Origin: Brevibacterium oceani
GTDB taxonomy: Bacteria; Actinomycetota; Actinomycetes; Actinomycetales; Brevibacteriaceae
Assembly (NCBI RefSeq): GCF_013623835.1
Contig: NZ_JABKDE010000001.1
Span: 248,001 to 312,000 of the forward strand
Length of the DNA stretch: 64,000 bases
Direction: 5' to 3'
In this document: positions 1 through 64,000 of the stretch, one piece after another
Numbering within the stretch: position 1 is the first letter of the stretch
Layout: every line of letters starts with the position of its first letter
Translations under genes and position numbers: made by a program
Notes under the pieces: model-generated
The model's database searches: none
What the model was told of the DNA's origin: nothing
Seen by the model: only the letters and a program-made list of their open reading frames with translations

Positions 1-3000
1 GCCGGCGGAGGAGACAAGGTTGCCGAGTTCGCGCGCATCGCGGGGATGTCTTCTGACGACTTCTCCGCCGCCTGGCGCGATGATGCTGGTGGCGCACTTA
101 ACTCATTCATTCAGGGCCTCGGAAACGCACAGGCGCAGGGCGAGAACGTCAACGGGACTCTCACCAATCTTGGAATTACCGGCATCCGTGAGTCTGATGC
201 ACTGCTGCGCCTCTCCGCGTCCGGGGATGTTCTGTCCGATGCGCTGAAGACCGGCAACGATGAATTTGAGCGCGGGACCGCGCTCGCCCAGGAAGCCGCG
301 AAGCGTTACGAAACTGCTGATTCCAAGATCAAAATGGCCGGTAACTCGCTGAAGGATACTGCCATCACGATTGGCGGCACGTTCCTTCCCGCGATTGCAG
401 GTGTCGCGCAGGCGCTGGCTGGTGTTGCATCGTGGTTTGGAGACCTGCCTGAACCCGTACTGAGGTTCGGTGCGGCCATCGGTGGTGTTGTCGGAACACT
501 GGCTCTTGCCGCTGGTGGATTCCTTGTGCTGGCACCCCGGATCGTCGAAACGATCACTGCCGTCAACACGCTGCGCAATTCCTCCACGACACTCGATAAG
601 ACGCTCTCGGCCATTGGCGGTGGCGGGAAGACTGCCACGGCGCTAAGGAACATTGGTAAGGCTGCGGGAATCGCGGCTGGCGCTTGGGTTGGGCTTCAGC
701 TTGCGGCGGCTGCGTATAACGCAATTTCGACAAAGCCTGCCGTGCAGGGCGTCGAGGACATTACGAATGCGCTCATCAAGGCGGCTCAGCAATCGGGCCA
801 CACGAATACCGAACTGGACAAACTGTTCCAGGCTAAAGATGGCGGGAAGCTGGCCGGTAACGTCCGCGACCTTGACAGCGCCATTGAGTCTGTCATGTAC
901 AAGGGCGACCCGTTCAACAAGTTCATCAACGAGAGCCTTGGCGGGGACGCCATCAACAAGGCTCTCGGTACGACAAGCAAGGCCCGCGACCAGTTCTATG
1001 AGCTGGATGAGGCTGTAGCCAATCTGGCTAGTTCCGGTAACGGCGAACTCGCTGCGGAGACGTTCTCCAAGGTGGCTGATTCGTTCGAGGCGCAGGGGTA
1101 TTCGGTTAAGGACGCTGCTGCGCTCTTCCCCGAATACGAGAAAGCCCTGATGGGTGTTGCTAACGAGGCGGGCGTTGCTGTTACCGAGCAGGAAAAACTT
1201 GCTTGGATGGCGTCCGGCGAGTTGCCACCTGCGCTGGCTTCTGTTTCCGGTGCGTCTGATGCGGTGGCCGAAGCGGTCTCGGGCATGGGCGACAAGGCGG
1301 ACTCGACCAAGGAGAAGCTGGCGGCGCTGGCTGATGAGATTCGCGGGTTCGGTTCGGAAACGCTCAGTGCTCGCGAGGCCGCACGGCAAGTTGAGGCTGG
1401 CTGGGACGACCTGACGGAAGCCATCAAGAGCGGTAAAACATCGCTCGATGACAGCACCGAGGCGGGGCGTAAGAACAACGAGCTGCTGGATGCTCAGATT
1501 CGGAACATTAACGAGGAAACTGCGGCGAACATTGAGCGCGGTGACTCTGTTGCTTCGGTCACGAAGAAGCATAAGGCGAATCGTGACGAGATGATCCGCA
1601 TGGCTACGGCTTTCTTCGGTTCGGAGAAGAAGGCCAAGGCGTATGTGGATCAGGTCCTCAAGACGCCCAAGCAGATCAAAACCGACATCAAGCTCAACTC
1701 TGAAGGCGCTGTCTCCAAGCTGAAGACCACCAAAGAGTGGATGGACAAGATCAAGGACAAGACTGTTTGGGTCAAGGTCAATGAGGTCTATGTCCGCAAG
1801 GAAGGCGACCAGACTAAGTACAAAACGTCTCGTCATGGGTCAACGTTTGAGGCCGCTGGGTCGATCATGGAGTTCTATGCGGGTGGTGGTCTGCGCCCGA
1901 TGGACCCGGTTGCGAAGATGGTTCACCCGAATACGTGGCGTGTTGTGGGTGACCGTTCCGATGTGGATGAAGCGTATATCCCGTTGGATGGTTCTCGTCG
2001 TTCTATGGCGATTCTTGGCGAGGCCATGAAGCGTATGCCCGGCCTTGACCTTATGGCTTCGGGTGGTGTTGTTTCCGCTCAGTCTCGTGTTGATTCGGCT
2101 TCTGATTCGTTGAAGAATGCTCGTCGTGCGAAGCAGGATGCGAAGTCGTCTAAGGCTAAGGCTGCGGCTACTCGTCGTGTTCGTGCGGCTGAGGATGAGT
2201 TGGCGGCTGCTAAGAAGTCTTTGAAGGCGGCTAAGGCTAAGGCAGCGGCTGATGAGAAGGCTGCGAAGTTGGCGGCTAAGGAGGCTAAGGAGGCGGCTGA
2301 GGCTGCTGCTAAGAAGAAGAAGGAAGAGCAGGAGCGTCGTGCTCGTGTTGGTGAGTTGCAGTCTGATTTGCGGACTGATGTTCGTCGTGGCACGATCCGC
2401 GATTCTGTTACTTCTGGTCTTAGTGGTGGTTTGTCTCAGGTTGATGAGTTGTTCAGTCTGGGTTCGAATGAGGATTTGTCTAAGGCTTCTCGTTCGAAGG
2501 CTAATTCGTCGGCTCGTAAGTTTGAGGCTTCTCTTACGAAGTTGTATGCGAAGGCTGAGAAGCTTGATGAGAAACTGAAGGCCGCTCAGGATAAGGCTAC
2601 TGAACTTCAGGGCATTAGTGATTCTGTTTCTTCGTCGTTGCTTAATGGTCGTGGCGTTGATGTTGGGGATTATCAGAATTTCGAGAATGGGCAGTGGTCC
2701 ACTTATTCGGGTGTTTCTGGTGCTACTCGACGTTTGACGGCTGATGTGGGCGCTATGAAGGCGTTCGCGGGGAAGTTGAAGAAACTTGCCGCTAAGGGTA
2801 TTCCTGGTGCGATTATTCAGGAGATTGCGCAGGCTGGTGTCGAGGAAGGCTCGACTATGGCTGATGCTTTCCTGGATGCGTCGGATGCTGAGGTTCAGTC
2901 GTATGTGGGTGCTTGGAACGATTACGAGAAGTACGCTAATGCTGCGGGCCAGTATGTTACTGAGGGTTTCTATGACGGTGGCCTGAATGCGGCTAATGGT

Positions 3001-5484
3001 GTCGTTAAGGGTCTTGAGTCTCAGCAGTCGAATGTTGAGAAGGCTATCGCTAACCTGGCGAAGTCGATGGAAGCCACGTTCAAGTCTGTTCTTGGCATTC
3101 ATTCGCCGTCGCGGGTGATGGCTGAACTTGGTGGGTTTACTGCTGAGGGTCTTGTGCAGGGCATGCTTGGTGGTGTTGCGGATGTTGAGTCTGCGGCGGA
3201 TGAGCTTGGTTTGGCTGCTATCCCAACTACTGGCGTGTCTGTTGATGTGTCTACGGGTGATGCCCCTGTAACGGATTCGGATGAGGGTCTTGCTAGTACG
3301 GCGTTGCAGGATATGTCTGCTACGACGCTTGAGGCTATGGCTGCGATGGGTCTGGCTGTTTCTGATGGGTTTGCTGGAATGTTGGCGAACGTTCAGTTGA
3401 CGCAGGCGGGCATGTTGTTGGCTACTCAGGAATCGAATCTGGGGCAGTTGACTGATACGCAACTTCAGCAGGCTGCAATGCTACTTAACACGCAGACTCA
3501 GAATGCGGCGATGCTGTTGGATACGCAGACTCAGCAGGAGGAAATGCGGTCTACGGTAGCGAGGAAGCAGGCCGGTCAGCGTACTGCGGCTGAAGAGCAG
3601 CAGGAATCTATGCGTCTGATGCTGATTGATAAGCAGGATCAGATGAAGAAGAAGTCTGCTGAGGATTTCGAGTCGCTGAAGAAGACTACCGGGCTGAAGT
3701 TCGGTGACATGCGTACTGCGACGGACACTACCATGTCGAACATTTACGGGGATTACGATTCTCGTTTGGGCGATTTGAAGGGTCTGAATAGTCGCGGGTT
3801 TGAGTCGATTCTGAAAACGTCGAACGCGAACATGGAAGCTGTTCGTGACGGTATTGACGGTGAAATGTCTGCGGCTAAACCGGAGATGGGTAACCGCCTG
3901 AATTCGCTTATTGGTGTTCTGTCTAAGTTCACTGCATCGGTGAATAAAGCGTTTGGTGATGTGGGTGTGAAGCTCAAGTCACCCCAGGCGATTAAGTTCG
4001 CTTCGGGTGGTGTGATGCCGGGTTATTCGCCGGGTGCTGACATTCACCGTTTCGTTTCACCAACAGCGGGTGAGTTGCATTTGTCTGGTGGGGAAGCGAT
4101 CATGCGGCCCGAGTGGACGCGTGCTATGGGTGGCGAACGTGGTGTTAAGGCTCAGAATGATGCTGCGCGTCAAGGCAGGTTTGATGACCTGTTGCATATG
4201 CAGGAATCTGGTCATTTCGCTACTGGTGGTGTTTATGGGCGTGTTCCTGGTGTGAATGCGTTTGCGGATTCTGGTGTTTGGCGGAATCTGTGGGCTATTA
4301 CTAAAGCGAAGTTCCCGAACGCAACACTGAATTCGGCTTACCGTGGCGGTTCTATTACGGCTTCGGGTAACACGTCCCACCATGCTAGAGGTAATGCTAT
4401 TGACGTTAACCCGTCAATGGATATTTTCAACTTCTGGCGCAATAAGTACGGTGCGAATCTGGCCGAACTGATTTATTCCCCGGCTGGGAATAAGCAGATC
4501 AAGAATGGTTCGAATTACACGTACACGGGTGCGGTTAAGTCAATGCACTATAACCACGTCCACATTGCCGCGTTGCAGGCGCTGTCGGATGCGATGGCTG
4601 GTGGTCTGCCGGGTATGGGTGGGGAAATGTCACACCCGTTCTTGGACAGGGCGAAGGTGTCTGCCGGAACTGACCTTGAGGCATCGTACAAGAAGGCCGC
4701 TGAGAAACTGACCGCCGATATTTACGGCAAGTATTCGAAGCTGTTGCCTTCTGGTGAGTTCGGCCAGTTGGGCAAGGGCATCATGTCGCAGGTGTCCGAG
4801 GGTCTGGTCAAGAAGGCCGTGGAGTACGGGAAGAACGCCGGTTCGGCTGACTTCTCGAATGTTGCTTCCGGCCCGGTTAAGACAATGGCTAAGGACATGC
4901 TCAAGCAGATGGGTTGGGAAGACCAGTTCGGTGACCTGAACTGGTTGCTGACTCGTGAGTCTGGTTGGAACCCGAAGGCCCAGAACCCAACGTCTACAGC
5001 GTATGGCCTGTTCCAGTTCCTTAACAGTACGTGGGGCAGTGTCGGTGGTTCTAAGACCTCTGATCCGCGTAAGCAGCTTGAGTACGGACTGAAGTACATT
5101 CAGCAACGCTACGGCGACGTTAAGGGTGCCCGGTCGTTCTGGGAACGCAATCACTGGTACGCGAACGGCACCGAGTCAGCCCAGTCGGGTTGGGCTTTGG
5201 TTGGCGAGCAGGGGCCGGAAGCGATTCGCCTAAACGGCGGTGAGCAGATCAAGAACGCTGCCGATACGCGCCGCCTGGTTTCTGCTGATAATCGCACGTT
5301 CATTCCGAATACTCGTTCGGGTGGCGGTCTCGATTATGACGCATTGGCTAAGGCCGTGGTGTCTAATCTGCCGCCGTCGCTTGTGGTGAATAACGATAAT
5401 GCGGGTCTCATTGAGGAACGTATTGCTAAGAAGACTGTTCAGGAGTTTGCGGATAAGCAGGCACTTTACACGATGGGAGTATAA
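1..5484 (+). CDS. Phage tail tape measure protein with two muralytic domains (5' truncated by window)
   Basis: The frame is open from the first base, so the true start lies left of the window; 1827 residues are visible. The protein sets siphovirus tail length and lines the tail lumen. Residues about 90-240 contain hydrophobic segments, followed by long Ala/Lys/Glu coiled-coil stretches (about 690-800, 1130-1260). Near residues 1425-1525 is an M15-like Zn peptidase domain with SHHARGNAID (His1460/1461, Asp1468) and NHVHI (His1519/1521). Near 1640-1720 is a lysozyme-like transglycosylase (SLT) domain: Glu1653 in TRESGWNP, then YGLFQF. Such domains open the cell wall during DNA injection. The stop codon abuts the next start (TAAATG). 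T-ending codons are common, unlike the host genes downstream. Confidence 0.93.
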   Translation, partial: AGGGDKVAEFARIAGMSSDDFSAAWRDDAGGALNSFIQGLGNAQAQGENVNGTLTNLGITGIRESDALLRLSASGDVLSDALKTGNDEFERGTALAQEAAKRYETADSKIKMAGNSLKDTAITIGGTFLPAIAGVAQALAGVASWFGDLPEPVLRFGAAIGGVVGTLALAAGGFLVLAPRIVETITAVNTLRNSSTTLDKTLSAIGGGGKTATALRNIGKAAGIAAGAWVGLQLAAAAYNAISTKPAVQGVEDITNALIKAAQQSGHTNTELDKLFQAKDGGKLAGNVRDLDSAIESVMYKGDPFNKFINESLGGDAINKALGTTSKARDQFYELDEAVANLASSGNGELAAETFSKVADSFEAQGYSVKDAAALFPEYEKALMGVANEAGVAVTEQEKLAWMASGELPPALASVSGASDAVAEAVSGMGDKADSTKEKLAALADEIRGFGSETLSAREAARQVEAGWDDLTEAIKSGKTSLDDSTEAGRKNNELLDAQIRNINEETAANIERGDSVASVTKKHKANRDEMIRMATAFFGSEKKAKAYVDQVLKTPKQIKTDIKLNSEGAVSKLKTTKEWMDKIKDKTVWVKVNEVYVRKEGDQTKYKTSRHGSTFEAAGSIMEFYAGGGLRPMDPVAKMVHPNTWRVVGDRSDVDEAYIPLDGSRRSMAILGEAMKRMPGLDLMASGGVVSAQSRVDSASDSLKNARRAKQDAKSSKAKAAATRRVRAAEDELAAAKKSLKAAKAKAAADEKAAKLAAKEAKEAAEAAAKKKKEEQERRARVGELQSDLRTDVRRGTIRDSVTSGLSGGLSQVDELFSLGSNEDLSKASRSKANSSARKFEASLTKLYAKAEKLDEKLKAAQDKATELQGISDSVSSSLLNGRGVDVGDYQNFENGQWSTYSGVSGATRRLTADVGAMKAFAGKLKKLAAKGIPGAIIQEIAQAGVEEGSTMADAFLDASDAEVQSYVGAWNDYEKYANAAGQYVTEGFYDGGLNAANGVVKGLESQQSNVEKAIANLAKSMEATFKSVLGIHSPSRVMAELGGFTAEGLVQGMLGGVADVESAADELGLAAIPTTGVSVDVSTGDAPVTDSDEGLASTALQDMSATTLEAMAAMGLAVSDGFAGMLANVQLTQAGMLLATQESNLGQLTDTQLQQAAMLLNTQTQNAAMLLDTQTQQEEMRSTVARKQAGQRTAAEEQQESMRLMLIDKQDQMKKKSAEDFESLKKTTGLKFGDMRTATDTTMSNIYGDYDSRLGDLKGLNSRGFESILKTSNANMEAVRDGIDGEMSAAKPEMGNRLNSLIGVLSKFTASVNKAFGDVGVKLKSPQAIKFASGGVMPGYSPGADIHRFVSPTAGELHLSGGEAIMRPEWTRAMGGERGVKAQNDAARQGRFDDLLHMQESGHFATGGVYGRVPGVNAFADSGVWRNLWAITKAKFPNATLNSAYRGGSITASGNTSHHARGNAIDVNPSMDIFNFWRNKYGANLAELIYSPAGNKQIKNGSNYTYTGAVKSMHYNHVHIAALQALSDAMAGGLPGMGGEMSHPFLDRAKVSAGTDLEASYKKAAEKLTADIYGKYSKLLPSGEFGQLGKGIMSQVSEGLVKKAVEYGKNAGSADFSNVASGPVKTMAKDMLKQMGWEDQFGDLNWLLTRESGWNPKAQNPTSTAYGLFQFLNSTWGSVGGSKTSDPRKQLEYGLKYIQQRYGDVKGARSFWERNHWYANGTESAQSGWALVGEQGPEAIRLNGGEQIKNAADTRRLVSADNRTFIPNTRSGGGLDYDALAKAVVSNLPPSLVVNNDNAGLIEERIAKKTVQEFADKQALYTMGV

Positions 5485-6396
5485 ATGGACCCGTTTTTGA
5501 AAGTGTTTCTGCGGTCTTCCGTGGGTGAGATTGAATTGTCTACTCATGACCATACGGCCCCGTTCAAACTGTTGGACGGGGCGCGTGGTTTCGGTTTACC
5601 TAGCAGGTCGGTGGAGTCTACCCCGCTGCCGTCCGCTAATGGGTCGGTGTTCCGTTCGCAACGGTTCGACGAATCGGAAGTTATGCTACCGATTTCGGTG
5701 CGCGGCAATGATCCGTCGTCCGTTGCTTTCCTCGCGCGCATGCTGGAAAACGTTCTACGTCCGGCCTCGGACGACCCGATTGAACTGGCTGTTGAGGCAC
5801 CGGCGTTGGGCACCGTTCGCCGCCGTTTCGTGTACTACACGGAAGGGTTAGAGGGTGCTGTCGGTGGTTCGGATTCGCATTTCACTTGGCGGCATGCACA
5901 AATCAAATTCCTAGCACCTGACCCCATGTGGTACGGGGCTGAGCAGGTTATTGAGTGGAAGGTTGATGCGGGGCGTAAACCGTTCATTACATCGTTTGAT
6001 GGGCCTGCCACTATCCCGTTCTTCCCGGTCATGCTCGCATCCTCAACCGTGGCTGGTGCTTACCAGTTGCAAATCTCGGGTGATGCGAACGCATGGCCGG
6101 TGTGGGAGATTAGCGGCCCCGGCGAGGATTTGCTGATCGAGAACACTGGCACGGAAGAGAACATTTTCATTGAGGGCGAATTCGATGAGGATGTGACAGT
6201 GGATCACCGGCCTACTGTTGCTGATATTTACACGGACACTCTTATTGATGGTGAGTTGTGGTCGCGGGTAAATGATGATTATTCGTTCTTCCCTTTAACG
6301 CCGGGATTGAACTCGGTGAAGGTAACTATGGTTAACGCACGCCCTAACAGTGTTGTGCGTTTGCGGTATTCGGAGACTTGGTTGACGGGGTGGTGA
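5485..6396 (+). CDS. Phage distal tail (Dit-like) protein
   Basis: This 303-residue protein directly follows the tape measure gene, the standard place for the distal tail/baseplate hub protein in siphoviruses. The N-terminal part resembles the Sipho_tail (Dit) fold, and the central motif FLAPDPMWYG is typical of the family. It should form the ring joining the tail tube to the tip. The ATG immediately follows the previous stop, with GGGAG six bases upstream, so the two genes are translationally coupled. The family call rests on motif and position; I could not align it. Confidence 0.75.
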   Translation: MDPFLKVFLRSSVGEIELSTHDHTAPFKLLDGARGFGLPSRSVESTPLPSANGSVFRSQRFDESEVMLPISVRGNDPSSVAFLARMLENVLRPASDDPIELAVEAPALGTVRRRFVYYTEGLEGAVGGSDSHFTWRHAQIKFLAPDPMWYGAEQVIEWKVDAGRKPFITSFDGPATIPFFPVMLASSTVAGAYQLQISGDANAWPVWEISGPGEDLLIENTGTEENIFIEGEFDEDVTVDHRPTVADIYTDTLIDGELWSRVNDDYSFFPLTPGLNSVKVTMVNARPNSVVRLRYSETWLTGW

Positions 6397-6399
6397 ATC

Positions 6400-7524
6400 G
6401 TGAAAGTTCTCATGCGTGACACCACTCTCCATCATCGGGGTACTCTCCCTGTTATTGCAGGGTCGTGCGTTATTCGTAATAACGACGTATCTACCTGGTC
6501 CCTGACCGTGGATGGGAACAATGTTCGTTCTGAACGTTTCCAGCCTGGTTGGGGTATCCAAATCTTCGATACGTTCGGAAACCAGGTTCTATCCGGTCCG
6601 GCCACGGAAATGAAAACCGTCGTGTCGGGCGATAACCGTACACGCACACTCACCATCTCTGGCGTATCCGATGACACGTATTTGTCTGACTCACTGGTGA
6701 TACCAAACCCGACGGAGGGTGCCGAAGCCGACAGTGATCTTTGGAAAGCAACGGGCGCGGCGGAAACAGTGATGAGGAAACTCGTCAACGAACAAATCGG
6801 ACCGTCAGCACCCGACGACTATCGAATCAGTGACCTTGTTGTCATGGCAGACGGTGGGCGTGGTGCCGAAGTGTCTGTGTCGGAACGGTTCACGAACATC
6901 CTCGAAGTGTTACAAGCGCAAGCAACCACAGCGTCACTGTTGTTCACGGTCAGGCAGGCCGGTCAAGAGTTGCAGTTCCGTATCAGCGAACCACGAGACC
7001 TCACGAAAGCGGTGCGCCTCACACGTCACAACGGGGCGGTGGGGGAGTACTCCACGGAACGCAAAGCCCCCGAAGCGACGGAAGCAATCGTGGGCGGTGT
7101 CGGTTCTGGTGCTACCCGCAAAATGTGGCGTGTCCCTAGCGAGGTTGGTGACTGGAACCGGCGTGTCACAAAGTTCGTTGACCGGCAATCAACCTCCGAT
7201 GAAGACGAGTTGCAACAGGCTGCCGAAAACGAACTCGAAAACAAGGGCGAGAAGGCATCGGTCACGTTCGAGGCTAACGATATTCCCCGCCTCCGTTATG
7301 GCCGCGACTATGTTGTTGGCGACAAGATCACTGTGAACCTTGACGAGTCACTTATCCAGGACACTTTGCAGGTTGCTGAAATGTCGTGGGACGAAAAGGG
7401 CCGGGTCACGAAAATGCAGGTCGGTCCCGTTGCTGACGAATCGAAACTCAACGAGTCCACTGGGACCGTTCTAGAACTTTACAAGAAGATATGGGCGGAA
7501 GTCCGCCGTAACCAGACACGATAA
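6400..7524 (+). CDS. Siphovirus ReqiPepy6 Gp37-like tail protein
   Basis: This 374-residue protein starts with GTG three bases after the distal tail gene's stop. The opening (short beta strands, then VIAGSCVIRNNDVSTWSL) matches the Gp37-like tail-tip proteins common in actinobacterial siphophages, which follow Dit and often play the tail-associated lysin/hub role. No catalytic motif is obvious, so the peptidase role remains unproven here. The order tape measure, Dit, Gp37-like, fibre is the usual late-gene order. Codon use stays phage-like. Confidence 0.72.
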   Translation: MKVLMRDTTLHHRGTLPVIAGSCVIRNNDVSTWSLTVDGNNVRSERFQPGWGIQIFDTFGNQVLSGPATEMKTVVSGDNRTRTLTISGVSDDTYLSDSLVIPNPTEGAEADSDLWKATGAAETVMRKLVNEQIGPSAPDDYRISDLVVMADGGRGAEVSVSERFTNILEVLQAQATTASLLFTVRQAGQELQFRISEPRDLTKAVRLTRHNGAVGEYSTERKAPEATEAIVGGVGSGATRKMWRVPSEVGDWNRRVTKFVDRQSTSDEDELQQAAENELENKGEKASVTFEANDIPRLRYGRDYVVGDKITVNLDESLIQDTLQVAEMSWDEKGRVTKMQVGPVADESKLNESTGTVLELYKKIWAEVRRNQTR

Positions 7525-7537
7525 TTGGGAGGCGATT

Positions 7538-8560
7538 ATGGCTGATCCTACGCCCGAAGAACTTCAGCAGCAGATTGATGAGTTGAAGGAACTTATCACT
7601 ACGACTTATGAGCCGCCTTCTGGTTCTGAGTTTTCTTATCCGGTTGTTAATCAGCCGATGAATGATGAGATGTGGCAGTACGTCACGCTCGGTCTCGGTG
7701 ACGGGGTGCTTGATGAGGGTGGTCAACCGTATTGGTTGCGTGGTCGTGAGAATGAGAATGACACGGTTAAGATTACTGTGTCTACCACGAGGAACACTGC
7801 TCAGGCTTTGCTTCGTGGTTTTTATCACAGGTTGACTGAGGATAAAACATTCACTGTCCAGGCTGTTTCAACAACCACGACGTATCATTTTTGTTTAACG
7901 TATGATCCGGCTGCGACAACTACTTCTGGTGGTCCGATCAGTTTGCAAATGTATGCGGGTGAACCACCTACGACTATGGGGCGTTTCCATATTGTGCTGT
8001 GGAAGCTGACCCGCACACCGTCGCAACTGTTGACGTCGGCGACTGTTGAGCGTGTGCGCCCGAAGATCACACCGGTGATTACGGTAGACACGAGCGATCA
8101 TATGCCGTCTGCTAATAACGTCTTGTGGGGTACTCGCTGCCTGGTCGATGACATTAAGGCCGAGTACCGTGCTGGTGGTGCGTCCGAGGATGGGCCACGC
8201 GCATGGTTACCCGTTTCGTCGGTTTATGAACGCCCTGATGCGGATTTGTATGAGTGGGCTGGGACTGGTTCTAGGCCGAGTGCTACTCGTCAGGGGCAGA
8301 TTGTTGTTCTTGAGGGTCGGATTGCGCGTACTGGTGGTAATGATTTTTATGCGTCTACTTCGGATGGGTATTATGTTGCGACGTTGCCGGAAGAGTATCG
8401 GCCCGCGTATGAGCACCGTTTTTTGACTAAGGCCCCGAATTACAATAACAGTAATACTGCGACGGTGAATATTGGTTCTGATGGTGCGGTTCGTGTTTAC
8501 CCGAATGTGAATTGTAGTTGGGTTTCGTGGGACGGTATTTGCTACACGGTGGGGTCGTGA
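7538..8560 (+). CDS. Phage minor tail protein, probable fibre/receptor-binding component
   Basis: A 340-residue protein with a short N-terminal coiled coil (PEELQQQIDELKELI), a beta-rich middle and a C-terminal block of about 95 residues. The C-terminal block (a GTGSRPSATRQGQIVVLEGR segment, then LPEEYRPAYEH, then a GSDGAVRVYPN-like strand) resembles the C-terminus of the large fibre at 10697-12841 (IVFVRGAFKG, LPAGYRPEMN, GNNGYIKI). A shared C-terminal knob suggests both bind the host surface or share a trimerisation module. GGAGG precedes the ATG with good spacing. Confidence 0.6.
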   Translation: MADPTPEELQQQIDELKELITTTYEPPSGSEFSYPVVNQPMNDEMWQYVTLGLGDGVLDEGGQPYWLRGRENENDTVKITVSTTRNTAQALLRGFYHRLTEDKTFTVQAVSTTTTYHFCLTYDPAATTTSGGPISLQMYAGEPPTTMGRFHIVLWKLTRTPSQLLTSATVERVRPKITPVITVDTSDHMPSANNVLWGTRCLVDDIKAEYRAGGASEDGPRAWLPVSSVYERPDADLYEWAGTGSRPSATRQGQIVVLEGRIARTGGNDFYASTSDGYYVATLPEEYRPAYEHRFLTKAPNYNNSNTATVNIGSDGAVRVYPNVNCSWVSWDGICYTVGS

Positions 8561-8988
8561 TGACTAAGTATTCACCCCCGCTCGCTGAACGTATTGCACG
8601 CGGTATTGGGCACCTCATGTTTCTACTCGGTGGAACATGGGGTGTTTTCATTGCCCTACCAGTATCTGTAGCAATCGCCGCCGACCCTATTCAACTCGCC
8701 ATTTGGGGCGTGTTCATGGGGTCTGGTGTTGTTGCCGCATTTGCCGCATGGCGTGGACTGTATTTGATTGAATACGCAACCATTCCCGCAATGGCTGCCG
8801 GAACACTCATTTACGTGGCCGCGATCACTAACGTTGTAGCGACCGGCGAAAACCCTGGTTCAGGTCTCGCATTGTTCCTCATGATCGCCCTGTTCTCATA
8901 TCTTACCGCCCGATGGTTCTCCCTGAACCAACTTCTCGATGGGCCGTTGAAACTGCTGTTTAAGCGGAGGCAGGGGTTAGATGAATGA
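8560..8988 (+). CDS. Phage integral membrane protein, four predicted helices
   Basis: I place the start at ATG 8560, which overlaps the previous stop (TGATG), giving 142 residues. Hydrophobic segments lie at about 18-40, 44-64, 72-92 and 100-120, followed by a basic C-terminus (KLLFKRRQ). It sits between tail and lysis genes. It could be a holin, antiholin or moron membrane protein; size and four helices do not decide this. Confidence 0.55.
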   Translation: MTKYSPPLAERIARGIGHLMFLLGGTWGVFIALPVSVAIAADPIQLAIWGVFMGSGVVAAFAAWRGLYLIEYATIPAMAAGTLIYVAAITNVVATGENPGSGLALFLMIALFSYLTARWFSLNQLLDGPLKLLFKRRQGLDE

Positions 8989-9272
8989 GCATCGGGACAG
9001 TAATCACGTTGATTGCCGCAGTACTGGGTTCGTCCACCCTTGCCGCAATCATTACCGCGTTCGTTAACTCGAAACGAAACAAATCACAATCCGAAACAGA
9101 AGCACGCGCACAATACACGGTTGAGTTCAATGCGATTGTTGCGCAACAAAACATCCAAATAGAACGTTTGGAGAAACGCGTCAACCAGTTAGAAAAAGCT
9201 GAAGACTATATCGACGTGCTCATTGCGGGGATCACGAACGGAACCATTCCGCCCATCCCGCCACGAATCTAA
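8985..9272 (+). CDS. Small phage protein with one membrane helix and a coiled coil
   Basis: A 95-residue protein whose ATG overlaps the previous stop (ATGA). Residues 3-27 form one hydrophobic helix, followed by the basic SKRNK and a coiled coil (about 35-75, IERLEKRVNQLEKA), ending in a Pro-rich tail. The layout resembles small phage lysis accessory or spanin-like proteins, or Gp-type membrane anchors next to holins. No family is firmly recognised. Tight packing with the membrane protein before and the holin after suggests a lysis cassette. Confidence 0.55.
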   Translation: MSIGTVITLIAAVLGSSTLAAIITAFVNSKRNKSQSETEARAQYTVEFNAIVAQQNIQIERLEKRVNQLEKAEDYIDVLIAGITNGTIPPIPPRI

Positions 9273-9283
9273 AGGAGACACCT

Positions 9284-9562
9284 ATGAACATTTCGTCCTA
9301 CATCCCCGCGTCTTGGCGGAAACCGATCTACGGTGCATTCGCTGTCGCCGGTGTGATTATTGGTGCCATTCAGGTTGGTATCGCCGCCATTGGTGCCGCG
9401 AACCCTGAATGGCTGCTCGTGGTCCTGGCCGTGTTCCCGTTCGTGGCCGGTGCCGTCGGGTTCACCGCATCCGCAAACACTAACAATGACCTTGACGTTG
9501 CCGACACGCTCAGCGCGCGGCATGACGTTGATGTGAACCTGTTCGAGGACGGTGATGTTTGA
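9284..9562 (+). CDS. Phage holin
   Basis: A 92-residue protein with two hydrophobic segments (about 14-38 and 43-63) and a charged C-terminal tail (NNDLDVADTLSARHDV), the size and layout of actinophage holins. A strong AAAGGAG site lies 7 bases before the ATG. It directly precedes and overlaps the endolysin gene (TTGATGG), the classic holin-endolysin pair. It would form membrane lesions that time lysis. Confidence 0.72.
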   Translation: MNISSYIPASWRKPIYGAFAVAGVIIGAIQVGIAAIGAANPEWLLVVLAVFPFVAGAVGFTASANTNNDLDVADTLSARHDVDVNLFEDGDV

Positions 9563-10593
9563 TGGCTACCTCACAGAATGGGTATCGCGCTAATGACCGA
9601 TCCCTCATCGCATCCTATTCGGTGCCCGGTGGGAAGCTTGCTATGCGCAAGGGTGACGTTGCAACGGTCCTGTCGTATGTTGCGAACCGCTTCCACTCCG
9701 AGGTTGAACTGCTTGTTTGGCCGGGGAACTGGGGGTACGCCGAGCGCACCATTCGCGGCAACTCAACCACGCTGTCTAACCATGCGTCCGGTACGGCGAT
9801 TGACTTGAACGCGCCCCGCCACCCGCTGGGGAAGGTGGGCACGTTCTCGTCCGCGCAGAAGGGCCGCATCAAGAAAATCCTTGCCGACTGTGGCGGTGTC
9901 GTCCGATGGGGCGGCAACTACAACGGTCGCAAGGACGAAATGCACTTCGAGATTAACGCCGGGACTGCGGCTGTTGCGAAGGTTGCCAAAGCAATCAAGG
10001 CGGGCAAGAAGCCGGGACCGTCCGGTGGTGCAACATCCAGCGGCGGTTCATCGTCTCCCACGTACACGACCGTTACGGGGTCTACGCCGCTCGTGAAGCT
10101 GTATCACAAGGGCGAACCCGTCAAGCGCATCCAGAAGGCCGTCGGCGTGAAAGTTGACGGCTACTTCGGTAAGGACACGCAGACTGCTGTAAAGGCATAT
10201 CAGAAGAAGCGCGGACTGGATGCCGATGGGATTGTTGGCGCGAAGACGTGGGCGAAAATCAACGGCAAGTCATCCAGCTCATCGTCTGGTTCGTCTTCGT
10301 CGGGCAAGGTCACCTCGAAGGCACCTGCATTCCCGCTGCCTAAGGGTCACTGGTACGGGGTGGAGTCGAAGAACAAGAAGAACCATTCCGGTTACTACAA
10401 GTCCGATCAGGCTGGTATTAAGCAGTTTCAGAACAAACTGAAGGCTCGTGGTTGGAAGATCACGGCTGATGGGAAGTTTGGCCCCGCCACGCAGAAGGTG
10501 GTTCGCCAGTTCCAGGCTGAGAAGAAAATCAGCGTAGATGGTGCGGTGGGTCAGGTTACTTGGTCGAAGATTTGGGAATCTCCCGTCACCTAA
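9562..10593 (+). CDS. Endolysin: M15-type peptidase with two peptidoglycan-binding domains
   Basis: 343 residues from ATG 9562, which overlaps the holin stop; an in-frame TTG at 9559 is possible but less likely. Residues 1-135 form an M15 (VanY-like) D,D-peptidase domain: SNHASGTAID gives zinc ligands His74 and Asp81, and EMHFEI gives His128. A Gly/Ser linker (about 152-175) leads to a PG_binding_1 repeat (about 178-235), a Ser-rich linker, and a second PG-binding repeat (about 255-342). It would cut stem-peptide cross-links at lysis. A terminator follows. Confidence 0.88.
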   Translation: MATSQNGYRANDRSLIASYSVPGGKLAMRKGDVATVLSYVANRFHSEVELLVWPGNWGYAERTIRGNSTTLSNHASGTAIDLNAPRHPLGKVGTFSSAQKGRIKKILADCGGVVRWGGNYNGRKDEMHFEINAGTAAVAKVAKAIKAGKKPGPSGGATSSGGSSSPTYTTVTGSTPLVKLYHKGEPVKRIQKAVGVKVDGYFGKDTQTAVKAYQKKRGLDADGIVGAKTWAKINGKSSSSSSGSSSSGKVTSKAPAFPLPKGHWYGVESKNKKNHSGYYKSDQAGIKQFQNKLKARGWKITADGKFGPATQKVVRQFQAEKKISVDGAVGQVTWSKIWESPVT

Positions 10594-10614
10594 CCCACCA
10601 CCGCGCCCCACTTT

Positions 10615-10662
10615 AACGCCCACCCGTGACTGTTCCGGGTGGGCGTTCCCTATTCATTTTTT
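10615..10662 (+). terminator. Rho-independent terminator after the endolysin gene
   Basis: The 12-base arms AACGCCCACCCG and CGGGTGGGCGTT pair perfectly around a 9-nt loop (10615-10647) and are followed by a T run at 10657-10662. It separates the lysis cassette from the separately started tail fibre gene. Confidence 0.8.
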
Positions 10663-10696
10663 CGCGGGCCACTCCCGCACATCATTGGAGGCTAGA

Positions 10697-12841
10697 GTGC
10701 CAAAATTCCGCGAGATCACGGGCCAGTTCGTTGGCTACATTCCTGACGGTATTGACTCAGATGTTGTTCCCGACCGTGCACCAATGAACGGGCGCGTCAA
10801 GTTCACTCCCGTGTTTACGGGTGGTGTGATTGCGTTCCCGGAACTGGTGCCACCCGAGTTTGCTCACCCGCGCACGATTCACGCCCGCATTGTTGACGGG
10901 TTCGTGCAGGTTGAGGTTAAACAAGGCACAGGTGATGATGAGGAGATCGTTCTTCAGCCTCTCACGCTCATGGTCACGGTTGATGATGAAGCGTCTCAGG
11001 TGTGGTCGTGGCGTGCCGAGTTCTATGAGATTCTGATTGGTGCGTCGGATGAGTATGTGAAGATCCCTGCCTGGTCGTTCCGTGTCCCTGACGGTAGCGG
11101 CCCGGTTGATCTGACTGAACTCGTACCACTCAAGTCCGGTGGCACTGTGGATGTGACTAAAGGGCCACGCGGTGCAGGACTCGAAAACATTACTGCTGTT
11201 GATGGGCAGCTTGTGTTCGCTTACTCGGATGGTCAAGAGTCCACGGTGCCGATTCCTGGAGCCGTGCAGGGTCCAGAAGGTCCACAGGGACCAGCTGGTG
11301 AGGACGGTGCGGAGGGTCCACAAGGCGAAAAGGGTGACCCGGGCGAAATCCCAGACCTACTCGTCGGCAACATCACTGACGCAACACCCACCGGCAAAAA
11401 CCTTATGCTCGCCGCAACAGCCGGTGCGGCGAGAGATGCACTCGACCTCGCAGCCGGGGCCACCGCAATCAACGGGTCACTATCTGAACTCAACAACGGT
11501 GTATCCAACAACCCGCGCGTATGGACGCCCGCGAACCTGGCGAACTACACGACGGGGCGGCTGGCCGAGTACCCCACACAGTCTGATATTGAAGCCGCAA
11601 CGGCCAGCATCCGTAACGACGGATCACTGCACCCGAACCCGGTCGGGCAGGGTCTCAACTACATGGACTATTTCACCTCCTGGGACTCATACGCAGAAAC
11701 CAACGGGGCATGGACTCAAGGGTTCACCATCAACGAGGACACGGAAGAAATTTACGTGTCCGTGTATCTCGATAACGCACAGTGGGTTGAGTGCCGCAAA
11801 TATGACGGGTCGCTGAAGTGGCGCACTGATGATATTGAGCTGCCGGGAAACATTGCTTATTCGGAAGGTTGCCCGTTCTACTACAACGAATCCGACCAGC
11901 TGTGTTTCATTCTGCGCATTGATCCGGGAGGGTACGTTCGCACTTACAACAGTGTGACGAAAGTCCTTTCGGCGGCAATGCCCGTTCTGGGTGTGTCGAA
12001 ACTGTTCGCAGACAACAAATATTTCTACTGCGCCTATGCCGACCCGGATCGGGCAATCCTGACGACTGTCTACGTTTATTCGCTTGAGTCGATCAAGAAT
12101 GGTGCGCCAGTGTTGGTGAATGAAATTCAGCTGGATCAGTTTGGGCCGCTCCCTCAGGACAACAAACCTCAGGGGCTTGCCGTAAATGACGGGTTCATTT
12201 ACCTGTCGGCGGGTAAGCGTGATGCGAATGATGATACGACGGGTCGGCTGGACTTGCGCGTGTATAACGCTACCGGGCGTATAGTTTCGGGCGTGGTTCT
12301 GAACAAGGCTGATTATCGTCGGGTTTTGGCCGAGCAGAAGCGGCCATCCGACACCATCCCGAACGAAGTTTCTTTCGAGAACGAGGGCGTGTTCCCCCTC
12401 AGGGACGGTCGCATTGCGACCATGAACCATTTGCACCGCTACGTGTACATCACGGTGCACGGTGTAGGTTCAAGCGCGAAAGTGGACACGGACACTGTTC
12501 CCATGTCGAACTCTAGCGGGTGGAAAACTCTACCGCTGGCGGAAGGAGTGACTGCATACTCGGAGACGCAAATCCCCCAGTACCGGCGCGAAGGTCCAAT
12601 CGTGTTCGTTCGAGGCGCGTTCAAGGGCATTGCTTCAATCTCCGGCAGCGCGAACCTTGGCCTCCTGCCAGCAGGCTATAGGCCGGAAATGAACACGAAC
12701 TTTCAGATGGTATCGAACGGTTCCGCATACTGGCGTTGCGATGTTGGCAACAACGGTTACATCAAGATCGTGAACTATAACTCGGGCACTATTTCTGCCG
12801 CGTCGTGGCTTCCCGTGGCGCTGTCGTTCGTGATCGGTTAG
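10697..12841 (+). CDS. Phage tail fibre / receptor-binding protein with collagen-like and propeller-like regions
   Basis: 714 residues from GTG 10697, chosen because TTGGAGG lies 6 bases upstream and because frame upstream of it overlaps the terminator. The first ~185 residues look like a beta-rich head-binding part. A collagen-like Gly-X-Y stretch follows (about 190-215: GPEGPQGPAG, GPQGEKGDPGE), then a fibre repeat segment. Residues about 310-590 contain repeated strands with DNKPQGLAVNDGFIYLSAG, resembling the P68 RBP/TagC-type beta-propeller of receptor-binding proteins (from memory of the family). The final ~95 residues resemble the C-terminus of the tail protein at 7538-8560. Its stop overlaps that of the convergent gene by 4 bases. 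Confidence 0.8.
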   Translation: MPKFREITGQFVGYIPDGIDSDVVPDRAPMNGRVKFTPVFTGGVIAFPELVPPEFAHPRTIHARIVDGFVQVEVKQGTGDDEEIVLQPLTLMVTVDDEASQVWSWRAEFYEILIGASDEYVKIPAWSFRVPDGSGPVDLTELVPLKSGGTVDVTKGPRGAGLENITAVDGQLVFAYSDGQESTVPIPGAVQGPEGPQGPAGEDGAEGPQGEKGDPGEIPDLLVGNITDATPTGKNLMLAATAGAARDALDLAAGATAINGSLSELNNGVSNNPRVWTPANLANYTTGRLAEYPTQSDIEAATASIRNDGSLHPNPVGQGLNYMDYFTSWDSYAETNGAWTQGFTINEDTEEIYVSVYLDNAQWVECRKYDGSLKWRTDDIELPGNIAYSEGCPFYYNESDQLCFILRIDPGGYVRTYNSVTKVLSAAMPVLGVSKLFADNKYFYCAYADPDRAILTTVYVYSLESIKNGAPVLVNEIQLDQFGPLPQDNKPQGLAVNDGFIYLSAGKRDANDDTTGRLDLRVYNATGRIVSGVVLNKADYRRVLAEQKRPSDTIPNEVSFENEGVFPLRDGRIATMNHLHRYVYITVHGVGSSAKVDTDTVPMSNSSGWKTLPLAEGVTAYSETQIPQYRREGPIVFVRGAFKGIASISGSANLGLLPAGYRPEMNTNFQMVSNGSAYWRCDVGNNGYIKIVNYNSGTISAASWLPVALSFVIG

Positions 12842-13164
12842 CCGCGCGTCAGGTACAGAATGTCGTCGGTGCTGATCCCGGTGAACTCGGCCAGGTTCTC
12901 CACCGTTTCGCCACCCGCCATATGGAAGGACAGCGCGCCCCGGATTCGGTCGAGGCTGGCTTTAATCTCTGGCCAGTCTTCGACCGCTTCCTCAACCTCA
13001 ACGTCCCCTACTGCCGCGTCTATTGCTGCACGGATGGTTCGTTCGCGTGCGTCGTGGTCTAGTGGTGTTTCTTCGATTGCGCCTATGACTGTGGCTAGTA
13101 GTCGTTCCTGTTCTTCGGATATTGGGCGGTCTCCCAGCCGGTGGGTGAGTTCGTATTCGTCCAT
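12838..13164 (-). CDS. Small acidic phage protein of unknown function with a possible C-terminal HTH
   Basis: 108 residues from ATG 13164, preceded on the minus strand by AAAGGGGG at good spacing. It is acidic (VGDVEVEEAVEDWPE) and its C-terminus (GGETVENLAEFTGISTDD) has the spacing of a helix-turn-helix, though I recognise no family. It is the only minus-strand gene in the prophage part and lies between the tail fibre and the attachment site, where genes expressed in the lysogen often sit. A minus-strand promoter is possible at 13288-13318. Confidence 0.6.
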   Translation of the reverse strand: MDEYELTHRLGDRPISEEQERLLATVIGAIEETPLDHDARERTIRAAIDAAVGDVEVEEAVEDWPEIKASLDRIRGALSFHMAGGETVENLAEFTGISTDDILYLTRG

Positions 13165-13287
13165 GGTGCTACCCCCTTTGCGCGTGGTGGATAATTCTAC
13201 CCCGAGACCCATGTCGCCGTTTTTTCGGCGTCGGGGGGGTCTTCGCGTGTTTGCGTACTGGTTCCGTGGATCGCTTGACGGCGCAGT

Positions 13288-13318
13288 AGTATAAACCTAC
13301 GGTGGGGGCTTGACGCAA
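13288..13318 (-). promoter_or_regulatory. Candidate promoter for the minus-strand prophage gene
   Basis: Reading the minus strand, TTGCGT (13313-13318) and TATACT (13288-13293) are 19 bases apart, slightly long for a sigma-70 type promoter. It lies about 125 bases upstream of the ATG at 13164. Two similar stretches, GCTTGACG followed by CARTAGTRTA (13273-13293 and 13309-13326), overlap it and could be operator half sites. Confidence 0.35.
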
Positions 13319-13489
13319 TAGTGTAGGACGATACAGCAACCGAATCGTTATAGTTACTTTCCGGCCCGCCCAAGTAACACTGCTCATGTAGACGCACCCC
13401 GTATACGCACGCACACCAGCTCGACAAGCCATTACACTGGGACACGCGGCCACACCTATACGCAGGTTTTTGTCACGGTCGCAACACTG

Positions 13490-13528
13490 AACCCCCGCAA
13501 CCCTTGATTGGGTTGCGGGGGTTCTTTT
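13490..13528. terminator. Strong hairpin terminator between the last phage gene and the att site
   Basis: AACCCCCGCAACCC and its exact complement (13510-13523) form a 14-bp stem with a 6-nt loop, followed on the plus strand by CTTTTGC. The stretch 13165-13489 upstream holds no open reading frame that I believe; it contains the possible promoter and a short CGCCG/CGGCG hairpin with a T6 loop at 13215-13230. Confidence 0.7.
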
Positions 13529-13529
13529 G

Positions 13530-13679
13530 CATTGGTGTTGCATATGAAGCGAAGGTCATCACCCCCACCTGCGCCATTAACAGCGTCGTTAACATCCACT
13601 CACCCAACCACGCCTTAAGCGATGCAACATCAATGTGACGAAACGAGCATAATCCCACGTCAAGCCGCCAATGTTGCAT
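13530..13679. repeat. Three ATGCAACA-type repeats beside the attachment site
   Basis: Three copies of ATGCAACA followed by a variable tail occur at 13530-13543 (minus, ATGCAACACCAATG), 13622-13635 (plus, ATGCAACATCAATG) and 13668-13679 (minus, ATGCAACATTGG). They flank the tRNA fragment on the phage side within 230 bp. Spacing, mixed orientation and position fit arm-type binding sites for a tyrosine integrase, which is an inference. Confidence 0.5.
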
Positions 13680-13708
13680 AACACGCCGGACCGCACCCGA
13701 CTGCAAGG

Positions 13709-13758
13709 ACGCTCTTGTAAAGCGAAGGTCGTCAGTTCGAGTCTGACAGGGGGCTCCA
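13709..13758 (+). tRNA. 3' part of tRNA-Thr(TGT): prophage attachment site remnant
   Basis: The anticodon arm (loop CTTGTAA at 13714-13720, anticodon TGT), a perfect T arm (13731-13747: GTCAG, TTCGAGT, CTGAC), the 3' acceptor strand AGGGGGC (13748-13754), discriminator T and encoded CCA (13756-13758) are all present. The D arm and 5' acceptor strand are missing: the sequence upstream cannot form them. Such a 3' fragment is what remains at one end after a phage integrates into a tRNA gene; the complete tRNA should lie at the other end of the prophage, left of the window. It is not a functional tRNA by itself. Confidence 0.75.
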
Positions 13759-13766
13759 TCTGGGAA

Positions 13767-13808
13767 GGCCCCGCGATCCGCTAGAACTAGCGGAACGCGG
13801 GGCCTCTT
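13767..13808 (+). terminator. tRNA terminator hairpin
   Basis: Starting 8 bases after the CCA, an 18-bp stem with one mismatch (13767-13784 with 13787-13804) and a two-base AA centre is followed by TCTTCT. It would terminate the host tRNA-Thr transcript and marks where the chromosome resumes. Confidence 0.75.
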
Positions 13809-14134
13809 CTATGCCCCACTGTGGCGGCGTGCCCACACTTTGCCCACACTTCATATCGGTCCTCGCTCGGTCCAGACTCGACGCCACGGTATCGATGTCG
13901 TCGTGCCGCTGGACGCATTTGCGAGGGGGCGGTTTCGCTACTGTAGGTCGGATGTGCACACGTACTGCATAAAATCAGTGCGTACACACTTCCGATGTAC
14001 AGTCACGCAACGGTCGGGGCGGGGTGCGAGAAGTTCGAGCGCACCACGTGCTGAGTTCGGCACCGGCGCCAGCGAGCCGTCTGTGAGGCAGCGCCGACGC
14101 CGCTGCCCACTGACGCCGCTGCCCACCGACGCCC
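13809..14134. other. Intergenic region right of the prophage
   Basis: No convincing gene. It holds a direct repeat of TGCCCACACT (13830-13839 approximately and 13841-13850), which could be further integrase-related sequence on the host side, and an imperfect inverted repeat centred near 13970 (GTGCACACGTACTGCAT against ATCAGTGCGTACACAC). The last 33 bases are tandem repeats touching the AarF stop codon. Confidence 0.4.
14102..14133. repeat. 16-bp tandem repeat directly after the AarF stop codon
   Basis: Two units GCTGCCCACYGACGCC (14102-14117, 14118-14133) abut the AarF stop (TAG on the minus strand, 14135-14137); a partial third unit lies at 14088-14101. The last codons (Asp-Gly-Gly-Gly) resemble a further degenerate unit. 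Confidence 0.65.
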
Positions 14135-16147
14135 CTAGCCGCCGCCGTCGCGTCTGAACACGAGCATGAGGGAACGCATGCTTAAGACGAAGCCTCCGAA
14201 GAGCAGCACGAAGCCGAAGAACGAGTACAGGTTGATGTCCTTCGTCAGCAGCGGTCCCTCATCGCTGGTGATGAGCATGATCGCACCGACAACGGCGGCA
14301 CCGGCGAGGACGGCGACGATGAGCTGCTGGAACAGGCTGGTGAGGAAGCTGCGGTCGGAGGGATTCTCGAGCACACGCATGTTCATCGAGAACCGGCCCT
14401 GCTCGAGGTCTTCGGTGATCTTGTTGATGCGCCGGGGCATGCGATCGATCATCGGCATCAGCTGCAGCGCCCGACGCTGCAGCTCATCGGTGATCTTCGT
14501 GCCCTTGAGCTTCGACCGCACGAGTCTGTTGCCCTCTCGCCTGGACACGGCGACGATGTCGAAGCTCGGATCGATCGTCAGCAGCGCACCCTCGACCGAA
14601 GCCATCGCCCGGAAGGCGGCGCTGATCGGTGCCGGCACGGAGAACCGATGCGCGAGCACGAGGTTGAACAGGTCGTCGAAGAGCTTCTGCCCCTGTGACG
14701 CGCGGGTGCCGCCGCCGTAGCGCAGCAGGAGTTCGCCGACGGCACGTTCGACCTCGCGGTCATCGAGACCGTCGGGCCGACCGAGCAGTTCGATGAGGGC
14801 ATCGGTGGCCCCGGCACTGTCGTTCTGATCGATCGAATAGAGCATGAGCCCCAGCGACGTCTGCGTGCCCGGATCGAGGCGACCGACCGCACCGAAGTCG
14901 AGCAGACCCAGCTTTCCGTCGGGCGTGATGAAGATATTGCCGGCGTGCAGGTCGGCGTGGAAGATCCCGTCGCCGATGATCTGCTCGAGTGTGGCACCCA
15001 GCAGCGTGGTCGCCAAGCGTGAGCGTTCGGCATCACTGAGTTCGGACAGCAGCGCCCCCGCGCGCGACACCGGCTTGCCGGGCAGCCGATCCATGACCAG
15101 CAGCCGTTCGCCGCTGAGCTCCGGATAGCCGTGGGGGACGGTGACGTCGAACTTCCCCGAACGCCGCAGAGAAGACTCGATGCTGGCCATGTTGTCGAGT
15201 TCGATCCGGTAGTCGAGCTCCTCCTCGAGCGTGGTGGCGAATCCGGCGGCCAGCGACCGTACGCCCAGGTCCCTGCCCCATGACGTGGTCTTATTCAGCC
15301 ACGCCGCCAGCCGCAGGATGATGTCGAGGTCCTGGGTCACCTGGTTGAGGGCCTTCGGCCGCTGCACCTTGACGATGACCTCCGTGCCGTCGAGCAGCGT
15401 CGCCTCATGCACCTGCGCCACCGAGGCGGCCGCCAGCGGGGTGGAGCCGATCCGTGCGAAGACGTCGCCGATGGGTCTCCCGAGACGTTCGGAGATGGCG
15501 GGTTCGATGACCGACCAAGGTTCGGGCGTGACCTCGGTCTGGAGCGTCTCGAGTTCACGGACGAAGACGGGAGGGAGGACGTCTCGCCGGGTCGAGAGCA
15601 TCTGTCCGAGCTTGACGAAGGTCACCCCCGCCTCGGCGAGGGATTCCTTGAGGGCCCGCGCGGTTTTGACCTCGCGGCCGGGCGAGTCTCCGCCGAATCC
15701 GCGCAGCTGGGAGCCGAGGCCGTGCCGGACCGCGATGGACACGACCTGGGCGTAGCGGCGGGCGCGGCGACGGCGGGACTTCCACCCGAAGAACAGCGAC
15801 TGCGGGCTCGGCAGGGATCCGGTGGGAAAGGCCGCTTCGAGCATGACGAGGGCACCGACGCCGAGGGCGAAGATCCACCCGAGGGCGAGCACCGTGAACA
15901 GCACCGCCACTCCGGGTGAGACGTCGAGGCCGGTGGAATTCTGCCCGGTGCCGGCCCGGTAGAGGTACTGCACGGTCACGGCCACGACGGCGCTCATGAC
16001 GAGGCCGACGGCGAGCGTGCGCGGCCAGCCGGTGGGAACACCGACGACGCGGCGGACCACGGTGGCGGCGAACCACGACTGGAGGAAGAGGAAGACGAGC
16101 GCGGCCAGGCTGACCAGCACGTATCCGCCGACGTCCAGGGCTTCCAT
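14135..16147 (-). CDS. AarF/ABC1/UbiB family atypical kinase
   Basis: 670 residues. An N-terminal membrane part (helices near 5-30, 43-63 and 80-105) precedes a UbiB-type kinase-like domain: KLGQMLSTR (the KxGQ motif), VIVKVQRP with the ATP-contacting Lys, HADLHAGNIFI for the catalytic loop and LLDFGAVG for metal binding. Two more C-terminal helices follow (about 605-660), as in UbiB proteins. Members support isoprenoid quinone or lipid metabolism as membrane-bound ATPases. AGGAGAG precedes the ATG. It is a single-gene unit, convergent with the prophage end. Confidence 0.85.
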   Translation of the reverse strand: MEALDVGGYVLVSLAALVFLFLQSWFAATVVRRVVGVPTGWPRTLAVGLVMSAVVAVTVQYLYRAGTGQNSTGLDVSPGVAVLFTVLALGWIFALGVGALVMLEAAFPTGSLPSPQSLFFGWKSRRRRARRYAQVVSIAVRHGLGSQLRGFGGDSPGREVKTARALKESLAEAGVTFVKLGQMLSTRRDVLPPVFVRELETLQTEVTPEPWSVIEPAISERLGRPIGDVFARIGSTPLAAASVAQVHEATLLDGTEVIVKVQRPKALNQVTQDLDIILRLAAWLNKTTSWGRDLGVRSLAAGFATTLEEELDYRIELDNMASIESSLRRSGKFDVTVPHGYPELSGERLLVMDRLPGKPVSRAGALLSELSDAERSRLATTLLGATLEQIIGDGIFHADLHAGNIFITPDGKLGLLDFGAVGRLDPGTQTSLGLMLYSIDQNDSAGATDALIELLGRPDGLDDREVERAVGELLLRYGGGTRASQGQKLFDDLFNLVLAHRFSVPAPISAAFRAMASVEGALLTIDPSFDIVAVSRREGNRLVRSKLKGTKITDELQRRALQLMPMIDRMPRRINKITEDLEQGRFSMNMRVLENPSDRSFLTSLFQQLIVAVLAGAAVVGAIMLITSDEGPLLTKDINLYSFFGFVLLFGGFVLSMRSLMLVFRRDGGG

Positions 16148-16350
16148 CGATGACTCTCCTGATCCTGATCGGGCCGGCAGCTTCGGACGCTCGGCCGAAC
16201 CTCGTCGAAACGGTCACCACCAGCCTAGTCCGTCGGTGCGGACCTGCGAGCGGGCGTGGTGCAGGGGTTCGGGGTCATGAGAGATGACAGCGCCCGGAGC
16301 CGGGAGCGGCGACTGCGCGGGAGTCAGATACGGCACGGAGTCGGATCCGC

Positions 16351-16431
16351 CGCCGGTCAGACCCGCCGGTCAGACCCGACGTGCAGACCCGACGTGCAGA
16401 CCCGCCGACGCTCAGGCGCGACGGTCAGACC
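16351..16431. repeat. 13-bp tandem repeat containing the MFS stop codon
   Basis: About six degenerate units of CGCCGGTCAGACC start at 16351, 16364, 16377, 16390, 16403 and (after a 3-base slip) 16419. The MFS stop (TCA on plus, 16425-16427) is the TCA of the last unit; units 1 and 2 keep the same TCA. The whole stretch 16148-16424 otherwise carries only the AarF 5' region. Confidence 0.8.
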
Positions 16432-17771
16432 CGGCGTCGCCGACCGGGCAGTCCGATCTGTCGTGCCCAGACGAGCACCCAGACCGCGCCGAGGAGGGCG
16501 AAGAGTCCCGGGAAGAGCACACCGAATCTCAGCGTGGTCAGGGTGATGATGAGGGAGAGCAGGCTCGGTCCGCCGAGTTTGCCGCCGTTGTTGAAGATCG
16601 CCCAGATGCCGAGGAAGCGGGGGCGACCGACTGCGGGGGACAGGTCCGCCCCGATCGTCATGTTCACTCCCGCGCCGAGGCCGTTGCCGAAGGCCATGAC
16701 GGCCGCGGCGATGACCATTCCGCACAGATCGGGAAGGACGACCATGATGATGAATCCGGTCCCGAAGATGCTCAGGCACCCCACGAGGGTGGCGATCCGT
16801 CCGAGGTGGTCCTTGATGTAGGCGCCGAGGAACATGACGATGAGTTCGAGGCCCGCCCCGAAGGCGATGATGAGCGAGATCGAGGACTCGTGCAGGCCGA
16901 TCTCCACGCCCCACAGCTGGATGACCACCGGCTGTGCGGCGCGTGCGGCCGCGAGCGTGATGATGGTGATGCCGACGAGCACGACGGACTTCCACCGCAC
17001 ATCCAAGGGCGGGCGGCGCTCCCGCTTCTTCCTGCGCTCGCCCCGGGCCGCCTCGGCGGAGGAATGCTCACCGAGGGGGCCCTCACCCGCGGAGTGCCGG
17101 CCGGGGTCGGTCGGATCGGTCGACGGCTGGCCGGGGGCCGCCTCTGTGCCCGTGCCTGTGCCGGAATCCTCCGCCGAGGCGGGACTCGGGTGATCGTCGA
17201 AGCCGGGGATCCGGGCGATCGGCAGCGCCATGATGACGATCGCGGCGACGGCGGTGATGCCGGAGAAGACGAACACCGACCAGATCGGCATGAACAGCAT
17301 GAGTCCGGCGCCGACCATCGGGCCGACGAGGTTGCCCACCCGCTGGGTGCCGCCGAGCGCGGTCATCGCCTTGGCCAGGTCGGCCGCGGGCATGACCTCG
17401 GCGACGACGGCCTGCCGGGCGAGACTCCACACGTCGGAGACCGGGGCGAAGAGCATGAGCGCGATCGTGTAGATCAGCAGCGAATACGGGGAGTCCCACA
17501 CGAAGGCCGCGACCACGGCGGTGAAGACGACGACGGCGGCGAGCGTGGCCACGAGCATCGCCCGGAAATCGCCGAGGCGGTCGATCAGTATTCCCGCCGG
17601 GACCGTGGCCGCCAGCGACACAGCCCCCATGATGCCGACGATCGCGGCGGCGAACGATGCGGTCGAACCCAAGGTGAGCGCGCCGAGGACGAGGATCGGC
17701 ATGATCGCACCCAGTCCGACGGCAAAGAGCAGAGACGGCGCGAGGACCGGCCACAGGATGGGTTTGAGCAC
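16425..17771 (-). CDS. MFS transporter
   Basis: 448 residues starting with GTG. Twelve hydrophobic segments are visible in two groups of six, with the MFS loop 2 pattern (LIDRLGDFRAM) after the second helix. The central cytoplasmic loop (about 205-265) is unusually long, acidic and low-complexity (SGTGTGTEAAPG, GEHSSAEAARGERRKK). Substrate unknown; drug or metabolite export is likely. A TAGACT hexamer six bases before the GTG suggests a leaderless transcript. Confidence 0.82.
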   Translation of the reverse strand: MLKPILWPVLAPSLLFAVGLGAIMPILVLGALTLGSTASFAAAIVGIMGAVSLAATVPAGILIDRLGDFRAMLVATLAAVVVFTAVVAAFVWDSPYSLLIYTIALMLFAPVSDVWSLARQAVVAEVMPAADLAKAMTALGGTQRVGNLVGPMVGAGLMLFMPIWSVFVFSGITAVAAIVIMALPIARIPGFDDHPSPASAEDSGTGTGTEAAPGQPSTDPTDPGRHSAGEGPLGEHSSAEAARGERRKKRERRPPLDVRWKSVVLVGITIITLAAARAAQPVVIQLWGVEIGLHESSISLIIAFGAGLELIVMFLGAYIKDHLGRIATLVGCLSIFGTGFIIMVVLPDLCGMVIAAAVMAFGNGLGAGVNMTIGADLSPAVGRPRFLGIWAIFNNGGKLGGPSLLSLIITLTTLRFGVLFPGLFALLGAVWVLVWARQIGLPGRRRRV

Positions 17772-17777
17772 CGGTTC

Positions 17778-17783
17778 AGTCTA
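17778..17783 (-). promoter_or_regulatory. Leaderless -10 box of the MFS gene
   Basis: TAGACT on the minus strand ends six bases before the GTG at 17771, so transcription would start at the first base of the start codon. Confidence 0.5.
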
Positions 17784-17821
17784 GTTCGTCACCGCGCCGA
17801 GCCTGAACGGCTCCAGCGGGG

Positions 17822-17878
17822 CTGACTCATCCCACCGGGGCTGACTTACCGCGGAGGCACTGACTCACCCCAGCGGAG
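17822..17878. repeat. 19-bp tandem repeat, each unit carrying a stop triplet
   Basis: Three exact-period units start at 17822, 17841 and 17860 (consensus CTGACTCAYCCCASCGGRG), with a partial unit before. The histidine kinase stop (TGA, 17865-17867) is in the last unit; the matching triplets in the other units read TGA and TAA on the minus strand. The period is not a multiple of three, so the repeat acts at DNA or RNA level. Confidence 0.85.
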
Positions 17879-19031
17879 CAGCCCCCGGCAACCGCACCTC
17901 GAAGCAGGCTCCCACGCGTGTGTTCGTCACGCCGACGGTGCCGGCATGGGCCTCGACGATTCCGCGCACGATCGCCAGCCCGAGCCCCGCACCGCTGGTG
18001 AGCACGTCGTGGTTCCCGGAAGTGTCGTCTGGGGTCCGCGACGGGGTTCCGCGCCACCCGGTCGTGAAGATCTCGGTGAGTGCCTCGGCGGGGATGCCCC
18101 CGCCGGTGTCGGAGACCGTGAGCACGGCGTGACCGTCGCTGTGACGGCTCGTCTCGAGGACCACCTCGGCGTGGTCGGGGGAGTGCTGCAGGGCATTCAT
18201 CAGCAGATTCTCGACGACGCGGGTCAGCTCCTTGGGATCGCCCGTGACGGTGAGGTCCGTGAGTCCGCGCGCCTCGACGGTGATCTGCTTGGACGCGGCC
18301 ACGGGACGCAGGTCGGCCACGGCATCGGAGACGAGATCGTAGAGACCGACCTCGACGGATTCGAGCTCGAGGCTGCCCGACTGGATCCGTGACAGGGCGA
18401 AGAGGTCATCGACCATGCGGGAGAGCCGGTCGACCTGAACCCGCATATTCGCGTAATAGCGCTGGGGATCGTCTGCCATGCCGTCCTCGAGGGCCTCGGC
18501 CATCGCCTTGAGGCCGGCCATCGGCGTGCGCAGATCGTGGGCGATCCACGCGATGAGCTCGCGTCGCGAACGATCGAGCGCGGCCGCCTCGTCGCGGGCA
18601 TCGGCCAACCGGTTGCTCATGGCCACGAGCTCGGCTCGCAGCCGCGCGGTCTCTGAGGCATCCTTCGCGTTGGGGGTCACGCTGAGTCGGCGGCCCTGAC
18701 CCACCTCGGTGGTCAGCGCCCGCAGGTCCCGGTGCTCCCTGGCGACGACGCGGCCGAGGACCAGAGTGACGACGGCCGTCGAGACGAGTGAGGCGGCGGC
18801 CACGGTGAGGAAGACGAAGAGGTCGTGTTCGGACAGGTACATCGCCGAGGCGATCGCGACCATTCCCGCGAGCACGGAGCACAGCGTCGTGGCCACGATG
18901 ATGGCCAGGCGCATGGTCAGGGTGCGGCGCCGAGCCAGCCACAGGGCGAGGAGCCCGAGCGCACCGACGACGCCGGAGCAGCCGAACGCGACGACGAAGA
19001 TCGTCGCCGAGTCGGGCAGAGGCAGCAGCAT
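17865..19031 (-). CDS. Sensor histidine kinase
   Basis: 388 residues. Membrane helices at about 9-33, 40-64 and 70-93 with almost no extracytoplasmic loop, then a linker and the HisKA/ATPase core: His165 in IAHDLRTP, N box ENLLMNALQHS, G1 DTGGGIP and G2 SGAGLGLAI. The lack of a sensor loop suggests membrane-intrinsic sensing. The start overlaps the stop of the response regulator upstream, so the two are translationally coupled. Confidence 0.9.
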   Translation of the reverse strand: MLLPLPDSATIFVVAFGCSGVVGALGLLALWLARRRTLTMRLAIIVATTLCSVLAGMVAIASAMYLSEHDLFVFLTVAAASLVSTAVVTLVLGRVVAREHRDLRALTTEVGQGRRLSVTPNAKDASETARLRAELVAMSNRLADARDEAAALDRSRRELIAWIAHDLRTPMAGLKAMAEALEDGMADDPQRYYANMRVQVDRLSRMVDDLFALSRIQSGSLELESVEVGLYDLVSDAVADLRPVAASKQITVEARGLTDLTVTGDPKELTRVVENLLMNALQHSPDHAEVVLETSRHSDGHAVLTVSDTGGGIPAEALTEIFTTGWRGTPSRTPDDTSGNHDVLTSGAGLGLAIVRGIVEAHAGTVGVTNTRVGACFEVRLPGAAPLG

Positions 19032-19777
19032 CAGCGCACTCCCTCGGCAGCGGATTCGGCGTCGGCCTCCTCGACGTCGAAGCGGTACCCGGCGCCCCAG
19101 ACCGTGGTGAGGAAGGTGGCGTGTGAGGGATCGCCCTCGATTTTCTCTCGCAGGCGGCGGACCGTGACGGTGATCGTCGACAGGTCACCGACCTCCCAGC
19201 CCCACACCGACCGCAGCAGCGTCTCCCGGTCGAAGACCTGATTCGGATGCTTGAGGAAGAAGGCGAGGAGGTCGAACTCCCGGGCGGAGAGCTCGAGCGG
19301 ATCGCCTCCTCGGCTGACCTTCCTCGCCGAGGCGTCGAGACGGAACGGCCCGAGCGCGAACGGTGCCTCAGGGGTGGATTCGTCCACGGTGCGCTTGAGG
19401 ATCGAACGGACCCGGAGGACGAGTTCGCGCGGGGAGAAGGGCTTCGTGAGGTAGTCATCGGCCCCGGACTCGAGCCCGTCGATGCGATCCTCCGTGGCCG
19501 AGAGCGCCGTGAGCATGAGCACCGGAACGTCGGTGAACGTGCGCAGACGGCGGCACACCTCGGTGCCGTCGATGCCCGGCAGCTTTCGGTCAAGGACGAC
19601 GAGGTCGGGCCGGACCGCGGTCACCGAATCGATGGTCTGGAAGCCGTCGGTGACCTCGTCGACGAGGAATCCCGCGCTGCGCAGGTAGTTGCGGGCCACC
19701 TCGGCGACGGTGGGATCATCCTCGACGAGGAGGATCCGCCGATCGCGCAGGGCGGAGTCGGGCGGGGGTTGCGTCAT
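19031..19777 (-). CDS. OmpR/PhoB-family response regulator
   Basis: 248 residues. The receiver domain has acidic residues in LLVEDDP, the phosphoacceptor Asp63 in VVLDRKLPG, and Lys in DYLTKPFS. A winged-helix DNA-binding domain follows (REFDLLAFFLKHP, then WGWEVGDLSTITVTVRRLREKI). It is the first gene of the two-gene operon with the kinase and diverges from the glycosyltransferase cluster at 19900. TACACT lies six bases before the ATG. Confidence 0.92.
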   Translation of the reverse strand: MTQPPPDSALRDRRILLVEDDPTVAEVARNYLRSAGFLVDEVTDGFQTIDSVTAVRPDLVVLDRKLPGIDGTEVCRRLRTFTDVPVLMLTALSATEDRIDGLESGADDYLTKPFSPRELVLRVRSILKRTVDESTPEAPFALGPFRLDASARKVSRGGDPLELSAREFDLLAFFLKHPNQVFDRETLLRSVWGWEVGDLSTITVTVRRLREKIEGDPSHATFLTTVWGAGYRFDVEEADAESAAEGVR

Positions 19778-19783
19778 GGTTCC

Positions 19784-19789
19784 AGTGTA
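19784..19789 (-). promoter_or_regulatory. Leaderless -10 box of the response regulator
   Basis: TACACT on the minus strand ends six bases before the ATG at 19777. No ribosome binding site is visible in the gap. Confidence 0.5.
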
Positions 19790-19887
19790 GGAAGCGCGGC
19801 GGTCTGCGGCCGACGAAAACCGTCCGCATGCCCGCTTTGTCCGCGTTTCGTAAGGATTCGACCGGTCTCAGGCGGCACCGTCGTCCC

Positions 19888-19893
19888 TAGTCT
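19888..19893 (+). promoter_or_regulatory. Leaderless -10 box of the glycosyltransferase cluster
   Basis: TAGTCT ends six bases before the ATG at 19900. It is back to back with the box at 19784-19789, so the two operons diverge from a region of about 120 bases. Confidence 0.5.
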
Positions 19894-19899
19894 CGGACC

Positions 19900-20673
19900 A
19901 TGCCGACATCACCTCCGCACCAGGCTCTGCCGAACAGTGCTGACCCGAACAGTGCTGACTCGCACAGCGCCGATACGAACCGCGCCGATACACACAGCGC
20001 CGATACGAACCGTGCCCGCATCGACCTGATCCTCCCGTGCCTCGACGAGGCGGCCGCCCTGCCCGGGGTGCTTGCGGGCCTGCCGGACGGGATCAGGGCC
20101 ATCGTCGTCGACAACGGCTCGACCGATGCCTCCGCCGAGGTGGCCCGCGCCCACGGTGCCCACGTGGTCGTCGAACCCCGGCGCGGTTTCGGGTCCGCCG
20201 TGCATGCCGGGGTGCGTGCCGCCACCGCCGAGGTGGTCGCGATCTGTGACGGGGACGGATCCTTCGATCTCGGCGAACTCGACCGAGTGACCGGTCCCGT
20301 CCTCACGGGCCGGGCCGACCTCGTCCTGGGTCGGAGGCGAGCCGTGAGCCCGCGCGCCTGGCCGCTGCACGCCCGGTTGGCCAACAGTGCGCTCGCCGGA
20401 CTCATCCGGCTGCGCACCGGCATCGTTCTCGGCGACCTCGGACCGATGCGGGCGATGCGCCGGCACGACCTGCTCGCGCTCGACCTCTCCGACCGGCGCA
20501 GCGGCTATCCGCTCGAAATGGTGCTCCGCGCCCGAACCGCGGGCCTGCGCATCCGCGAAGTCCCGGTCACCTACCGGCCGCGGGTGGGCCGATCGAAGGT
20601 CACCGGCACCCTGCGCGGCACCCTCACCGCGATCACCGACATGTCCCGCCTGATCAGAGAGGAGACACGATGA
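19900..20673 (+). CDS. Family 2 glycosyltransferase (dolichyl-phosphate sugar synthase type)
   Basis: 257 residues. Residues 1-42 are a tandem-repeat extension built from (N/H)-(S/R)-A-D-x units. The GT-A core starts with IDLILPCLDEA, then VVDNGSTD, a Gly-rich RRGFGSAVHAG and the metal-binding DGDGSF. The C-terminus lacks membrane helices. It likely moves a sugar from a nucleotide donor to polyprenyl phosphate or a related acceptor. It overlaps the next gene by 4 bases (ATGA) and heads a cluster that resembles the Rv0539-Rv0540 gene pair of mycobacteria (from memory). Confidence 0.82.
   Translation: MPTSPPHQALPNSADPNSADSHSADTNRADTHSADTNRARIDLILPCLDEAAALPGVLAGLPDGIRAIVVDNGSTDASAEVARAHGAHVVVEPRRGFGSAVHAGVRAATAEVVAICDGDGSFDLGELDRVTGPVLTGRADLVLGRRRAVSPRAWPLHARLANSALAGLIRLRTGIVLGDLGPMRAMRRHDLLALDLSDRRSGYPLEMVLRARTAGLRIREVPVTYRPRVGRSKVTGTLRGTLTAITDMSRLIREETR
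19932..20021 (+). repeat. Six 15-bp tandem units encoding the glycosyltransferase N-terminus
   Basis: Units start at 19932, 19947, 19962, 19977, 19992 and 20007 (for example GAACAGTGCTGACCC, GCACAGCGCCGATAC). They stay in frame and encode NSAD/HSAD/NRAD five-residue repeats. Confidence 0.85.
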
Positions 20674-21371
20674 CCACGCTCATCATGCTCGCCAAGGAAT
20701 GCGTGCCGGGAAAGGTGAAGACCCGCCTCAGTCCTCCGCTGAGCCTCACCGCCGCCGCCGAGGTGGCCGCCGCCTGCATCGACATCACCGCCGACGCCGT
20801 CGACCGATTCGGCTGGACCCGGAAGGTCCTCTGCCTCGATGGGACACGGCTGCCGAGGGACTTCACCGGGTGGGACATCGTGGCTCAGTCAGACGGTGAC
20901 CTCGACGAGCGGATCGCCGCCGTGCTCGACGCCTGTGCGGGCCCGACCGTGCTCATCGGCATGGACTCACCACAGCTCGACCGGGGCGTGCTCAATCTGT
21001 TGAGCACCGAGTGGCCGGATGACTGCGACGCCTGGTTCGGCCCGGCCGCGGACGGCGGGTTCTGGGCGCTCGGCCTGCGCGAACCCGTTGGTGACCTGGT
21101 CAGAGGGGTGCCGATGTCCCGAGCGGACACGGGCGCGATCCAACTCGAGCGGCTGCGCGCGGCCGGACTGAGGACGACGCTGCTGCCGGTGCTGCGTGAC
21201 ATCGACACGGTCGCTGACCTCGACGCCGCCGCCCAGCTGCTGCCCGGCACGCTGCTCGCTGAGTTCGCTGATCGGGCGGGCGCTGCCGTCCGCGCGGGCG
21301 TCAGCACCGGTGACGTCGTCACAGACTTCGCCGACTGCGCAAGCCTTGCCGACCGCGCGGAGGCATCATGA
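20670..21371 (+). CDS. DUF2064 / TIGR04282-type glycosyltransferase
   Basis: 233 residues with a nucleotidyl/glycosyl-transferase-like fold: KECVPGKVKTRLSPP at the N-terminus (the conserved K-x-G-x-VKTRL motif), LIGMDSPQL in the middle and FGPAADGGFWALGL, then RDIDTVADL near the end. Biochemistry of the family is not established. It is translationally coupled to the genes on both sides by ATGA overlaps, and this pairing with a family 2 glycosyltransferase recurs in actinobacteria. Confidence 0.85.
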   Translation: MTTLIMLAKECVPGKVKTRLSPPLSLTAAAEVAAACIDITADAVDRFGWTRKVLCLDGTRLPRDFTGWDIVAQSDGDLDERIAAVLDACAGPTVLIGMDSPQLDRGVLNLLSTEWPDDCDAWFGPAADGGFWALGLREPVGDLVRGVPMSRADTGAIQLERLRAAGLRTTLLPVLRDIDTVADLDAAAQLLPGTLLAEFADRAGAAVRAGVSTGDVVTDFADCASLADRAEAS

Positions 21372-22048
21372 GTGTGAGTGCGGCGCCCGTGGGTTTCGGC
21401 CACGGCGGAGCCCGCCCGTATGATCGGGCGCTGGTGATGGGTGGCGCCCTCTACCTCCACGGGATCAGCGACGATCGTGCGCCGACGCGCATGGATGTCG
21501 ACCGGTATGCCGGCGATGCCGACGCCGCCGATCTCACGGCCATCGGCCGAGCCGCGGGTGCCGTCATCGACCTCGGCTGCGGACCGGGGCGGATGGTGCG
21601 GGCAGCGATCGCCTCCGGTCACTTCGCACTCGGAATCGACGTGTCCCCGACGGCCGTGGCCATCGCTCAGGACGCCGGTCTGCCGGTGCTGTGCCGCGAC
21701 ATCGATGCCGTCCTCCCGCTCGAAGGTCGGTGGGGGACGGCACTGCTCATCGACGGCAACATCGGCATCGGCGGAGATCCGGCGCGGCTGCTCGACCGTG
21801 TGCGAGCACTCCTCGACCCTCGCGGTCGCATCATCGTTGAGACCTCCGCGGGCCAGGACGAAGTGCGATCGTTCCTCGCCGAGGTCCGTGACCGGTGCGG
21901 CCGCACGAGTGCCGCGTTCCCCTGGGCACAGATCGGCAGCACGGCCCTCGCTCGCACCGCCGCCGAGGTGGGACTGCGCGTCGAGGAGACGTGGAGTCAT
22001 CAGGCTCGCACATTCCTCGCCCTCACCGGCGTCGACGGGCGGCGATGA
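21368..22048 (+). CDS. SAM-dependent class I methyltransferase
   Basis: 226 residues. The SAM-binding motif VIDLGCGPGRM is clear, followed by an acidic end of strand 2 (ALGIDVSP) and a motif II-like ALLIDGNIGIGG. The substrate is unknown; a sugar or lipid of this cluster is likely. It overlaps the previous gene by 4 bases and overlaps the 3' end of the convergent membrane gene by 26 bases. Confidence 0.82.
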   Translation: MSVSAAPVGFGHGGARPYDRALVMGGALYLHGISDDRAPTRMDVDRYAGDADAADLTAIGRAAGAVIDLGCGPGRMVRAAIASGHFALGIDVSPTAVAIAQDAGLPVLCRDIDAVLPLEGRWGTALLIDGNIGIGGDPARLLDRVRALLDPRGRIIVETSAGQDEVRSFLAEVRDRCGRTSAAFPWAQIGSTALARTAAEVGLRVEETWSHQARTFLALTGVDGRR

Positions 22049-22586
22049 GGCCGATCGTGAGCACGATGACCGAGGCCGCTGCGACCACGCCCCAGAGCAC
22101 CAGCAGATTGCCGGCGTAATCACCGGGCAGGATGGTCGGGTTCGCGGCCCCGCGGCCCTGTGCCCAGATCTCTGGAACGACGACAGCAGAGACGAGACTC
22201 GCGGCCACCAACAGTGCCCGGGTCACTGCGAGGGCGCGGTGACCGAAGAGCGCAGTTCGGTCAGAGAGCGCGTTCCGGACAGGCGGACGACGGCGCGCGG
22301 CGAGGATGCGGTGGCCACGAGCATGTTCCGCCGACTCCGATGTCATTGCGGAGTCCGGCTCGGGGGCGGTTCGGGGTCCGAAGAGTATGCGCCCGAGCAC
22401 GGTGACGACGGGGACGAAGACGCCGTCGTGGACGATGACAGCGGCGGCCAGCCAGAGGCCGAGCCCGACGATGCTCGCTGTCCCCACGGTCGTGAGCACG
22501 AGGAACGCGCCGTAGGCGACGAATCCGATTCCGGCGATGACGAGCGCCGTGCGGGTGATGTCGCGTGAGCGCAGTGGGGGCCTCAT
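22023..22586 (-). CDS. Integral membrane protein of unknown function
   Basis: 187 residues from ATG 22586, which overlaps the stop of the oxidoreductase gene upstream (ATGA); longer upstream extensions would only read through that gene out of frame. Four hydrophobic segments lie at about 12-33, 38-62, 115-135 and 155-178 with a basic end (AARRRR). The coupling to the molybdopterin oxidoreductase suggests an accessory or electron-transfer partner; no heme-binding pattern is obvious. Confidence 0.65.
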   Translation of the reverse strand: MRPPLRSRDITRTALVIAGIGFVAYGAFLVLTTVGTASIVGLGLWLAAAVIVHDGVFVPVVTVLGRILFGPRTAPEPDSAMTSESAEHARGHRILAARRRPPVRNALSDRTALFGHRALAVTRALLVAASLVSAVVVPEIWAQGRGAANPTILPGDYAGNLLVLWGVVAAASVIVLTIGLIAARRRR

Positions 22587-23947
22587 CCGATCACCTCGAT
22601 CGTGCTGATCCATTTCGTCTGCAGCACTCCGGGGCGTCCGGGCGCGATGATGCGGGCCGGATATCCGTGATCGAGGTCGAGGGGTTCTCCGTTGAGCCCG
22701 AGGGCGATGAGGGTGAGTTCGTCGGCGGCGAACTCGGGGCCCATCTCGCTGACTGCGTAGCCCCCGCGGGTCTGCAGGCTCGTGACCCGCAATCGCGAGT
22801 GCGGGTCGATTCCCGACCGCGTCAGGACATCGCGGACGCGGACTCCCGTCCACCTCGCCGAGGTCGACCAGCCCTCGACGCACGCGATGGGAATGTCTTC
22901 GGTCGACTGGTCCATCGCCTCGAGCTCGGATCGGCTGAAGCCGTGGACGATGCCGTTGCCCCTCACCTCGAGCGTCCAGGCAGGATCGGCGGCAGTGGTG
23001 AGGACATCGGCGGCCGCGGCGGTGCGGTTGACCGGCAGTCCCTGCGGGCCGTCCCCGTAGCGGCGGGGACCGAAGAGGTTGAACGCGGAGAGAAACCTCG
23101 TCGACTGACCGGCGGTGAAGCCGACGACGGCGACGCTCGCCGCGGCCACCGAGGCGAGGAACGCCCGACGATCGGACCCTGCCGTGCGCACATGGTCGGC
23201 CGGCACACTGTCAGCCGGCACATGGTCAGTCTGCACACGGTCAATCGGTGCGGGGCCCGTGTCCACTTCGCTGACGTCCACGGCTGCGTCGCCCCGCCTC
23301 GGCGAGGGTCGGGACCTCCAATGTTGGCGGATCGTCGGCAGCTGGAAGGCGATGTGGGCGAGGAGTGAGCCGACGATGACCCAGGCGAGGGCGTAATGGA
23401 CGGTGCGGAAGGAGAACGGCCACGCATACCAGTGGTAGATGTTCATCACGCCGATCGTCAGCTCGAGCAGACTCGAGGCGACGAGGACGCCGGTGAGACC
23501 GCGTTCGAGCGCATGGATCGCCGAGGTGATCGGTGGCCACGTGAACAGGCGCGGGTAGACGGTCCACAGCTTCGCGAGGAGCAGCGGGACCGAGGCGAGT
23601 CCCGCAGCCACATGCACCCCCTGGGTGACCTGGTAGAGCACGGCCGGGCGGGTGGGGAACCGCATCCACGGCAGCGGGTCCTGCAGGTAGTGACTCCAGA
23701 TCCCGGTGGCGAAGCAGAGCACGAACGTGAGGCCGAGCAGCCTGCCGATGACGACGGCCGTGCGCGGGCCGCGCACCGAGTCGTGGGTCTGCTTCTGCGC
23801 GGAGTATGTCGTCTGCTCGTGCGTTGAGTCGGGCGTGTGTTCGTGTACGGATTGCGGCCTCGGCGCGCCCAGGCGCTCGCGCACCGAGGAACGGAGCTCG
23901 GTGAGACGGTCGTTCGGCAGATGGCCGGGGGTGTGTCGTCGCGGCAT
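22583..23947 (-). CDS. Membrane cytochrome b fused to a molybdopterin (sulfite oxidase-type) oxidoreductase domain
   Basis: 454 residues. A polar leader with short repeats (1-60) precedes four membrane helices (about 64-85, 107-127, 148-170, 183-203) with His residues placed for b-type heme (for example His112, His184, His198). A repeat-rich linker (220-256) and a hydrophobic segment after DRRAFLAS (about 262-280) lead to a YedY/sulfite-oxidase-like molybdopterin domain with Cys356 in IACVEGWS as expected molybdenum ligand. It probably reduces or oxidises an extracytoplasmic substrate using quinone electrons. It is on the minus strand within an otherwise plus-strand cluster. Confidence 0.8.
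   Translation of the reverse strand: MPRRHTPGHLPNDRLTELRSSVRERLGAPRPQSVHEHTPDSTHEQTTYSAQKQTHDSVRGPRTAVVIGRLLGLTFVLCFATGIWSHYLQDPLPWMRFPTRPAVLYQVTQGVHVAAGLASVPLLLAKLWTVYPRLFTWPPITSAIHALERGLTGVLVASSLLELTIGVMNIYHWYAWPFSFRTVHYALAWVIVGSLLAHIAFQLPTIRQHWRSRPSPRRGDAAVDVSEVDTGPAPIDRVQTDHVPADSVPADHVRTAGSDRRAFLASVAAASVAVVGFTAGQSTRFLSAFNLFGPRRYGDGPQGLPVNRTAAAADVLTTAADPAWTLEVRGNGIVHGFSRSELEAMDQSTEDIPIACVEGWSTSARWTGVRVRDVLTRSGIDPHSRLRVTSLQTRGGYAVSEMGPEFAADELTLIALGLNGEPLDLDHGYPARIIAPGRPGVLQTKWISTIEVIG
23188..23247. repeat. Four 15-bp tandem units in the oxidoreductase linker
   Basis: Units start at 23188, 23203, 23218 and 23233 (for example GCACATGGTCGGCCG and GCACACTGTCAGCCG). They stay in frame and encode the linker between cytochrome and molybdopterin domains. 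The gap between this gene's start and the next gene (23948-24207) holds low-complexity GACGACAGAGAC-type sequence and no gene. Confidence 0.8.
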
Positions 23948-24207
23948 GATTCGACCGTAGGGATCCGGCGCCGGTTATGTGCCCCGATTTCCTTACGGTC
24001 CGAAGACAGCGGGCACGGGACACCGCCTCTGTCGACTCGGCCCGGTCGAGTCGGCTCAGGCATCGACGCTCCACCTCTGTCATCGTCTCGTAAGCAAATC
24101 GCACGGTCCTCGGGCAGGTGGTCACGACACAATGGCGAGACGACAGAGACGACAGAGACAGCAGACACGACCACGGCCGAGCGGCAGGCTCGGCAGAGGG
24201 AGCACAC

Positions 24208-25191
24208 ATGGACGACACCGCGCGATCGACGAGCACCGGACCCCACCTCGGCGAGGGCCCCCACCTCGGCGAACGGTCCGAGGCGAACGAGCCACCACGG
24301 ATCGCCGTCATCGGCGGCTCCGGCCTCTACGACCTCCTCGACGAGGACTCGCGCACCGAACTCGATGTGTCGACTCCCTTCGGCCCGCCCTCGGGCACGG
24401 TCACAGTGGGAGATTTCGGCGGTCGACGGATCGCGTTTCTCACCCGGCACGGCGCCGGACATACGCTCGCTCCGCACGAGATCAACTATCGGGCGAACAT
24501 GTGGGCGCTCGCCTCCCTCGGGGTGCGCGCGGTCGTGAGTTCGAGCGCGGTCGGCGGCATCAGCCCCGACGTGCCCGTGGGGTCCTTCGTCATTCCCGAT
24601 CAGATGCTCGACCGGACCGTGCGGCGGACCGCGACATACTCCGGTGACGGTATGCTCATCCACCTTCCCTTCTCCGATCCGTTCACCCCCGAACTCGTCG
24701 ACGCCGCACGCGCAGCCGTCCGCAGCCTCGGCGAGGACGTTCCCGACTGCGGCACCACCGCAGTGATCGAAGGCCCACGGTTCTCCACCCGCGCCGAGTC
24801 CCGCCTGCTGCGCGAATCCGGCGCCCACATCGTCAACATGACCCAGTATCCGGAGGCCGCGCTCGCCCAGGAGCTGGGAATGGGCATTGTCAACCTCTCC
24901 TTCGTCACCGATTCCGATGCCGGGGCCACCAGCGCCGAGGCGGTCGATGCGGACACGGTCCTCCACCGGCTCGCAGCCGCCCGACCGCGGATCCTCGCGG
25001 CGTTGTCTGCGATCGTCACCGCGATCGGATCCGATTTCGCACCGCCGAGGCTCGTGCCCGACGCAGTGGTGCGTCGGATCCTCGCCCTCCCGGTCACTGA
25101 CAGGCCGGTCGCTGGGGATCCCGTCGCCGACAGGGCTGTCGCCGGAGAACCCGTCGCTGACGGATCCTTCGCCGAGGCGGTCCGCCCGTGA
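24208..25191 (+). CDS. mtnP: S-methyl-5'-thioadenosine phosphorylase
   Basis: 327 residues from ATG 24208 with AGAGGGAG upstream; a longer in-frame start at 24118 lies in low-complexity sequence. Family hallmarks are IAVIGGSGLYDL, RHGAGHTLAPHEINYRAN, SSAVGGI and the purine-binding block GPRFSTRAES with NMTQYPEAALA. It splits methylthioadenosine into adenine and methylthioribose-1-phosphate. Residues 1-28 and the last ~35 are repetitive (VADRAVAGEPVADG) and outside the fold. The next gene overlaps by 4 bases. Mycobacterial Rv0535-Rv0536 has the same phosphorylase-epimerase order (from memory). Confidence 0.9.
   Translation: MDDTARSTSTGPHLGEGPHLGERSEANEPPRIAVIGGSGLYDLLDEDSRTELDVSTPFGPPSGTVTVGDFGGRRIAFLTRHGAGHTLAPHEINYRANMWALASLGVRAVVSSSAVGGISPDVPVGSFVIPDQMLDRTVRRTATYSGDGMLIHLPFSDPFTPELVDAARAAVRSLGEDVPDCGTTAVIEGPRFSTRAESRLLRESGAHIVNMTQYPEAALAQELGMGIVNLSFVTDSDAGATSAEAVDADTVLHRLAAARPRILAALSAIVTAIGSDFAPPRLVPDAVVRRILALPVTDRPVAGDPVADRAVAGEPVADGSFAEAVRP
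25091..25180 (+). repeat. Three 30-bp tandem units at the phosphorylase C-terminus
   Basis: Units of exactly 30 bases start at 25091, 25121 and 25151, each following the pattern CSGTCRCYGACRG at its start. They encode the repetitive C-terminal tail and run to 11 bases before the stop codon. Confidence 0.85.
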
Positions 25192-26417
25192 CCGCGTCCC
25201 GTCCACACCTGCTCGTCACCGGGGGTGCCGGGTTCATCGGCGCCGAGGTGGTCGCCGCTGCCCTGCGCGAGGGCTGGAAGGTCACCGTGCTCGACAGCTT
25301 CCGCTCCGACGTCCACGCCGGAGCGGTGGATGCCGCCGAGCTGCTCGCACGCTTCGGCGAGGAATTCACCGGCCCTGGACTCGGCGCGCCCGCGTCCGCC
25401 GACCTGCGCATCGTCGGCGGTGACGTCGCCGATCCGCGTGTTCTCGACCAGGTGCTGCCGGGAATCGACGCCGTCAGTCACCAGGCGGCGAAGGTCGGAT
25501 TGGGCGTCGACTTCGCAGACAGTCCCGATTACGTCGCCAGCAACGAACTGGCGACGTCGATCCTCCTCGCCGCGATGGCCCGGCATGGTGTGAGGGATCT
25601 CGTCCTCGCGTCCTCGATGGTCGTCTACGGCGAGGGCGCCTACCGTGACGAACAGGGTCCCATCGACGCCGGTCCGCGGACCATCGCCGATCTCGAAGCG
25701 GGACGATTCGACCCCGTCTCTCCGCGCACGAATACCCCGCTGACCCCGGAGCTGATCAGCGAGGACGCCACACCCGACCCCCGCAATGTCTACGCCGTGA
25801 CGAAACTCGGCCAAGAGATGCTCGCCGCCGCCTGGGCGCGGGCGACGGGCGGCCGCGCCGTCTTCCTGCGCTATCACAACGTCTACGGACCCCATATGCC
25901 GCAGGGGACTCCCTACGCCGGAGTCGCCTCGATCTTCCGCTCGGTGCTGCAGGCGGGAGGCCGACCGCGCGTCTTCGAAGACGGTGCACAGCGTCGTGAC
26001 TTCATCCATGTCAGCGACGTCGCTTCCGCGAACATCGCCGGCCTCGACTTCGCTCGCACGCAGGAGCCGGGCACGGTGCGGGCCTTCAACATCGCCAGCG
26101 GTGATGTCACCACCATCGGTCAGATGGCCGAAGCCCTCTCCTCGGCCCTCGGCGGACCCGAACCGGTCATCACGGGGGAGTACCGCCTCGGCGACGTCCG
26201 ACACATCACCGCCTCGGCACAGCGAATCCGCACCGAGCTGGGCTGGCGACCTCGGATCGGTTTCGCCGAAGGGATGGCCGAGTTCGCCCGCGCTCCGTTG
26301 CGCGAACCGGTCGACAGCAGAGCTCGCCCGCCTGCCGACAACAGTGCTGGCCCGTCCGCCGAAGACAGCGCCCGCCCGCCTGACGGAAGCTCAACTGAAC
26401 CGACTGGCCGACCGTGA
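25188..26417 (+). CDS. NAD-dependent epimerase/dehydratase (extended SDR, GalE-like)
   Basis: 409 residues from GTG 25188, overlapping the phosphorylase stop. The Rossmann motif LLVTGGAGFIGAEVV, the catalytic-region SSMVVYGEG and YAVTKLGQ (YxxxK) identify an extended SDR acting on a nucleotide sugar. It is longer than typical GalE (about 330-340) owing to a low-complexity tail of about 40 residues (RPPADNSAGPSAEDSARPP). It overlaps the following gene by 4 bases, forming one plus-strand operon with the phosphorylase and the GT-C-like protein. Confidence 0.87.
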   Translation: MTASRPHLLVTGGAGFIGAEVVAAALREGWKVTVLDSFRSDVHAGAVDAAELLARFGEEFTGPGLGAPASADLRIVGGDVADPRVLDQVLPGIDAVSHQAAKVGLGVDFADSPDYVASNELATSILLAAMARHGVRDLVLASSMVVYGEGAYRDEQGPIDAGPRTIADLEAGRFDPVSPRTNTPLTPELISEDATPDPRNVYAVTKLGQEMLAAAWARATGGRAVFLRYHNVYGPHMPQGTPYAGVASIFRSVLQAGGRPRVFEDGAQRRDFIHVSDVASANIAGLDFARTQEPGTVRAFNIASGDVTTIGQMAEALSSALGGPEPVITGEYRLGDVRHITASAQRIRTELGWRPRIGFAEGMAEFARAPLREPVDSRARPPADNSAGPSAEDSARPPDGSSTEPTGRP

Positions 26418-26502
26418 TCGACGAAGACCCGACCCCGCCGGCCGGAGACCCGGCCCTACCGACCGGAGACTCGACCTCACCGACCGGGGATTCCGCCACG
26501 TG
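26313..26502 (+). repeat. Degenerate tandem repeats across the epimerase/GT-C junction
   Basis: Units GACAGCAGAGCTCGCCCGCC (26313), GACAACAGTGCTGGCCCG (26337) and GACAGCGCCCGCCCGCC (26364) encode the epimerase tail. On the other side of the stop/start overlap, 21-bp units near 26440, 26461 and 26482 (GACCGGAGACTCGACCTCAC) encode the next protein's N-terminus. The repeats therefore cover the junction of two genes. Confidence 0.7.
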
Positions 26503-27976
26503 GACAGGTGCCAGCAGGGCGCCGGCACGCTCGGGCAGGGGCAGTCTCATCGGCGTCCTCGCCGCGCTCATCCTCATCGTCGTCGCGATCATCGTGCCGC
26601 CGAGCACCGGCTGGGACGTCAAGGCGCTGTCAGCTGCGCCGCTGTTCGCCGAACTCCGGCCGCGGATCGGCCCCGGGAGTGCCATCGCCCTCGTCATCTC
26701 CGCAGTCGTGCTCGTCTGGGGCCCTCGCCTCACCGGCCGTCTGCGCTGGTGGCCCCTGCTGTCATGGACGACCCTCGTGTCCGCGGCGTGGATGCTCGCC
26801 CTGGATGCGGTCGACGGGTTCGGCCACCTCGGCGGGATCCTCAACAGCGCGGAGGAGTATGTGCCCACCGCCCGGGCGCTCGCCGATGCGGGCCTGGCCT
26901 CGGCGATCCCCGACCTGCTGTCCGGGTATGTTGCGCGCATTCCGCTCGCGGCAGCGGACAATCTTCCCGTCCACCTCGCCGGGCATCCGCCGGGGGCCGT
27001 GCTGTTCTTCGCACTCCTCGTCGCCGTCGGGGTGCGATCGGCGTGGGGGATCGGCCTCGTCATCACCGTCCTTGCCGCGACGATTCCCGCCGCGGTGATG
27101 TGGACCCTGCGCAGCCTCGGCACCGAGGCTGGGGCGCGCAGTCTTGCGCCTTTCCTGGCCAGCGCTCCCGCAGCGATCTGGCTCGCGGTCTCCGCCGATG
27201 CAGTCTTCGCGAGCACGGGAGCGTGGGCGATCGCGGTCCTCGCCTGGTCGACGAAGCGGTCTGCGTCGGGATCGACGCGACCGCGAACAGTCGTCGGCGG
27301 ACTCGCCGCCGGTGTGCTCCTCGGTCTCGGGACGTATTCGAGCTACGGGTTTCCGCTGCTCGGCCTCGTCGTCCTCGCGGTGTTCGCCGCTGCCCGCACC
27401 CTGCGCCCCTTGCCGTGGCTGATCGTCGGAGGGCTGGCCGTCGTCGCCCTCTTCACAGCCGGAGGCTTCGCCTGGTGGGAGGCCTATCCGGTGCTGCGCG
27501 AGAGGTACTGGGACGGATTCGCCGCGAGTCGGCCGGCACGCTACTGGCTGTGGGCGAACCTCGCGGCACTTCTGTGCGCAACCGGTCCCGCACTCGGCGC
27601 CGGCGTGACCGCGGTTGTGCCCGCACTACGATCCCGCCTCGTCGCAATGTGGAACGGGTCGCTGCGATCCCTTCCCGCCGCAGGACGGAAAGGAACGCTG
27701 CGCACCGATGCGACCGATGCGACCGGTGAGACCGATGCGACCGGTGAGGGCGGCCGGTGGACCATCGGCATCCTCTCCGCCGCCGCAGTGGGAATGGCGA
27801 TCGCCGCGGACCTGTCGAGCATGAGCCGGGCGGAGGTGGAGCGGATCTGGCTGTTCATGGTGCCGTGGCTGCTCGTCTCTCTGGCCGCGGTTCCGGTGCG
27901 GGCCCGGTCGTGGATGCTGTCGGCGCAGCTCGTCTTCGCCCTCGTCCTCGCTCATCTCGTGCACAGCGCATGGTGA
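26414..27976 (+). CDS. Polytopic membrane protein, probable GT-C-type glycosyltransferase
   Basis: 520 residues. A repetitive Pro/Thr/Gly/Asp leader (1-42) is followed by about 11 hydrophobic helices. The extracytoplasmic loop after helix 3 contains acidic residues and VHLAGHPPGAVLFF, reminiscent of polyprenyl-phosphate-sugar-dependent GT-C enzymes. A cytoplasmic insert (about 420-445) contains a short TDATGE repeat. With the family 2 glycosyltransferase at 19900 it could make and use a lipid-linked sugar. The enzyme class is an inference from topology and context. Confidence 0.6.
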   Translation: MIDEDPTPPAGDPALPTGDSTSPTGDSATWTGASRAPARSGRGSLIGVLAALILIVVAIIVPPSTGWDVKALSAAPLFAELRPRIGPGSAIALVISAVVLVWGPRLTGRLRWWPLLSWTTLVSAAWMLALDAVDGFGHLGGILNSAEEYVPTARALADAGLASAIPDLLSGYVARIPLAAADNLPVHLAGHPPGAVLFFALLVAVGVRSAWGIGLVITVLAATIPAAVMWTLRSLGTEAGARSLAPFLASAPAAIWLAVSADAVFASTGAWAIAVLAWSTKRSASGSTRPRTVVGGLAAGVLLGLGTYSSYGFPLLGLVVLAVFAAARTLRPLPWLIVGGLAVVALFTAGGFAWWEAYPVLRERYWDGFAASRPARYWLWANLAALLCATGPALGAGVTAVVPALRSRLVAMWNGSLRSLPAAGRKGTLRTDATDATGETDATGEGGRWTIGILSAAAVGMAIAADLSSMSRAEVERIWLFMVPWLLVSLAAVPVRARSWMLSAQLVFALVLAHLVHSAW

Positions 27977-28039
27977 CTCGACTCTCTTCGTCCTAGGCTG
28001 TCCACTGTCCCGACGAACCACACCGCGAAAGCACCTGAC

Positions 28040-29236
28040 ATGACCTCGACGATCTCCGCACGCTTCCGCCTCGTCCCGATGCGCCCTCGCGATCCGGGGG
28101 AGGCGGGCCGGGCGGCGAGTACGCTCGAGCTCTTCTTCGACCTCGTCTTCGTCATCGCCGTGTCCATCGCGTCCTCGCACTTGCATGACACGGTCACTGT
28201 CGGCCGCCTCGGGGAGGGGGTGGCGAACTATCTGCTCGTGTTCTTCGGGATCTGGTGGGCGTGGATGAACTTCACCTGGTTCGCCACCTCGTTCGACACC
28301 GATGATTGGCTCTACCGGGTGCTCACGATCGTGCAGATGGGCGGGGTGCTCATCCTCGCCGCCGGCATCGGGCCGGTCTTCTCCGACGGGGACTTCCGGC
28401 TCCTCATCGGCGGCTACGTCCTCATGCGCGTCATCATGATCTCCCAATGGCTGCGCGCGGCCCGCGGTGCCGGGCCCGCGCGGTGGACGACGATCGTCTA
28501 CGCCAGTGGGATCGGGATCGCGCAGGTCCTGTGGGTGGCCTGGCTGGCCATCGACGACCCCGTCATGCGCGCGGTCGGCGTCGGGCTGCTCATCCTCGCC
28601 GAGGTGTCGGTGCCGGTCATCGCCGAGACCCGCGGCACGACTCCGTGGCATCCGCACCACATCACCGAACGCTACGGCTGCTTCACCATCATCGTGCTCG
28701 GCGAGAGCCTGCTGGCCTCGGCGGACACGATCTTCGACGCCCTCGCCGAGGTCGCCGACATCGTCCCGCTCATCTCGCTCGGCGTCCTCAGCCTCATCGT
28801 CACCGCCGCGATGTGGTGGATCTACTTCTGGCCGCCGCACCACCGGGCGATCGGCAGCCTCGGCGGATCATTGAGATACGGGTACGGCCACTACTTCATC
28901 TTCGCCGCCGCCGGCGCGTTCTCGGCCGGAGTCGGAATCGAAGCCGATTCCCAGCTCGGCGACAGCGCCCTCGATCCGGTGCTGGCGACGTTCACGGTCT
29001 CGGTGCCCATCGCCGTGTTCGTGCTCGGCGTGTGGCTGCTCGCAATCCGCGCGAACGCGAACGGCATCGTCAACACCGTCGTCCCGGTCTGCGCGGTCCT
29101 CGTCCTCCTCGACCCGATCATCCCGATCCCCACGTTCCTCACGACGTTCTTCATGATCATCATCGTCATCACCCTCATCGCCATCCCGCCGAAGGGCGGA
29201 GGCTCGGAGTACGACGCCGAGGTGGTCGCCGGGTGA
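28040..29236 (+). CDS. ltrA: Low temperature requirement protein A (LtrA) family membrane protein
   Basis: 398 residues. The N-terminal TLELFFDLVFVIAVS and the conserved His-containing segments (WWAWMNFTWFATSFDTDD, HHITERYGCFTIIVLGES) are family signatures. About ten membrane helices are visible. Function is not established; the name comes from a Listeria cold-growth mutant. A TAGGCT hexamer lies about 45 bases upstream. The final codons and stop are repeated 65 bases downstream. Confidence 0.88.
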   Translation: MTSTISARFRLVPMRPRDPGEAGRAASTLELFFDLVFVIAVSIASSHLHDTVTVGRLGEGVANYLLVFFGIWWAWMNFTWFATSFDTDDWLYRVLTIVQMGGVLILAAGIGPVFSDGDFRLLIGGYVLMRVIMISQWLRAARGAGPARWTTIVYASGIGIAQVLWVAWLAIDDPVMRAVGVGLLILAEVSVPVIAETRGTTPWHPHHITERYGCFTIIVLGESLLASADTIFDALAEVADIVPLISLGVLSLIVTAAMWWIYFWPPHHRAIGSLGGSLRYGYGHYFIFAAAGAFSAGVGIEADSQLGDSALDPVLATFTVSVPIAVFVLGVWLLAIRANANGIVNTVVPVCAVLVLLDPIIPIPTFLTTFFMIIIVITLIAIPPKGGGSEYDAEVVAG

Positions 29237-29303
29237 CGTGCAGGACCGGGCACACACCCGCCGAAGCAGGAGAAATCCTCGCCGAGGTGGCCGCCGGGTG
29301 AGC
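29216..29303 (+). repeat. Direct repeat of the ltrA 3' end including its stop codon
   Basis: GCCGAGGTGGTCGCCGGGTG (29216-29235, followed by ACG) and GCCGAGGTGGCCGCCGGGTG (29281-29300, followed by AGC) differ at one base. The TGA is the real stop in the first copy; the second copy lies between genes. Confidence 0.8.
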
Positions 29304-29395
29304 GCGGGCGCAGGCGAGTCGGCCGCTGGGTCAGCGACACAGTCACCCGCCCTCGTGACCTACCGATGCGTGAACGAACGTGGGACGCTGGAGGC

Positions 29396-30580
29396 ATGAA
29401 CATCCACAGTGTCGTCCCGCCCTACCTCCTTGATGCCATCGCCGAGCGCGGTCCCGAGAAGTTCCCCCGCGCCGCAGCCGCCGCTGCCAGCTGTCGGATG
29501 TCCGACGAGTCCTGCCGCAGCCTGCGCCTGACCGGCCTGCGCTACACCCCGCCGGCCGACCTCGACCAGGCTGAGACCCTCGAAACCGACGACCCCGCGA
29601 ACCGGACCTCGACCTCAGGCGACGCAGGCAGTGAGGGGGCGACCGGCCGAGCGGCCACAGCCGGCAGGCCCGGAAGCGCGGGAGTGCAGCGCCTCATCCA
29701 CGACGCGCAGGGCAAGGAGGTGCTGCCCGGTGTGCTCGTGCGCAGCGAAGGCGAAGACCCCGTCCCCGATGAGGCGGTCAACGAGGCCTTCGACGGCCTC
29801 GGCGCTGCGTACTCGCTGTTCTCCGAGGTCTTCGACCGTGACTCCCTCGACGGAAACGGGATGCCGCTGCTGGCCAGCGTCCACTACGGCCAGGACTACG
29901 ACAACGCGTTCTTCGACGGCCGCCTCATGGTCTTCGGCGACGGCGATGCCGAGGTGTTCACCGGCTTCACCGGGTCGCTGTCGATCATCGGACACGAACT
30001 CTCCCACGGCGTCATCAGCCACACCGCCGATCTCGAGTACTCCGGCCAGCCGGGAGCGCTCAACGAACACTGCGCCGATGTCTTCGGGGCGCTGACCGAC
30101 CAGCACGACAACAGCCAGAACGCCGAGGACGCCGACTGGCTCATCGGGGCCGGCATCTTCACCCCCGAGGTCACCGGTCGTGCCCTGCGCTCGATGATCG
30201 AACCCGGCACCGCCTACGACGATGATGTGCTCGGCAAGGATCCGCAGCCAGGCCACATGGACGACTTCGTCACCACGGATTCGGACAACGGCGGCGTCCA
30301 CCTCAACTCGGGCATCCCCAACCGGGCGTTCGCGCTCGCCGCCGTCAGCGTCGGCGGTCCGGCCTGGGAGAGCGTCGGGCAGGTCTGGTACGGGGTGCTC
30401 ACCGGCGACGAGATCACGAAGCAGACCGATTTCGTCGGCTTCGCAGAGCTGACCATCGCCGAGGCGGCCGAGCAGTTCGGATCCGGATCCGACGTTCACG
30501 ATGCGGTCGTGACCGGGTGGGAAGCCGTGGGCATCTCCCATGCCGGTTCGGCGCGCGGGAATGAAGGGAGCACCTGGTGA
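29396..30580 (+). CDS. M4 family (thermolysin/protealysin-like) metalloprotease
   Basis: 394 residues from ATG 29396. GGAGG lies only one base before this ATG, an odd spacing, but the N-terminal HSVVPPYLL matches the start of protealysin-type precursors. No signal peptide is visible, as in protealysins. Propeptide region about 1-100 includes a variable insert (60-95). Zinc site His200-Glu201-x-x-His204 (GHELSH) and Glu224 (GALNEHCADVFG); NGGVHLNSGIPN carries further conserved residues. The inhibitor gene overlaps its stop codon. Confidence 0.9.
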   Translation: MNIHSVVPPYLLDAIAERGPEKFPRAAAAAASCRMSDESCRSLRLTGLRYTPPADLDQAETLETDDPANRTSTSGDAGSEGATGRAATAGRPGSAGVQRLIHDAQGKEVLPGVLVRSEGEDPVPDEAVNEAFDGLGAAYSLFSEVFDRDSLDGNGMPLLASVHYGQDYDNAFFDGRLMVFGDGDAEVFTGFTGSLSIIGHELSHGVISHTADLEYSGQPGALNEHCADVFGALTDQHDNSQNAEDADWLIGAGIFTPEVTGRALRSMIEPGTAYDDDVLGKDPQPGHMDDFVTTDSDNGGVHLNSGIPNRAFALAAVSVGGPAWESVGQVWYGVLTGDEITKQTDFVGFAELTIAEAAEQFGSGSDVHDAVVTGWEAVGISHAGSARGNEGSTW

Positions 30581-30942
30581 GCGAGGAGCCTGCCGGCGCC
30601 GCAGGCGCCGCCGACAGCGGCGCTGAGGGGTTCGGCCGGTTGGTCGTCGAGCGCTCGGGCGGGATCGGCGGAATGCTGGTCGTCTGGGAGGTCGACATCG
30701 ACACGAGCTCCCGTCGCGACGATCTCGGCCGCAGGGTGACCGAACTGCCCTGGTCCGATCGCTCCACCGCCGATCCGGCTACGACCAGCTCAGCGTCGGC
30801 CGGTGCCGACCGCTTCGACTACCTCATCGAGAGTCGTTTCGGGCGGGTGCGTTTCGGCGAGGGACAGATGCCCCAGGAGTGGCGGCGCCTGGTCGACGAG
30901 GTCCGCGAAGTCGCCGAACCGCAGAGGCGCCGACCTGACTGA
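30577..30942 (+). CDS. Emfourin-like inhibitor of protealysin-type proteases
   Basis: 121 residues from GTG 30577 overlapping the protease stop (GTGA). The core [12 protein letters not shown] followed by a Trp-containing strand matches emfourin (M4in), the slow tight-binding inhibitor encoded beside protealysin in Serratia (established for that pair). There is an extra Gly/Ala N-terminus and no signal peptide, so it should act inside the cell and protect it from the co-expressed protease. The assignment rests on motif and operon context. Confidence 0.75.
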
Positions 30943-30958
30943 CCCTATGCTGGAGACC

Positions 30959-31918
30959 ATGACCGACGAGAAACCGACTCCGACCACTGACGCTCGGACG
31001 ACCGCAGAGCAGAACGTCCGCGACCTCGAATCCGGGATCCATACGGACCTGAAAGAGACGATGACCTACGGGTCCTATCTCGACCTCGACCGACTGCTCG
31101 GCGCCCAGCATCCCGTCAGCAGCCCCGAACACCATGACGAGATGCTCTTCATCATCCAGCACCAGACCACCGAACTGTGGTTCCGCCTCGTTATCCACGA
31201 ACTCCTCGACGCCCGCCGACTCATTGCCGCTGATGAACTGCAGACAGCGCTCAAACGCATCGCCCGCGTCAAGCACATCCAGAAGACCCTGACCGAACAG
31301 TGGTCAGTCCTCGCCACGCTCACCCCGAGCGAATACGTGGGCTTCCGCGACCAGCTCGGGCGCGCCTCGGGATTCCAGTCCTGGCAGTATCGGGCGGTGG
31401 AGTTCCTGCTCGGGAACAAGAACCGCGGCATGCTCCAGGTCTTCGACGGTGAGCCCGAGGCTCGCGCCGCACTCGAGCAGTACCTGAACGAGCCGAGCAT
31501 CTACGACGAGTTCCTCGCCTGCCTCGCTCGCCGTGGACTCCCGGTGCCCAGGCGCCTGCTCGACCGTGACAAGTCCGAGGCCCACACCTTCGACGAGGAA
31601 CTGTTGGAGACCTTCCGCATCATCTACGAGAACCCTGATGACTACTGGCTGGAGTACGAAAGCTGCGAAGAGCTCGTCGATCTCGAGGAGAACTTTCAGC
31701 TCTGGCGCTACCGGCACATGCGCACGGTGCTGCGGATCATCGGCATGAAGCGCGGCACGGGCGGTTCGAGCGGGGTCGGTTTCCTCCAGAAGGCACTCGA
31801 CCTCACGTTCTTCCCCGAACTGTTCGACATCCGCACCGGCATCGAGAACGGCCCCGGCACACGGAGGGATTCCCCTGATGCTTCGATCCAGCCGCCGCAC
31901 CCCCGCGCGGATGCGTAA
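30959..31918 (+). CDS. kynA: Tryptophan 2,3-dioxygenase
   Basis: 319 residues from ATG 30959; TATGCT ends seven bases upstream and TGGAG also precedes it. Family motifs are [30 protein letters not shown] (substrate and heme pocket), [18 protein letters not shown] and the heme-ligand region [15 protein letters not shown]. It opens the tryptophan ring to N-formylkynurenine. The convergent gene at 31971-32782 looks like the next enzyme, the formamidase, but is frameshifted. No kynureninase is in the window. Confidence 0.93.
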
Positions 31919-31929
31919 GGAGCGCCTCA

Positions 31930-31989
31930 GCTAACCGAGCAGCACGTTGGCCAACCGAGGAGCACCTCGGCTAACCGAGCAGCAGCTTG
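31930..31989. repeat. Three 20-bp tandem units spanning the formamidase-like stop codon
   Basis: Units of exactly 20 bases start at 31930, 31950 and 31970 (consensus GCTAACCGAGCAGCACSTTG). The gene's TAG stop (31971-31973 on the minus strand) lies in the last unit; the same TAG is present in the first unit and changed to TGG in the second. Confidence 0.88.
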
Positions 31990-32782
31990 CTGACCTGCGC
32001 GAAGTACGGTGACTCGGGGTCGATGACATCGGCATGGTTCGCCCCCGCCAGCTCCGTGCAGGCGGCCGGGAAGACGCGTGAGAATTCGATGTCGACGATT
32101 CCGTCGGCATCCCCGTGGATCGAATGCACGTCGACGCGTTCCGGGATGAGCGCGACGCGCGAACGCGGGTCGTGGCGCAGATACGCGGCGAGGTCCTCCT
32201 CGGGGCGCAGACCCATATAGTCGAGCACCGCACCGTCGCCGAGCCCGTCCGCCACCTCCCGCAGCAGGTCCGTCACCGGAGCCAGTGGTAGCAATCGGAT
32301 CCGCGGTCCCGCCTCGGGCAGATGCGAAGCCCACGCGAGGACGAGGCAGCCGCCGGCCGAATGACCGGAGACGATGAGGTTCTCCCGTGCCCCAGCACTG
32401 ACACCCCAACCAGGCAGTTCGGCACAGATCGAGTCGATGGCCGCGGTGACATCGTCGAGCAGGTGCGGCTGTCCCCCGGCCCGCCGGTATTCGACGAGCG
32501 CGACGAGCACCCCGGACGAGGCCAGAGCTCGAGCCAAGGGGTGAGCATGGGCGAGGTCCGTGCGAGGACGGAAGTAGCCGCCGTGGACGAAGATCACCGT
32601 CGCCGAGGCGGCCGCCGGGTCGCCGTAGACCTCGACGAACTGCTCGGGGCGTCCCCGTACACGTGCCGGAATCCCGGCACTGCGTCGGACCCGCGGCCGA
32701 TTTCGCCGAAGGCTGCGGTCGGACCACCGAGGTCCGCACCGGTCTCGGCGAGTTCGACGATGCGCGCACTCTCGTCACTCAC
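31971..32782 (-). pseudogene. Alpha/beta hydrolase, kynurenine formamidase-like, with a -1 frameshift
   Basis: The C-terminal 209 codons (to 32597) hold the full hydrolase core: oxyanion IFVHGGYF, nucleophile elbow SGHSAGG, an Asp in HGDADGIVD and His in GANHADV. The natural N-terminus (SDESARIVELAETG to FRHVYGDAP, start GTG 32782 with GGGAG upstream) is in another frame. The frames join at about 32643-32650, where adding one G/C would restore GDAP-EQFVEVYGDP. So this is a one-base deletion in a GC run: either a real pseudogene or a sequencing error. Facing kynA, it would hydrolyse N-formylkynurenine. Confidence 0.72.
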
Positions 32783-32813
32783 TTCGCTGCTCCCATTCCG
32801 CCGTCCTGACGTC

Positions 32814-32851
32814 GGCACCCTCACTCAGCCGCACCGCAGGCATCCTCACTC
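32814..32851. repeat. 25-bp spaced repeat containing the GDSL hydrolase stop codon
   Basis: GGCACCCTCACTC (32814-32826) and GGCATCCTCACTC (32839-32851) differ at one base. The stop TGA of the hydrolase is at 32846-32848; the equivalent triplet at 32821-32823 also reads TGA on the minus strand. Confidence 0.7.
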
Positions 32852-33673
32852 GACCGTGTCGTCGGTGCCGTGTGCGCGCTCGACGAGGTCGCGGACGCGG
32901 GTGAGTTCGGGCAGCTTCGGATCGAGTCTGTCCCCGGAGGACTCGCCGCGCAGGCGCCGGCCGACCCACGGGCCCAGGTACTGCTTGGCCCACCGGGACT
33001 CCTCGCTCATCACCTCTCGGATCGCCCGCGTCGGTCGCGCGGGGATGCCGAAGCCCTCGACCGGCAGCGAGTGGCCGGATTCGAGGGTGGCCAGAGCCTG
33101 TTCGGCGACGAGATGGTGGCCCTTGGGGGAGAGGTGGATGCGGTCATCGGCCCACATCTCCGCGGCATAGAGCGAACGCAGCCCCCAGACATCGATCATG
33201 TGGCAGCCGTGACGCTGCGCGATCGACCACAGGTGCGCATTGTAGACACCCACGCGCGGGCGCACCGCCCGGATCAGCGGAGTGCTGAACTCGGTGTCGA
33301 AGCCGTTGCACATGAGCACCTCGATGCCGGCCTCACGCAGCGCGACGACGGCGCGTTCGAACTTCGCGGCCAGGGCGTCGATATCCGCTTTGGGCCGCAG
33401 ACAGTCGTTGCCGCCGGCGCACAGGCTCACGAGGTCCGGCTTCAGCTCCAGGGCACGAGGCACCTGTTCGTCGATGATGCGGTCGAGGAGACGGCCGCGG
33501 ATCGCGAGGTTGGCGTACGACACGTCCGGGCTGCCCACGGAGGATTCGGTGAGCATGAGTGCCAGACGGTCGGCCCACCCGCGGAAACGGTCGTCGGCTC
33601 GGGGATCGGGATCCATCAGTCCTTCGCTGAACGAGTCTCCGACAGCCACGTATGAGGTGATGGTCTTGAGCAT
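32846..33673 (-). CDS. SGNH/GDSL-family hydrolase
   Basis: 275 residues from ATG 33673 with AAGGA upstream and a TATAGT hexamer (33707-33712) about 35 bases before the start. Block I is VAVGDSFSEG (nucleophile Ser), block III CAGGNDCL, and block V DRIHLSPKGH carries the catalytic Asp and His. No signal peptide, so an intracellular esterase or lipase acting on a small ester is likely. Confidence 0.88.
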   Translation of the reverse strand: MLKTITSYVAVGDSFSEGLMDPDPRADDRFRGWADRLALMLTESSVGSPDVSYANLAIRGRLLDRIIDEQVPRALELKPDLVSLCAGGNDCLRPKADIDALAAKFERAVVALREAGIEVLMCNGFDTEFSTPLIRAVRPRVGVYNAHLWSIAQRHGCHMIDVWGLRSLYAAEMWADDRIHLSPKGHHLVAEQALATLESGHSLPVEGFGIPARPTRAIREVMSEESRWAKQYLGPWVGRRLRGESSGDRLDPKLPELTRVRDLVERAHGTDDTVE

Positions 33674-33840
33674 CAGGGATCCTTCTCTCGTCGTTCTCCC
33701 ATCCAGACTATACGCACGCTCTGACGCGGCGTCCGTCCGGGGACGCCACGACGGTGCGGGGTGACTCGGTCGAAACGGGATGTGGCGTAGACTCGACACC
33801 GCATCCAGACGTCGCCGCCGACCCCTTCGCAAGGAGCACA

Positions 33841-35121
33841 ATGTACCGTTCGGTTCCGGTCCCCGCCCCCACAGATCTCGTCATCACGAACGCACGGATC
33901 GTACCCGTGGCCGACGAGCGCGGAAACCGTGCCGAACCCCTCGAATCGGGCACGCTGACCATCTCGAACGGCCGCATCGCCGAGGTGGCCGCCGGGTCCG
34001 TCGACACCTCCGCGCTGCCCGCCGGGATCGAGGTCATCGATGCCGGCGGACGCTGGGTCCTGCCCGGTTTCATCGAAGCTCACGGCCACCTCGGCGTGCA
34101 TGAGGACGGGGAGGGCTGGTCCGGTGACGATACGAACGAGATGACCGATCCCAACGGGGCGGGCCTGCGCGCGCTCGACGGCATCGACCCCACCGATCTC
34201 GGCTTCAAGGATGCGCTGCGCGGGGGAGTCACCTCGGCGCTCATCAAACCCGGTTCCGGCAACCCCATCGGCGGGCGCACTGCGTTCGTGAAGACCTGGG
34301 GCCGGATCGTCGACGAGATGCTCGTCACCGAGGATCTGTCGGTGAAGTCCGCCCTCGGCGAGAACCCGAAGCGCGTCTACGGGGAGAAGAAGGTCACCCC
34401 CTCGACGAGGATGGGTACCGCGAAGATCATCCGCGACGCCTTCGTCGACGCCCGGAACTACCAGGCCAAACGTGCCCACGCCGAGGCCGAGGGCACACCG
34501 TTCGACCGTGACCTGGTCAAGGAGACCCTCGCCGACGTCCTCGACGGCAAGCTCGCATGGGACCAGCACTGCCACCGCGCCGACGACATCGCCACGGCCA
34601 TCCGCCTGTCCGAGGAATTCGGCTACCGCCTGGTCATCAACCACGGCACCGAAGGCCACAAGATCGCCGACTACATCGCCGACAAGGGCATCGACGTCAT
34701 CCTCGGCCCCCTGATGACCAGCCGGTCGAAGGTCGAGCTGCGCGACCGCACGCTGGCCACCGCGGCGGCCCTGGCCAAGGCGGGCGTGCGCATCGCCCTG
34801 ACCACCGACCATCCGGTCATCCCGATCAACTTCCTCATCCACGAGGCCTCGCTGGCCGTGAAGGAAGGACTCGACCCGGTCGTGGCCATCGAAGCGCTGA
34901 CGATCAACCCCGCCGCGATCTTCGGCCTCGAGGACCGATTGGGCTCCCTGTCCGTCGGCCGCGACGCCGACGTCGTCATCTGGTCCGGTGACCCGCTCGA
35001 CCTCGACTCCCGAGCAGAGCAGGTCTTCGTCTCCGGACGCCGGGTCTTCGAATTCGACGCGCAGACGGGAACCGCGAACATCGCCGACCCACACGGCCCG
35101 ACTCTCATCAGCGAGCCGTGA
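33841..35121 (+). CDS. Amidohydrolase (imidazolonepropionase-like)
   Basis: 426 residues from ATG 33841 with AAGGAG upstream and TAGACT at 33788-33793. N-terminal strand ITNARIVPVADE, metal-site GFIEAHGHLG, then DQHCHRADD, INHGTEGHK and TTDHPVIP provide the His/Asp ligands of an amidohydrolase. The C-terminal VGRDADVVIWSGDPL is typical. Substrate unknown; related enzymes act on cyclic amides. The downstream exporter gene overlaps by 4 bases, hinting at removal of an amino-acid-like product. Confidence 0.85.
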   Translation: MYRSVPVPAPTDLVITNARIVPVADERGNRAEPLESGTLTISNGRIAEVAAGSVDTSALPAGIEVIDAGGRWVLPGFIEAHGHLGVHEDGEGWSGDDTNEMTDPNGAGLRALDGIDPTDLGFKDALRGGVTSALIKPGSGNPIGGRTAFVKTWGRIVDEMLVTEDLSVKSALGENPKRVYGEKKVTPSTRMGTAKIIRDAFVDARNYQAKRAHAEAEGTPFDRDLVKETLADVLDGKLAWDQHCHRADDIATAIRLSEEFGYRLVINHGTEGHKIADYIADKGIDVILGPLMTSRSKVELRDRTLATAAALAKAGVRIALTTDHPVIPINFLIHEASLAVKEGLDPVVAIEALTINPAAIFGLEDRLGSLSVGRDADVVIWSGDPLDLDSRAEQVFVSGRRVFEFDAQTGTANIADPHGPTLISEP

Positions 35122-36932
35122 GCGACGAAGATCTCGAAGACGCCACCACCGCCGAGGTGCGGGTCGATCCCCCGACCGCGCCCGGTCCCGTCCGCGGATC
35201 GACTCCGGCCACGGGCGCCAACGGCAATCCCGAGGCCGGATCCCAGGCCCTGCGGGAGCTGCTCGAACGCACCCGCCTGCAGCGCCTGGCCGAGCTGCGG
35301 GAGACCCCGACCGGAACCCAGCCGGACGATGTCGCCAAGGCCGCGGCCGCGAAGGCGGCGAAACCGAGCCGGAGCGGGGGACGGGCGAAGCCCCGGACCG
35401 ACCACCTCGGCGCGTCTCAGCGGATAGCGCAGAAGGTCGCCCGACGCACCGTCGGCAAACTCGTCTCGGGCACCACCACGACGAACACCCAGCCGGTGCC
35501 GATCGTCACCGCGCTCAGGGGCACCCCGTACCAGGCGCCGGTGCAGGCGACCGAGCCGAGCGAAGACGAGGCGCGGATGATCCTCGACCTCGCCGCGGAC
35601 ATCGCGGCGATGATGATGCGCGCCGGTGCCGGCACCAGCGATGTCGAGGTCTCGGTCATCGCCGCATGCACCGCGTGCGGTCTCGCCACGGTCGAGGTGG
35701 ACCTGACCTCGAACACCCTCGTCGTGCACTACTCGACCTCCGACGGTCGTCTGCTGACGGTGATGCGGGTCAACCGCGGCGAATCCACGCACTATGCGAA
35801 GCTCGCCTCGGTGCACAAGCTGGTGACCGACCTCGTCGACGGTCGACTCGAATTCAACGAGGCACGCAACCGCCTCGACGCGATCCGCTCCCAGCGCCGG
35901 CCGTTCCCGCAGTGGTTCACCACCGGCGCGTGGGGAATGATGGTCGGTGCGCTGGTTCTCCTCCTCGGGGGAGGGCCGGTCGCGGTTCCTCTGGGCATCG
36001 CCATGGCGATCCTCATCTTCCAGGTCGGCAAGTGGATCGGCCGGACGCACCTGCCGTCGTTCTTCATCACGGCGCTCCAGGCTGCCGCGGCGACGCTCAT
36101 CGCCACGATCGCCGGCGACCTCGGCCTCATCGCCTCACCGCAGTACCTCGTGGCCGCCGGCATCGTTCTGCTGCTGCCGACCCAGTCGCTCTATTCGGCC
36201 GTGCAGGACGCGTTGACGAACTTCCCGCTCACCGCGGCCGGGCGCGTGGTCGGGGTGTTCATGACCCTGGCGGGCATCGTCTCCGGCATCGCCTTGGGCG
36301 TCGTGTGCGGGCAGGCGATCGGGCTGAGCCATATCGAGGTGCTCGTGCCGAAGACGAGTCCGCATGTGGTCACTGCCATCCTGTCGATGTTCGCGGCCGT
36401 CGTGGTCTCGATGTCCGGTGCCGTGGCGATGTCGGCCAGGCGGCGGTTCATCCTGCCTGCGGCTCTGGTCGGGCTCGCTTCGCACATCACCATGATGTCG
36501 CTGACCCTGCTGCACATCGACAATGTGCTCGCCAGCCTGCTCGCGGCCACCGTCACCGGGTTCCTTTCGAGGCCGTTGGCGCTGCGGCTGGGAGCACCGG
36601 CGATCGTGCTCATGATCCCCGGCATCTACACCCTGCTGCAGGGACTGTCGATCTTCACCGCCGTCTACCAGATCGCCTCGGACTCGGAGAACGTCTCGTT
36701 CGCCGTCGGCCTGTCCTCGCTGTTCACCGCGATCCTGGCGAATGCCGCCCTGGCGGTCGGCGCGGTGTTCGGCAGCTATCTGGCACTGCCGCTGAAGAAC
36801 CTCAAGAGCCGCAGCTCGGCCGAGGAGAAGGTCGAGTCGGTGCGCAGCGGAGAGCCGGTGACCGCGGTCGTCGACACCGTCCAGACCGGCGGGACGAAGA
36901 CGCAGACGGGGTCGGCGCCGACCGAGCCGTGA
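35118..36932 (+). CDS. thrE: Threonine/serine exporter (ThrE family)
   Basis: 604 residues from GTG 35118. A polar N-terminus (1-140) leads to the soluble ThrE domain (ILDLAADIAAMMMRAGAGTSDVE, a family signature) and then about ten membrane helices in two groups (about 270-400 and 420-570), as in the Corynebacterium exporter. It would export threonine, serine or similar products by proton motive force. Translational coupling to the amidohydrolase suggests a shared substrate. Confidence 0.88.
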   Translation: MSDEDLEDATTAEVRVDPPTAPGPVRGSTPATGANGNPEAGSQALRELLERTRLQRLAELRETPTGTQPDDVAKAAAAKAAKPSRSGGRAKPRTDHLGASQRIAQKVARRTVGKLVSGTTTTNTQPVPIVTALRGTPYQAPVQATEPSEDEARMILDLAADIAAMMMRAGAGTSDVEVSVIAACTACGLATVEVDLTSNTLVVHYSTSDGRLLTVMRVNRGESTHYAKLASVHKLVTDLVDGRLEFNEARNRLDAIRSQRRPFPQWFTTGAWGMMVGALVLLLGGGPVAVPLGIAMAILIFQVGKWIGRTHLPSFFITALQAAAATLIATIAGDLGLIASPQYLVAAGIVLLLPTQSLYSAVQDALTNFPLTAAGRVVGVFMTLAGIVSGIALGVVCGQAIGLSHIEVLVPKTSPHVVTAILSMFAAVVVSMSGAVAMSARRRFILPAALVGLASHITMMSLTLLHIDNVLASLLAATVTGFLSRPLALRLGAPAIVLMIPGIYTLLQGLSIFTAVYQIASDSENVSFAVGLSSLFTAILANAALAVGAVFGSYLALPLKNLKSRSSAEEKVESVRSGEPVTAVVDTVQTGGTKTQTGSAPTEP

Positions 36933-36949
36933 GGGTTCAGTCGGAGCGG

Positions 36950-37013
36950 TCAGGCTCTGAGGCGGCAGCGCCCAGTCGTGAGGACTCAGCCCTGAGGCGG
37001 CAGCGCCCAGTCG
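36950..37013. repeat. 36-bp spaced repeat of the uracil-DNA glycosylase 3' end
   Basis: The copies at 36950-36978 and 36986-37013 share a perfect 22-bp core (CTGAGGCGGCAGCGCCCAGT and two more bases). The second copy is the coding end of the gene with stop TGA at 36986-36988; the first lies beyond the stop and keeps the TGA triplet (36950-36952). Confidence 0.88.
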
Positions 37014-37687
37014 ACGGGCGCGATACCCTTCTGCCCGAGCAGCTCGTTGACCCGTGAGAACGGGCGGGAGCCGAAGAATCCGCGGCTGGCCGACAACGGC
37101 GACGGGTGCGGGGATTCGATGATGGCCACCTCGGCGGTGCCCGATGTCAGCAGCGGCGCAAGGTTGCGGGCATCCCTGCCCCAGAGGATCGCGACGAGGG
37201 GCTGATCGCGTTCGGTCAACGCGGCGATCGCACGTTCGGTGATCTCCTCCCAGCCTTTGCCCCGGTGGGAGGCAGGCTGTCCCGGGGCGACGGTCAGCGC
37301 CCGGTTGAGCAGCATCACGCCCTGGCATGACCACGCCCGCAGATCTCCATGGGCGGCCGGTGATATCCCGAGATCGGCCTCGAGCTCCTTGTAGATGTTG
37401 CCCAGCGATCGGGGGAGGGGTCTGACCTCGGGGTCGACGGCGAACGACAGGCCGATCGGATGCCCCGGCGTCGGGTAGGGATCCTGACCGACGATGAGGA
37501 CCTTCACCTCGGCGAGCGGTTCGGCGAAGGCACGGAACACGTTCGACCCGGTGGGAAGGTACTCGCGCCCGGCGGCGAGTTCGGCGCGGAGGAAATCGCC
37601 CATCGCGTGGATGCGGTCCTCGACATCGGCGAGGGCCTCGGCCCAATCGGGGGACATGATCTCGGTCATCGGAGGCGTCGACGTCAT
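36986..37687 (-). CDS. ung: Uracil-DNA glycosylase
   Basis: 233 residues from ATG 37687. Family 1 motifs are [11 protein letters not shown] (catalytic Asp69) and HPSPLSA (catalytic His194), with LLNRALTV between. It removes uracil from DNA to start base excision repair. TACACT ends seven bases before the ATG, so the transcript is probably leaderless. Longer in-frame starts upstream run through the inverted repeat and are unlikely. Confidence 0.93.
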
Positions 37688-37742
37688 GGGCACGAGTGTA
37701 GCGAGGCCGAGTCGGCGTGACACATCAACGGTTACCCAGGAG

Positions 37743-37798
37743 TGTTTGGTCGATCCGCGGTGATTTCCTTGATGAAACCGCCGCGGATCGACCAAACA
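37743..37798. repeat. Perfect 18-bp inverted repeat between ung and the aldehyde dehydrogenase
   Basis: TGTTTGGTCGATCCGCGG (37743-37760) and its exact complement (37781-37798) are separated by 20 bases. It lies between divergent genes and has no T run, so it is more likely a protein-binding site or mobile palindrome than a terminator. Confidence 0.75.
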
Positions 37799-37829
37799 AC
37801 GATGTGCGGCAGGCGTGAGGTGCGCGCAC

Positions 37830-37861
37830 CCGTGCACGTGTTTCGGTCGCCGTGCACGTGT
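37830..37861. promoter_or_regulatory. Direct repeat CCGTGCACGTGT upstream of the aldehyde dehydrogenase
   Basis: Identical 12-mers at 37830-37841 and 37850-37861 are exactly 20 bases apart, about two helical turns, each with the palindromes GTGCAC and CACGTG; a third CACGTG lies at 37864-37869. It probably binds a dimeric regulator of the gene at 37974. Confidence 0.5.
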
Positions 37862-37973
37862 GCACGTGCCGCAGACCGGGTGTGCGTGATCGCGTATCGA
37901 TCGGGAGTATTGCCGTTCAACGCCACACGTTATGCTCGGCCTAAGGAGTTCATCGTTGAACGAAAGGACGAGA

Positions 37974-39440
37974 ATGTCGGATTTCCCCGAGGCCAAGAAC
38001 TGGAAGATGCTCATCGGCGGCGAGTGGGTCGATGCCGCTGACGGCGACACCACCGATGTCATCACCCCGATCGACCGCAACGTCGTCATCGCGAAGGTGC
38101 CCAACGGCAAGGAGGCCGACGCCGATCGTGCCGTCAGGGCCGCGCGGAAGGCCTTCCCCGAGTGGGCGGCCGTGCCGTTCAAAGAACGCCAGAAGAAGCT
38201 GCTGGCCTGCGCCGATGCGCTCGAAGCCGCCTCAGAGGAGCTGGCCCAGCTGACCGCCATCGACACCGGAAACGCGATCCGCACGCAGGCCCGCCCGGAG
38301 ACCATCACCCTGGCCGACCTGTTCCGTTACATGGGCGGAGTCGCCGGAGAGGTCAAGGGCAACACCCTGCCCGCCGGTGACGGACAGCTGCAGTACACCA
38401 AGCGTGTGCCGCTGGGCGTCGTCGCGGGCATCCTGCCCTGGAACTCCCCGCTGATGATCGCGGCATTCAAGACCCCTGCCGCGCTCGCCGCCGGCAACAC
38501 GATCGTCCTCAAGTGCGCCGAGGATGCGCCGCTGACGATCCTCAAGATGGCCGAGATCATCGCCGACATCCTCCCCGCGGGTGTCCTCAACGTCGTCACC
38601 GGCAAGGGCTCGGTCATCGGTGAGGCCCTCAACGTCCACCCCGACGTCGACAAGGTCTCGTTCACCGGTTCGACGAGCGTCGGCCGTCACGTCGCCGAGG
38701 TGGCCGGTGGCCGTCTCGCACATTCGTCGATGGAGCTCGGCGGCAAGTCCCCGAACATCATCTTCCCGGACTCGAACGACGACGACACCCTCCAGCAGGT
38801 GCTGCTGTCGACTCGCTTCGCCCGCCAGGGACAGTCCTGCACGATGGGTTCGCGCCTCTTCCTCCACGAAGACATCTACGATGACTTCCTCGCCAAGCTC
38901 GTCGATGCGGTGTCGAAGATGAAGGTCGGCGACCCTCGCGATGAGGACTCCGACATCGGCTGCATCATCAACCAGAAGCAGTACGACCAGGTCGCTTCCT
39001 ACATCGAGATGGGCAAGTCGATGGACGGCGTCGAGATCGCCTACGACGGCTCCGATTCGCTCGAAGTCGGCGAGCCCGGCTTCTACCATGCACCCGTGAT
39101 CTTCTCGAAGGCCAAGAACGACTGGCAGACCAGCCGCGAAGAGATCTTCGGTCCCGTCCTCTCGGTCATTCCGTGGAAGGACATCGACGAGGTCATCGAG
39201 ATGGCCAATGATTCCGACTTCGGTCTCGCGGCTTTCGTCTTCACGAAGAACGTCGACGCGGCGCTGACCATGGCCAACCGCATCGAGTCCGGCTGGGTGC
39301 AGGTCAACCAGGGCGGCGGTCAGCTTGCCGGCCAGTCCTACGGCGGCATGAAGACCTCCGGCTTCGGTCGCGAAGCCTCGCTCGAAGGCATGCTCGAGGG
39401 CTTCACCCAGATCAAACAGGTCAACATCCGCATCCGCTGA
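37974..39440 (+). CDS. Aldehyde dehydrogenase family protein
   Basis: 488 residues from ATG 37974 with GAAAGGA upstream. Catalytic residues are Glu254 in MELGGKSPN and Cys289 in [15 protein letters not shown] marks the NAD site, PWNSP the Asn of the oxyanion hole, and the C-terminus has KTSGFGRE. It oxidises an aldehyde to an acid with NAD(P). Substrate unknown; aliphatic or aromatic amine-derived aldehydes are typical for this group. It stands alone as a single-gene unit. Confidence 0.9.
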
Positions 39441-39449
39441 GCGGATACG

Positions 39450-39487
39450 CTCGCCGAGGTGGGGCATCCTCGCCGAGGTGGCCCGCC
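39450..39487 (+). repeat. 19-bp tandem repeat after the aldehyde dehydrogenase gene
   Basis: CTCGCCGAGGTGGGGCATC (39450-39468) and CTCGCCGAGGTGGCCCGCC (39469-39487) are adjacent and lie 9 bases after the stop. Each contains the GCCGAGGTGG word that is scattered through the host part of the window. Confidence 0.75.
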
Positions 39488-39567
39488 CTGCCGGGACCGG
39501 ACCCCGAGTCCGAGGATGGGCCCCTCCCTGAGGCGGGGCCGCCTCGGCGAATGACCCCGTCGCTCAC

Positions 39568-39608
39568 CCCGTCGCAGCGCACAACAATCAGTTGTGCTGC
39601 GGCGGGGT
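39568..39608. terminator. Bulged hairpin after the aldehyde dehydrogenase gene
   Basis: CACAAC pairs with GTTGTG around a five-base AATCA loop; after a CG bulge the stem continues through GCAG/CTGC into GC pairs. There is no clear T run. It is the only structure in the 290-base gap before the next gene. Confidence 0.5.
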
Positions 39609-39667
39609 GGTGCGGTTCTCGACGGGCGTCGCGAGGGACCTCACAGCTTCGGCGGCGCGCCGAAAAT

Positions 39668-39695
39668 TTCGGTCCCGTCGATCGGGCGATAATAT
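39668..39695 (+). promoter_or_regulatory. Candidate promoter of the DUF3263 gene
   Basis: TTCGGT (39668-39673) and TAATAT (39690-39695) are 16 bases apart, about 35 bases before the ATG at 39732, in an AT-rich patch that stands out. A GAAGGAG ribosome binding site follows. Confidence 0.5.
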
Positions 39696-39731
39696 AGAAG
39701 CACAGTCACCTCTCGAAGGAGCACATCCCCT

Positions 39732-39998
39732 ATGCCGCCGAACAACGACACCTCAGAACTGAGCGAGCTCGAGGTGGCCGTTCTCGAATTCGAGCGGCGG
39801 TGGTGGAAATACGGTGGAGCCAAGGATCACGCGATCCGTGAGCGATTCGACATGTCAGCCACCAGCTACTTCCAGATACTGAACTCGCTTCTGGACAACC
39901 CTGCCGCTCTGGCCAGCGATCCGATGCTGGTCAAGCGCCTTCGCCGGATCCGCACCACGCGGCAGAGCGAGCGCGCCCAAGCCCGCGTCTCGAGGTAG
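39732..39998 (+). CDS. DUF3263 domain protein
   Basis: 88 residues. The sequence LEFERRWWKYGGAKDHAIRE then MSATSYFQILNSLLD matches DUF3263, a small actinobacterial family with a helix-turn-helix-like core. It probably binds DNA, but no function is established. The LytR_C-domain gene starts three bases after its stop, a conserved pairing in actinobacteria (from memory), so the two likely form an operon. Confidence 0.85.
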   Translation: MPPNNDTSELSELEVAVLEFERRWWKYGGAKDHAIRERFDMSATSYFQILNSLLDNPAALASDPMLVKRLRRIRTTRQSERAQARVSR

Positions 39999-40000
39999 AC

Positions 40001-40582
40001 ATGACCGACGAATTCGACGAGATCGAGCCCGGCCGGCGTAGCGGCGCCCATCGACAGGAATCCGCAGCGTCGTCGAACATCGGTGCCATCTCTCTGGTCA
40101 TCGTGCTCGCGCTCGTCGCGGTCCTGCTGGTCGTGGCCGCCATCAACATCATCTTCTCCTCGATGGGCAATCCCGAGTCGAAGATCGCCGACCCGCCGGC
40201 CTCGGAGTCCGCCTCGTCCGAGCCCTCGCCGAGCGAGAGCGAAGTCAACGTCGCCGACGATTCGATCACCGTCGACGTCCTCAACGGCTCCGGCGTCTCC
40301 GGCGCCGCGAAGAAGTTCTCCGAAGCAGTCGAAGACAAGGGCTGGAAGCTCGGCCAGGTCGGCAACTATTCGACGAACCTCACCGACTCGACCGTGTACT
40401 ACAACGGCAAGGACAACGCGTCGCAGGCCAAGCTCGTCGCGAAGTCGCTCGGGATCTCGGCCACCGAGGCTTCCTCGGACTTCGATGCCGACGTCACCGT
40501 CGTCATCTGCTCGGACATCGCCGACCGTGGGCCCGAGTCGGGTGGAGAGAGCACAGAGGGCGCCGACTCCTCCGACGGCTGA
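40001..40582 (+). CDS. LytR C-terminal domain membrane protein
   Basis: 193 residues. A cytoplasmic N-terminus, one membrane helix (about 28-52), a Ser/Glu/Pro-rich stalk (60-85) and an extracytoplasmic LytR_C domain starting at ITVDVLNGSGVSGAAKK. The domain occurs in cell-wall polymer ligases of the LCP family but here stands alone without the catalytic part, so a cell-envelope binding role is likely. It ends in an acidic tail. Confidence 0.85.
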   Translation: MTDEFDEIEPGRRSGAHRQESAASSNIGAISLVIVLALVAVLLVVAAINIIFSSMGNPESKIADPPASESASSEPSPSESEVNVADDSITVDVLNGSGVSGAAKKFSEAVEDKGWKLGQVGNYSTNLTDSTVYYNGKDNASQAKLVAKSLGISATEASSDFDADVTVVICSDIADRGPESGGESTEGADSSDG

Positions 40583-40866
40583 TGACTGCCGCGTTCCCCA
40601 CGTGAACAGGGCGAAAAGCCTAAGGTAACGAATCTATAACAGTGTTGAGCGACCCCGGGTGGGGTGCGCGGCTGCGGTAGAGTGGCACCAGCTAGGCAAG
40701 CACAGCACCTTGTGTTCTATTCGTGCTTCACCGAGATTATTCTCCCGAGGTCAATGAGAGAAGTCGCGGGGTCGGTTGAGTTTTACTAGCTTCCGCAGCT
40801 CGATGCGGTCGCCCGATCGCGGCTGATCTGCGGGATTTCAATGGCACTGCACTGTATGGAGAAGTA

Positions 40867-41070
40867 ATGGCACAAGGTACCGTCAAGTGGTTCAACGCTG
40901 AAAAGGGCTATGGATTCATCACCCTCGAAGGCGACAACCAGGACGTGTTCGTTCACTGGAGCGCAATCCAGATGGACGGCTACCGCTCTCTCGAAGAGGG
41001 CCAGCAGGTTCAGTTCGAAGTTGGAGAAGGACAAAAGGGTCCTCAGGCGGAGTCCGTCACCCTCCTCTGA
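40867..41070 (+). CDS. CspA-family cold-shock protein
   Basis: 67 residues, one cold-shock domain: [15 protein letters not shown] (RNP1) and VFVHWSAI (RNP2). It binds single-stranded RNA or DNA and melts secondary structure. The 284-base gap upstream (40583-40866) has no gene; TATAAC at 40635-40640 is a possible -10, which would leave a leader over 200 bases long, as in many cold-shock genes. A strong terminator follows. Confidence 0.93.
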
Positions 41071-41159
41071 GACTGGCTGCTGATAAGCACAGTTTTCTGA
41101 TCCGCGGCACGGCGAAGCTCGAACGACCATGTGGTCGACCGGACTGACCGTACGCGGGG

Positions 41160-41192
41160 AAAGCGCCGAGCAGGCAACTGCTCGGCGCTTTT
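41160..41192 (+). terminator. Rho-independent terminator of the cold-shock gene
   Basis: A perfect 14-bp stem (AAAGCGCCGAGCAG, 41160-41173, with 41178-41191) has a GCAA tetraloop and ends in TTTT. From here to 41403 I see no gene. Confidence 0.88.
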
Positions 41193-41403
41193 CAGTGCCC
41201 GGGAGGTGCAGGTGGTGCTCGGGTGCGGTGGTGCGCAGTCGTTTCGCGCTGGGCCGAACCGCCTCGGTGATGGTGACGAACCGAGTGTCTCGACGGCCGC
41301 ACATATGCCCCGCGCCGCGAGAATCCGCGGAACTCGGTCGCGGATTCGCTCGATCCGCTCCCGGGCACCTGCCTGCCTCCACTGTGACGACAGACGACGA
41401 ATA

Positions 41404-41430
41404 TTTGCACTCGCATAGTGAGAGTGCTAA
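41404..41430 (+). promoter_or_regulatory. CIRCE operator (HrcA site) overlapping the groEL promoter
   Basis: TTTGCACTC and GAGTGCTAA flank a 9-base spacer, matching CIRCE (TTAGCACTC-N9-GAGTGCTAA) with one change. TTGCAC (41405-41410) and TAAATC (41428-41433), 17 bases apart, form a probable promoter inside it. HrcA would repress groEL until heat shock. The leader to the ATG is about 150 bases. Confidence 0.88.
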
Positions 41431-41580
41431 ATCTAGTACTGGTGAAAACCGATGGGTTCCCACCAGTCGTCTCGAGAGCGTGGTCCTTATGTGGAATGGA
41501 ACATGCGGACACACTCTCTGCCGTCGCGGGCGCTGATGACTGCTCTGGATTCCCACTCCACTCCATCAGGGAGGATCTAA

Positions 41581-43230
<1,650 letters not shown>

Positions 43231-43267
43231 TCTGACCTCACCGTCAGAGCAGCCCCGCTGTTCGATC

Positions 43268-43308
43268 GGCCGTGCCGGTACCCGCAAGGGTGCCGGCACG
43301 GCCGTTTT
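43268..43308 (+). terminator. Rho-independent terminator of groEL
   Basis: A 16-bp stem with one G-T pair (GGCCGTGCCGGTACCC, 43268-43283, with 43288-43303) has a GCAA loop and is followed by GTTTTC. Loop and shape match the cold-shock gene terminator. Confidence 0.85.
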
Positions 43309-43454
43309 CATGCCCGGTTCACAGGCGCCATGTGCGTTCCGCGGGTGCCGTGTTCCCCGACGAGGAGGCGCTGAGTATGCCCGGCCTCGGGCGATTCGCT
43401 TCAGCGGTGCCCTCGAGTATTGTCCTCGCAGATGCGCCCGCATAGGCTGGGCGC

Positions 43455-43838
43455 ATGACTTTCATCGGCACCGATGCCTGCGGAAACAGCCCGAAGAACG
43501 TCTTCGTCGCCGAGTTCGAAGAGAACCTCTTCAATGGAGTCAGGGATTCCCTCGGCGAGGCGGTCGCTGAGGACTGTGTGCTCCAGATCGTCCGGCCCGA
43601 GGGCGTCCGGACCGCCACCGGCCGTGACGAGGTCGTCGACGCGCTGCTGGAGCTCTCGGCGCATTCGCCCGAGGCCGGCCACCTCGAAGCCGCGATCACC
43701 CACGGCAAGGCAGCGGCCGCCTGGGGCTATTGGCAGGCCGAAGCGGACAGCGATGATCTCAGGCACTTCTCCCACACGATGTGGTTCACCACGCACAAGG
43801 CGCAGGACTTCGGCCAGATCCGGGTCTTCCAGGTCTGA
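43455..43838 (+). CDS. SnoaL/NTF2-like domain protein
   Basis: 127 residues. The pattern of an N-terminal helix pair, then TGRDEVVDALLEL and beta strands (HGKAAAAWGYWQA, HFSHTMWFTTHKA, IRVFQV) fits the NTF2-like fold. No catalytic residue can be named. TAGGCT ends six bases before the ATG, so it is probably leaderless. It converges on the DUF1707 gene. Confidence 0.65.
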   Translation: MTFIGTDACGNSPKNVFVAEFEENLFNGVRDSLGEAVAEDCVLQIVRPEGVRTATGRDEVVDALLELSAHSPEAGHLEAAITHGKAAAAWGYWQAEADSDDLRHFSHTMWFTTHKAQDFGQIRVFQV

Positions 43839-43898
43839 TGAGCCGATCGGGGCGGCCGGCTACCGGCATCGGGGTCGGCTCAGCAACGACGACCCGCG

Positions 43899-44666
43899 TC
43901 AGTCCCAGGGGTTGTCACGGTGAGCACGCCGCCCTTCACGGCGCCGGCGCCGCTCATCCCGGCGGGCGATCTGTCCGGGCGAATACGGCGGGTGAGACGG
44001 GTGCGGCGGCTGCAGTCCTCTGCCGAACTCGGATTCGTAGTCATCGGCCGACTGCTCACCCTTCTCGAGTTCGCGTTTGGCCTCCGCATCGCCGAGGTGG
44101 GCCCGCGCCCTGCGCGTGAGTTCCCGCTTGCGCTCGCGGATCGTCTCCTCCTTGTGACCGACTCGGGAGAAGAATCCCAGGAGCATCGGAATGATGACGA
44201 AGATCGGCCAGAAGAAGATGAAATCCCCACGTGCGATCGATGTGAACGCCCAGATGGCCAACGTGATTCCGCCGGGGCCGGCGATGAGGCCGAGCGCTGC
44301 CCGGCGCACCCGATCCCGGTAGTACTGCTGTGCCGCGGCGTCGATCTGCTCAGGCGTGATCGGAACCCGGTCGGCCTCGAGCCGGGCCAGGGCCTGCGCA
44401 CGGCCGGCATCGTCGAGTTTGCTCGGTTCGACCTCGGACGGGTCCGCCAGGACGAGGTCCTCGATCAGTGCTGGGACCTCACCGAGAGTCTTGACCTTCG
44501 CGGCCGCCTCGGAGCGTTCGTCGAATTCCTCCACGTCGAGCTGACCGAGCGCATACGCTTCCGAGAGCACATCGGAGACGACCGCACGGTCGGCGTCGGA
44601 GGCACGGACCTTTCCGTGCGATCGCGGATCGGCACTGAATCGCGACCAGAGGGGAGGAGAGTTCAT
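43899..44666 (-). CDS. DUF1707 domain membrane protein
   Basis: 255 residues from ATG 44666. Residues about 18-70 are the DUF1707 (SHOCT-like) domain: RASDADRAVVSDVLSEAYA then LDVEEFDERSEAA. Two membrane helices lie near 137-155 and 160-180, and a charged, basic tail follows (RRDERRRRREGRRAH). DUF1707 proteins are common in actinobacteria and have no known activity; a localisation or oligomerisation module is likely. Confidence 0.82.
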   Translation of the reverse strand: MNSPPLWSRFSADPRSHGKVRASDADRAVVSDVLSEAYALGQLDVEEFDERSEAAAKVKTLGEVPALIEDLVLADPSEVEPSKLDDAGRAQALARLEADRVPITPEQIDAAAQQYYRDRVRRAALGLIAGPGGITLAIWAFTSIARGDFIFFWPIFVIIPMLLGFFSRVGHKEETIRERKRELTRRARAHLGDAEAKRELEKGEQSADDYESEFGRGLQPPHPSHPPYSPGQIARRDERRRRREGRRAHRDNPWD

Positions 44667-44713
44667 GATGAATACTGTAACCCCGCTCCGGCCCGCCGAT
44701 CGGGGCAACGACC

Positions 44714-44774
44714 GGGAAGTGCGCCGCATGCAGGCTGGGAGATGCACTGCCGGCAGCGTGGGAAGTGCACTGCA
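44714..44774. repeat. Three direct repeats in the DUF1707/TauE intergenic region
   Basis: GGGAAGTGCGCCGCA (44714), GGGAGATGCACTGC (44737) and GGGAAGTGCACTGCA (44760) are spaced exactly 23 bases apart between divergent genes. They end just before the -10 box of the downstream gene and may be operator sites or another case of local tandem duplication. Confidence 0.65.
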
Positions 44775-44775
44775 T

Positions 44776-44781
44776 TAGACT
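44776..44781 (+). promoter_or_regulatory. Leaderless -10 box of the TauE/SafE gene
   Basis: TAGACT ends seven bases before GTG 44789 and overlaps nothing else; no ribosome binding site precedes the GTG. This supports the start at 44789 over the in-frame GTG at 44765. Confidence 0.5.
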
Positions 44782-44788
44782 CGACGGG

Positions 44789-45538
44789 GTGGAACCCGTC
44801 GTCGTGCTCATCCTCTTCGCCGTGTTCCTCGGGGCGCTGTCCCAACGCGTCACCGGGATGGGATTCGGCCTGGTCAGCGGCCCCTTCCTCGTCCTCCTCC
44901 TCGACCCGTACAGCGGGATCATCCTCGTCAACATCTGTGGGATCGTCGCCTCGGCTTCGGTCTTCGCCCGCACCTTCGCCGAGGTGGAGTGGGCGTCGTT
45001 CCGCCACCTGGCCCTGGGCGCGGTGATCGGGACGATCCCCGGCGCCCTTCTCGCCTCCGCGCTGCCGACCGCGCCGCTGCAGATCCTCATCGGACTGCTC
45101 ATCATCGTCTCGCTCATCAGCTCTTTGGCTCTCGGTCGCCTCGGTCGCAGGATGCCGGCGAACCTCGGTACGCGATTCGGGTTCGGTGCGCTCTCCGGGG
45201 CGATGTCGGCGGCAGCGGGGGCCGGGGGACCGGCCGTCAGCGCCTACGCGGTGCTCACGGACTGGGAACAGCGGTCCTTCGCGGCCACCCTGCAGCCGTT
45301 CCTCGTCGTGGGGACCGCCTCGGCGGTGGTGGCGAAGTTGATCGCCCACGGTGGGGCGTGGCCCGCCCTGTCGATCGGCACGTGGATCGGTCTGGTCCTC
45401 GTCCTCGTGGCGGGACTGATCGGCGGGGACTGGCTGTCACGGCGCATCGACGCTTCGATCGCACGGATCGGCATGCTCGTCCTCGCCTTCGGCGGGGGAG
45501 CCGCGGCACTCCTCAAAGGGGCTGCGGCCCTGCTGTGA
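44789..45538 (+). CDS. Sulfite exporter TauE/SafE family protein
   Basis: 249 residues from GTG 44789. Two sets of four membrane helices are visible, with the family's glycine-rich start of each half (SQRVTGMGFGLVSGPFLVLL and GALSGAMSAAAGAGGP). Members move sulfonates, sulfite or organic acids across the membrane. Substrate unknown here; no sulfur genes are adjacent. Confidence 0.85.
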   Translation: MEPVVVLILFAVFLGALSQRVTGMGFGLVSGPFLVLLLDPYSGIILVNICGIVASASVFARTFAEVEWASFRHLALGAVIGTIPGALLASALPTAPLQILIGLLIIVSLISSLALGRLGRRMPANLGTRFGFGALSGAMSAAAGAGGPAVSAYAVLTDWEQRSFAATLQPFLVVGTASAVVAKLIAHGGAWPALSIGTWIGLVLVLVAGLIGGDWLSRRIDASIARIGMLVLAFGGGAAALLKGAAALL

Positions 45539-45639
45539 GGTGCTCGAGAACTGAGCGGATGTGGGGGACGGGTTCAGTCGTCTGTCAGTTTCGTCGGGCA
45601 TACTGTTCGAGGACGCAGATAGCCGGGGAGGCATAGATC

Positions 45640-46485
45640 GTGACTGAAGTATTTCTGTTGCTGCTCGTTGTTCTCGGAGCCGTTTTCTTCATCGGCCACC
45701 GTAAAGAGAAGCGACGTCAGCGGGAAATCCACGCTGCCGAACTCCAGCAGGTGAAGAAGACCGCCGAAGAGGATGTCACATCGTTCGGCGAAGAAGTCGC
45801 CGAACTCGACATCATCACATCGGGTGTGGATCTCGACACTGGTGGAGCGCAGGACTACAAGCAGGCGCTGGACTCCTACGACATCGCCAAGGAGACCCTC
45901 GAGAAGGTCTCCGAACCCGCTGACATCCGTCACGTCACCGAGGCGCTCGAAGACGGGCGCTACGCCGCGAAGTGCGTGCGCGCCCGCGTCGAAGGCAAGC
46001 CGCTTCCCATGCGCCGTCCGCCCTGCTTCTTCAACCCGCAGCACGGACCATCGGTCGAGGACATCGACTGGGCCCCTGCCGGCGGTCAGCTGCGCCCCGT
46101 ACCCGTGTGCGCTGCCGATGCCGAACGCGTGGCCGTCGGCGCCGATCCCATGGTGCGCAAGGTCGTCACGGCTGACGGACACACGCGCCGCGCCTATTGG
46201 GAGGCCGGCCCTGCCTACGCCGAGTACAACCGCGGCTACTTCAACTCCTACGCCGGCTCCGGCCTGCTTCCCGGCGTCCTCATGGGTGCCATGATGTTCG
46301 GCGGAATGGGCGGCGGCTGGGACGGTGCCTACGGCGGTGACATGGGAGATGGCGGCGGCGGAGACGCCGGTGGCGACATGGGCGACGGAGGTGGCGACGG
46401 CGGCTTCTTCGGCGGTGACGGAGGAGACGGCGGCGGACTCTTCGGCGGTGACGGCGGCGGACTGTTCGACGGGTTCGACTTCTGA
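45640..46485 (+). CDS. Membrane-anchored protein with a glycine/aspartate-rich tail
   Basis: 281 residues from GTG 45640 with GGGGAGG upstream. One membrane helix (2-20), a coiled-coil part (about 28-110), a conserved-looking block with CFFNPQHGPS and WAPAGGQLRPVPVC, then a tail of about 70 residues made of GDGG and GGxF repeats. Cys-containing segments could bind metal. No function is assigned. The S4 gene overlaps its last base (TGATGG). Confidence 0.6.
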   Translation: MTEVFLLLLVVLGAVFFIGHRKEKRRQREIHAAELQQVKKTAEEDVTSFGEEVAELDIITSGVDLDTGGAQDYKQALDSYDIAKETLEKVSEPADIRHVTEALEDGRYAAKCVRARVEGKPLPMRRPPCFFNPQHGPSVEDIDWAPAGGQLRPVPVCAADAERVAVGADPMVRKVVTADGHTRRAYWEAGPAYAEYNRGYFNSYAGSGLLPGVLMGAMMFGGMGGGWDGAYGGDMGDGGGGDAGGDMGDGGGDGGFFGGDGGDGGGLFGGDGGGLFDGFDF

Positions 46486-46703
46486 TGGAGACGATCGAGA
46501 TCCGCGGTGAGTCGATCAAGCTCGGTCAGCTGCTCAAACTCCACGGTGTGGCCGAACACGGTGCCATGGCCAAGGACATGATCGCCGACGGTGAGGTCAC
46601 CGTCAACGGCGAGGTCGAAACCCGCCGAGGTGCGACCATCCGTCCCGGCGACCGTATCGAAGCCCTCGGCGAAGCCTTCGAGGTGGGCGCCGAACAGGGC
46701 TGA
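46485..46703 (+). CDS. Small S4 RNA-binding domain protein (YbcJ-like)
   Basis: 72 residues consisting of one S4 domain: IKLGQLLKLHGVAEHGAMAK then VTVNGEVETRRGATIRPGD. Single-domain S4 proteins bind structured RNA such as ribosomal RNA. It is coupled to the previous gene by an overlap and followed by a strong hairpin. Confidence 0.88.
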   Translation: METIEIRGESIKLGQLLKLHGVAEHGAMAKDMIADGEVTVNGEVETRRGATIRPGDRIEALGEAFEVGAEQG

Positions 46704-46754
46704 GAAGCGCCGCTCACGTACAGAGACATATCGAGAACACAGACTTATCGAGAA

Positions 46755-46796
46755 GACAGTGGAGGGCGTCCCCGCGGGGACGCCCTCCACTTGTCT
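46755..46796. terminator. Bidirectional hairpin terminator
   Basis: GGAGGGCGTCCCC and its exact complement (46761-46788) form a 13-bp stem with a GC turn, extended outward by AGACAGT/ACTTGTCT with one bulge. It lies between convergent genes and could stop transcription from both sides. Confidence 0.75.
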
Positions 46797-46857
46797 GATG
46801 GTGATTTGCTCGTTGCTGGATGACGCAGCCGGTTGGCCGTCCGTGCCACCGGAGCGC

Positions 46858-47457
46858 TCACTCCAGTTCGGGCGCCCCCGGGGTGTCGTTCATGCCCGGA
46901 GCATCCCACAGGGCCGACCAGTTCGAGGTGTCCTCCTCGAACGGAAGCTCACCGGAGAGGATGCCCTTGACCTGGATCTCGAGCGGATTGTCCCGCTGCT
47001 TCGGACCCGACTGCACGAACGGGTAGAACGTGCCGCGCTTGTACTGGTAGACCAACGCCATGCGCCGACCGTCGGGGTGGACGAAGTACACGGTGGTGCA
47101 CAGCAGCATCGTGTCGAAGCCCTGATTGACCAGCGCCGAGTTCACGGCGTGGATGTTCGTGACGAGGTTGACCACCTCGGCGCCGGAATCCGAGACGACC
47201 TGCCAGGTGAACCCGAATCCGTCGTTCTCCTGCCGCACCGAGGCGGACGGATCGGAGCCGATGAGGGCGACGCTCTCGGACTCGGCCGACTGGAACGCGG
47301 CCCCTTCGACCTGTCGGAAGGCGACGGCGCCGACTCCGGTCGGGGTGAAGCCGGTGGCCGCCTGCAGGGTCAGTGCGGCAGGCGGCAGGGCGAAGAGGTC
47401 GTCGAGGTTGGCCCGCTTCGGTTTGGTGCGGCCGAGCAGTGCGTCGAAGAAACCCAT
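46858..47457 (-). CDS. pspAB: PspA-associated protein PspAB
   Basis: 199 residues. The start MGFFDALLGRTKPKRANLD and the block FGFTWQVV, then VVNLVTNIHAVNSAL match PspAB. It is the last gene of the block PspA, PspAA, HtpX, PspAB, a gene order described for actinobacteria (established knowledge). It is thought to help PspA-based membrane repair; no enzymatic activity is known. Confidence 0.87.
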   Translation of the reverse strand: MGFFDALLGRTKPKRANLDDLFALPPAALTLQAATGFTPTGVGAVAFRQVEGAAFQSAESESVALIGSDPSASVRQENDGFGFTWQVVSDSGAEVVNLVTNIHAVNSALVNQGFDTMLLCTTVYFVHPDGRRMALVYQYKRGTFYPFVQSGPKQRDNPLEIQVKGILSGELPFEEDTSNWSALWDAPGMNDTPGAPELE

Positions 47458-47544
47458 GGAACTCCTAGTCGGGTGGTGCTGTGGGGTGAGTGGGGGCAGA
47501 CAGCGGCGTGTTCTCGAATGCGCTGCGACCGTGTCCGTGACCGG

Positions 47545-48456
47545 TCACTCGGGGCGTGAGAGCTGGGCGGAGATCTTCGCCAGCTGATCCAGCCGCTTCT
47601 CGAGCGAGGGGTGGGTGGAGAAGAGCTGACCGAAGGCGGCCTTGCCGCTGATGGCCGGGATGAGGGCCAGATGGTTCGCCGAGGCGGATGAGCGCAGATC
47701 TTTCTCCGGGATCTTGCTCATGTCCCCGCTGAGCTTCGTCAGCGCCGATGCCAGCGTCGAGGGAGCACCGGTGAGGATCGCTGCGGCACGGTCGGCTGCG
47801 AGCTCACGATACCGGGACAATGCTCGGATGAGGACGAATGACAGCCCGTAGACGACGGCTCCGACGAGGATGAACAGCAGCTGGATAGGGATGCCGTTGT
47901 TATTGTTGTTCGACCGCCCGAAGCTCATGTAGTAGCCTGCGCGCATCATCAGCGCAGCGACCACACCGGTGACTCCGGCGACGGTCATCACGGTCACGTC
48001 GCGGTGCGCGACGTGGGAGAGTTCGTGAGCGAGGACGACCTCGACCTCGTCGCGATCGAGCTTTTCGAGCAGACCGCGGGTCACGCACACCACCGAGCGT
48101 TCGGGGGAGCGGCCGGTGGCGAAGGCGTTGGGGATCGAGGAATTCGACACCGCTACACGCGGCTTCGTCGAGTCAGCCAGCTGGCAGAGGCGGTCGACGA
48201 TCGTGTGCAGCTCCGGTGCCTCCTCGGGGGTGACCTCCCTGCCGCCCATGGCGCGCATGGCGATCTTGTCGGAGAAGTACCACTGGAAGAAGAATGCTCC
48301 GGCGCTGACGACGACGGCGAAGATCACGCCGGGGACGCTCTGGCCGAACATCCACCAGATCGCGAGGATGAGGATGACGTAGATGAGCCCGTTGAGGAAG
48401 ATCGTCCATCCCATCCGCATGGTCAGTCCGTTGTCTTTGACGAAGCGATTCTTCAT
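47545..48456 (-). CDS. htpX: Membrane zinc metalloprotease HtpX
   Basis: 303 residues from ATG 48456. Membrane helices near 14-34 and 38-58 precede the M48 catalytic site HELSH (zinc and general base) and later ELAADRAAA with the third ligand. It cuts misfolded membrane proteins. Its position between PspAA and PspAB is the conserved actinobacterial arrangement. A GAGAGGAACG stretch precedes the ATG. Confidence 0.92.
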   Translation of the reverse strand: MKNRFVKDNGLTMRMGWTIFLNGLIYVILILAIWWMFGQSVPGVIFAVVVSAGAFFFQWYFSDKIAMRAMGGREVTPEEAPELHTIVDRLCQLADSTKPRVAVSNSSIPNAFATGRSPERSVVCVTRGLLEKLDRDEVEVVLAHELSHVAHRDVTVMTVAGVTGVVAALMMRAGYYMSFGRSNNNNNGIPIQLLFILVGAVVYGLSFVLIRALSRYRELAADRAAAILTGAPSTLASALTKLSGDMSKIPEKDLRSSASANHLALIPAISGKAAFGQLFSTHPSLEKRLDQLAKISAQLSRPE

Positions 48457-48541
48457 CGTCGTTCCTCTCTGGGTATGGCAGAACCGGCCCACCGTCTCAA
48501 GCGAAGACAATGGGCCGGGTTGATCATTGCGGTATTCGGTT

Positions 48542-48826
48542 TCAGGCCGGGTCCGGGATGAAGCCCTCGCCCGTGAGCAGCTCGGCGATCTCGGCCAAGG
48601 TGGCATCGACGAACGGGATGACCACATCGGAGGAACCGAGGTAGTCGTCGGCGACCGGCTGGCCGTTGGCCGTGACGTAGTCGTGCAGGGCGTTCAGCGC
48701 GGTGCGGGCGGCTTCTTCGTTCCCGGCGTTCACGGCATCCTCGACCTGATTGTCGTACTTCTGCAGCAGGTCCTGGTCGACGTGGGCGACGTCGAACTGT
48801 CCTTCGCCCATGATGCGGATGATCAT
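48542..48826 (-). CDS. pspAA: PspA-associated protein PspAA
   Basis: 94 residues starting MIIRIMGEGQFDV, the PspAA signature, with a conserved acidic C-terminal half (LTGEGFIPDP). The start overlaps the pspA stop by 4 bases (ATGA), so the two are translationally coupled. It is a partner of PspA in actinobacteria. Confidence 0.9.
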   Translation of the reverse strand: MIIRIMGEGQFDVAHVDQDLLQKYDNQVEDAVNAGNEEAARTALNALHDYVTANGQPVADDYLGSSDVVIPFVDATLAEIAELLTGEGFIPDPA

Positions 48827-49572
48827 TGCTGATCCTCGCCTTCGAGCGACTTCTGATCCTGCTTCTCGGAGCCGGCCGGCAGGGACTCGCGCATCCGCTG
48901 CAGTTCCATCTCCACGTCGTTGTCGCTGGAGAGCGAATCGAGCTGTGCGGTGATGTCGTCCTTCTGGGTGCCCGTGACATCGTCGAGGGCACCGGAGGCG
49001 AGCAGTTCGTCGACGGCACCGGCACGTGCCTGCAGAGACGCGGTCTTGTCCTCGGCGCGCTGGACGGCCATTCCGACATCGCCGAGCTCTTCGGAGATGC
49101 CCGAGAACGCTTCGCCGATCTTGGTCTGTGCGTCGGCTGCGTTGTAGGTCGCCTTGAGGGTCTCCTTCTTCGTGCGGAAGGCGTCGACCTTGGCCTGCAG
49201 GCGCTGCGAGGCGAGGGTGAGCTTCTGCTCTTCGCCCTGCAGTCCCTCGTGCTGGCTCTGCAGATCGGTGATCTGCTGGGTGAGTCCGGACTTGCGGGTC
49301 AGGGCCTCGCGGGCGAGGTCCTCACGGCCGATCTCCATGGCTTTCTGCGCCTGACCGGAGAGCTTGTTCTGCTGCTGTTCGAGCTGGTTGATCTGCAGCT
49401 CGAGACGCTTGCGACTGGTGGCGACATCGGCAACACCGCGGCGGACCTTCTGCAGCAGCTCGAGCTGCTTCTGGTACGAATAGTCAAGGGTTTCGTTGGG
49501 GTTCTCGGCCTTGTCCAGAGCCTTGTTGGCTTTGGCACCGAAGATCGTCGCGATCCGTTGGAAGATACTCAT
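48823..49572 (-). CDS. pspA: PspA/IM30 family membrane-stress protein
   Basis: 249 residues from ATG 49572. Almost entirely helical coiled coil: MSIFQRIATIFGAKANKALD forms the membrane-binding helix, followed by LDYSYQKQLELLQKVRRGVA and further heptads to about residue 215, then a short acidic tail. It polymerises on damaged membranes. It is the first gene of the Psp operon; TAGTTC near 49660 is a possible -10. Confidence 0.95.
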   Translation of the reverse strand: MSIFQRIATIFGAKANKALDKAENPNETLDYSYQKQLELLQKVRRGVADVATSRKRLELQINQLEQQQNKLSGQAQKAMEIGREDLAREALTRKSGLTQQITDLQSQHEGLQGEEQKLTLASQRLQAKVDAFRTKKETLKATYNAADAQTKIGEAFSGISEELGDVGMAVQRAEDKTASLQARAGAVDELLASGALDDVTGTQKDDITAQLDSLSSDNDVEMELQRMRESLPAGSEKQDQKSLEGEDQQ

Positions 49573-49740
49573 CCGTAGTCGACTCCTGCATTGGTTTGAC
49601 CCGACGTTGCCAACCCGATCCACTCCGGTCCGGAGATTCTCGGCCAACACCGCCGCGAACTATCGCTCTTCAGTCTACTGAGAAAGGCTGATAGTTTGCC
49701 AGACGCCGGGTACGAGAACGAAGAGATCGACGATTGCCCG

Positions 49741-50028
49741 TCAGGGTGCGAAGAGACGCGAGTTCGCGGTTTCGACCTCGGTGTATTGACGGGCCGCGGT
49801 CGTCAGCGCTCCGTGGACCGAGTCGAGGGATTCGATGAGCTGCTTCTGCGCATCCTTCCACTGGTTGATCACGGCTTGGAAGTTCTGTGCTGCGGCTCCG
49901 CGCCAGCATTCCTGCAGCGCGAGCAGGTTGCGCATCATCGTGTCGGACTCGGAAACGAGATTGCGTGATGTTCCGGCTGCGGTGCTGGCGGCGGACTGGA
50001 CGCGTTCGGCGTCGACTTCGAAACTCAT
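49741..50028 (-). CDS. WXG100-family type VII secretion substrate
   Basis: 95 residues from ATG 50028. Helical hairpin with the turn WRG in ECWRGAAAQNF (residue about 41) and a C-terminal YTEVETANSRLF segment close to the YxxxD/E secretion signal. Such proteins are exported by ESX/type VII systems as dimers. No ESX machinery gene is in the window. It lies between htrA and pspA and has its own promoter region (50029-50121). Confidence 0.85.
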   Translation of the reverse strand: MSFEVDAERVQSAASTAAGTSRNLVSESDTMMRNLLALQECWRGAAAQNFQAVINQWKDAQKQLIESLDSVHGALTTAARQYTEVETANSRLFAP

Positions 50029-50121
50029 GATCACTCCTGTTCGTCGGAAACCTCCCGCCGCGGTCGGGTGGGATGGCGCCAGTCTCGGAGTCTGCTCGGA
50101 GTGTGGGCAAGGGCAGAGGAA

Positions 50122-50156
50122 GAGGGTGTGGACAGCGTTCGGCTGTCCACACCCTC
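50122..50156 (-). terminator. Hairpin downstream of the htrA-like gene
   Basis: A perfect 15-bp stem (GAGGGTGTGGACAGC, 50122-50136, with 50142-50156) has a five-base loop. On the minus strand a TTCCTCT run follows. It separates the htrA-like gene from the WXG100 gene; the rest of 50029-50258 holds no gene. Confidence 0.72.
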
Positions 50157-50258
50157 CATGCGATCGAGTCGCAGCGGTGTCCCCAGGCTCCAACGTCCGA
50201 GTCCCGGAGCGTCCCGTTGCCCGCCGGCTGGAGCCTGCGTGTCTGCTGCGCTGCGTGC

Positions 50259-52427
50259 CTACTTCAGCACGAGCGTGACGTCGACCTTCTGCTCCTGTCC
50301 GCCGCGCACCACGGTGACCTCGACGGGTTTGTTCACCGGCTGAGCCCGGACGAGGGCGCGCAGCGCAATTGCGTTGTTCACCTTGGTCCCACCCACGGCG
50401 ACGATGTCATCGCCGTCCTTGATGCCGGCCTTGGCGGCAGGCGAACCGCCCTGGACCGACTGCACCTTCGCGCTGCCCTGGCTGATGCCTCCGTTGTTGA
50501 TGTGCCCGTCCGTGAGCGTGATGCCGAGGAACGGGTGCAGTGCCTTGCCGTTGGCGATGAGCTGATCGGCGATCATCACTGCTTGGTTGGCAGGGATCGC
50601 GAAGCCGATGCCGATCGAGCCGGACTGTTCGCCCTCTCCGGCCTGGCTGAGCGAGGCGGCGGCCGAGTTGACGCCGATGAACTCGCCGTTGCCGTCGACG
50701 AGCGGGCCACCGGAGTTGCCCGGGTTGATCGCCGCATCGGTCTGGATGGCGTTCGTGATCGTGAGCTCCTTCTCCTGCGAGCTCGCGTCCTCGCCGATGT
50801 TCTCCGTGGACACCGGCCGGTCGAGTGCGGACACGATGCCCGTGGTCACGGAGTCGGCCAGGCCCAGCGGGTTGCCCAAGGCCATCACCGGGTCGCCCAC
50901 CGTGAGCTTCTTCGAATCGCCCACGGTCAGCGGCTTGACCTCGTCTGGGACCTGCTCGATCTTGATGATGGCGATGTCCGTGGACGGGTCGCGGCCGACG
51001 ATCTCGGCCTTCGTCGTCTCGCCGTTCTTCATGGTCACGGAGATCTCGCCGCCGGGAGTGTCAGCGGGTGCGACGACGTGGTTGTTCGTGATGACGTGGC
51101 CCTGATCGTCATAGAGAGCGCCCGAGCCCAGGCCCTGGACCTGGCCGTTGGTGCCGACCTGGATCGACATCACACTCCCCGAGGTGTTCTTCGCGACCTG
51201 AGTCCAGTCCGGAGTCTCGATCGTCTGCTCGGCGACTTTGCGCGGCTCTTCGCCCTGCAGAGCCGACATCGCATAGTTCCCGCCGAAGGCGAGCCCACCG
51301 CCGAGCAGGGCGGCAATGGCCGCGATCGCGATCGTCGCGCCCCAGCCGGGTCCCTTCTTCCCTCGCCGAGGCGGCTGTTCGGATCCGTAGGGGCCGTAGC
51401 CCGGTGCGCCGAAGGTTCCTGGTTCGCCGGGGGTGCCCGGGCCGCCCGGGCCGCCTTGTCCGCCAGGCGCCCCGGGACCGATGGGACCGCCGGGGGCTCC
51501 GGCACCGCCGGGTCCCTGTTGGGACCCCACTGCAGTCGGCTGAGACCCGATGGCCGAGGGAGAGGAGCCAGCGGCGTACACCTGCTGAGAGCCGGGACCC
51601 GGCTGCTGAACACCCGGCTGCTGAGTACCAGGTTGCTGAGCGCCTGGTTGTTGGGCACCCGGTGAGGCATAGGACGAGTTCGAGTAGGCGTATCCGGCTC
51701 CCGCTCCTGCAGCGCTCGCTGCTCCGGCGGCACCAGCGCCCGCGGCGGTGTGGGGCTGCGAACCACCGGGCTGCCGCGATGCACCGGGCTGCTGTGAACC
51801 GCCGGCGTACGGAAAGGCGCCGGAGTGCTGGGGCCCGGGGAAATTCTGCTGTGCTCCGCCGGCATACGGTCGAGACCCGCCCTGCTGAGCGCCAGACTGT
51901 TGGTCTCCCTGTCGAGCGCCGGACTGGAAGTCCCTCTGCTGACCATTCGGCTGATACGGCTGATGCGGCGACGACTGCTGTGGCTGACCTTGCTGACCCG
52001 ACTGACCCTCGCGTCCGGCGAAACCGTCCACAGGATTCTGTGCCCGAGTGGGCTGTCCGGAGGCGGACTGGCTCTCCTGCCGCGGGTATCCGTGCTGCGC
52101 CGACGAGGCGGAATCGGGGCGTCGTTCTGGTGGTGCGACCGGCGGGCTGACGCGAGCAGGACCGTTCGACTGCGGATGTGAGGCGGTGGGGAAGGTGCGC
52201 GGAACCTCCGGGGATTGGCTGCGATAGCCCCCGCCCGTCGGACCGCGACGACCCGCGGTCGAGGAGTCGCGGCCCTCAGCCGAGGAATCACGGTCCTCGT
52301 CAGACGAACCAGCGCCCGTCGCCGAGGCGTCGCGACCGTCCTCCTGATTCGGGAACGGGCGGTGGTCGTCGTCTCCGTGCCGTCCTCGACCGCGGGACGG
52401 GCCCTGGGGATTGCTGTTCTCGCTCAT
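50259..52427 (-). CDS. Membrane-anchored HtrA/PepD-type serine protease with PDZ domain
   Basis: 722 residues. Residues 1-355 are a cytoplasmic low-complexity region rich in Gln, Gly, Pro and Ser, with QQPGAQQPGTQQPGVQQPG-type repeats and a collagen-like part (305-342). One membrane helix (about 362-383) leads to a trypsin-like domain with His450 (TNNHVV), Asp484 (STDIAII) and Ser572 (GNSGGP), then a PDZ domain (about 630-722). The N-terminus is far longer than in mycobacterial PepD. It overlaps the upstream kinase gene by 4 bases, as in the MprA-MprB-PepD arrangement. Confidence 0.92.
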   Translation of the reverse strand: MSENSNPQGPSRGRGRHGDDDHRPFPNQEDGRDASATGAGSSDEDRDSSAEGRDSSTAGRRGPTGGGYRSQSPEVPRTFPTASHPQSNGPARVSPPVAPPERRPDSASSAQHGYPRQESQSASGQPTRAQNPVDGFAGREGQSGQQGQPQQSSPHQPYQPNGQQRDFQSGARQGDQQSGAQQGGSRPYAGGAQQNFPGPQHSGAFPYAGGSQQPGASRQPGGSQPHTAAGAGAAGAASAAGAGAGYAYSNSSYASPGAQQPGAQQPGTQQPGVQQPGPGSQQVYAAGSSPSAIGSQPTAVGSQQGPGGAGAPGGPIGPGAPGGQGGPGGPGTPGEPGTFGAPGYGPYGSEQPPRRGKKGPGWGATIAIAAIAALLGGGLAFGGNYAMSALQGEEPRKVAEQTIETPDWTQVAKNTSGSVMSIQVGTNGQVQGLGSGALYDDQGHVITNNHVVAPADTPGGEISVTMKNGETTKAEIVGRDPSTDIAIIKIEQVPDEVKPLTVGDSKKLTVGDPVMALGNPLGLADSVTTGIVSALDRPVSTENIGEDASSQEKELTITNAIQTDAAINPGNSGGPLVDGNGEFIGVNSAAASLSQAGEGEQSGSIGIGFAIPANQAVMIADQLIANGKALHPFLGITLTDGHINNGGISQGSAKVQSVQGGSPAAKAGIKDGDDIVAVGGTKVNNAIALRALVRAQPVNKPVEVTVVRGGQEQKVDVTLVLK

Positions 52428-54253
52428 CGATCGTCCTTTCGTATGTCCGCATCGGTCTCGGCGGTTTCGGAGATGGGCAGATCGATGCGGAACGTCGCAC
52501 CGCCGCCTTCGGTTTCGTGTACGGAGATCGCGCCGTGGTGATTCTCCACGATCGCCTTGACGATCGACAGACCCAGACCGGATCCGCCGGTGTCCCTGGT
52601 CCGGGAGACGTCGAGACGGTAGAAGCGCTCGAAGATCCGCGGCACCACCGCGGGGTCGATGCCGTCGCCGTGGTCCCTGACCTCGAAGCGGACACGACCA
52701 TTGGGGAAGCCGCGCAGGGAATCATCGACGGTGATCGAACCCGCCGCGGTCACGTCTGGGACGATGCCGGCCGGCTCCTTAGCGTCCGCCTGATCGTTCC
52801 CGGCGGAGTCACCTCGGCGGAAGATGCGGACGCCACCGGTGACGAAACCGCGCTCACGGCTCTTCTCCTTTGCCCCGTTCTTCGCTCCGGTGCGACCGTT
52901 CTGACCTTTCGCCTGTGGGTCACGGCCCTCACCGGACTCCGCGGAATCGGCACCGGGGTCCTCGGGCATCCCGACGACGCCGACGGCGAATTCGATCGCC
53001 GTGTTCTCGGGGGTGTGGCGCACAGCATTGCCCGCGAGGTTGACGATGACCTGGCGGATCTTCGATTCGGATCCGCGGATCATCGGCACCGGCTGGGCGT
53101 CCTCACCGTCGAGTCCGATGAAGCTGATGTCGCGATCGGGGGCCTGAGCCGCAGCATCGGCGGCGGCATCGCGGACGACCTTGTGCAGGTCGATCGGGCC
53201 GATCTCGGCGGGACGCTGTTCGTCGAGTCGGGCGAGCACGACGAGGTCGTCGACGAGTACGCCCATGCGCTTGGCCTCGGACTCCATCCGCTCCATGGCG
53301 TTGCCGATGTCCGCTTCCTTCGTGATCGCACCCTGCCGGTAGAGCTCGGCATAGCCGCGGATCGTCACCAGCGGGGTGCGCAGCTCGTGCGAGGCGTCGG
53401 AGACGAACTGGCGGATGCGCTTCTCCGACCTCGTCTGACCGTCGAAGGAGTCCTCGATGCGTCCGAGCATGGTGTTCAGTGCCGCCGACAGTCGCCCGAG
53501 TTCGGTGTTGCGCGGATAGCTGGGTACGCGTTGCGACAGGTCGCCGGCGGCGATCCGCGAGGCGGTCTTCTCGATGTCGCGCAGGGGTCTGAACGTGTTG
53601 TTGATCGCCCAATAGCCGACGCCCGCGACCATCGCCAGGGCCAGCAGGCCGATGCCGATCATCGTATTGCGGGCGCGTTCGTTGATGTTGTCGACCTCGC
53701 GGTCGAAGGGCACCGCAATGGACACGAGCACGTCGGTGTTCTTCACCTTCATCGCTCGGGCCCGCCACTGGGAGTTCGTGCCGGCTACAGTGAAGGGTTC
53801 ACCGCCGCGAGCATAGACTTCCTTCTCATCGATCTTCGGCAGGATCGGTTGGTTCTCCGGCTCCGGGGCGACAGGATCGCGGATCGCTTCCCCGTCGGTG
53901 TTGTAGAACTGCACATAGAAGCCTCCGGGCAACAGGCTCTTGAGCTGGTCCCAGGAATTCGAATCGATCGTCGTCGACGACGGAGCATCCTCGGTGTCCT
54001 CGGAATCGTCCCCGGACTGGAGCTCGGCCGGCTGGAACACATCACGATAGGCCTGCTTGGCCAGGGTCTCGGACGCACTGATGAGTCGTTCATCGGTGCG
54101 TTGGACGAGACTGTCGCGAAGGTTCTCCAACACCCATGCGCTCGTCCCGGTGAGGACGAGCAGCATGAGGAGCATCATGATGGCCAGCAGCTTGGTGGTC
54201 AGCGACCATTCTTCCCAGAAGCCGGGGCGGGAGGGACGGGATTCTTTTGCCAC
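52424..54253 (-). CDS. Sensor histidine kinase (MprB-like) with an insertion in the ATPase domain
   Basis: 609 residues from GTG 54253. Membrane helices at about 21-42 and 197-217 enclose an extracytoplasmic sensor domain; a HAMP domain follows (220-272). His289 lies in SDASHELRTP. N box NLAGNAVRHTP (405-415), G1 DHGDGI (527-532) and G2 GGSGLGLSI (556-564) are present. Between N box and G1 is an insertion of about 78 residues, charged and low-complexity (GEGRDPQAKGQNGRTGAKNG). It should signal envelope stress to the response regulator 30 bases upstream. Confidence 0.9.
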   Translation of the reverse strand: MAKESRPSRPGFWEEWSLTTKLLAIMMLLMLLVLTGTSAWVLENLRDSLVQRTDERLISASETLAKQAYRDVFQPAELQSGDDSEDTEDAPSSTTIDSNSWDQLKSLLPGGFYVQFYNTDGEAIRDPVAPEPENQPILPKIDEKEVYARGGEPFTVAGTNSQWRARAMKVKNTDVLVSIAVPFDREVDNINERARNTMIGIGLLALAMVAGVGYWAINNTFRPLRDIEKTASRIAAGDLSQRVPSYPRNTELGRLSAALNTMLGRIEDSFDGQTRSEKRIRQFVSDASHELRTPLVTIRGYAELYRQGAITKEADIGNAMERMESEAKRMGVLVDDLVVLARLDEQRPAEIGPIDLHKVVRDAAADAAAQAPDRDISFIGLDGEDAQPVPMIRGSESKIRQVIVNLAGNAVRHTPENTAIEFAVGVVGMPEDPGADSAESGEGRDPQAKGQNGRTGAKNGAKEKSRERGFVTGGVRIFRRGDSAGNDQADAKEPAGIVPDVTAAGSITVDDSLRGFPNGRVRFEVRDHGDGIDPAVVPRIFERFYRLDVSRTRDTGGSGLGLSIVKAIVENHHGAISVHETEGGGATFRIDLPISETAETDADIRKDDR

Positions 54254-54283
54254 GTAGGTAATCTATCGCCCTTGCTTGGACGA

Positions 54284-55042
54284 CTACTTGGATTCCGGTG
54301 TGCGCAGCATGTAGCCGACCCCGCGCTTGGTCTGGATCATCGGGGTCCACTCCATCTCGACGGGGTGGCCGGCGGCGTCCGTCTCCGGGGTGACGTCGAT
54401 CTTGCGACGCAGGTAGGAGATGTAGGACTCGACGATGCCGGTGTCGCCGCCGAAGTCGTATTCCCACACGTGGTCGAGGATCTGCGACTTCGACAGCACC
54501 CGGTTGGTGTTGAGCATGAGGTAGCGCAGCAGCTTGAACTCGGTGGGGGAGAGGTCGATGAGGATGCCGGAGCGGCGGACCTCGTGCGTGTCGTCGTCGA
54601 GTTCGAGGTCGCCCGCCACGATGACGGCGTTCTCCTCGTCCTCGAGGCTGTGCGTGCGGCGGAGGACGGCGCGGATGCGGGCGACGACCTCTTCGAGGCT
54701 GAAGGGCTTCGTCACATAGTCATCGCCGCCGACGGTCAGCCCGGTGATCTTGTCCGACGTGTCATCCCGGGCAGTGAGGAACACGACCGGAGCGTTCATG
54801 CCGATCTGGCGCAGACGGCGGGTGACGGTGAAGCCGTCCATGTCGGGCAGCATGACGTCGAGGACGAGGAGGTCGACATCGGTCTGTTCGGCCAGACGCA
54901 GGGCCTCGGCGCCGTTGGCGGCCGAGACGACGTCGAAGCCGGCGAAGCGGAGGCTGGTGGACAGGAGTTCGCGGATATTGGGCTCATCATCGACAACGAG
55001 CAGGGTGGCTTCGATGTCGGCGTCGTTCTGTGCTGTAGTCAT
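54284..55042 (-). CDS. OmpR-family response regulator (MprA-like)
   Basis: 252 residues from ATG 55042. Receiver domain with VVDDEPN, phosphoacceptor Asp62 in LVLDVMLPD and Lys in DYVTKPFS; winged-helix domain with LSPTEFKLLRYLM and IVESYISYLRRKID. It heads the operon with the kinase and the HtrA-like protease, as MprA does. Two CTCTCAGGAAAG repeats lie upstream and may be its own binding sites. Confidence 0.92.
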   Translation of the reverse strand: MTTAQNDADIEATLLVVDDEPNIRELLSTSLRFAGFDVVSAANGAEALRLAEQTDVDLLVLDVMLPDMDGFTVTRRLRQIGMNAPVVFLTARDDTSDKITGLTVGGDDYVTKPFSLEEVVARIRAVLRRTHSLEDEENAVIVAGDLELDDDTHEVRRSGILIDLSPTEFKLLRYLMLNTNRVLSKSQILDHVWEYDFGGDTGIVESYISYLRRKIDVTPETDAAGHPVEMEWTPMIQTKRGVGYMLRTPESK

Positions 55043-55119
55043 GGCTCCAGTCTGGGCGCCATTTCTGGGAGTCAACTGGAAGTCAGCTGAATGCCAATGT
55101 GACATGTATCACGATAAAA

Positions 55120-55171
55120 CTCTCAGGAAAGTCGTTTCGGGTCTGATCCGGCACATTCGCTCTCAGGAAAG
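55120..55171. promoter_or_regulatory. Direct repeat CTCTCAGGAAAG upstream of the response regulator
   Basis: Identical 12-mers at 55120-55131 and 55160-55171 are exactly 40 bases apart, about four helical turns, with a third partial copy TTTCAGGGAAAA at 55181-55192. The region 55043-55259 is the most AT-rich stretch nearby and holds no gene. Autoregulation by the response regulator is likely. Confidence 0.5.
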
Positions 55172-55259
55172 GAGGGGCGATTTCAGGGAAAAATGCGCTT
55201 GCGATCAGGTTGGGTTCAGGAATGGTCACCGACGCGGACGCGGGGTGGGCGGGTTCGGC

Positions 55260-55621
55260 TCAGGGGCGCTGCGGTGGGCGAAGGTCGAAGAGTTGGTGTG
55301 TCACGGCGAAGCGCAGGACCCGATCGGGCCGGTGTCGGTCGTAGGTGACTTGACCGATCGTGCCCTGCATCGACGGTCTCTGCTGGACGAGGTGGCGGAC
55401 CCAGTGTTCGCGACCCTGGGCGTCGGTGAAACGAACCACGGCCAGGCTTGGCGCTCTGGCGGAGGTTCCTGCCCAGTGGTCGACGACACGGCCTTCGGCC
55501 AGACCGATGCCGGGATGAGGCGGGTGGTCGAGGATCGGGTAGCGGCTGTCATCGTGATGATACTGGCCAGTCCGGCGGCGAACTTGCGACCGGCGGAGAT
55601 GCGCAGGGGCTGCAGTGACAT
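55260..55621 (-). pseudogene. Possible frameshifted DUF3592-like gene
   Basis: The last ~75 codons before the TGA near 55260 look coding: GIGLAEGRVVDHW, SLAVVRFTDAQGREHWV, then GQVTYDRHRPDRVLRF, a pattern seen in DUF3592-type proteins. No ATG, GTG or TTG opens this frame after the upstream gene's stop. An ATG at 55621 right after the CGNR gene opens another frame (MSLQPLRISAGRKF). A shift near 55540-55560 would join them. It may be a broken gene, a sequence error, or not a gene at all. Confidence 0.35.
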
Positions 55622-55633
55622 GGTCGGAGTTCT

Positions 55634-56224
55634 TCAGTCGGTCTCGGCGTGGCGGGCGCGGAAGGCCGCGACGTGGGTGCGGTTGGCGCAGCCGCCGGTG
55701 TCGCAGAAGCGCTTCGAGCGATTGCGGCTGAAGTCGGCGAGGTAGGCCCGGCAGTCCTCGGCCGCGCAGCGGCCGAGGCGATCGAGGTCGCCGGAGCGGA
55801 TGAGGTCGATGAGGACGAGGGCGACATCGGCGGCCACGCGATCGGCGAGGCTCGCCTGCGAACCCGTGGCGTGCAGGTGCCAGTCCCAATGGTCGTGTTT
55901 GACCAATTGCGGCACAGAACCGGAGTCGCTGAGTGTGAGATTGATCTCCTCGACGACCGCCGAGGTGGCCGTTTCGACCTCGTCCTCGGTCTCGGCGCGG
56001 ATGCTCGCATCGAGCGCCGCGGCGAATCGTTCGCGCAGTCGCAGGGTCTCTGCGACGTCGCTCTTCGTGGCCGTCAGTGGGCCGGAGAAGTCGTGTCGGG
56101 CCGCGAACTCGCGGAGTTTGGCGGTCGTCGTCAGCTCGTCACCGTCCGTCGCGACGTCCTCGGAGGTGTTGAGGAGGTCGACGAGCATCGTGAGATTCGC
56201 GCGAATGTCGTAGGTGAAGGCCAT
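55634..56224 (-). CDS. CGNR zinc-finger family regulator (CANR variant)
   Basis: 196 residues from ATG 56224; an in-frame ATG at 56236 is also possible. The N-terminal helical ABATE-like domain (LVDLLNTSEDV) is followed by a C-terminal zinc finger with four Cys: RCAAEDCRAYLADFSRNRSK then FCDTGGCANRTHVAAFR. The name-giving CGNR motif reads CANR here. Members are probable stress-responsive transcription regulators. It diverges from the EamA transporter gene, its likely target. Confidence 0.87.
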   Translation of the reverse strand: MAFTYDIRANLTMLVDLLNTSEDVATDGDELTTTAKLREFAARHDFSGPLTATKSDVAETLRLRERFAAALDASIRAETEDEVETATSAVVEEINLTLSDSGSVPQLVKHDHWDWHLHATGSQASLADRVAADVALVLIDLIRSGDLDRLGRCAAEDCRAYLADFSRNRSKRFCDTGGCANRTHVAAFRARHAETD

Positions 56225-56268
56225 GGCGGGAACCATACTGCCACACGGATGTAAGCACCAAAATGCAC

Positions 56269-56298
56269 TTGACTCATTTCAAAACCAGAGTCGATACT
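56269..56298 (+). promoter_or_regulatory. Promoter of the EamA gene
   Basis: TTGACT (56269-56274) and GATACT (56293-56298) are 18 bases apart, close to the sigma-70 type consensus, in an AT-rich patch between the divergent genes. Transcription from it gives a leader of about 180 bases. Confidence 0.65.
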
Positions 56299-56326
56299 GA
56301 AACTGTTCGACGAACGGCGATGCCGT

Positions 56327-56372
56327 GTCCTCCGCCGGGAGGACCCAGTGCGCGCCGGGAGGACCCAGTGCG
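56327..56372 (+). repeat. Hairpin and 20-bp tandem repeat in the EamA leader
   Basis: GTCCTCCGCCGGGAGGAC (56327-56344) is a perfect hairpin with a GCCG loop. It overlaps a 20-bp unit CGCCGGGAGGACCCAGTGCG present twice (56333-56352, 56353-56372, first base varying). The leader could be structured; a repeated GGGAGGA may also compete for folding with the real ribosome binding site. Confidence 0.65.
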
Positions 56373-56486
56373 GCAGAACCGGACAACGAGCCGCCTCGGC
56401 GGGGGGAATCACCTGCGCCGGGCCACCTCGGCGGGGATCCTCCGCCGGCAAATCCACTCACGTTTCAGCACTTCAGGAGGTCAGTC

Positions 56487-57455
56487 ATGAGTCGCACCGT
56501 CGTTTTGGGGTTCCTGCTCACTCTTGCCTCCGCGTTCTTCTTCGCGGTGTCGGGGCCGATCGCGAAGACGATGTACGCGATCGGGTGGACGCCGGGTGCG
56601 GTCGTGCTCATCCGACTGGCCGGATCAGCGGTGCTGCTGCTCATCCCCACCCTCATCGCGCTGCACGGACGCTGGGGCGAGGTCCTCACACATTGGCGCA
56701 CCGTCGTCACCTACGGGCTGGTCTCGATGGCCGGAGTGCAGGGGTTCTACTTCGTCGCCGTCGAGCACCTCACCGTGGCCGTGGCGCTGCTGCTCGAGAT
56801 GACAGCGCCGATGCTCATCGTGTTCTGGATCTGGGCGCGCACGCGGACCAGGCCGGCGACGGTGACCTTCATCGGGGTCGTGGTCTCGATGATCGGACTC
56901 CTGCTCGTGCTCAACCTCCGCGGATCGTCGATCAGCATCTTCGGCGTGGTCATGGCGATGGCCGCAGCGGTGTGCTTGGCCAGCTACTTCCTCGTCTCGG
57001 CGAAGGACACGATCACGATCCCGCCGGTCGCCCTGACCGGCCTGGGAATGGGCATCGGGGCGCTGGCGATGTCGCTCATCGTGCTCGTCGGCGTCATGCC
57101 GTGGGGTGCGGTGGCCTCTGATGTGGACTTCGGCGGAGTGTCGATGTCGTGGATCGTGCCGATGGCGATGATCGTCGTCTTCACCGTCGGCGCCTACATC
57201 ACCGGCATCCTCGGTCTGCGCTATGTCGGCGCGACCGTCGGGTCCTTCGTCAACCTCGTCGAGGTCCCGTTCTCGGTCATCGTCGCCTGGCTCGTGCTCT
57301 TCGAGATGCCCGCACCGATCCAGCTCTTCGGCGGAGTGTTCATCCTCGGCGGCGTCGGCTTCATCAAGTGGGGCGAGGCCCGCCTGGCCGCCCGAGTCGC
57401 CCGCCGCGAGGTCGTCGCCCGCTCCGACGCCAAACCCTCCCTCATTACTACCTGA
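56487..57455 (+). CDS. EamA (DMT) family transporter
   Basis: 322 residues from ATG 56487 with CAGGAGG upstream. Ten hydrophobic helices in two EamA repeats (about 6-140 and 155-300) with the typical FFFAVSGPIAKTMY and LIRLAGSAVLLL in helices 1-2. Members export amino acids or other metabolites. The divergent CGNR gene is a candidate regulator. Its stop codon lies inside a 56-bp palindromic repeat. Confidence 0.88.
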   Translation: MSRTVVLGFLLTLASAFFFAVSGPIAKTMYAIGWTPGAVVLIRLAGSAVLLLIPTLIALHGRWGEVLTHWRTVVTYGLVSMAGVQGFYFVAVEHLTVAVALLLEMTAPMLIVFWIWARTRTRPATVTFIGVVVSMIGLLLVLNLRGSSISIFGVVMAMAAAVCLASYFLVSAKDTITIPPVALTGLGMGIGALAMSLIVLVGVMPWGAVASDVDFGGVSMSWIVPMAMIVVFTVGAYITGILGLRYVGATVGSFVNLVEVPFSVIVAWLVLFEMPAPIQLFGGVFILGGVGFIKWGEARLAARVARREVVARSDAKPSLITT

Positions 57456-57503
57456 CGGCGGCCCAGCAACCTGGCGCCACGTTGCTGGGCGCCCGTCGGG
57501 TAG
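57448..57503. repeat. 56-bp palindromic element, copy 1
   Basis: Arms begin CTACCTGACGG and end CCCGTCGGGTAG; the inner part CCCAGCAAC/GTTGCTGGG also pairs. It includes the EamA stop codon and could act as its terminator. Confidence 0.85.
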
Positions 57504-57535
57504 TTCGGGGCGCATCCGCTGTGAAGAAGCGTTGA

Positions 57536-57541
57536 TAGGTT
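57536..57541 (+). promoter_or_regulatory. Leaderless -10 box of the ABC-F gene
   Basis: TAGGTT ends six bases before the ATG at 57548 and no ribosome binding site is visible. Confidence 0.5.
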
Positions 57542-57547
57542 GTGTCC

Positions 57548-59224
57548 ATGGGCCATATAGAGATCAATGACGTCTCGTACACACTCGCCGACGGTCGACC
57601 GCTCCTCGGCGGGGTGTCGTTTCGCGTCGGTGATGGGGCCAAAGCCGCACTCATCGGTGCCAACGGGGCAGGGAAGACAACGCTGCTGAGGCTGTTGACC
57701 GGGGAGATCGCTCCGGACGAGGGCTCCGTCTCCCACACCGGCAGCGTCGGTCTGATGCGCCAGTTCATCACCGCCGGCACCATCGCCGAGGCGCTCGAAG
57801 AGGTGGCGCCGAAGCGCATCCGCAGGGCGGCCGCTCAGGTCCGCCGGGCCGAGGAGCGTCTGCTCGGGCCCGACGGCGACTCGACGAACGTGCAGATGGC
57901 CTACGCCGCTGCGCTCGGCGAATGGGGTGAAGTCGGAGGTTACGAAGCCGAGGTGCTGTGGGACAGCTGCACCACCTCGGCGCTGGGAATGCCCTTCGAC
58001 CGCTGTCGGGACCGGGCGATTACGACCCTGTCCGGGGGAGAGCAGAAGAGGCTCATCCTCGAGGCTCTGCTGCGCGGCGGCGACGATGCCCTCGTCCTCG
58101 ACGAACCGGACAACTTCCTCGACGTTCCCGGCAAAAGGTGGTTGGAGGACCAGCTGCGGGACACGGACAAGTCCGTCCTCTTCGTCTCCCACGATCGTGA
58201 GCTGCTGGCCCGGGCCGCCTCGGAGATCGTCACCCTCGAACTCTCGGCCGCCGGGAACACCGCCTGGACACATCCGGGTGGTTTCGAAAGCTACCACGAT
58301 GCCCGACAGTCCCGGTTCGACCGTCTCGAAGAGTTGCGCAAGCGGTGGGACGAGGAGCATGCGAAGCTGCGCGCGCTGGTGCAGATGTACAAGCAGAAAG
58401 CCGCGTACAACTCGGACATGACGTCCCGGTACCGGGCGGCGCAGACCAGGCTCGAGCGCTTCGAGGCCGCAGGTCCTCCTGAGGCGACGCCGCGCGAGCA
58501 GAATCTGGGAATGCGTCTGACCGGCGGGCGGACCGGGAAGATCGCCATCCGGGCGCACAGTCTCGAACTGACGAATCTCATGCTGCCCTTCGACCTCGAG
58601 GTCCACTACGGGGACCGAGTCGCAGTGCTCGGCTCGAACGGTTCGGGCAAGTCCCACTTCCTGCGTCTGCTCGCCGCCGGCGGCACCGACCCAGAACCAG
58701 AGCACCGTCCGGTCTCCGATGTCGAGATCGCCCCGGTCGAGCATTCGGGGCAGGTGAAGCTGGGAGCCAGAGTTCGGCCGGGCTGGTTCGCGCAGACGCA
58801 CGGCCGGCCGGATCTGCATGGTCGCACCCTGCTCGATATCCTCCATCGCGGGGACGAGCATCGGAATGGGCTTCCCCGGGAACCGGCCTCGCGGGCGCTC
58901 GCCCGCTATCAACTCGCCGGTGCTGCCGAGCAGACCTTCGACTCACTCTCGGGCGGACAGCAGGCGAGAGTGCAGATCCTGCTGCTCGAACTGGCGGGTG
59001 CGACCCTGCTGCTCCTCGACGAACCGACGGACAACCTCGACCTCGTCTCCGCCGAGGCACTGCAGGATGCGTTGACCGCTTTCGACGGCACGGTCCTCGC
59101 CGTCACCCACGACCGCTGGTTCGCCCGGGACTTCGACCGTTTCCTCGTCTTCGGGTCCGACGGCGAGGTCTATGAATCGACGACGCCGGTCTGGGACGAA
59201 GGACGTGTGACTCGGTCCCGATGA
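57548..59224 (+). CDS. ABC-F family ATPase
   Basis: 558 residues from ATG 57548 (an in-frame GTG at 57542 is less likely). Two ABC domains: Walker A GANGAGKTT and GSNGSGKSH, signatures LSGGEQKR and LSGGQQAR, Walker B LVLDEPDNFLD and LLLDEPTDNLD. The interdomain linker (about 255-320) is the charged helical pair that reaches into the ribosome in ABC-F proteins. No membrane segments. Members are translation factors or antibiotic-resistance ribosome protection proteins; which one applies is open. Confidence 0.9.
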   Translation: MGHIEINDVSYTLADGRPLLGGVSFRVGDGAKAALIGANGAGKTTLLRLLTGEIAPDEGSVSHTGSVGLMRQFITAGTIAEALEEVAPKRIRRAAAQVRRAEERLLGPDGDSTNVQMAYAAALGEWGEVGGYEAEVLWDSCTTSALGMPFDRCRDRAITTLSGGEQKRLILEALLRGGDDALVLDEPDNFLDVPGKRWLEDQLRDTDKSVLFVSHDRELLARAASEIVTLELSAAGNTAWTHPGGFESYHDARQSRFDRLEELRKRWDEEHAKLRALVQMYKQKAAYNSDMTSRYRAAQTRLERFEAAGPPEATPREQNLGMRLTGGRTGKIAIRAHSLELTNLMLPFDLEVHYGDRVAVLGSNGSGKSHFLRLLAAGGTDPEPEHRPVSDVEIAPVEHSGQVKLGARVRPGWFAQTHGRPDLHGRTLLDILHRGDEHRNGLPREPASRALARYQLAGAAEQTFDSLSGGQQARVQILLLELAGATLLLLDEPTDNLDLVSAEALQDALTAFDGTVLAVTHDRWFARDFDRFLVFGSDGEVYESTTPVWDEGRVTRSR

Positions 59225-59248
59225 TCCCGGCGTCTCCGCCTCTTCCTG

Positions 59249-59304
59249 CTACCCGACGGCGGCCCAGCAACCTGGCGCCAGGTATCTGGGCGCCCGTCGG
59301 GTAG
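59249..59304. repeat. 56-bp palindromic element, copy 2
   Basis: Outer arms CTACCCGACGGC and GCCCGTCGGGTAG are intact. The inner loop differs from copies 1 and 3 but forms its own palindrome ACCTGGCGCCAGGT, so folding is kept. It lies between convergent ABC-F and helicase genes. Confidence 0.85.
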
Positions 59305-59314
59305 CAGGGAGAGG

Positions 59315-60949
59315 TCAGCGGACCTCGATGTTGTAGCTGTAGCCCTGCTCGGTGAGGAAGCGGCGGCGCTGCGCGGCGAAGTGCTCGTCGACGGTGTCGG
59401 CGGCGACCACGGTGTAGAACGTCGCGGAACCCTTGTCCTGCTTCGGGCGCAGGATCCGACCGAGTCGCTGGGCTTCCTCCTGCCGTGACCCGAACGCCCC
59501 GGAGACCTGGATCGCCACCGAGGCGGCCGGTAAGTCCACAGAGAAGTTCGCGACCTTCGAGACCACGAGCACAGGGATCTCACCGGAGCGGAATTCGCGG
59601 AAGAGCTCCTGGCGCACCGACTCCGGGGTCTGGCCGGTCAGGACCGGCGCGCCGAGTTCGGCCCCGATCTCCTCGAGCTGGTCGAGGTACTGGCCGATGA
59701 CGAGAATCTGCGCATCCGGATGGTCGGCGACGAGCTCGGAGACGATCGGCAGCTTCGCATCCGAGGTCGCAGCCAGGCGGTAGCGGTCCTCGCCGTCGGC
59801 CCGGGCGTAGGCTGTGCGGGTTCCGCCGTCGAGGCGCACCCGCACCTCGTGGCAGCTAGCCGAGGCGATGTAGCCGAGCCGTTCGAGTTCCTTCCACGGC
59901 GCTTCGTACTGCTTGGGTCCGATGAGGGAGAAGACCTCGTCCTCACGGCCGTCCTCACGCACCAGCGTCGCGGTGAGGCCCAACCGACGCCTGGCCTGCA
60001 GGCTCGCGGTGAGCCGGAAGATCGGAGCCGGCAGCAGATGCACCTCGTCATAGATCACCAGCCCCCAATCCTTGGCATCGAGGAGTTCGAGGTGGAGGTA
60101 GGAGCCCTTCCGGCGAGTCGTCAGCACCTGATAGGTGGCGATGGTGATCGGCCGGATCTCCTTCGTCGACCCGGAGTATTCGCCGATCTCGTCCTCGGTC
60201 AGGCTGGTCCGCCGCAGGATCTCGTCCTTCCACTGCCTCGCCGAGACCGAGTTCGTCACGAGAATGAGCGTCGTCGTCTGCACCCGCGACATCGTGGCCA
60301 CCCCGACGACGGTCTTGCCCGCCCCGCAGGGCAGCACGACGACTCCGGACTCACCGGACAGGGACTGGTCGATGGCCTGCTTCTGGTAATCGCGCAGATG
60401 CCACTGACCGCCGTGGGCGTCATCGGACAGGGCGATCTCATGCGCCTCGCCGTCGACATAGCCAGCATGATCGGAGACCGGATGGCCCAGCTGCAGCAGC
60501 GCATGTTTGAGCTCGCCGCGCTCGGACGGATGGACGAGAACGGAATCGTCGTCGATGCGCTTGCCGAATTTGCCGACGAGGTCGGGCTGATCGACCAGCT
60601 CATCGAGCAGACCCGTCTCCGTGGAGGTCAGGGTGAGTCCGTGGATCGGGTGGTCGATGAGGGTGAGGACGCCGAAGCGGTCCATGATGTCGACGATGTC
60701 GACGAGCAGTTCGTGCGGGACCGGGTACTTCGCGAACTCGAGGAGCACATCGACGACGGATTCGGCATCGTGTCCGCTGGCGCGGGCGTTCCACAGTCCC
60801 AGCGGAGTGATCGTGTAGGTGTGGATGTACTCGGGAGTCCGCGACAGCTGAGCGAACGGGGCGATCGCCACGGCCGCCTCGACAGCCAGGGGATGCCCCG
60901 ACTCCAGCAGCACAGTCCGATCGGACTGCACGATCAGCGGACCATTCAT
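59315..60949 (-). CDS. XPB-type DNA repair helicase
   Basis: 544 residues. An N-terminal damage-recognition part (1-180) precedes the SF2 motor: Walker A PCGAGKTVVG (Lys212), DEVH box (301-304), LGLTATLVREDGRED including the RED motif of XPB, and QRLGRILR (motif VI). It unwinds DNA 3' to 5' and is common in actinobacteria (Rv0861c in M. tuberculosis, from memory). The partner gene at 61097 lies just upstream on the same strand. Confidence 0.93.
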   Translation of the reverse strand: MNGPLIVQSDRTVLLESGHPLAVEAAVAIAPFAQLSRTPEYIHTYTITPLGLWNARASGHDAESVVDVLLEFAKYPVPHELLVDIVDIMDRFGVLTLIDHPIHGLTLTSTETGLLDELVDQPDLVGKFGKRIDDDSVLVHPSERGELKHALLQLGHPVSDHAGYVDGEAHEIALSDDAHGGQWHLRDYQKQAIDQSLSGESGVVVLPCGAGKTVVGVATMSRVQTTTLILVTNSVSARQWKDEILRRTSLTEDEIGEYSGSTKEIRPITIATYQVLTTRRKGSYLHLELLDAKDWGLVIYDEVHLLPAPIFRLTASLQARRRLGLTATLVREDGREDEVFSLIGPKQYEAPWKELERLGYIASASCHEVRVRLDGGTRTAYARADGEDRYRLAATSDAKLPIVSELVADHPDAQILVIGQYLDQLEEIGAELGAPVLTGQTPESVRQELFREFRSGEIPVLVVSKVANFSVDLPAASVAIQVSGAFGSRQEEAQRLGRILRPKQDKGSATFYTVVAADTVDEHFAAQRRRFLTEQGYSYNIEVR

Positions 60950-61037
60950 TCAGACTCCCATTTCACGAGTGCGCTTGTCAGGTGCTACGACACCAGAGGG
61001 GACAACACGTCCCCCGCCCCAATTGTTCCCTCCCGTG

Positions 61038-61093
61038 CTACCCGACGGCGGCCCAGCAACGTGGCGCGAGGTTGCTGGGCCGCCGTCGGGTAG
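61038..61093. repeat. 56-bp palindromic element, copy 3
   Basis: CTACCCGACGGCGGCCCAGC and its complementary half end in GGGTAG at 61093, three bases after which the helicase-associated gene stops (61097). It is the most nearly perfect copy. It lies between two minus-strand genes and may attenuate readthrough into the XPB gene. Confidence 0.85.
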
Positions 61094-61096
61094 TAA

Positions 61097-63250
61097 TTAG
61101 GTGGGGTCGACGCTGACGATGCGGGCGATCGACAGGGATGCTTCGGCTCCCGTGGAGGTGACCGTACCGCGCACCCGGCCGGCATTGAGCGTGGCCGGCA
61201 GCATCTCGATTGTGCGCTCGCGGCCCTGCGAATCGGCGATCCGGATGACCACCCGCCGCTTCGCCTCGGCGGCCTCGCGCAGCCGATCCATGTGCCCCAG
61301 CGGCTCATCGGTGCTCGTCATCGCCTGCGCCCCGGTCGGGGCCGAGCGGAGGATGCGGATGTATTCGCCGAGGTGGCCGTCACTGACGCGCGGACGCCGA
61401 CGCACATTGACCTCGGGTTCGGACTGCGTGATCACTTTCCGCCGGCGCACCGTTCCGGTCGCCGAATGCAGCAGCGCATGATGGTCACCGGCCTCGAGTA
61501 AGTGCATGGTCCGCTCGGGCCCGAGCTGGGCGATCGCCACCGTCGGCGCCAGGCGCTCGAGCCCGGCCGGCAGCATCGCCTGATCGGAGAGGATGACATC
61601 GAGGTCGACGGGGTCGTCGACGACGAGCACGGCTCGGGCACCGGCGACGCGGACCCGCCGCAGCTTCGAGGCAGTGTTCTTCACGAGGAAGTCCAAGGTC
61701 GACGGCAGCTCTTCGGCGCTGATCTCGGCGAGTTCGGCCAAGGCATCCTCGGCGCTGACGCCCGACTGCATGGTGTCCTCGATCGTCTCGGCGTCGATGC
61801 GGTAGACGGTGCCCTGTCCGCGGGCCTCGACGACGGCGTACCTGCGCAGGATGTGGTGGACCCGCGGTTCGATCGGACCCGTCGCCACCGCCGTGAGATC
61901 GGACTGGATGAGCACCGTGTCGACCTCGTCGCCGAGGCCGTCGGACACCGCGACGATGACGTCACCGGGGACTGCGAGGGCGTCGACGGCCACTCCCAAC
62001 GGTGCGATCGAGGGGTCCTCCTTCCCGTGCTCGACCAGTGCCGCGTCCAGTCCTGCTGCGAGGCTGACCCCGAAGCGGCTCGGCCCGAAATGATCGGGCT
62101 GCTGCAGGGGAGTGGTCGCCAGACCCAGACTCACGCACGCATGGAGCACCGCCTCGGTCATCGCGTACTCGTGCGCCTGGATCATGGGACGGCGACGCAG
62201 CACCTCGGCATGGATCCATCCCGCCGAACGGGCCGAACCGAGACCGATGTCATGGAGGATGTCGAGGACGGTCAGGCGCAGCAGCGGCATCGCCGGCACC
62301 GACTGTCCGTGCCCCTTGAAGAGGGACTTCTTCGGTGCGGCGAGCACCGTCAGCCGTTCGTTCTCACTCGCCCCGGCCGCCAGCTGCGTGACGTCGAGGG
62401 ACTCGCGCAGCCATGCGCCGACCAGCGCCGCCCAGAGTTCGGCTCGATCGGCCGAGAGCGCGGACTCGGCATCGTCGGCGGCCGTCCACTGCGGGTCGAG
62501 GGCATCGTCGAGCACTCCGATGAGGTGGAGTGACTTCGCGGCCAGCAGCAGAGTGATCGTCTGCTCGAGTCCGAGGTCGAGGGTGCGGGCGAGCCGGGAG
62601 ACATCCCGCTTCGAGATCCCGCCGCTGGTCAGCCGTGAGATCGGGGTTGCGGAGAGTTCGTCGACGAGCCCGCGCAGCGAGGAGATCACCTCGGCGACGG
62701 CAGCCTGTTCGGAATTGTGGATGAGCGCCTGACCGATCGTCGCGGTGCTCGCATCGACGGTGGCCGGATCGATCTGCCACGGGCGGGCGCGCGCGGAATC
62801 GGCCGCCGAGGTGGGCAGGAGCGTGATGGCCTCGGACTGGATCCGCCAGACCGGCTGCGCGGTGAGCAGGGCAGCATGATCGCCTGGCCCCGACGCCGGC
62901 CCCGACCCCGACGCAGCCCCTGATTCAGACCCGGACGTCGGCCAGGCCAGACCGAGGTCGCGCAGGCGGGGGAGGGTCGCCTCGGCGCGGGCGGGATCGA
63001 TATGAGCATTGTCACCGACGGCGATCTCCGGGCTCGTGCGAGCGGCCACGGCCAGGGCGATGTAGACCTCGAGCTCGCCAGCCTGAAGCGCCTCGATGCC
63101 GCGGGCGACCCCGATTCGCGAGGACGCGGCCGCCGCCAGGGATCCGATCGTCGGTGACTCGGGTTGGAGGAGGTCGCGCCGCGTCCGGACGAAGGACTCG
63201 AACTCGGCATCTGAACTGTGGGACAGCCACTGGCTGAAGGTCATGGACAT
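61097..63250 (-). CDS. Helicase-associated protein (Helicase_C_3/XPB-partner type)
   Basis: 717 residues; ATG 63250 is followed by another at 63244. The N-terminus (MTFSQWLSHSSDAEFESFVR) and the late block VDALAVPGDVIVAVSDG, LIQSDLTAVATGPIEP match the large protein encoded next to xpb in actinobacteria (Rv0862c-like, from memory). It has winged-helix-like segments but no helicase motor motifs. It probably works with XPB in DNA repair. A variable Gly/Ser/Asp/Pro linker lies near 105-125. TAGACT (63259-63264) is eight bases before the start. Confidence 0.82.
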   Translation of the reverse strand: MSMTFSQWLSHSSDAEFESFVRTRRDLLQPESPTIGSLAAAASSRIGVARGIEALQAGELEVYIALAVAARTSPEIAVGDNAHIDPARAEATLPRLRDLGLAWPTSGSESGAASGSGPASGPGDHAALLTAQPVWRIQSEAITLLPTSAADSARARPWQIDPATVDASTATIGQALIHNSEQAAVAEVISSLRGLVDELSATPISRLTSGGISKRDVSRLARTLDLGLEQTITLLLAAKSLHLIGVLDDALDPQWTAADDAESALSADRAELWAALVGAWLRESLDVTQLAAGASENERLTVLAAPKKSLFKGHGQSVPAMPLLRLTVLDILHDIGLGSARSAGWIHAEVLRRRPMIQAHEYAMTEAVLHACVSLGLATTPLQQPDHFGPSRFGVSLAAGLDAALVEHGKEDPSIAPLGVAVDALAVPGDVIVAVSDGLGDEVDTVLIQSDLTAVATGPIEPRVHHILRRYAVVEARGQGTVYRIDAETIEDTMQSGVSAEDALAELAEISAEELPSTLDFLVKNTASKLRRVRVAGARAVLVVDDPVDLDVILSDQAMLPAGLERLAPTVAIAQLGPERTMHLLEAGDHHALLHSATGTVRRRKVITQSEPEVNVRRRPRVSDGHLGEYIRILRSAPTGAQAMTSTDEPLGHMDRLREAAEAKRRVVIRIADSQGRERTIEMLPATLNAGRVRGTVTSTGAEASLSIARIVSVDPT

Positions 63251-63326
63251 CGTCGCCCAGTCTATCGTGAGGGGTACACTGGAAGGGCAGAGAAACAGGA
63301 ACTGCGAACTTCAGGAAGGACGCGCA

Positions 63327-63557
63327 TTGTCAGCCAATCGAGTCGACACGGTCATAGTCGTCGCAGCGGTTGCCGCCGCAGTTATCGGGGCGTTCGGCCT
63401 CATCGGCGTGCTCGGCCAGGCCTGGATGGGAATGACGCCCAGCCCCTTCCTCACCTATCTGCCCATGATCCTCGTCCCCATCGCCGTCGCCCTGGCCTGT
63501 GTGGCCATGGTCCGCGCGGCGCTCAGACGCAGACAGACCGAGGTGGGACCCAGCTGA
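63327..63557 (+). CDS. Small two-helix membrane protein
   Basis: 76 residues from TTG 63327, chosen for the AGGAAGGA site seven bases upstream; the frame is also open further upstream but overlaps the divergent gene. Two hydrophobic helices (about 8-30 and 40-63) end in a basic tail (RAALRRRQTEVG). Similar small proteins occur next to the xpb pair in other actinobacteria. TACACT at 63275-63280 is a possible -10. Confidence 0.65.
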   Translation: MSANRVDTVIVVAAVAAAVIGAFGLIGVLGQAWMGMTPSPFLTYLPMILVPIAVALACVAMVRAALRRRQTEVGPS

Positions 63558-64000
63558 TTCCAACGCTTCACCGGCAAGCTCGGAGAGCGGAATGATCCCC
63601 GGGATCACCGCCCGATCCGAGTGATCGGTGCGGCTGAACCGAGCAGACCGACCACAGTGATCGGGACGCTCAGAGCGATCCCCTCGCCGAGGTGGCCGCC
63701 CACTCCCGCAGCATCGCCGAGTCGGTGACGCGCCACCCGGTGATCGGGTGCGGATCACCGGTCTGCAGGGGTTCTGGGGCCTGAACCGGACGGCACTGGG
63801 AGCCTGAAAGGGGACCGGGACTCGGACGGACCGAAAGCTCAGGCGGATCGTCTCACTCCCGCCGCATCGGTCCCGATGCCTCACGGGAAACCCGGGCACC
63901 GGCCTCCCTCCCGCCCAGGCGCGAACATGCACCACGCCCCGCCTAGACCTGAACATGCACCACGCGATGATGAAGCGCAGACACGCACCACCCGCCCACA
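63558..64000. other. Intergenic stretch at the window end with short repeats
   Basis: I see no convincing gene. It holds repeated GTGATCGG/GGATCACC words (63590-63760), one GCCGAGGTGG word (63686-63695), and near the end three copies of a GAACATGCACCAC-type unit (63922, 63950 and 63979, about 28 bases apart), the last degenerate. The repeat may continue beyond the window. Confidence 0.5.

Follow-up and report, generated by a model that had tools for sequence, protein, structure and literature searches.

Slipped misalignment between direct repeats is an established mutational mechanism. Mycobacterial interspersed repetitive units (MIRUs) overlap both stop and start codons and form one family of related units. 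Such units are examples of bacterial minisatellites or VNTR loci that are born of slippage (PMC3635867). A direct repeat of another kind, TAACTGA, occurs in Beggiatoaceae; it is one fixed 7-bp unit that is mostly intergenic and lies mostly just 5′ of start codons, and a post-transcriptional role has been proposed for it (PMC4679880). In yeasts, tandem stops at the third codon downstream are reported to be conserved above sense codons (PMC1088959). A literature search with partial coverage returned, among the matches listed, no stop-spanning tandem duplications with gene-specific units.

The stretch of DNA analyzed here (the window) comprises 64,000 nucleotides of the genome of Brevibacterium oceani; a plasmid search with its first 8 kb gave no matches. 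Like MIRU and VNTR loci, the tandem repeats of this genome have short head-to-tail units, many are intergenic and some overlap stop codons. In contrast to MIRUs, they are mostly unrelated: in 1.13 Mb, 82 of the 89 mainly noncoding or stop-spanning arrays have no match to another array at E ≤ 1e-3, in line with the original prediction that units differ between genes. With 7 of 89 arrays resembling another, there is no single related unit scattered genome-wide, as in MIRU- or REP-like elements. The TAACTGA repeats share with these arrays a location mainly in intergenic DNA, but the Brevibacterium units are mostly unrelated to one another, are depleted ahead of starts and give no hint of a function. 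With slipped misalignment the arrays share duplication between short direct repeats and common bases at the ends; no difference was seen, the mechanism being read from sequence.

Seven gene ends in the window were scored, each by its best lag score over 140 bp relative to 200 dinucleotide-shuffled versions of that sequence. Some repeat is visible at all seven, as originally described, but it is clear at five. At the end of an MFS gene (16350..16433, minus strand, stop TGA at 16425-16427), about six copies of a 13-bp unit give a lag score of 35.0 (shuffle maximum 14.0); the copies read, in order, CTGA, CTGA, CTGCA, CTGCA, CTGA and CTGA, so that the TGA is lost (TGC) in two. An alpha/beta hydrolase gene ("formamidase-like", ORF called at 31971-32597) ends in a 20-bp repeat (31921..31984, minus strand) with TAG in the first and third copies and TGG in the second (22.0, shuffle maximum 13.0). 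At ung (36954..37013, minus strand, stop TGA at 36986-36988), 25 bp of the gene end recur at 35 bp, or 36 for the stop (22.5, shuffle maximum 11.5). The 16-bp repeat of an AarF/UbiB-like gene (14096..14147, minus strand, stop TAG at 14135-14137) lies immediately 3′ of the stop and partly spans it; TAG becomes CAG in the following two copies, and the stop triplet is thus not retained (21.0, shuffle maximum 15.5). The final 22 bp of an ltrA-like gene (29215..29301, plus strand, stop TGA at 29234-29236) recur 65 bp downstream (19.5, shuffle maximum 11.0). The other two sites are poorer. The 19-bp repeat of a histidine kinase gene (17813..17869, minus strand, stop TGA at 17865-17867) is weak, its score of 13.0 barely exceeding the shuffle maximum of 12.5, and the 25-bp repeat of a GDSL hydrolase gene (32814..32851, minus strand, stop TGA at 32846-32848) is marginal, its score of 10.5 falling short of the shuffle maximum (12.5; p = 0.03). 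TRF, at a score of at least 30, recovers three of the seven sites (AarF, MFS and the alpha/beta hydrolase). The periods had been called exact, which they are not: besides the two spacings at ung, the MFS and histidine kinase copies drift.

Counts at genome scale cover 1.13 Mb of the window's genome (C11 and C13), with genes called by an in-house script rather than taken from curated annotation; these calls overlook atypical ORFs of great length, 46-5484 among them. At a lag score of 13 or more, repeats occur near 58 of 476 testable stops and near 13 of 547 starts (p = 4e-10), with 11 of 705 in inner coding sequence and 0-0.14% in shuffled controls. The expected excess over starts and shuffles is therefore present, but it is not specific to the stop codon: the far 3′ flank (+80 to +190) is as rich (17 of 191), and stop and far flank do not differ at three cut-offs (p = 0.28, 0.88, and 0.46). 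Arrays found by TRF at a score of at least 50 span the stop in 16 of 1001 called genes (11 of 633 on C11, 5 of 368 on C13). Mainly noncoding arrays on C11 number 56, whereas 10 shuffles yielded 0-4 apiece, and chance is ruled out for the repeat set as a whole. Array edges were compared around 831 stops with at least 75 nt of noncoding DNA in this genome and two sister genomes (G003 and G038): 22 fall at -25 to -5 and 42 at +5 to +45 (ratio 1.05, p = 0.89). A mild excess of edges at the stop is possible, because the narrower bin from -15 to -5 gives a ratio of about 1.6; here p is 0.10 without the named loci, and 0.02 when the expectation is treated as fixed and these phylogenetically redundant loci (19 related loci of one region, not independent) are included. 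Given the equally rich flank and the lack of a clear edge excess, the proposed tie to the stop codon itself is not supported.

Several features of the duplications bear on their probable origin. Among exact duplications, 39 of 39 within coding sequence have periods that are multiples of three, as do 5 of 26 in noncoding DNA and 1 of 5 that cross a stop. Genes thus seem to undergo the same process, with survival limited to events that keep the frame. The ends share a median of 6 bases in 29 exact duplications from noncoding DNA or stops (31 less 2 multi-copy arrays), compared with 0 for planted blunt duplications (p = 3e-15); three of the 29 share 0 bp, and the median is also 6 in 13 strict two-copy cases. 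The shared-base count may be inflated in old arrays whose extra copies have eroded. Among the 10 exact duplications with any sister match, only 3 are decisive, each of them found as a single copy in the other species, and 6 are partly aligned. At C11:59622, a 33-bp duplication lies 5 bp 3′ of a stop, and the single-copy G003 sequence has a 10-bp direct repeat whose copies are spaced exactly 33 bp apart. Between divergent genes, and away from any stop, lies an exact tandem duplication of 20 bp (56333..56372 in the window, no strand assigned); G003 lacks the second copy, and the ends share 0 bp. In the reverse case (45466..45602, plus strand), the gene end at the stop of ORF 44765-45538 is single-copy in the window, and G003 has a 13-bp stop-spanning duplication. 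At C11:109898, where the duplication crosses a stop, G038 gives a slightly better alignment to the duplicated form than to the single one.

Comparison with relatives indicates turnover. The window's genome shares 88% nucleotide identity with G003, the closest region compared, and 83% with G038. At 152 orthologous stops, an array is present in both the window's genome and G003 at 6, in the former only at 20, in the latter only at 16 and in neither at 110 (p = 0.22), so that it is confined to one genome at 36 of the 42 stops having any. Four of the six arrays present in both have a common unit, hence not every array is young. At the cited stops, 8 of 91 distinct ortholog flanks from related species have an array across the stop, in 6 cases with a different period. 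In-frame TGA codons that a search with window 31927-32778 gave in relatives are an artifact, since that translation is out of the hydrolase frame (31971-32597); the loci retrieved in this way served as flanking DNA only.

These features are best explained, with a probability of about 85%, by short tandem duplications born of slippage and tolerated in weakly constrained 3′ flanks, rather than selected for extra stops. Slippage during DNA copying, between direct repeats that are a few bases long and close together, would likely give rise to a head-to-tail duplication, and such duplications would accumulate in the weakly constrained DNA 3′ of genes. When a duplication spans the stop, the first copy preserves the original reading frame and the array is likely kept by tolerance; stop codons are probably caught in some arrays because duplication there does not alter the protein. 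The mutational step is deduced from the sequence marks described above. The 3′ bias is likewise attributed to relaxed constraint and not to a greater supply of duplications: among orthologs with at least 85% protein identity (others were dropped), median identity to G003 is 0.69 in the 60 bp after the stop, 0.87 in the 60 bp before the start and 0.92 at the end of the coding sequence, with 0.52 for random pairs. Because conservation of the 3′ flank is below that of the 5′ flank, the bias can be explained without extra supply. This supports the third option of the original prediction, a local duplication process.

Tolerance alone does not account for one observation, the lower load of G038, which has 2.16 noncoding arrays per 10 kb compared with 5.83-7.26 (p = 2e-4), the load in the window's genome and G003 being roughly threefold that of this sister. 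A lineage-specific, elevated tandem-duplication process may rewrite gene 3′ ends in one Brevibacterium lineage, most heavily between convergent genes, its rate set by altered replication or repair, or by collisions of convergent transcription with replication; such a process is a rather doubtful proposition at present. No MutS match was found in the four genomes searched. A high-GC outgroup (G109, 80 kb) has 4 noncoding arrays over 8.4 kb (a density of 4.75 per 10 kb) and 2 of 79 stops spanned, a sample too small to tell if Brevibacterium stands out. In 200 kb of E. coli K-12, with in-house gene calls, repeats occur at 0 of 62 stops.

A local hot spot that raises the rate of duplication at gene 3′ ends, such as the meeting of transcription and replication machineries between convergent genes, is unlikely. 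Repeats cover 8.7% of bp in convergent spacers of the window's genome, 3.1% in co-directional and 2.6% in divergent ones (7.2, 4.2, and 2.3% in G003), and array edges thin out from 12-14 per 10 kb at +5 to +45 to 6-9 at +45 to +150, as a hot spot would have it. However, G038 has no convergent excess (0.8%, 1 of 59 spacers), and in divergent spacers, at 100-200 bp from the nearest start, repeats make up as much as 4.8% in the window's genome (4.0% over all sets, 1.3% in G003), near co-directional stop-side values. The lower conservation of 3′ than of 5′ flanks also speaks against it. An excess of repeats in convergent spacers is predicted by tolerance, yet greater supply would give the same.

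The original prediction also offered control of RNA 3′ ends, with the repeats acting as terminators, Rho-loading sites or stabilizing structures. The repeats do sit in the flank after the stop and, in the window's genome, are densest between convergent genes. Their properties nevertheless make this very unlikely. The 58 repeat flanks are less structured than 174 flanks sampled from the 746 without repeats (z of -0.11 vs. -0.68 against mononucleotide shuffles, p = 0.004), and T-tracts are not enriched (3 of 58 vs. 87 of 746, p = 0.19). The C-G skew of repeat flanks is more G-rich (p = 0.03), contrary to Rho loading, and array positions are mostly not common to the sisters. Neither a hairpin with a T-tract nor a C-rich unstructured Rho site is thus apparent. 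C-rich repeats as Rho sites were considered separately and rejected, the repeat flanks being G-richer than flanks without repeats.

That duplicated gene ends are retained as back-up stops, catching ribosomes after readthrough or frameshifting, is highly improbable. Selected tandem stops are reported in yeasts (PMC1088959), and as in yeasts, extra stop codons occur soon after the real stop. The stop triplet, said to be usually kept, is indeed present in 45 of the 71 downstream copies, a little more often than control triplets (544 of 989), and 40% of array genes have an in-frame stop within the next 20 codons compared with 33% of all genes. But the difference in retention is not significant (p = 0.19). 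The triplet is lost at AarF, in two MFS copies and in the second hydrolase copy, and 0 of 26 lost stops turned into another stop codon. Periods are divisible by three in 9 of 42 cases (14 expected, p = 0.14). The median distance to the following in-frame stop is little shorter in array genes (30 vs. 36 codons), and repeats are equally common 80-190 bp downstream. The proposal therefore fails on both triplet retention and period. In contrast to the yeast tandem stops, the Brevibacterium extra stops are mostly out of the gene's frame and are not measurably more conserved than their neighbors or than sense triplets.

Staggered breaks that are filled in and then sealed by Ku/LigD end joining are a scarcely credible source of the duplications: the window's genome has one match to a Ku domain, but G003 has none and yet resembles it in array density (7.53 per 10 kb), and blunt joining predicts no shared bases where the observed median is 6. 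An assembly artifact is most improbable, as array copies differ from one another by substitutions and the assemblies of related species have stop-spanning arrays at the same cited stops, most with another period.

The stop-spanning repeats look ordinary, with extra stops not measurably better preserved than other bases. Since a duplication that spans the stop leaves the protein unchanged, stop codons within repeats require no special mechanism, and the arrays provide a clean null model for such stops. They also call for caution, as repeats at gene ends can look functional though probably no more than scars. What merits following up is the unequal load of the sister lineages, which opens the control of short tandem duplication to comparison in bacteria without a MutS match.

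The original prediction described tandem repeats with exact periods at the ends of seven genes in the window, with the stop triplet usually kept. Repeats stand clearly above shuffles at AarF, MFS, ltrA, the alpha/beta hydrolase ("formamidase") and ung, and are weak at the histidine kinase (score 13.0, just above the shuffle value of 12.5) and GDSL genes (marginal at 10.5, shuffle maximum 12.5, p=0.03). Inspection of the sequence of each site found the periods inexact, and retention of the stop fails in several copies: TAG has become CAG at AarF, two MFS copies read TGC and one hydrolase copy reads TGG. The AarF-like protein is 95-96% identical to its counterparts in B. epidermidis, B. linens, B. 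permense, B. sediminis and B. iodinum, which places the window in Brevibacterium; it finds some match in 57/57 genus-group genomes searched, many of them only a paralogue (~35%). Since the seven sites were chosen by eye from a window with 54 called gene ends, the weight rests on the wider test.

Genes were called on 708 kb (contig C11, where the window spans 248001-312000) and 420 kb (contig C13), a quarter of the 4.48 Mb, 20-contig genome. The gene caller used rejected a 1812-aa open frame at window 46-5484, which may be acquired DNA with a different codon usage. At window 46345-46472, overlapping tandem repeats with periods of 15-33, all divisible by three, cluster in the 3' part of ORF 45640-46485 and perhaps encode a repetitive C-terminal tail.

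On C11, TRF lists 56 arrays that are mainly noncoding (score ≥50, period ≤100), vs 0-4 per shuffle (10 shuffles). In a lag test of repeat score (≥13, 110-bp windows; gene ends with ≥80 nt of noncoding DNA, far flanks with ≥200 nt), stops exceeded starts and shuffles, with 58/476 stops positive vs 13/547 starts (p=4e-10) and 0-0.14% of shuffles; inner coding sequence gave 11/705. The further 3' flank (+80..+190) is also rich in repeats (17/191), and stops did not differ from it at three cut-offs (p=0.28, 0.88 and 0.46). Stops, starts and far flanks scored 22/158, 6/200 and 8/68 in the sister Brevibacterium genome G003, and 9/170, 3/218 and 0/75 in a second sister, G038. E. coli K-12 had no positives (stops 0/62, starts 0/94). 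In B. oceani the repeat share of noncoding DNA falls from convergent (8.7%) to co-directional (3.1%) and divergent spacers (2.6%), and likewise in G003 (7.2, 4.2 and 2.3%), as would fit repeats being most abundant where constraint is lowest; G038 lacks this order (0.8, 1.2 and 1.4%). Conservation was measured for orthologs of ≥85% protein identity whose flanks hold ≥60 nt of noncoding DNA. Against G003 (88% nucleotide identity), CDS ends are the most alike (median identity 0.92, n=222), followed by the 60 bp preceding starts (0.87, n=141) and the 60 bp following stops (0.69, n=114), with random pairs at 0.52; the order is unchanged against G038 (0.87, 0.73, 0.60 and 0.50).

That stops fall inside arrays has a probable explanation. 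After a tandem duplication spanning a stop, the first copy and its stop stay where they were, and the reading frame is unaffected at any period. The zone of harmless duplication thus extends one period into the gene, and array edges just inside the gene should be as dense as in the free flank. This equality is what is found: 22 edges lie at -25..-5 and 42 at +5..+45 (ratio 1.05, p=0.89; 831 stops of the three Brevibacterium genomes). Among arrays extending past the stop, none has an edge more than 40 bp inside the gene at 1221 eligible stops scanned to -100. Edges at -25..+5 number 2 on 1360 eligible starts vs 55 on the 1221 stops (19 related, mutually non-independent loci of one region included). 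In the narrow bin -15..-5 the ratio is ~1.6 (p=0.02 or p=0.10 in two calculations), and there may be a mild excess of edges near the stop.

Extra stops show no sign of being selected. In 42 distinct stop-spanning arrays, whose downstream copies cover the stop triplet 71 times, the triplet was kept in 45 and lost in 26, vs 544/989 control triplets kept (p=0.19); none of the 26 lost triplets turned into another stop, and only 9/42 periods are divisible by three. The distance to the next in-frame stop differs slightly in the direction of back-up stops, with a median of 30 codons where arrays are present vs 36 for all genes (≤20 codons in 40% vs 33%). A role as terminators or Rho sites is argued against by the 58 flanks with repeats (B. 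oceani, G003 and G038), which are less structured than 174 sampled out of 746 repeat-free ones (z against mononucleotide shuffles -0.11 vs -0.68, p=0.004), show no gain in T-tracts (3/58 vs 87/746, p=0.19), and have both a higher GC content (0.70 vs 0.65) and a stronger lean towards G over C (p=0.03).

Arrays turn over between relatives. At 152 orthologous stops (proteins ≥70% identical, noncoding stretch ≥40 bp), arrays occur in both B. oceani and G003 at 6, in B. oceani only at 20, in G003 only at 16 and in neither at 110 (p=0.22); the unit is common in four of the six shared cases, which were likely inherited, and differs in two. In relatives' flanks at the seven gene ends (protein identity ≥75%; none found for the histidine kinase), 8/91 distinct ortholog flanks hold a stop-spanning array (TRF score ≥40), with a different period in 6/8. 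S22 and permense Ln26 also have the 20-bp period seen at the hydrolase, whether by common descent or by separate events. Lineages differ in load: the density of noncoding arrays per 10 kb is 5.83 on C11, 7.26 on C13, 7.53 in G003, 2.16 in G038 (p=2e-4 against B. oceani), 4.75 in the 80-kb high-GC outgroup G109 (4 arrays only) and 7.46 in the 19 related loci pooled. The 15.3 kb of noncoding DNA on contig C2 (C2:1-80000, L119-L122), which is of lower GC (0.62), holds no arrays, against 9.6 expected from the C11/C13 rate (p=7e-5).

Outside the window, a 62-bp imperfect palindrome, GTTCAAG...CTTGAAC, is repeated at C11:42495, 42586 and 329311 (L055, L069), at C13:217239 and 245270 (L172, L174), and in stretches of G003 and G038. 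There are 17 elements (E≤1e-3; 7 strict seed copies included) in 2.34 Mb of Brevibacterium, two of them 91 bp apart; all lie outside called genes, and G109, E. coli and C2 have none. The palindrome has the look of a family of interspersed palindromic repeats belonging to the genus. Related in look is a 91-bp tandem array with GATCAAG...CTTGATC arms, common to the 3' flanks of C11 gene 85 and G003 gene 276 (84.5% identity over 71 bp).

The duplications themselves share bases at their ends, with a median of 6 vs 0 in randomly planted blunt duplications (p=3e-15; 29 exact noncoding or stop cases, after two many-copy cases of 31 were dropped); the 13 strict two-copy cases also have a median of 6, two having 0. 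At C11:59622 a 33-bp unit beginning 5 bp past a stop occurs twice in B. oceani and once in G003, where CCGCCTCGGC is present twice at 33-bp spacing, the arrangement that slippage would need. Conversely, a G003 gene matching window ORF 44765-45538 carries a 13-bp duplication across its stop that is single in B. oceani. The exact 20-bp duplication at window 56333, with 0 common end bases, is single in G003. Seven further duplications have sister matches: six alignments are partial, and at C11:109898 G038 is slightly nearer the duplicated form. An origin by Ku-dependent end joining is unlikely, as G003 has no Ku match yet a similar load; the Ku domain of G038 (C1:1425795-1426076) lies as two pieces in short open frames, so that its gene may be broken. 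NucS was found in 4/4 genomes searched, and MutS had no match in the same number. Exact duplications (period 12-150; five Brevibacterium sets) have periods divisible by three in 39/39 cases inside coding sequence, 5/26 in noncoding DNA and 1/5 across stops, and noncoding TRF arrays are spread over remainders 0, 1 and 2 (49, 52 and 43). This is the pattern that one mutational process, combined with purifying selection on reading frame, would leave.
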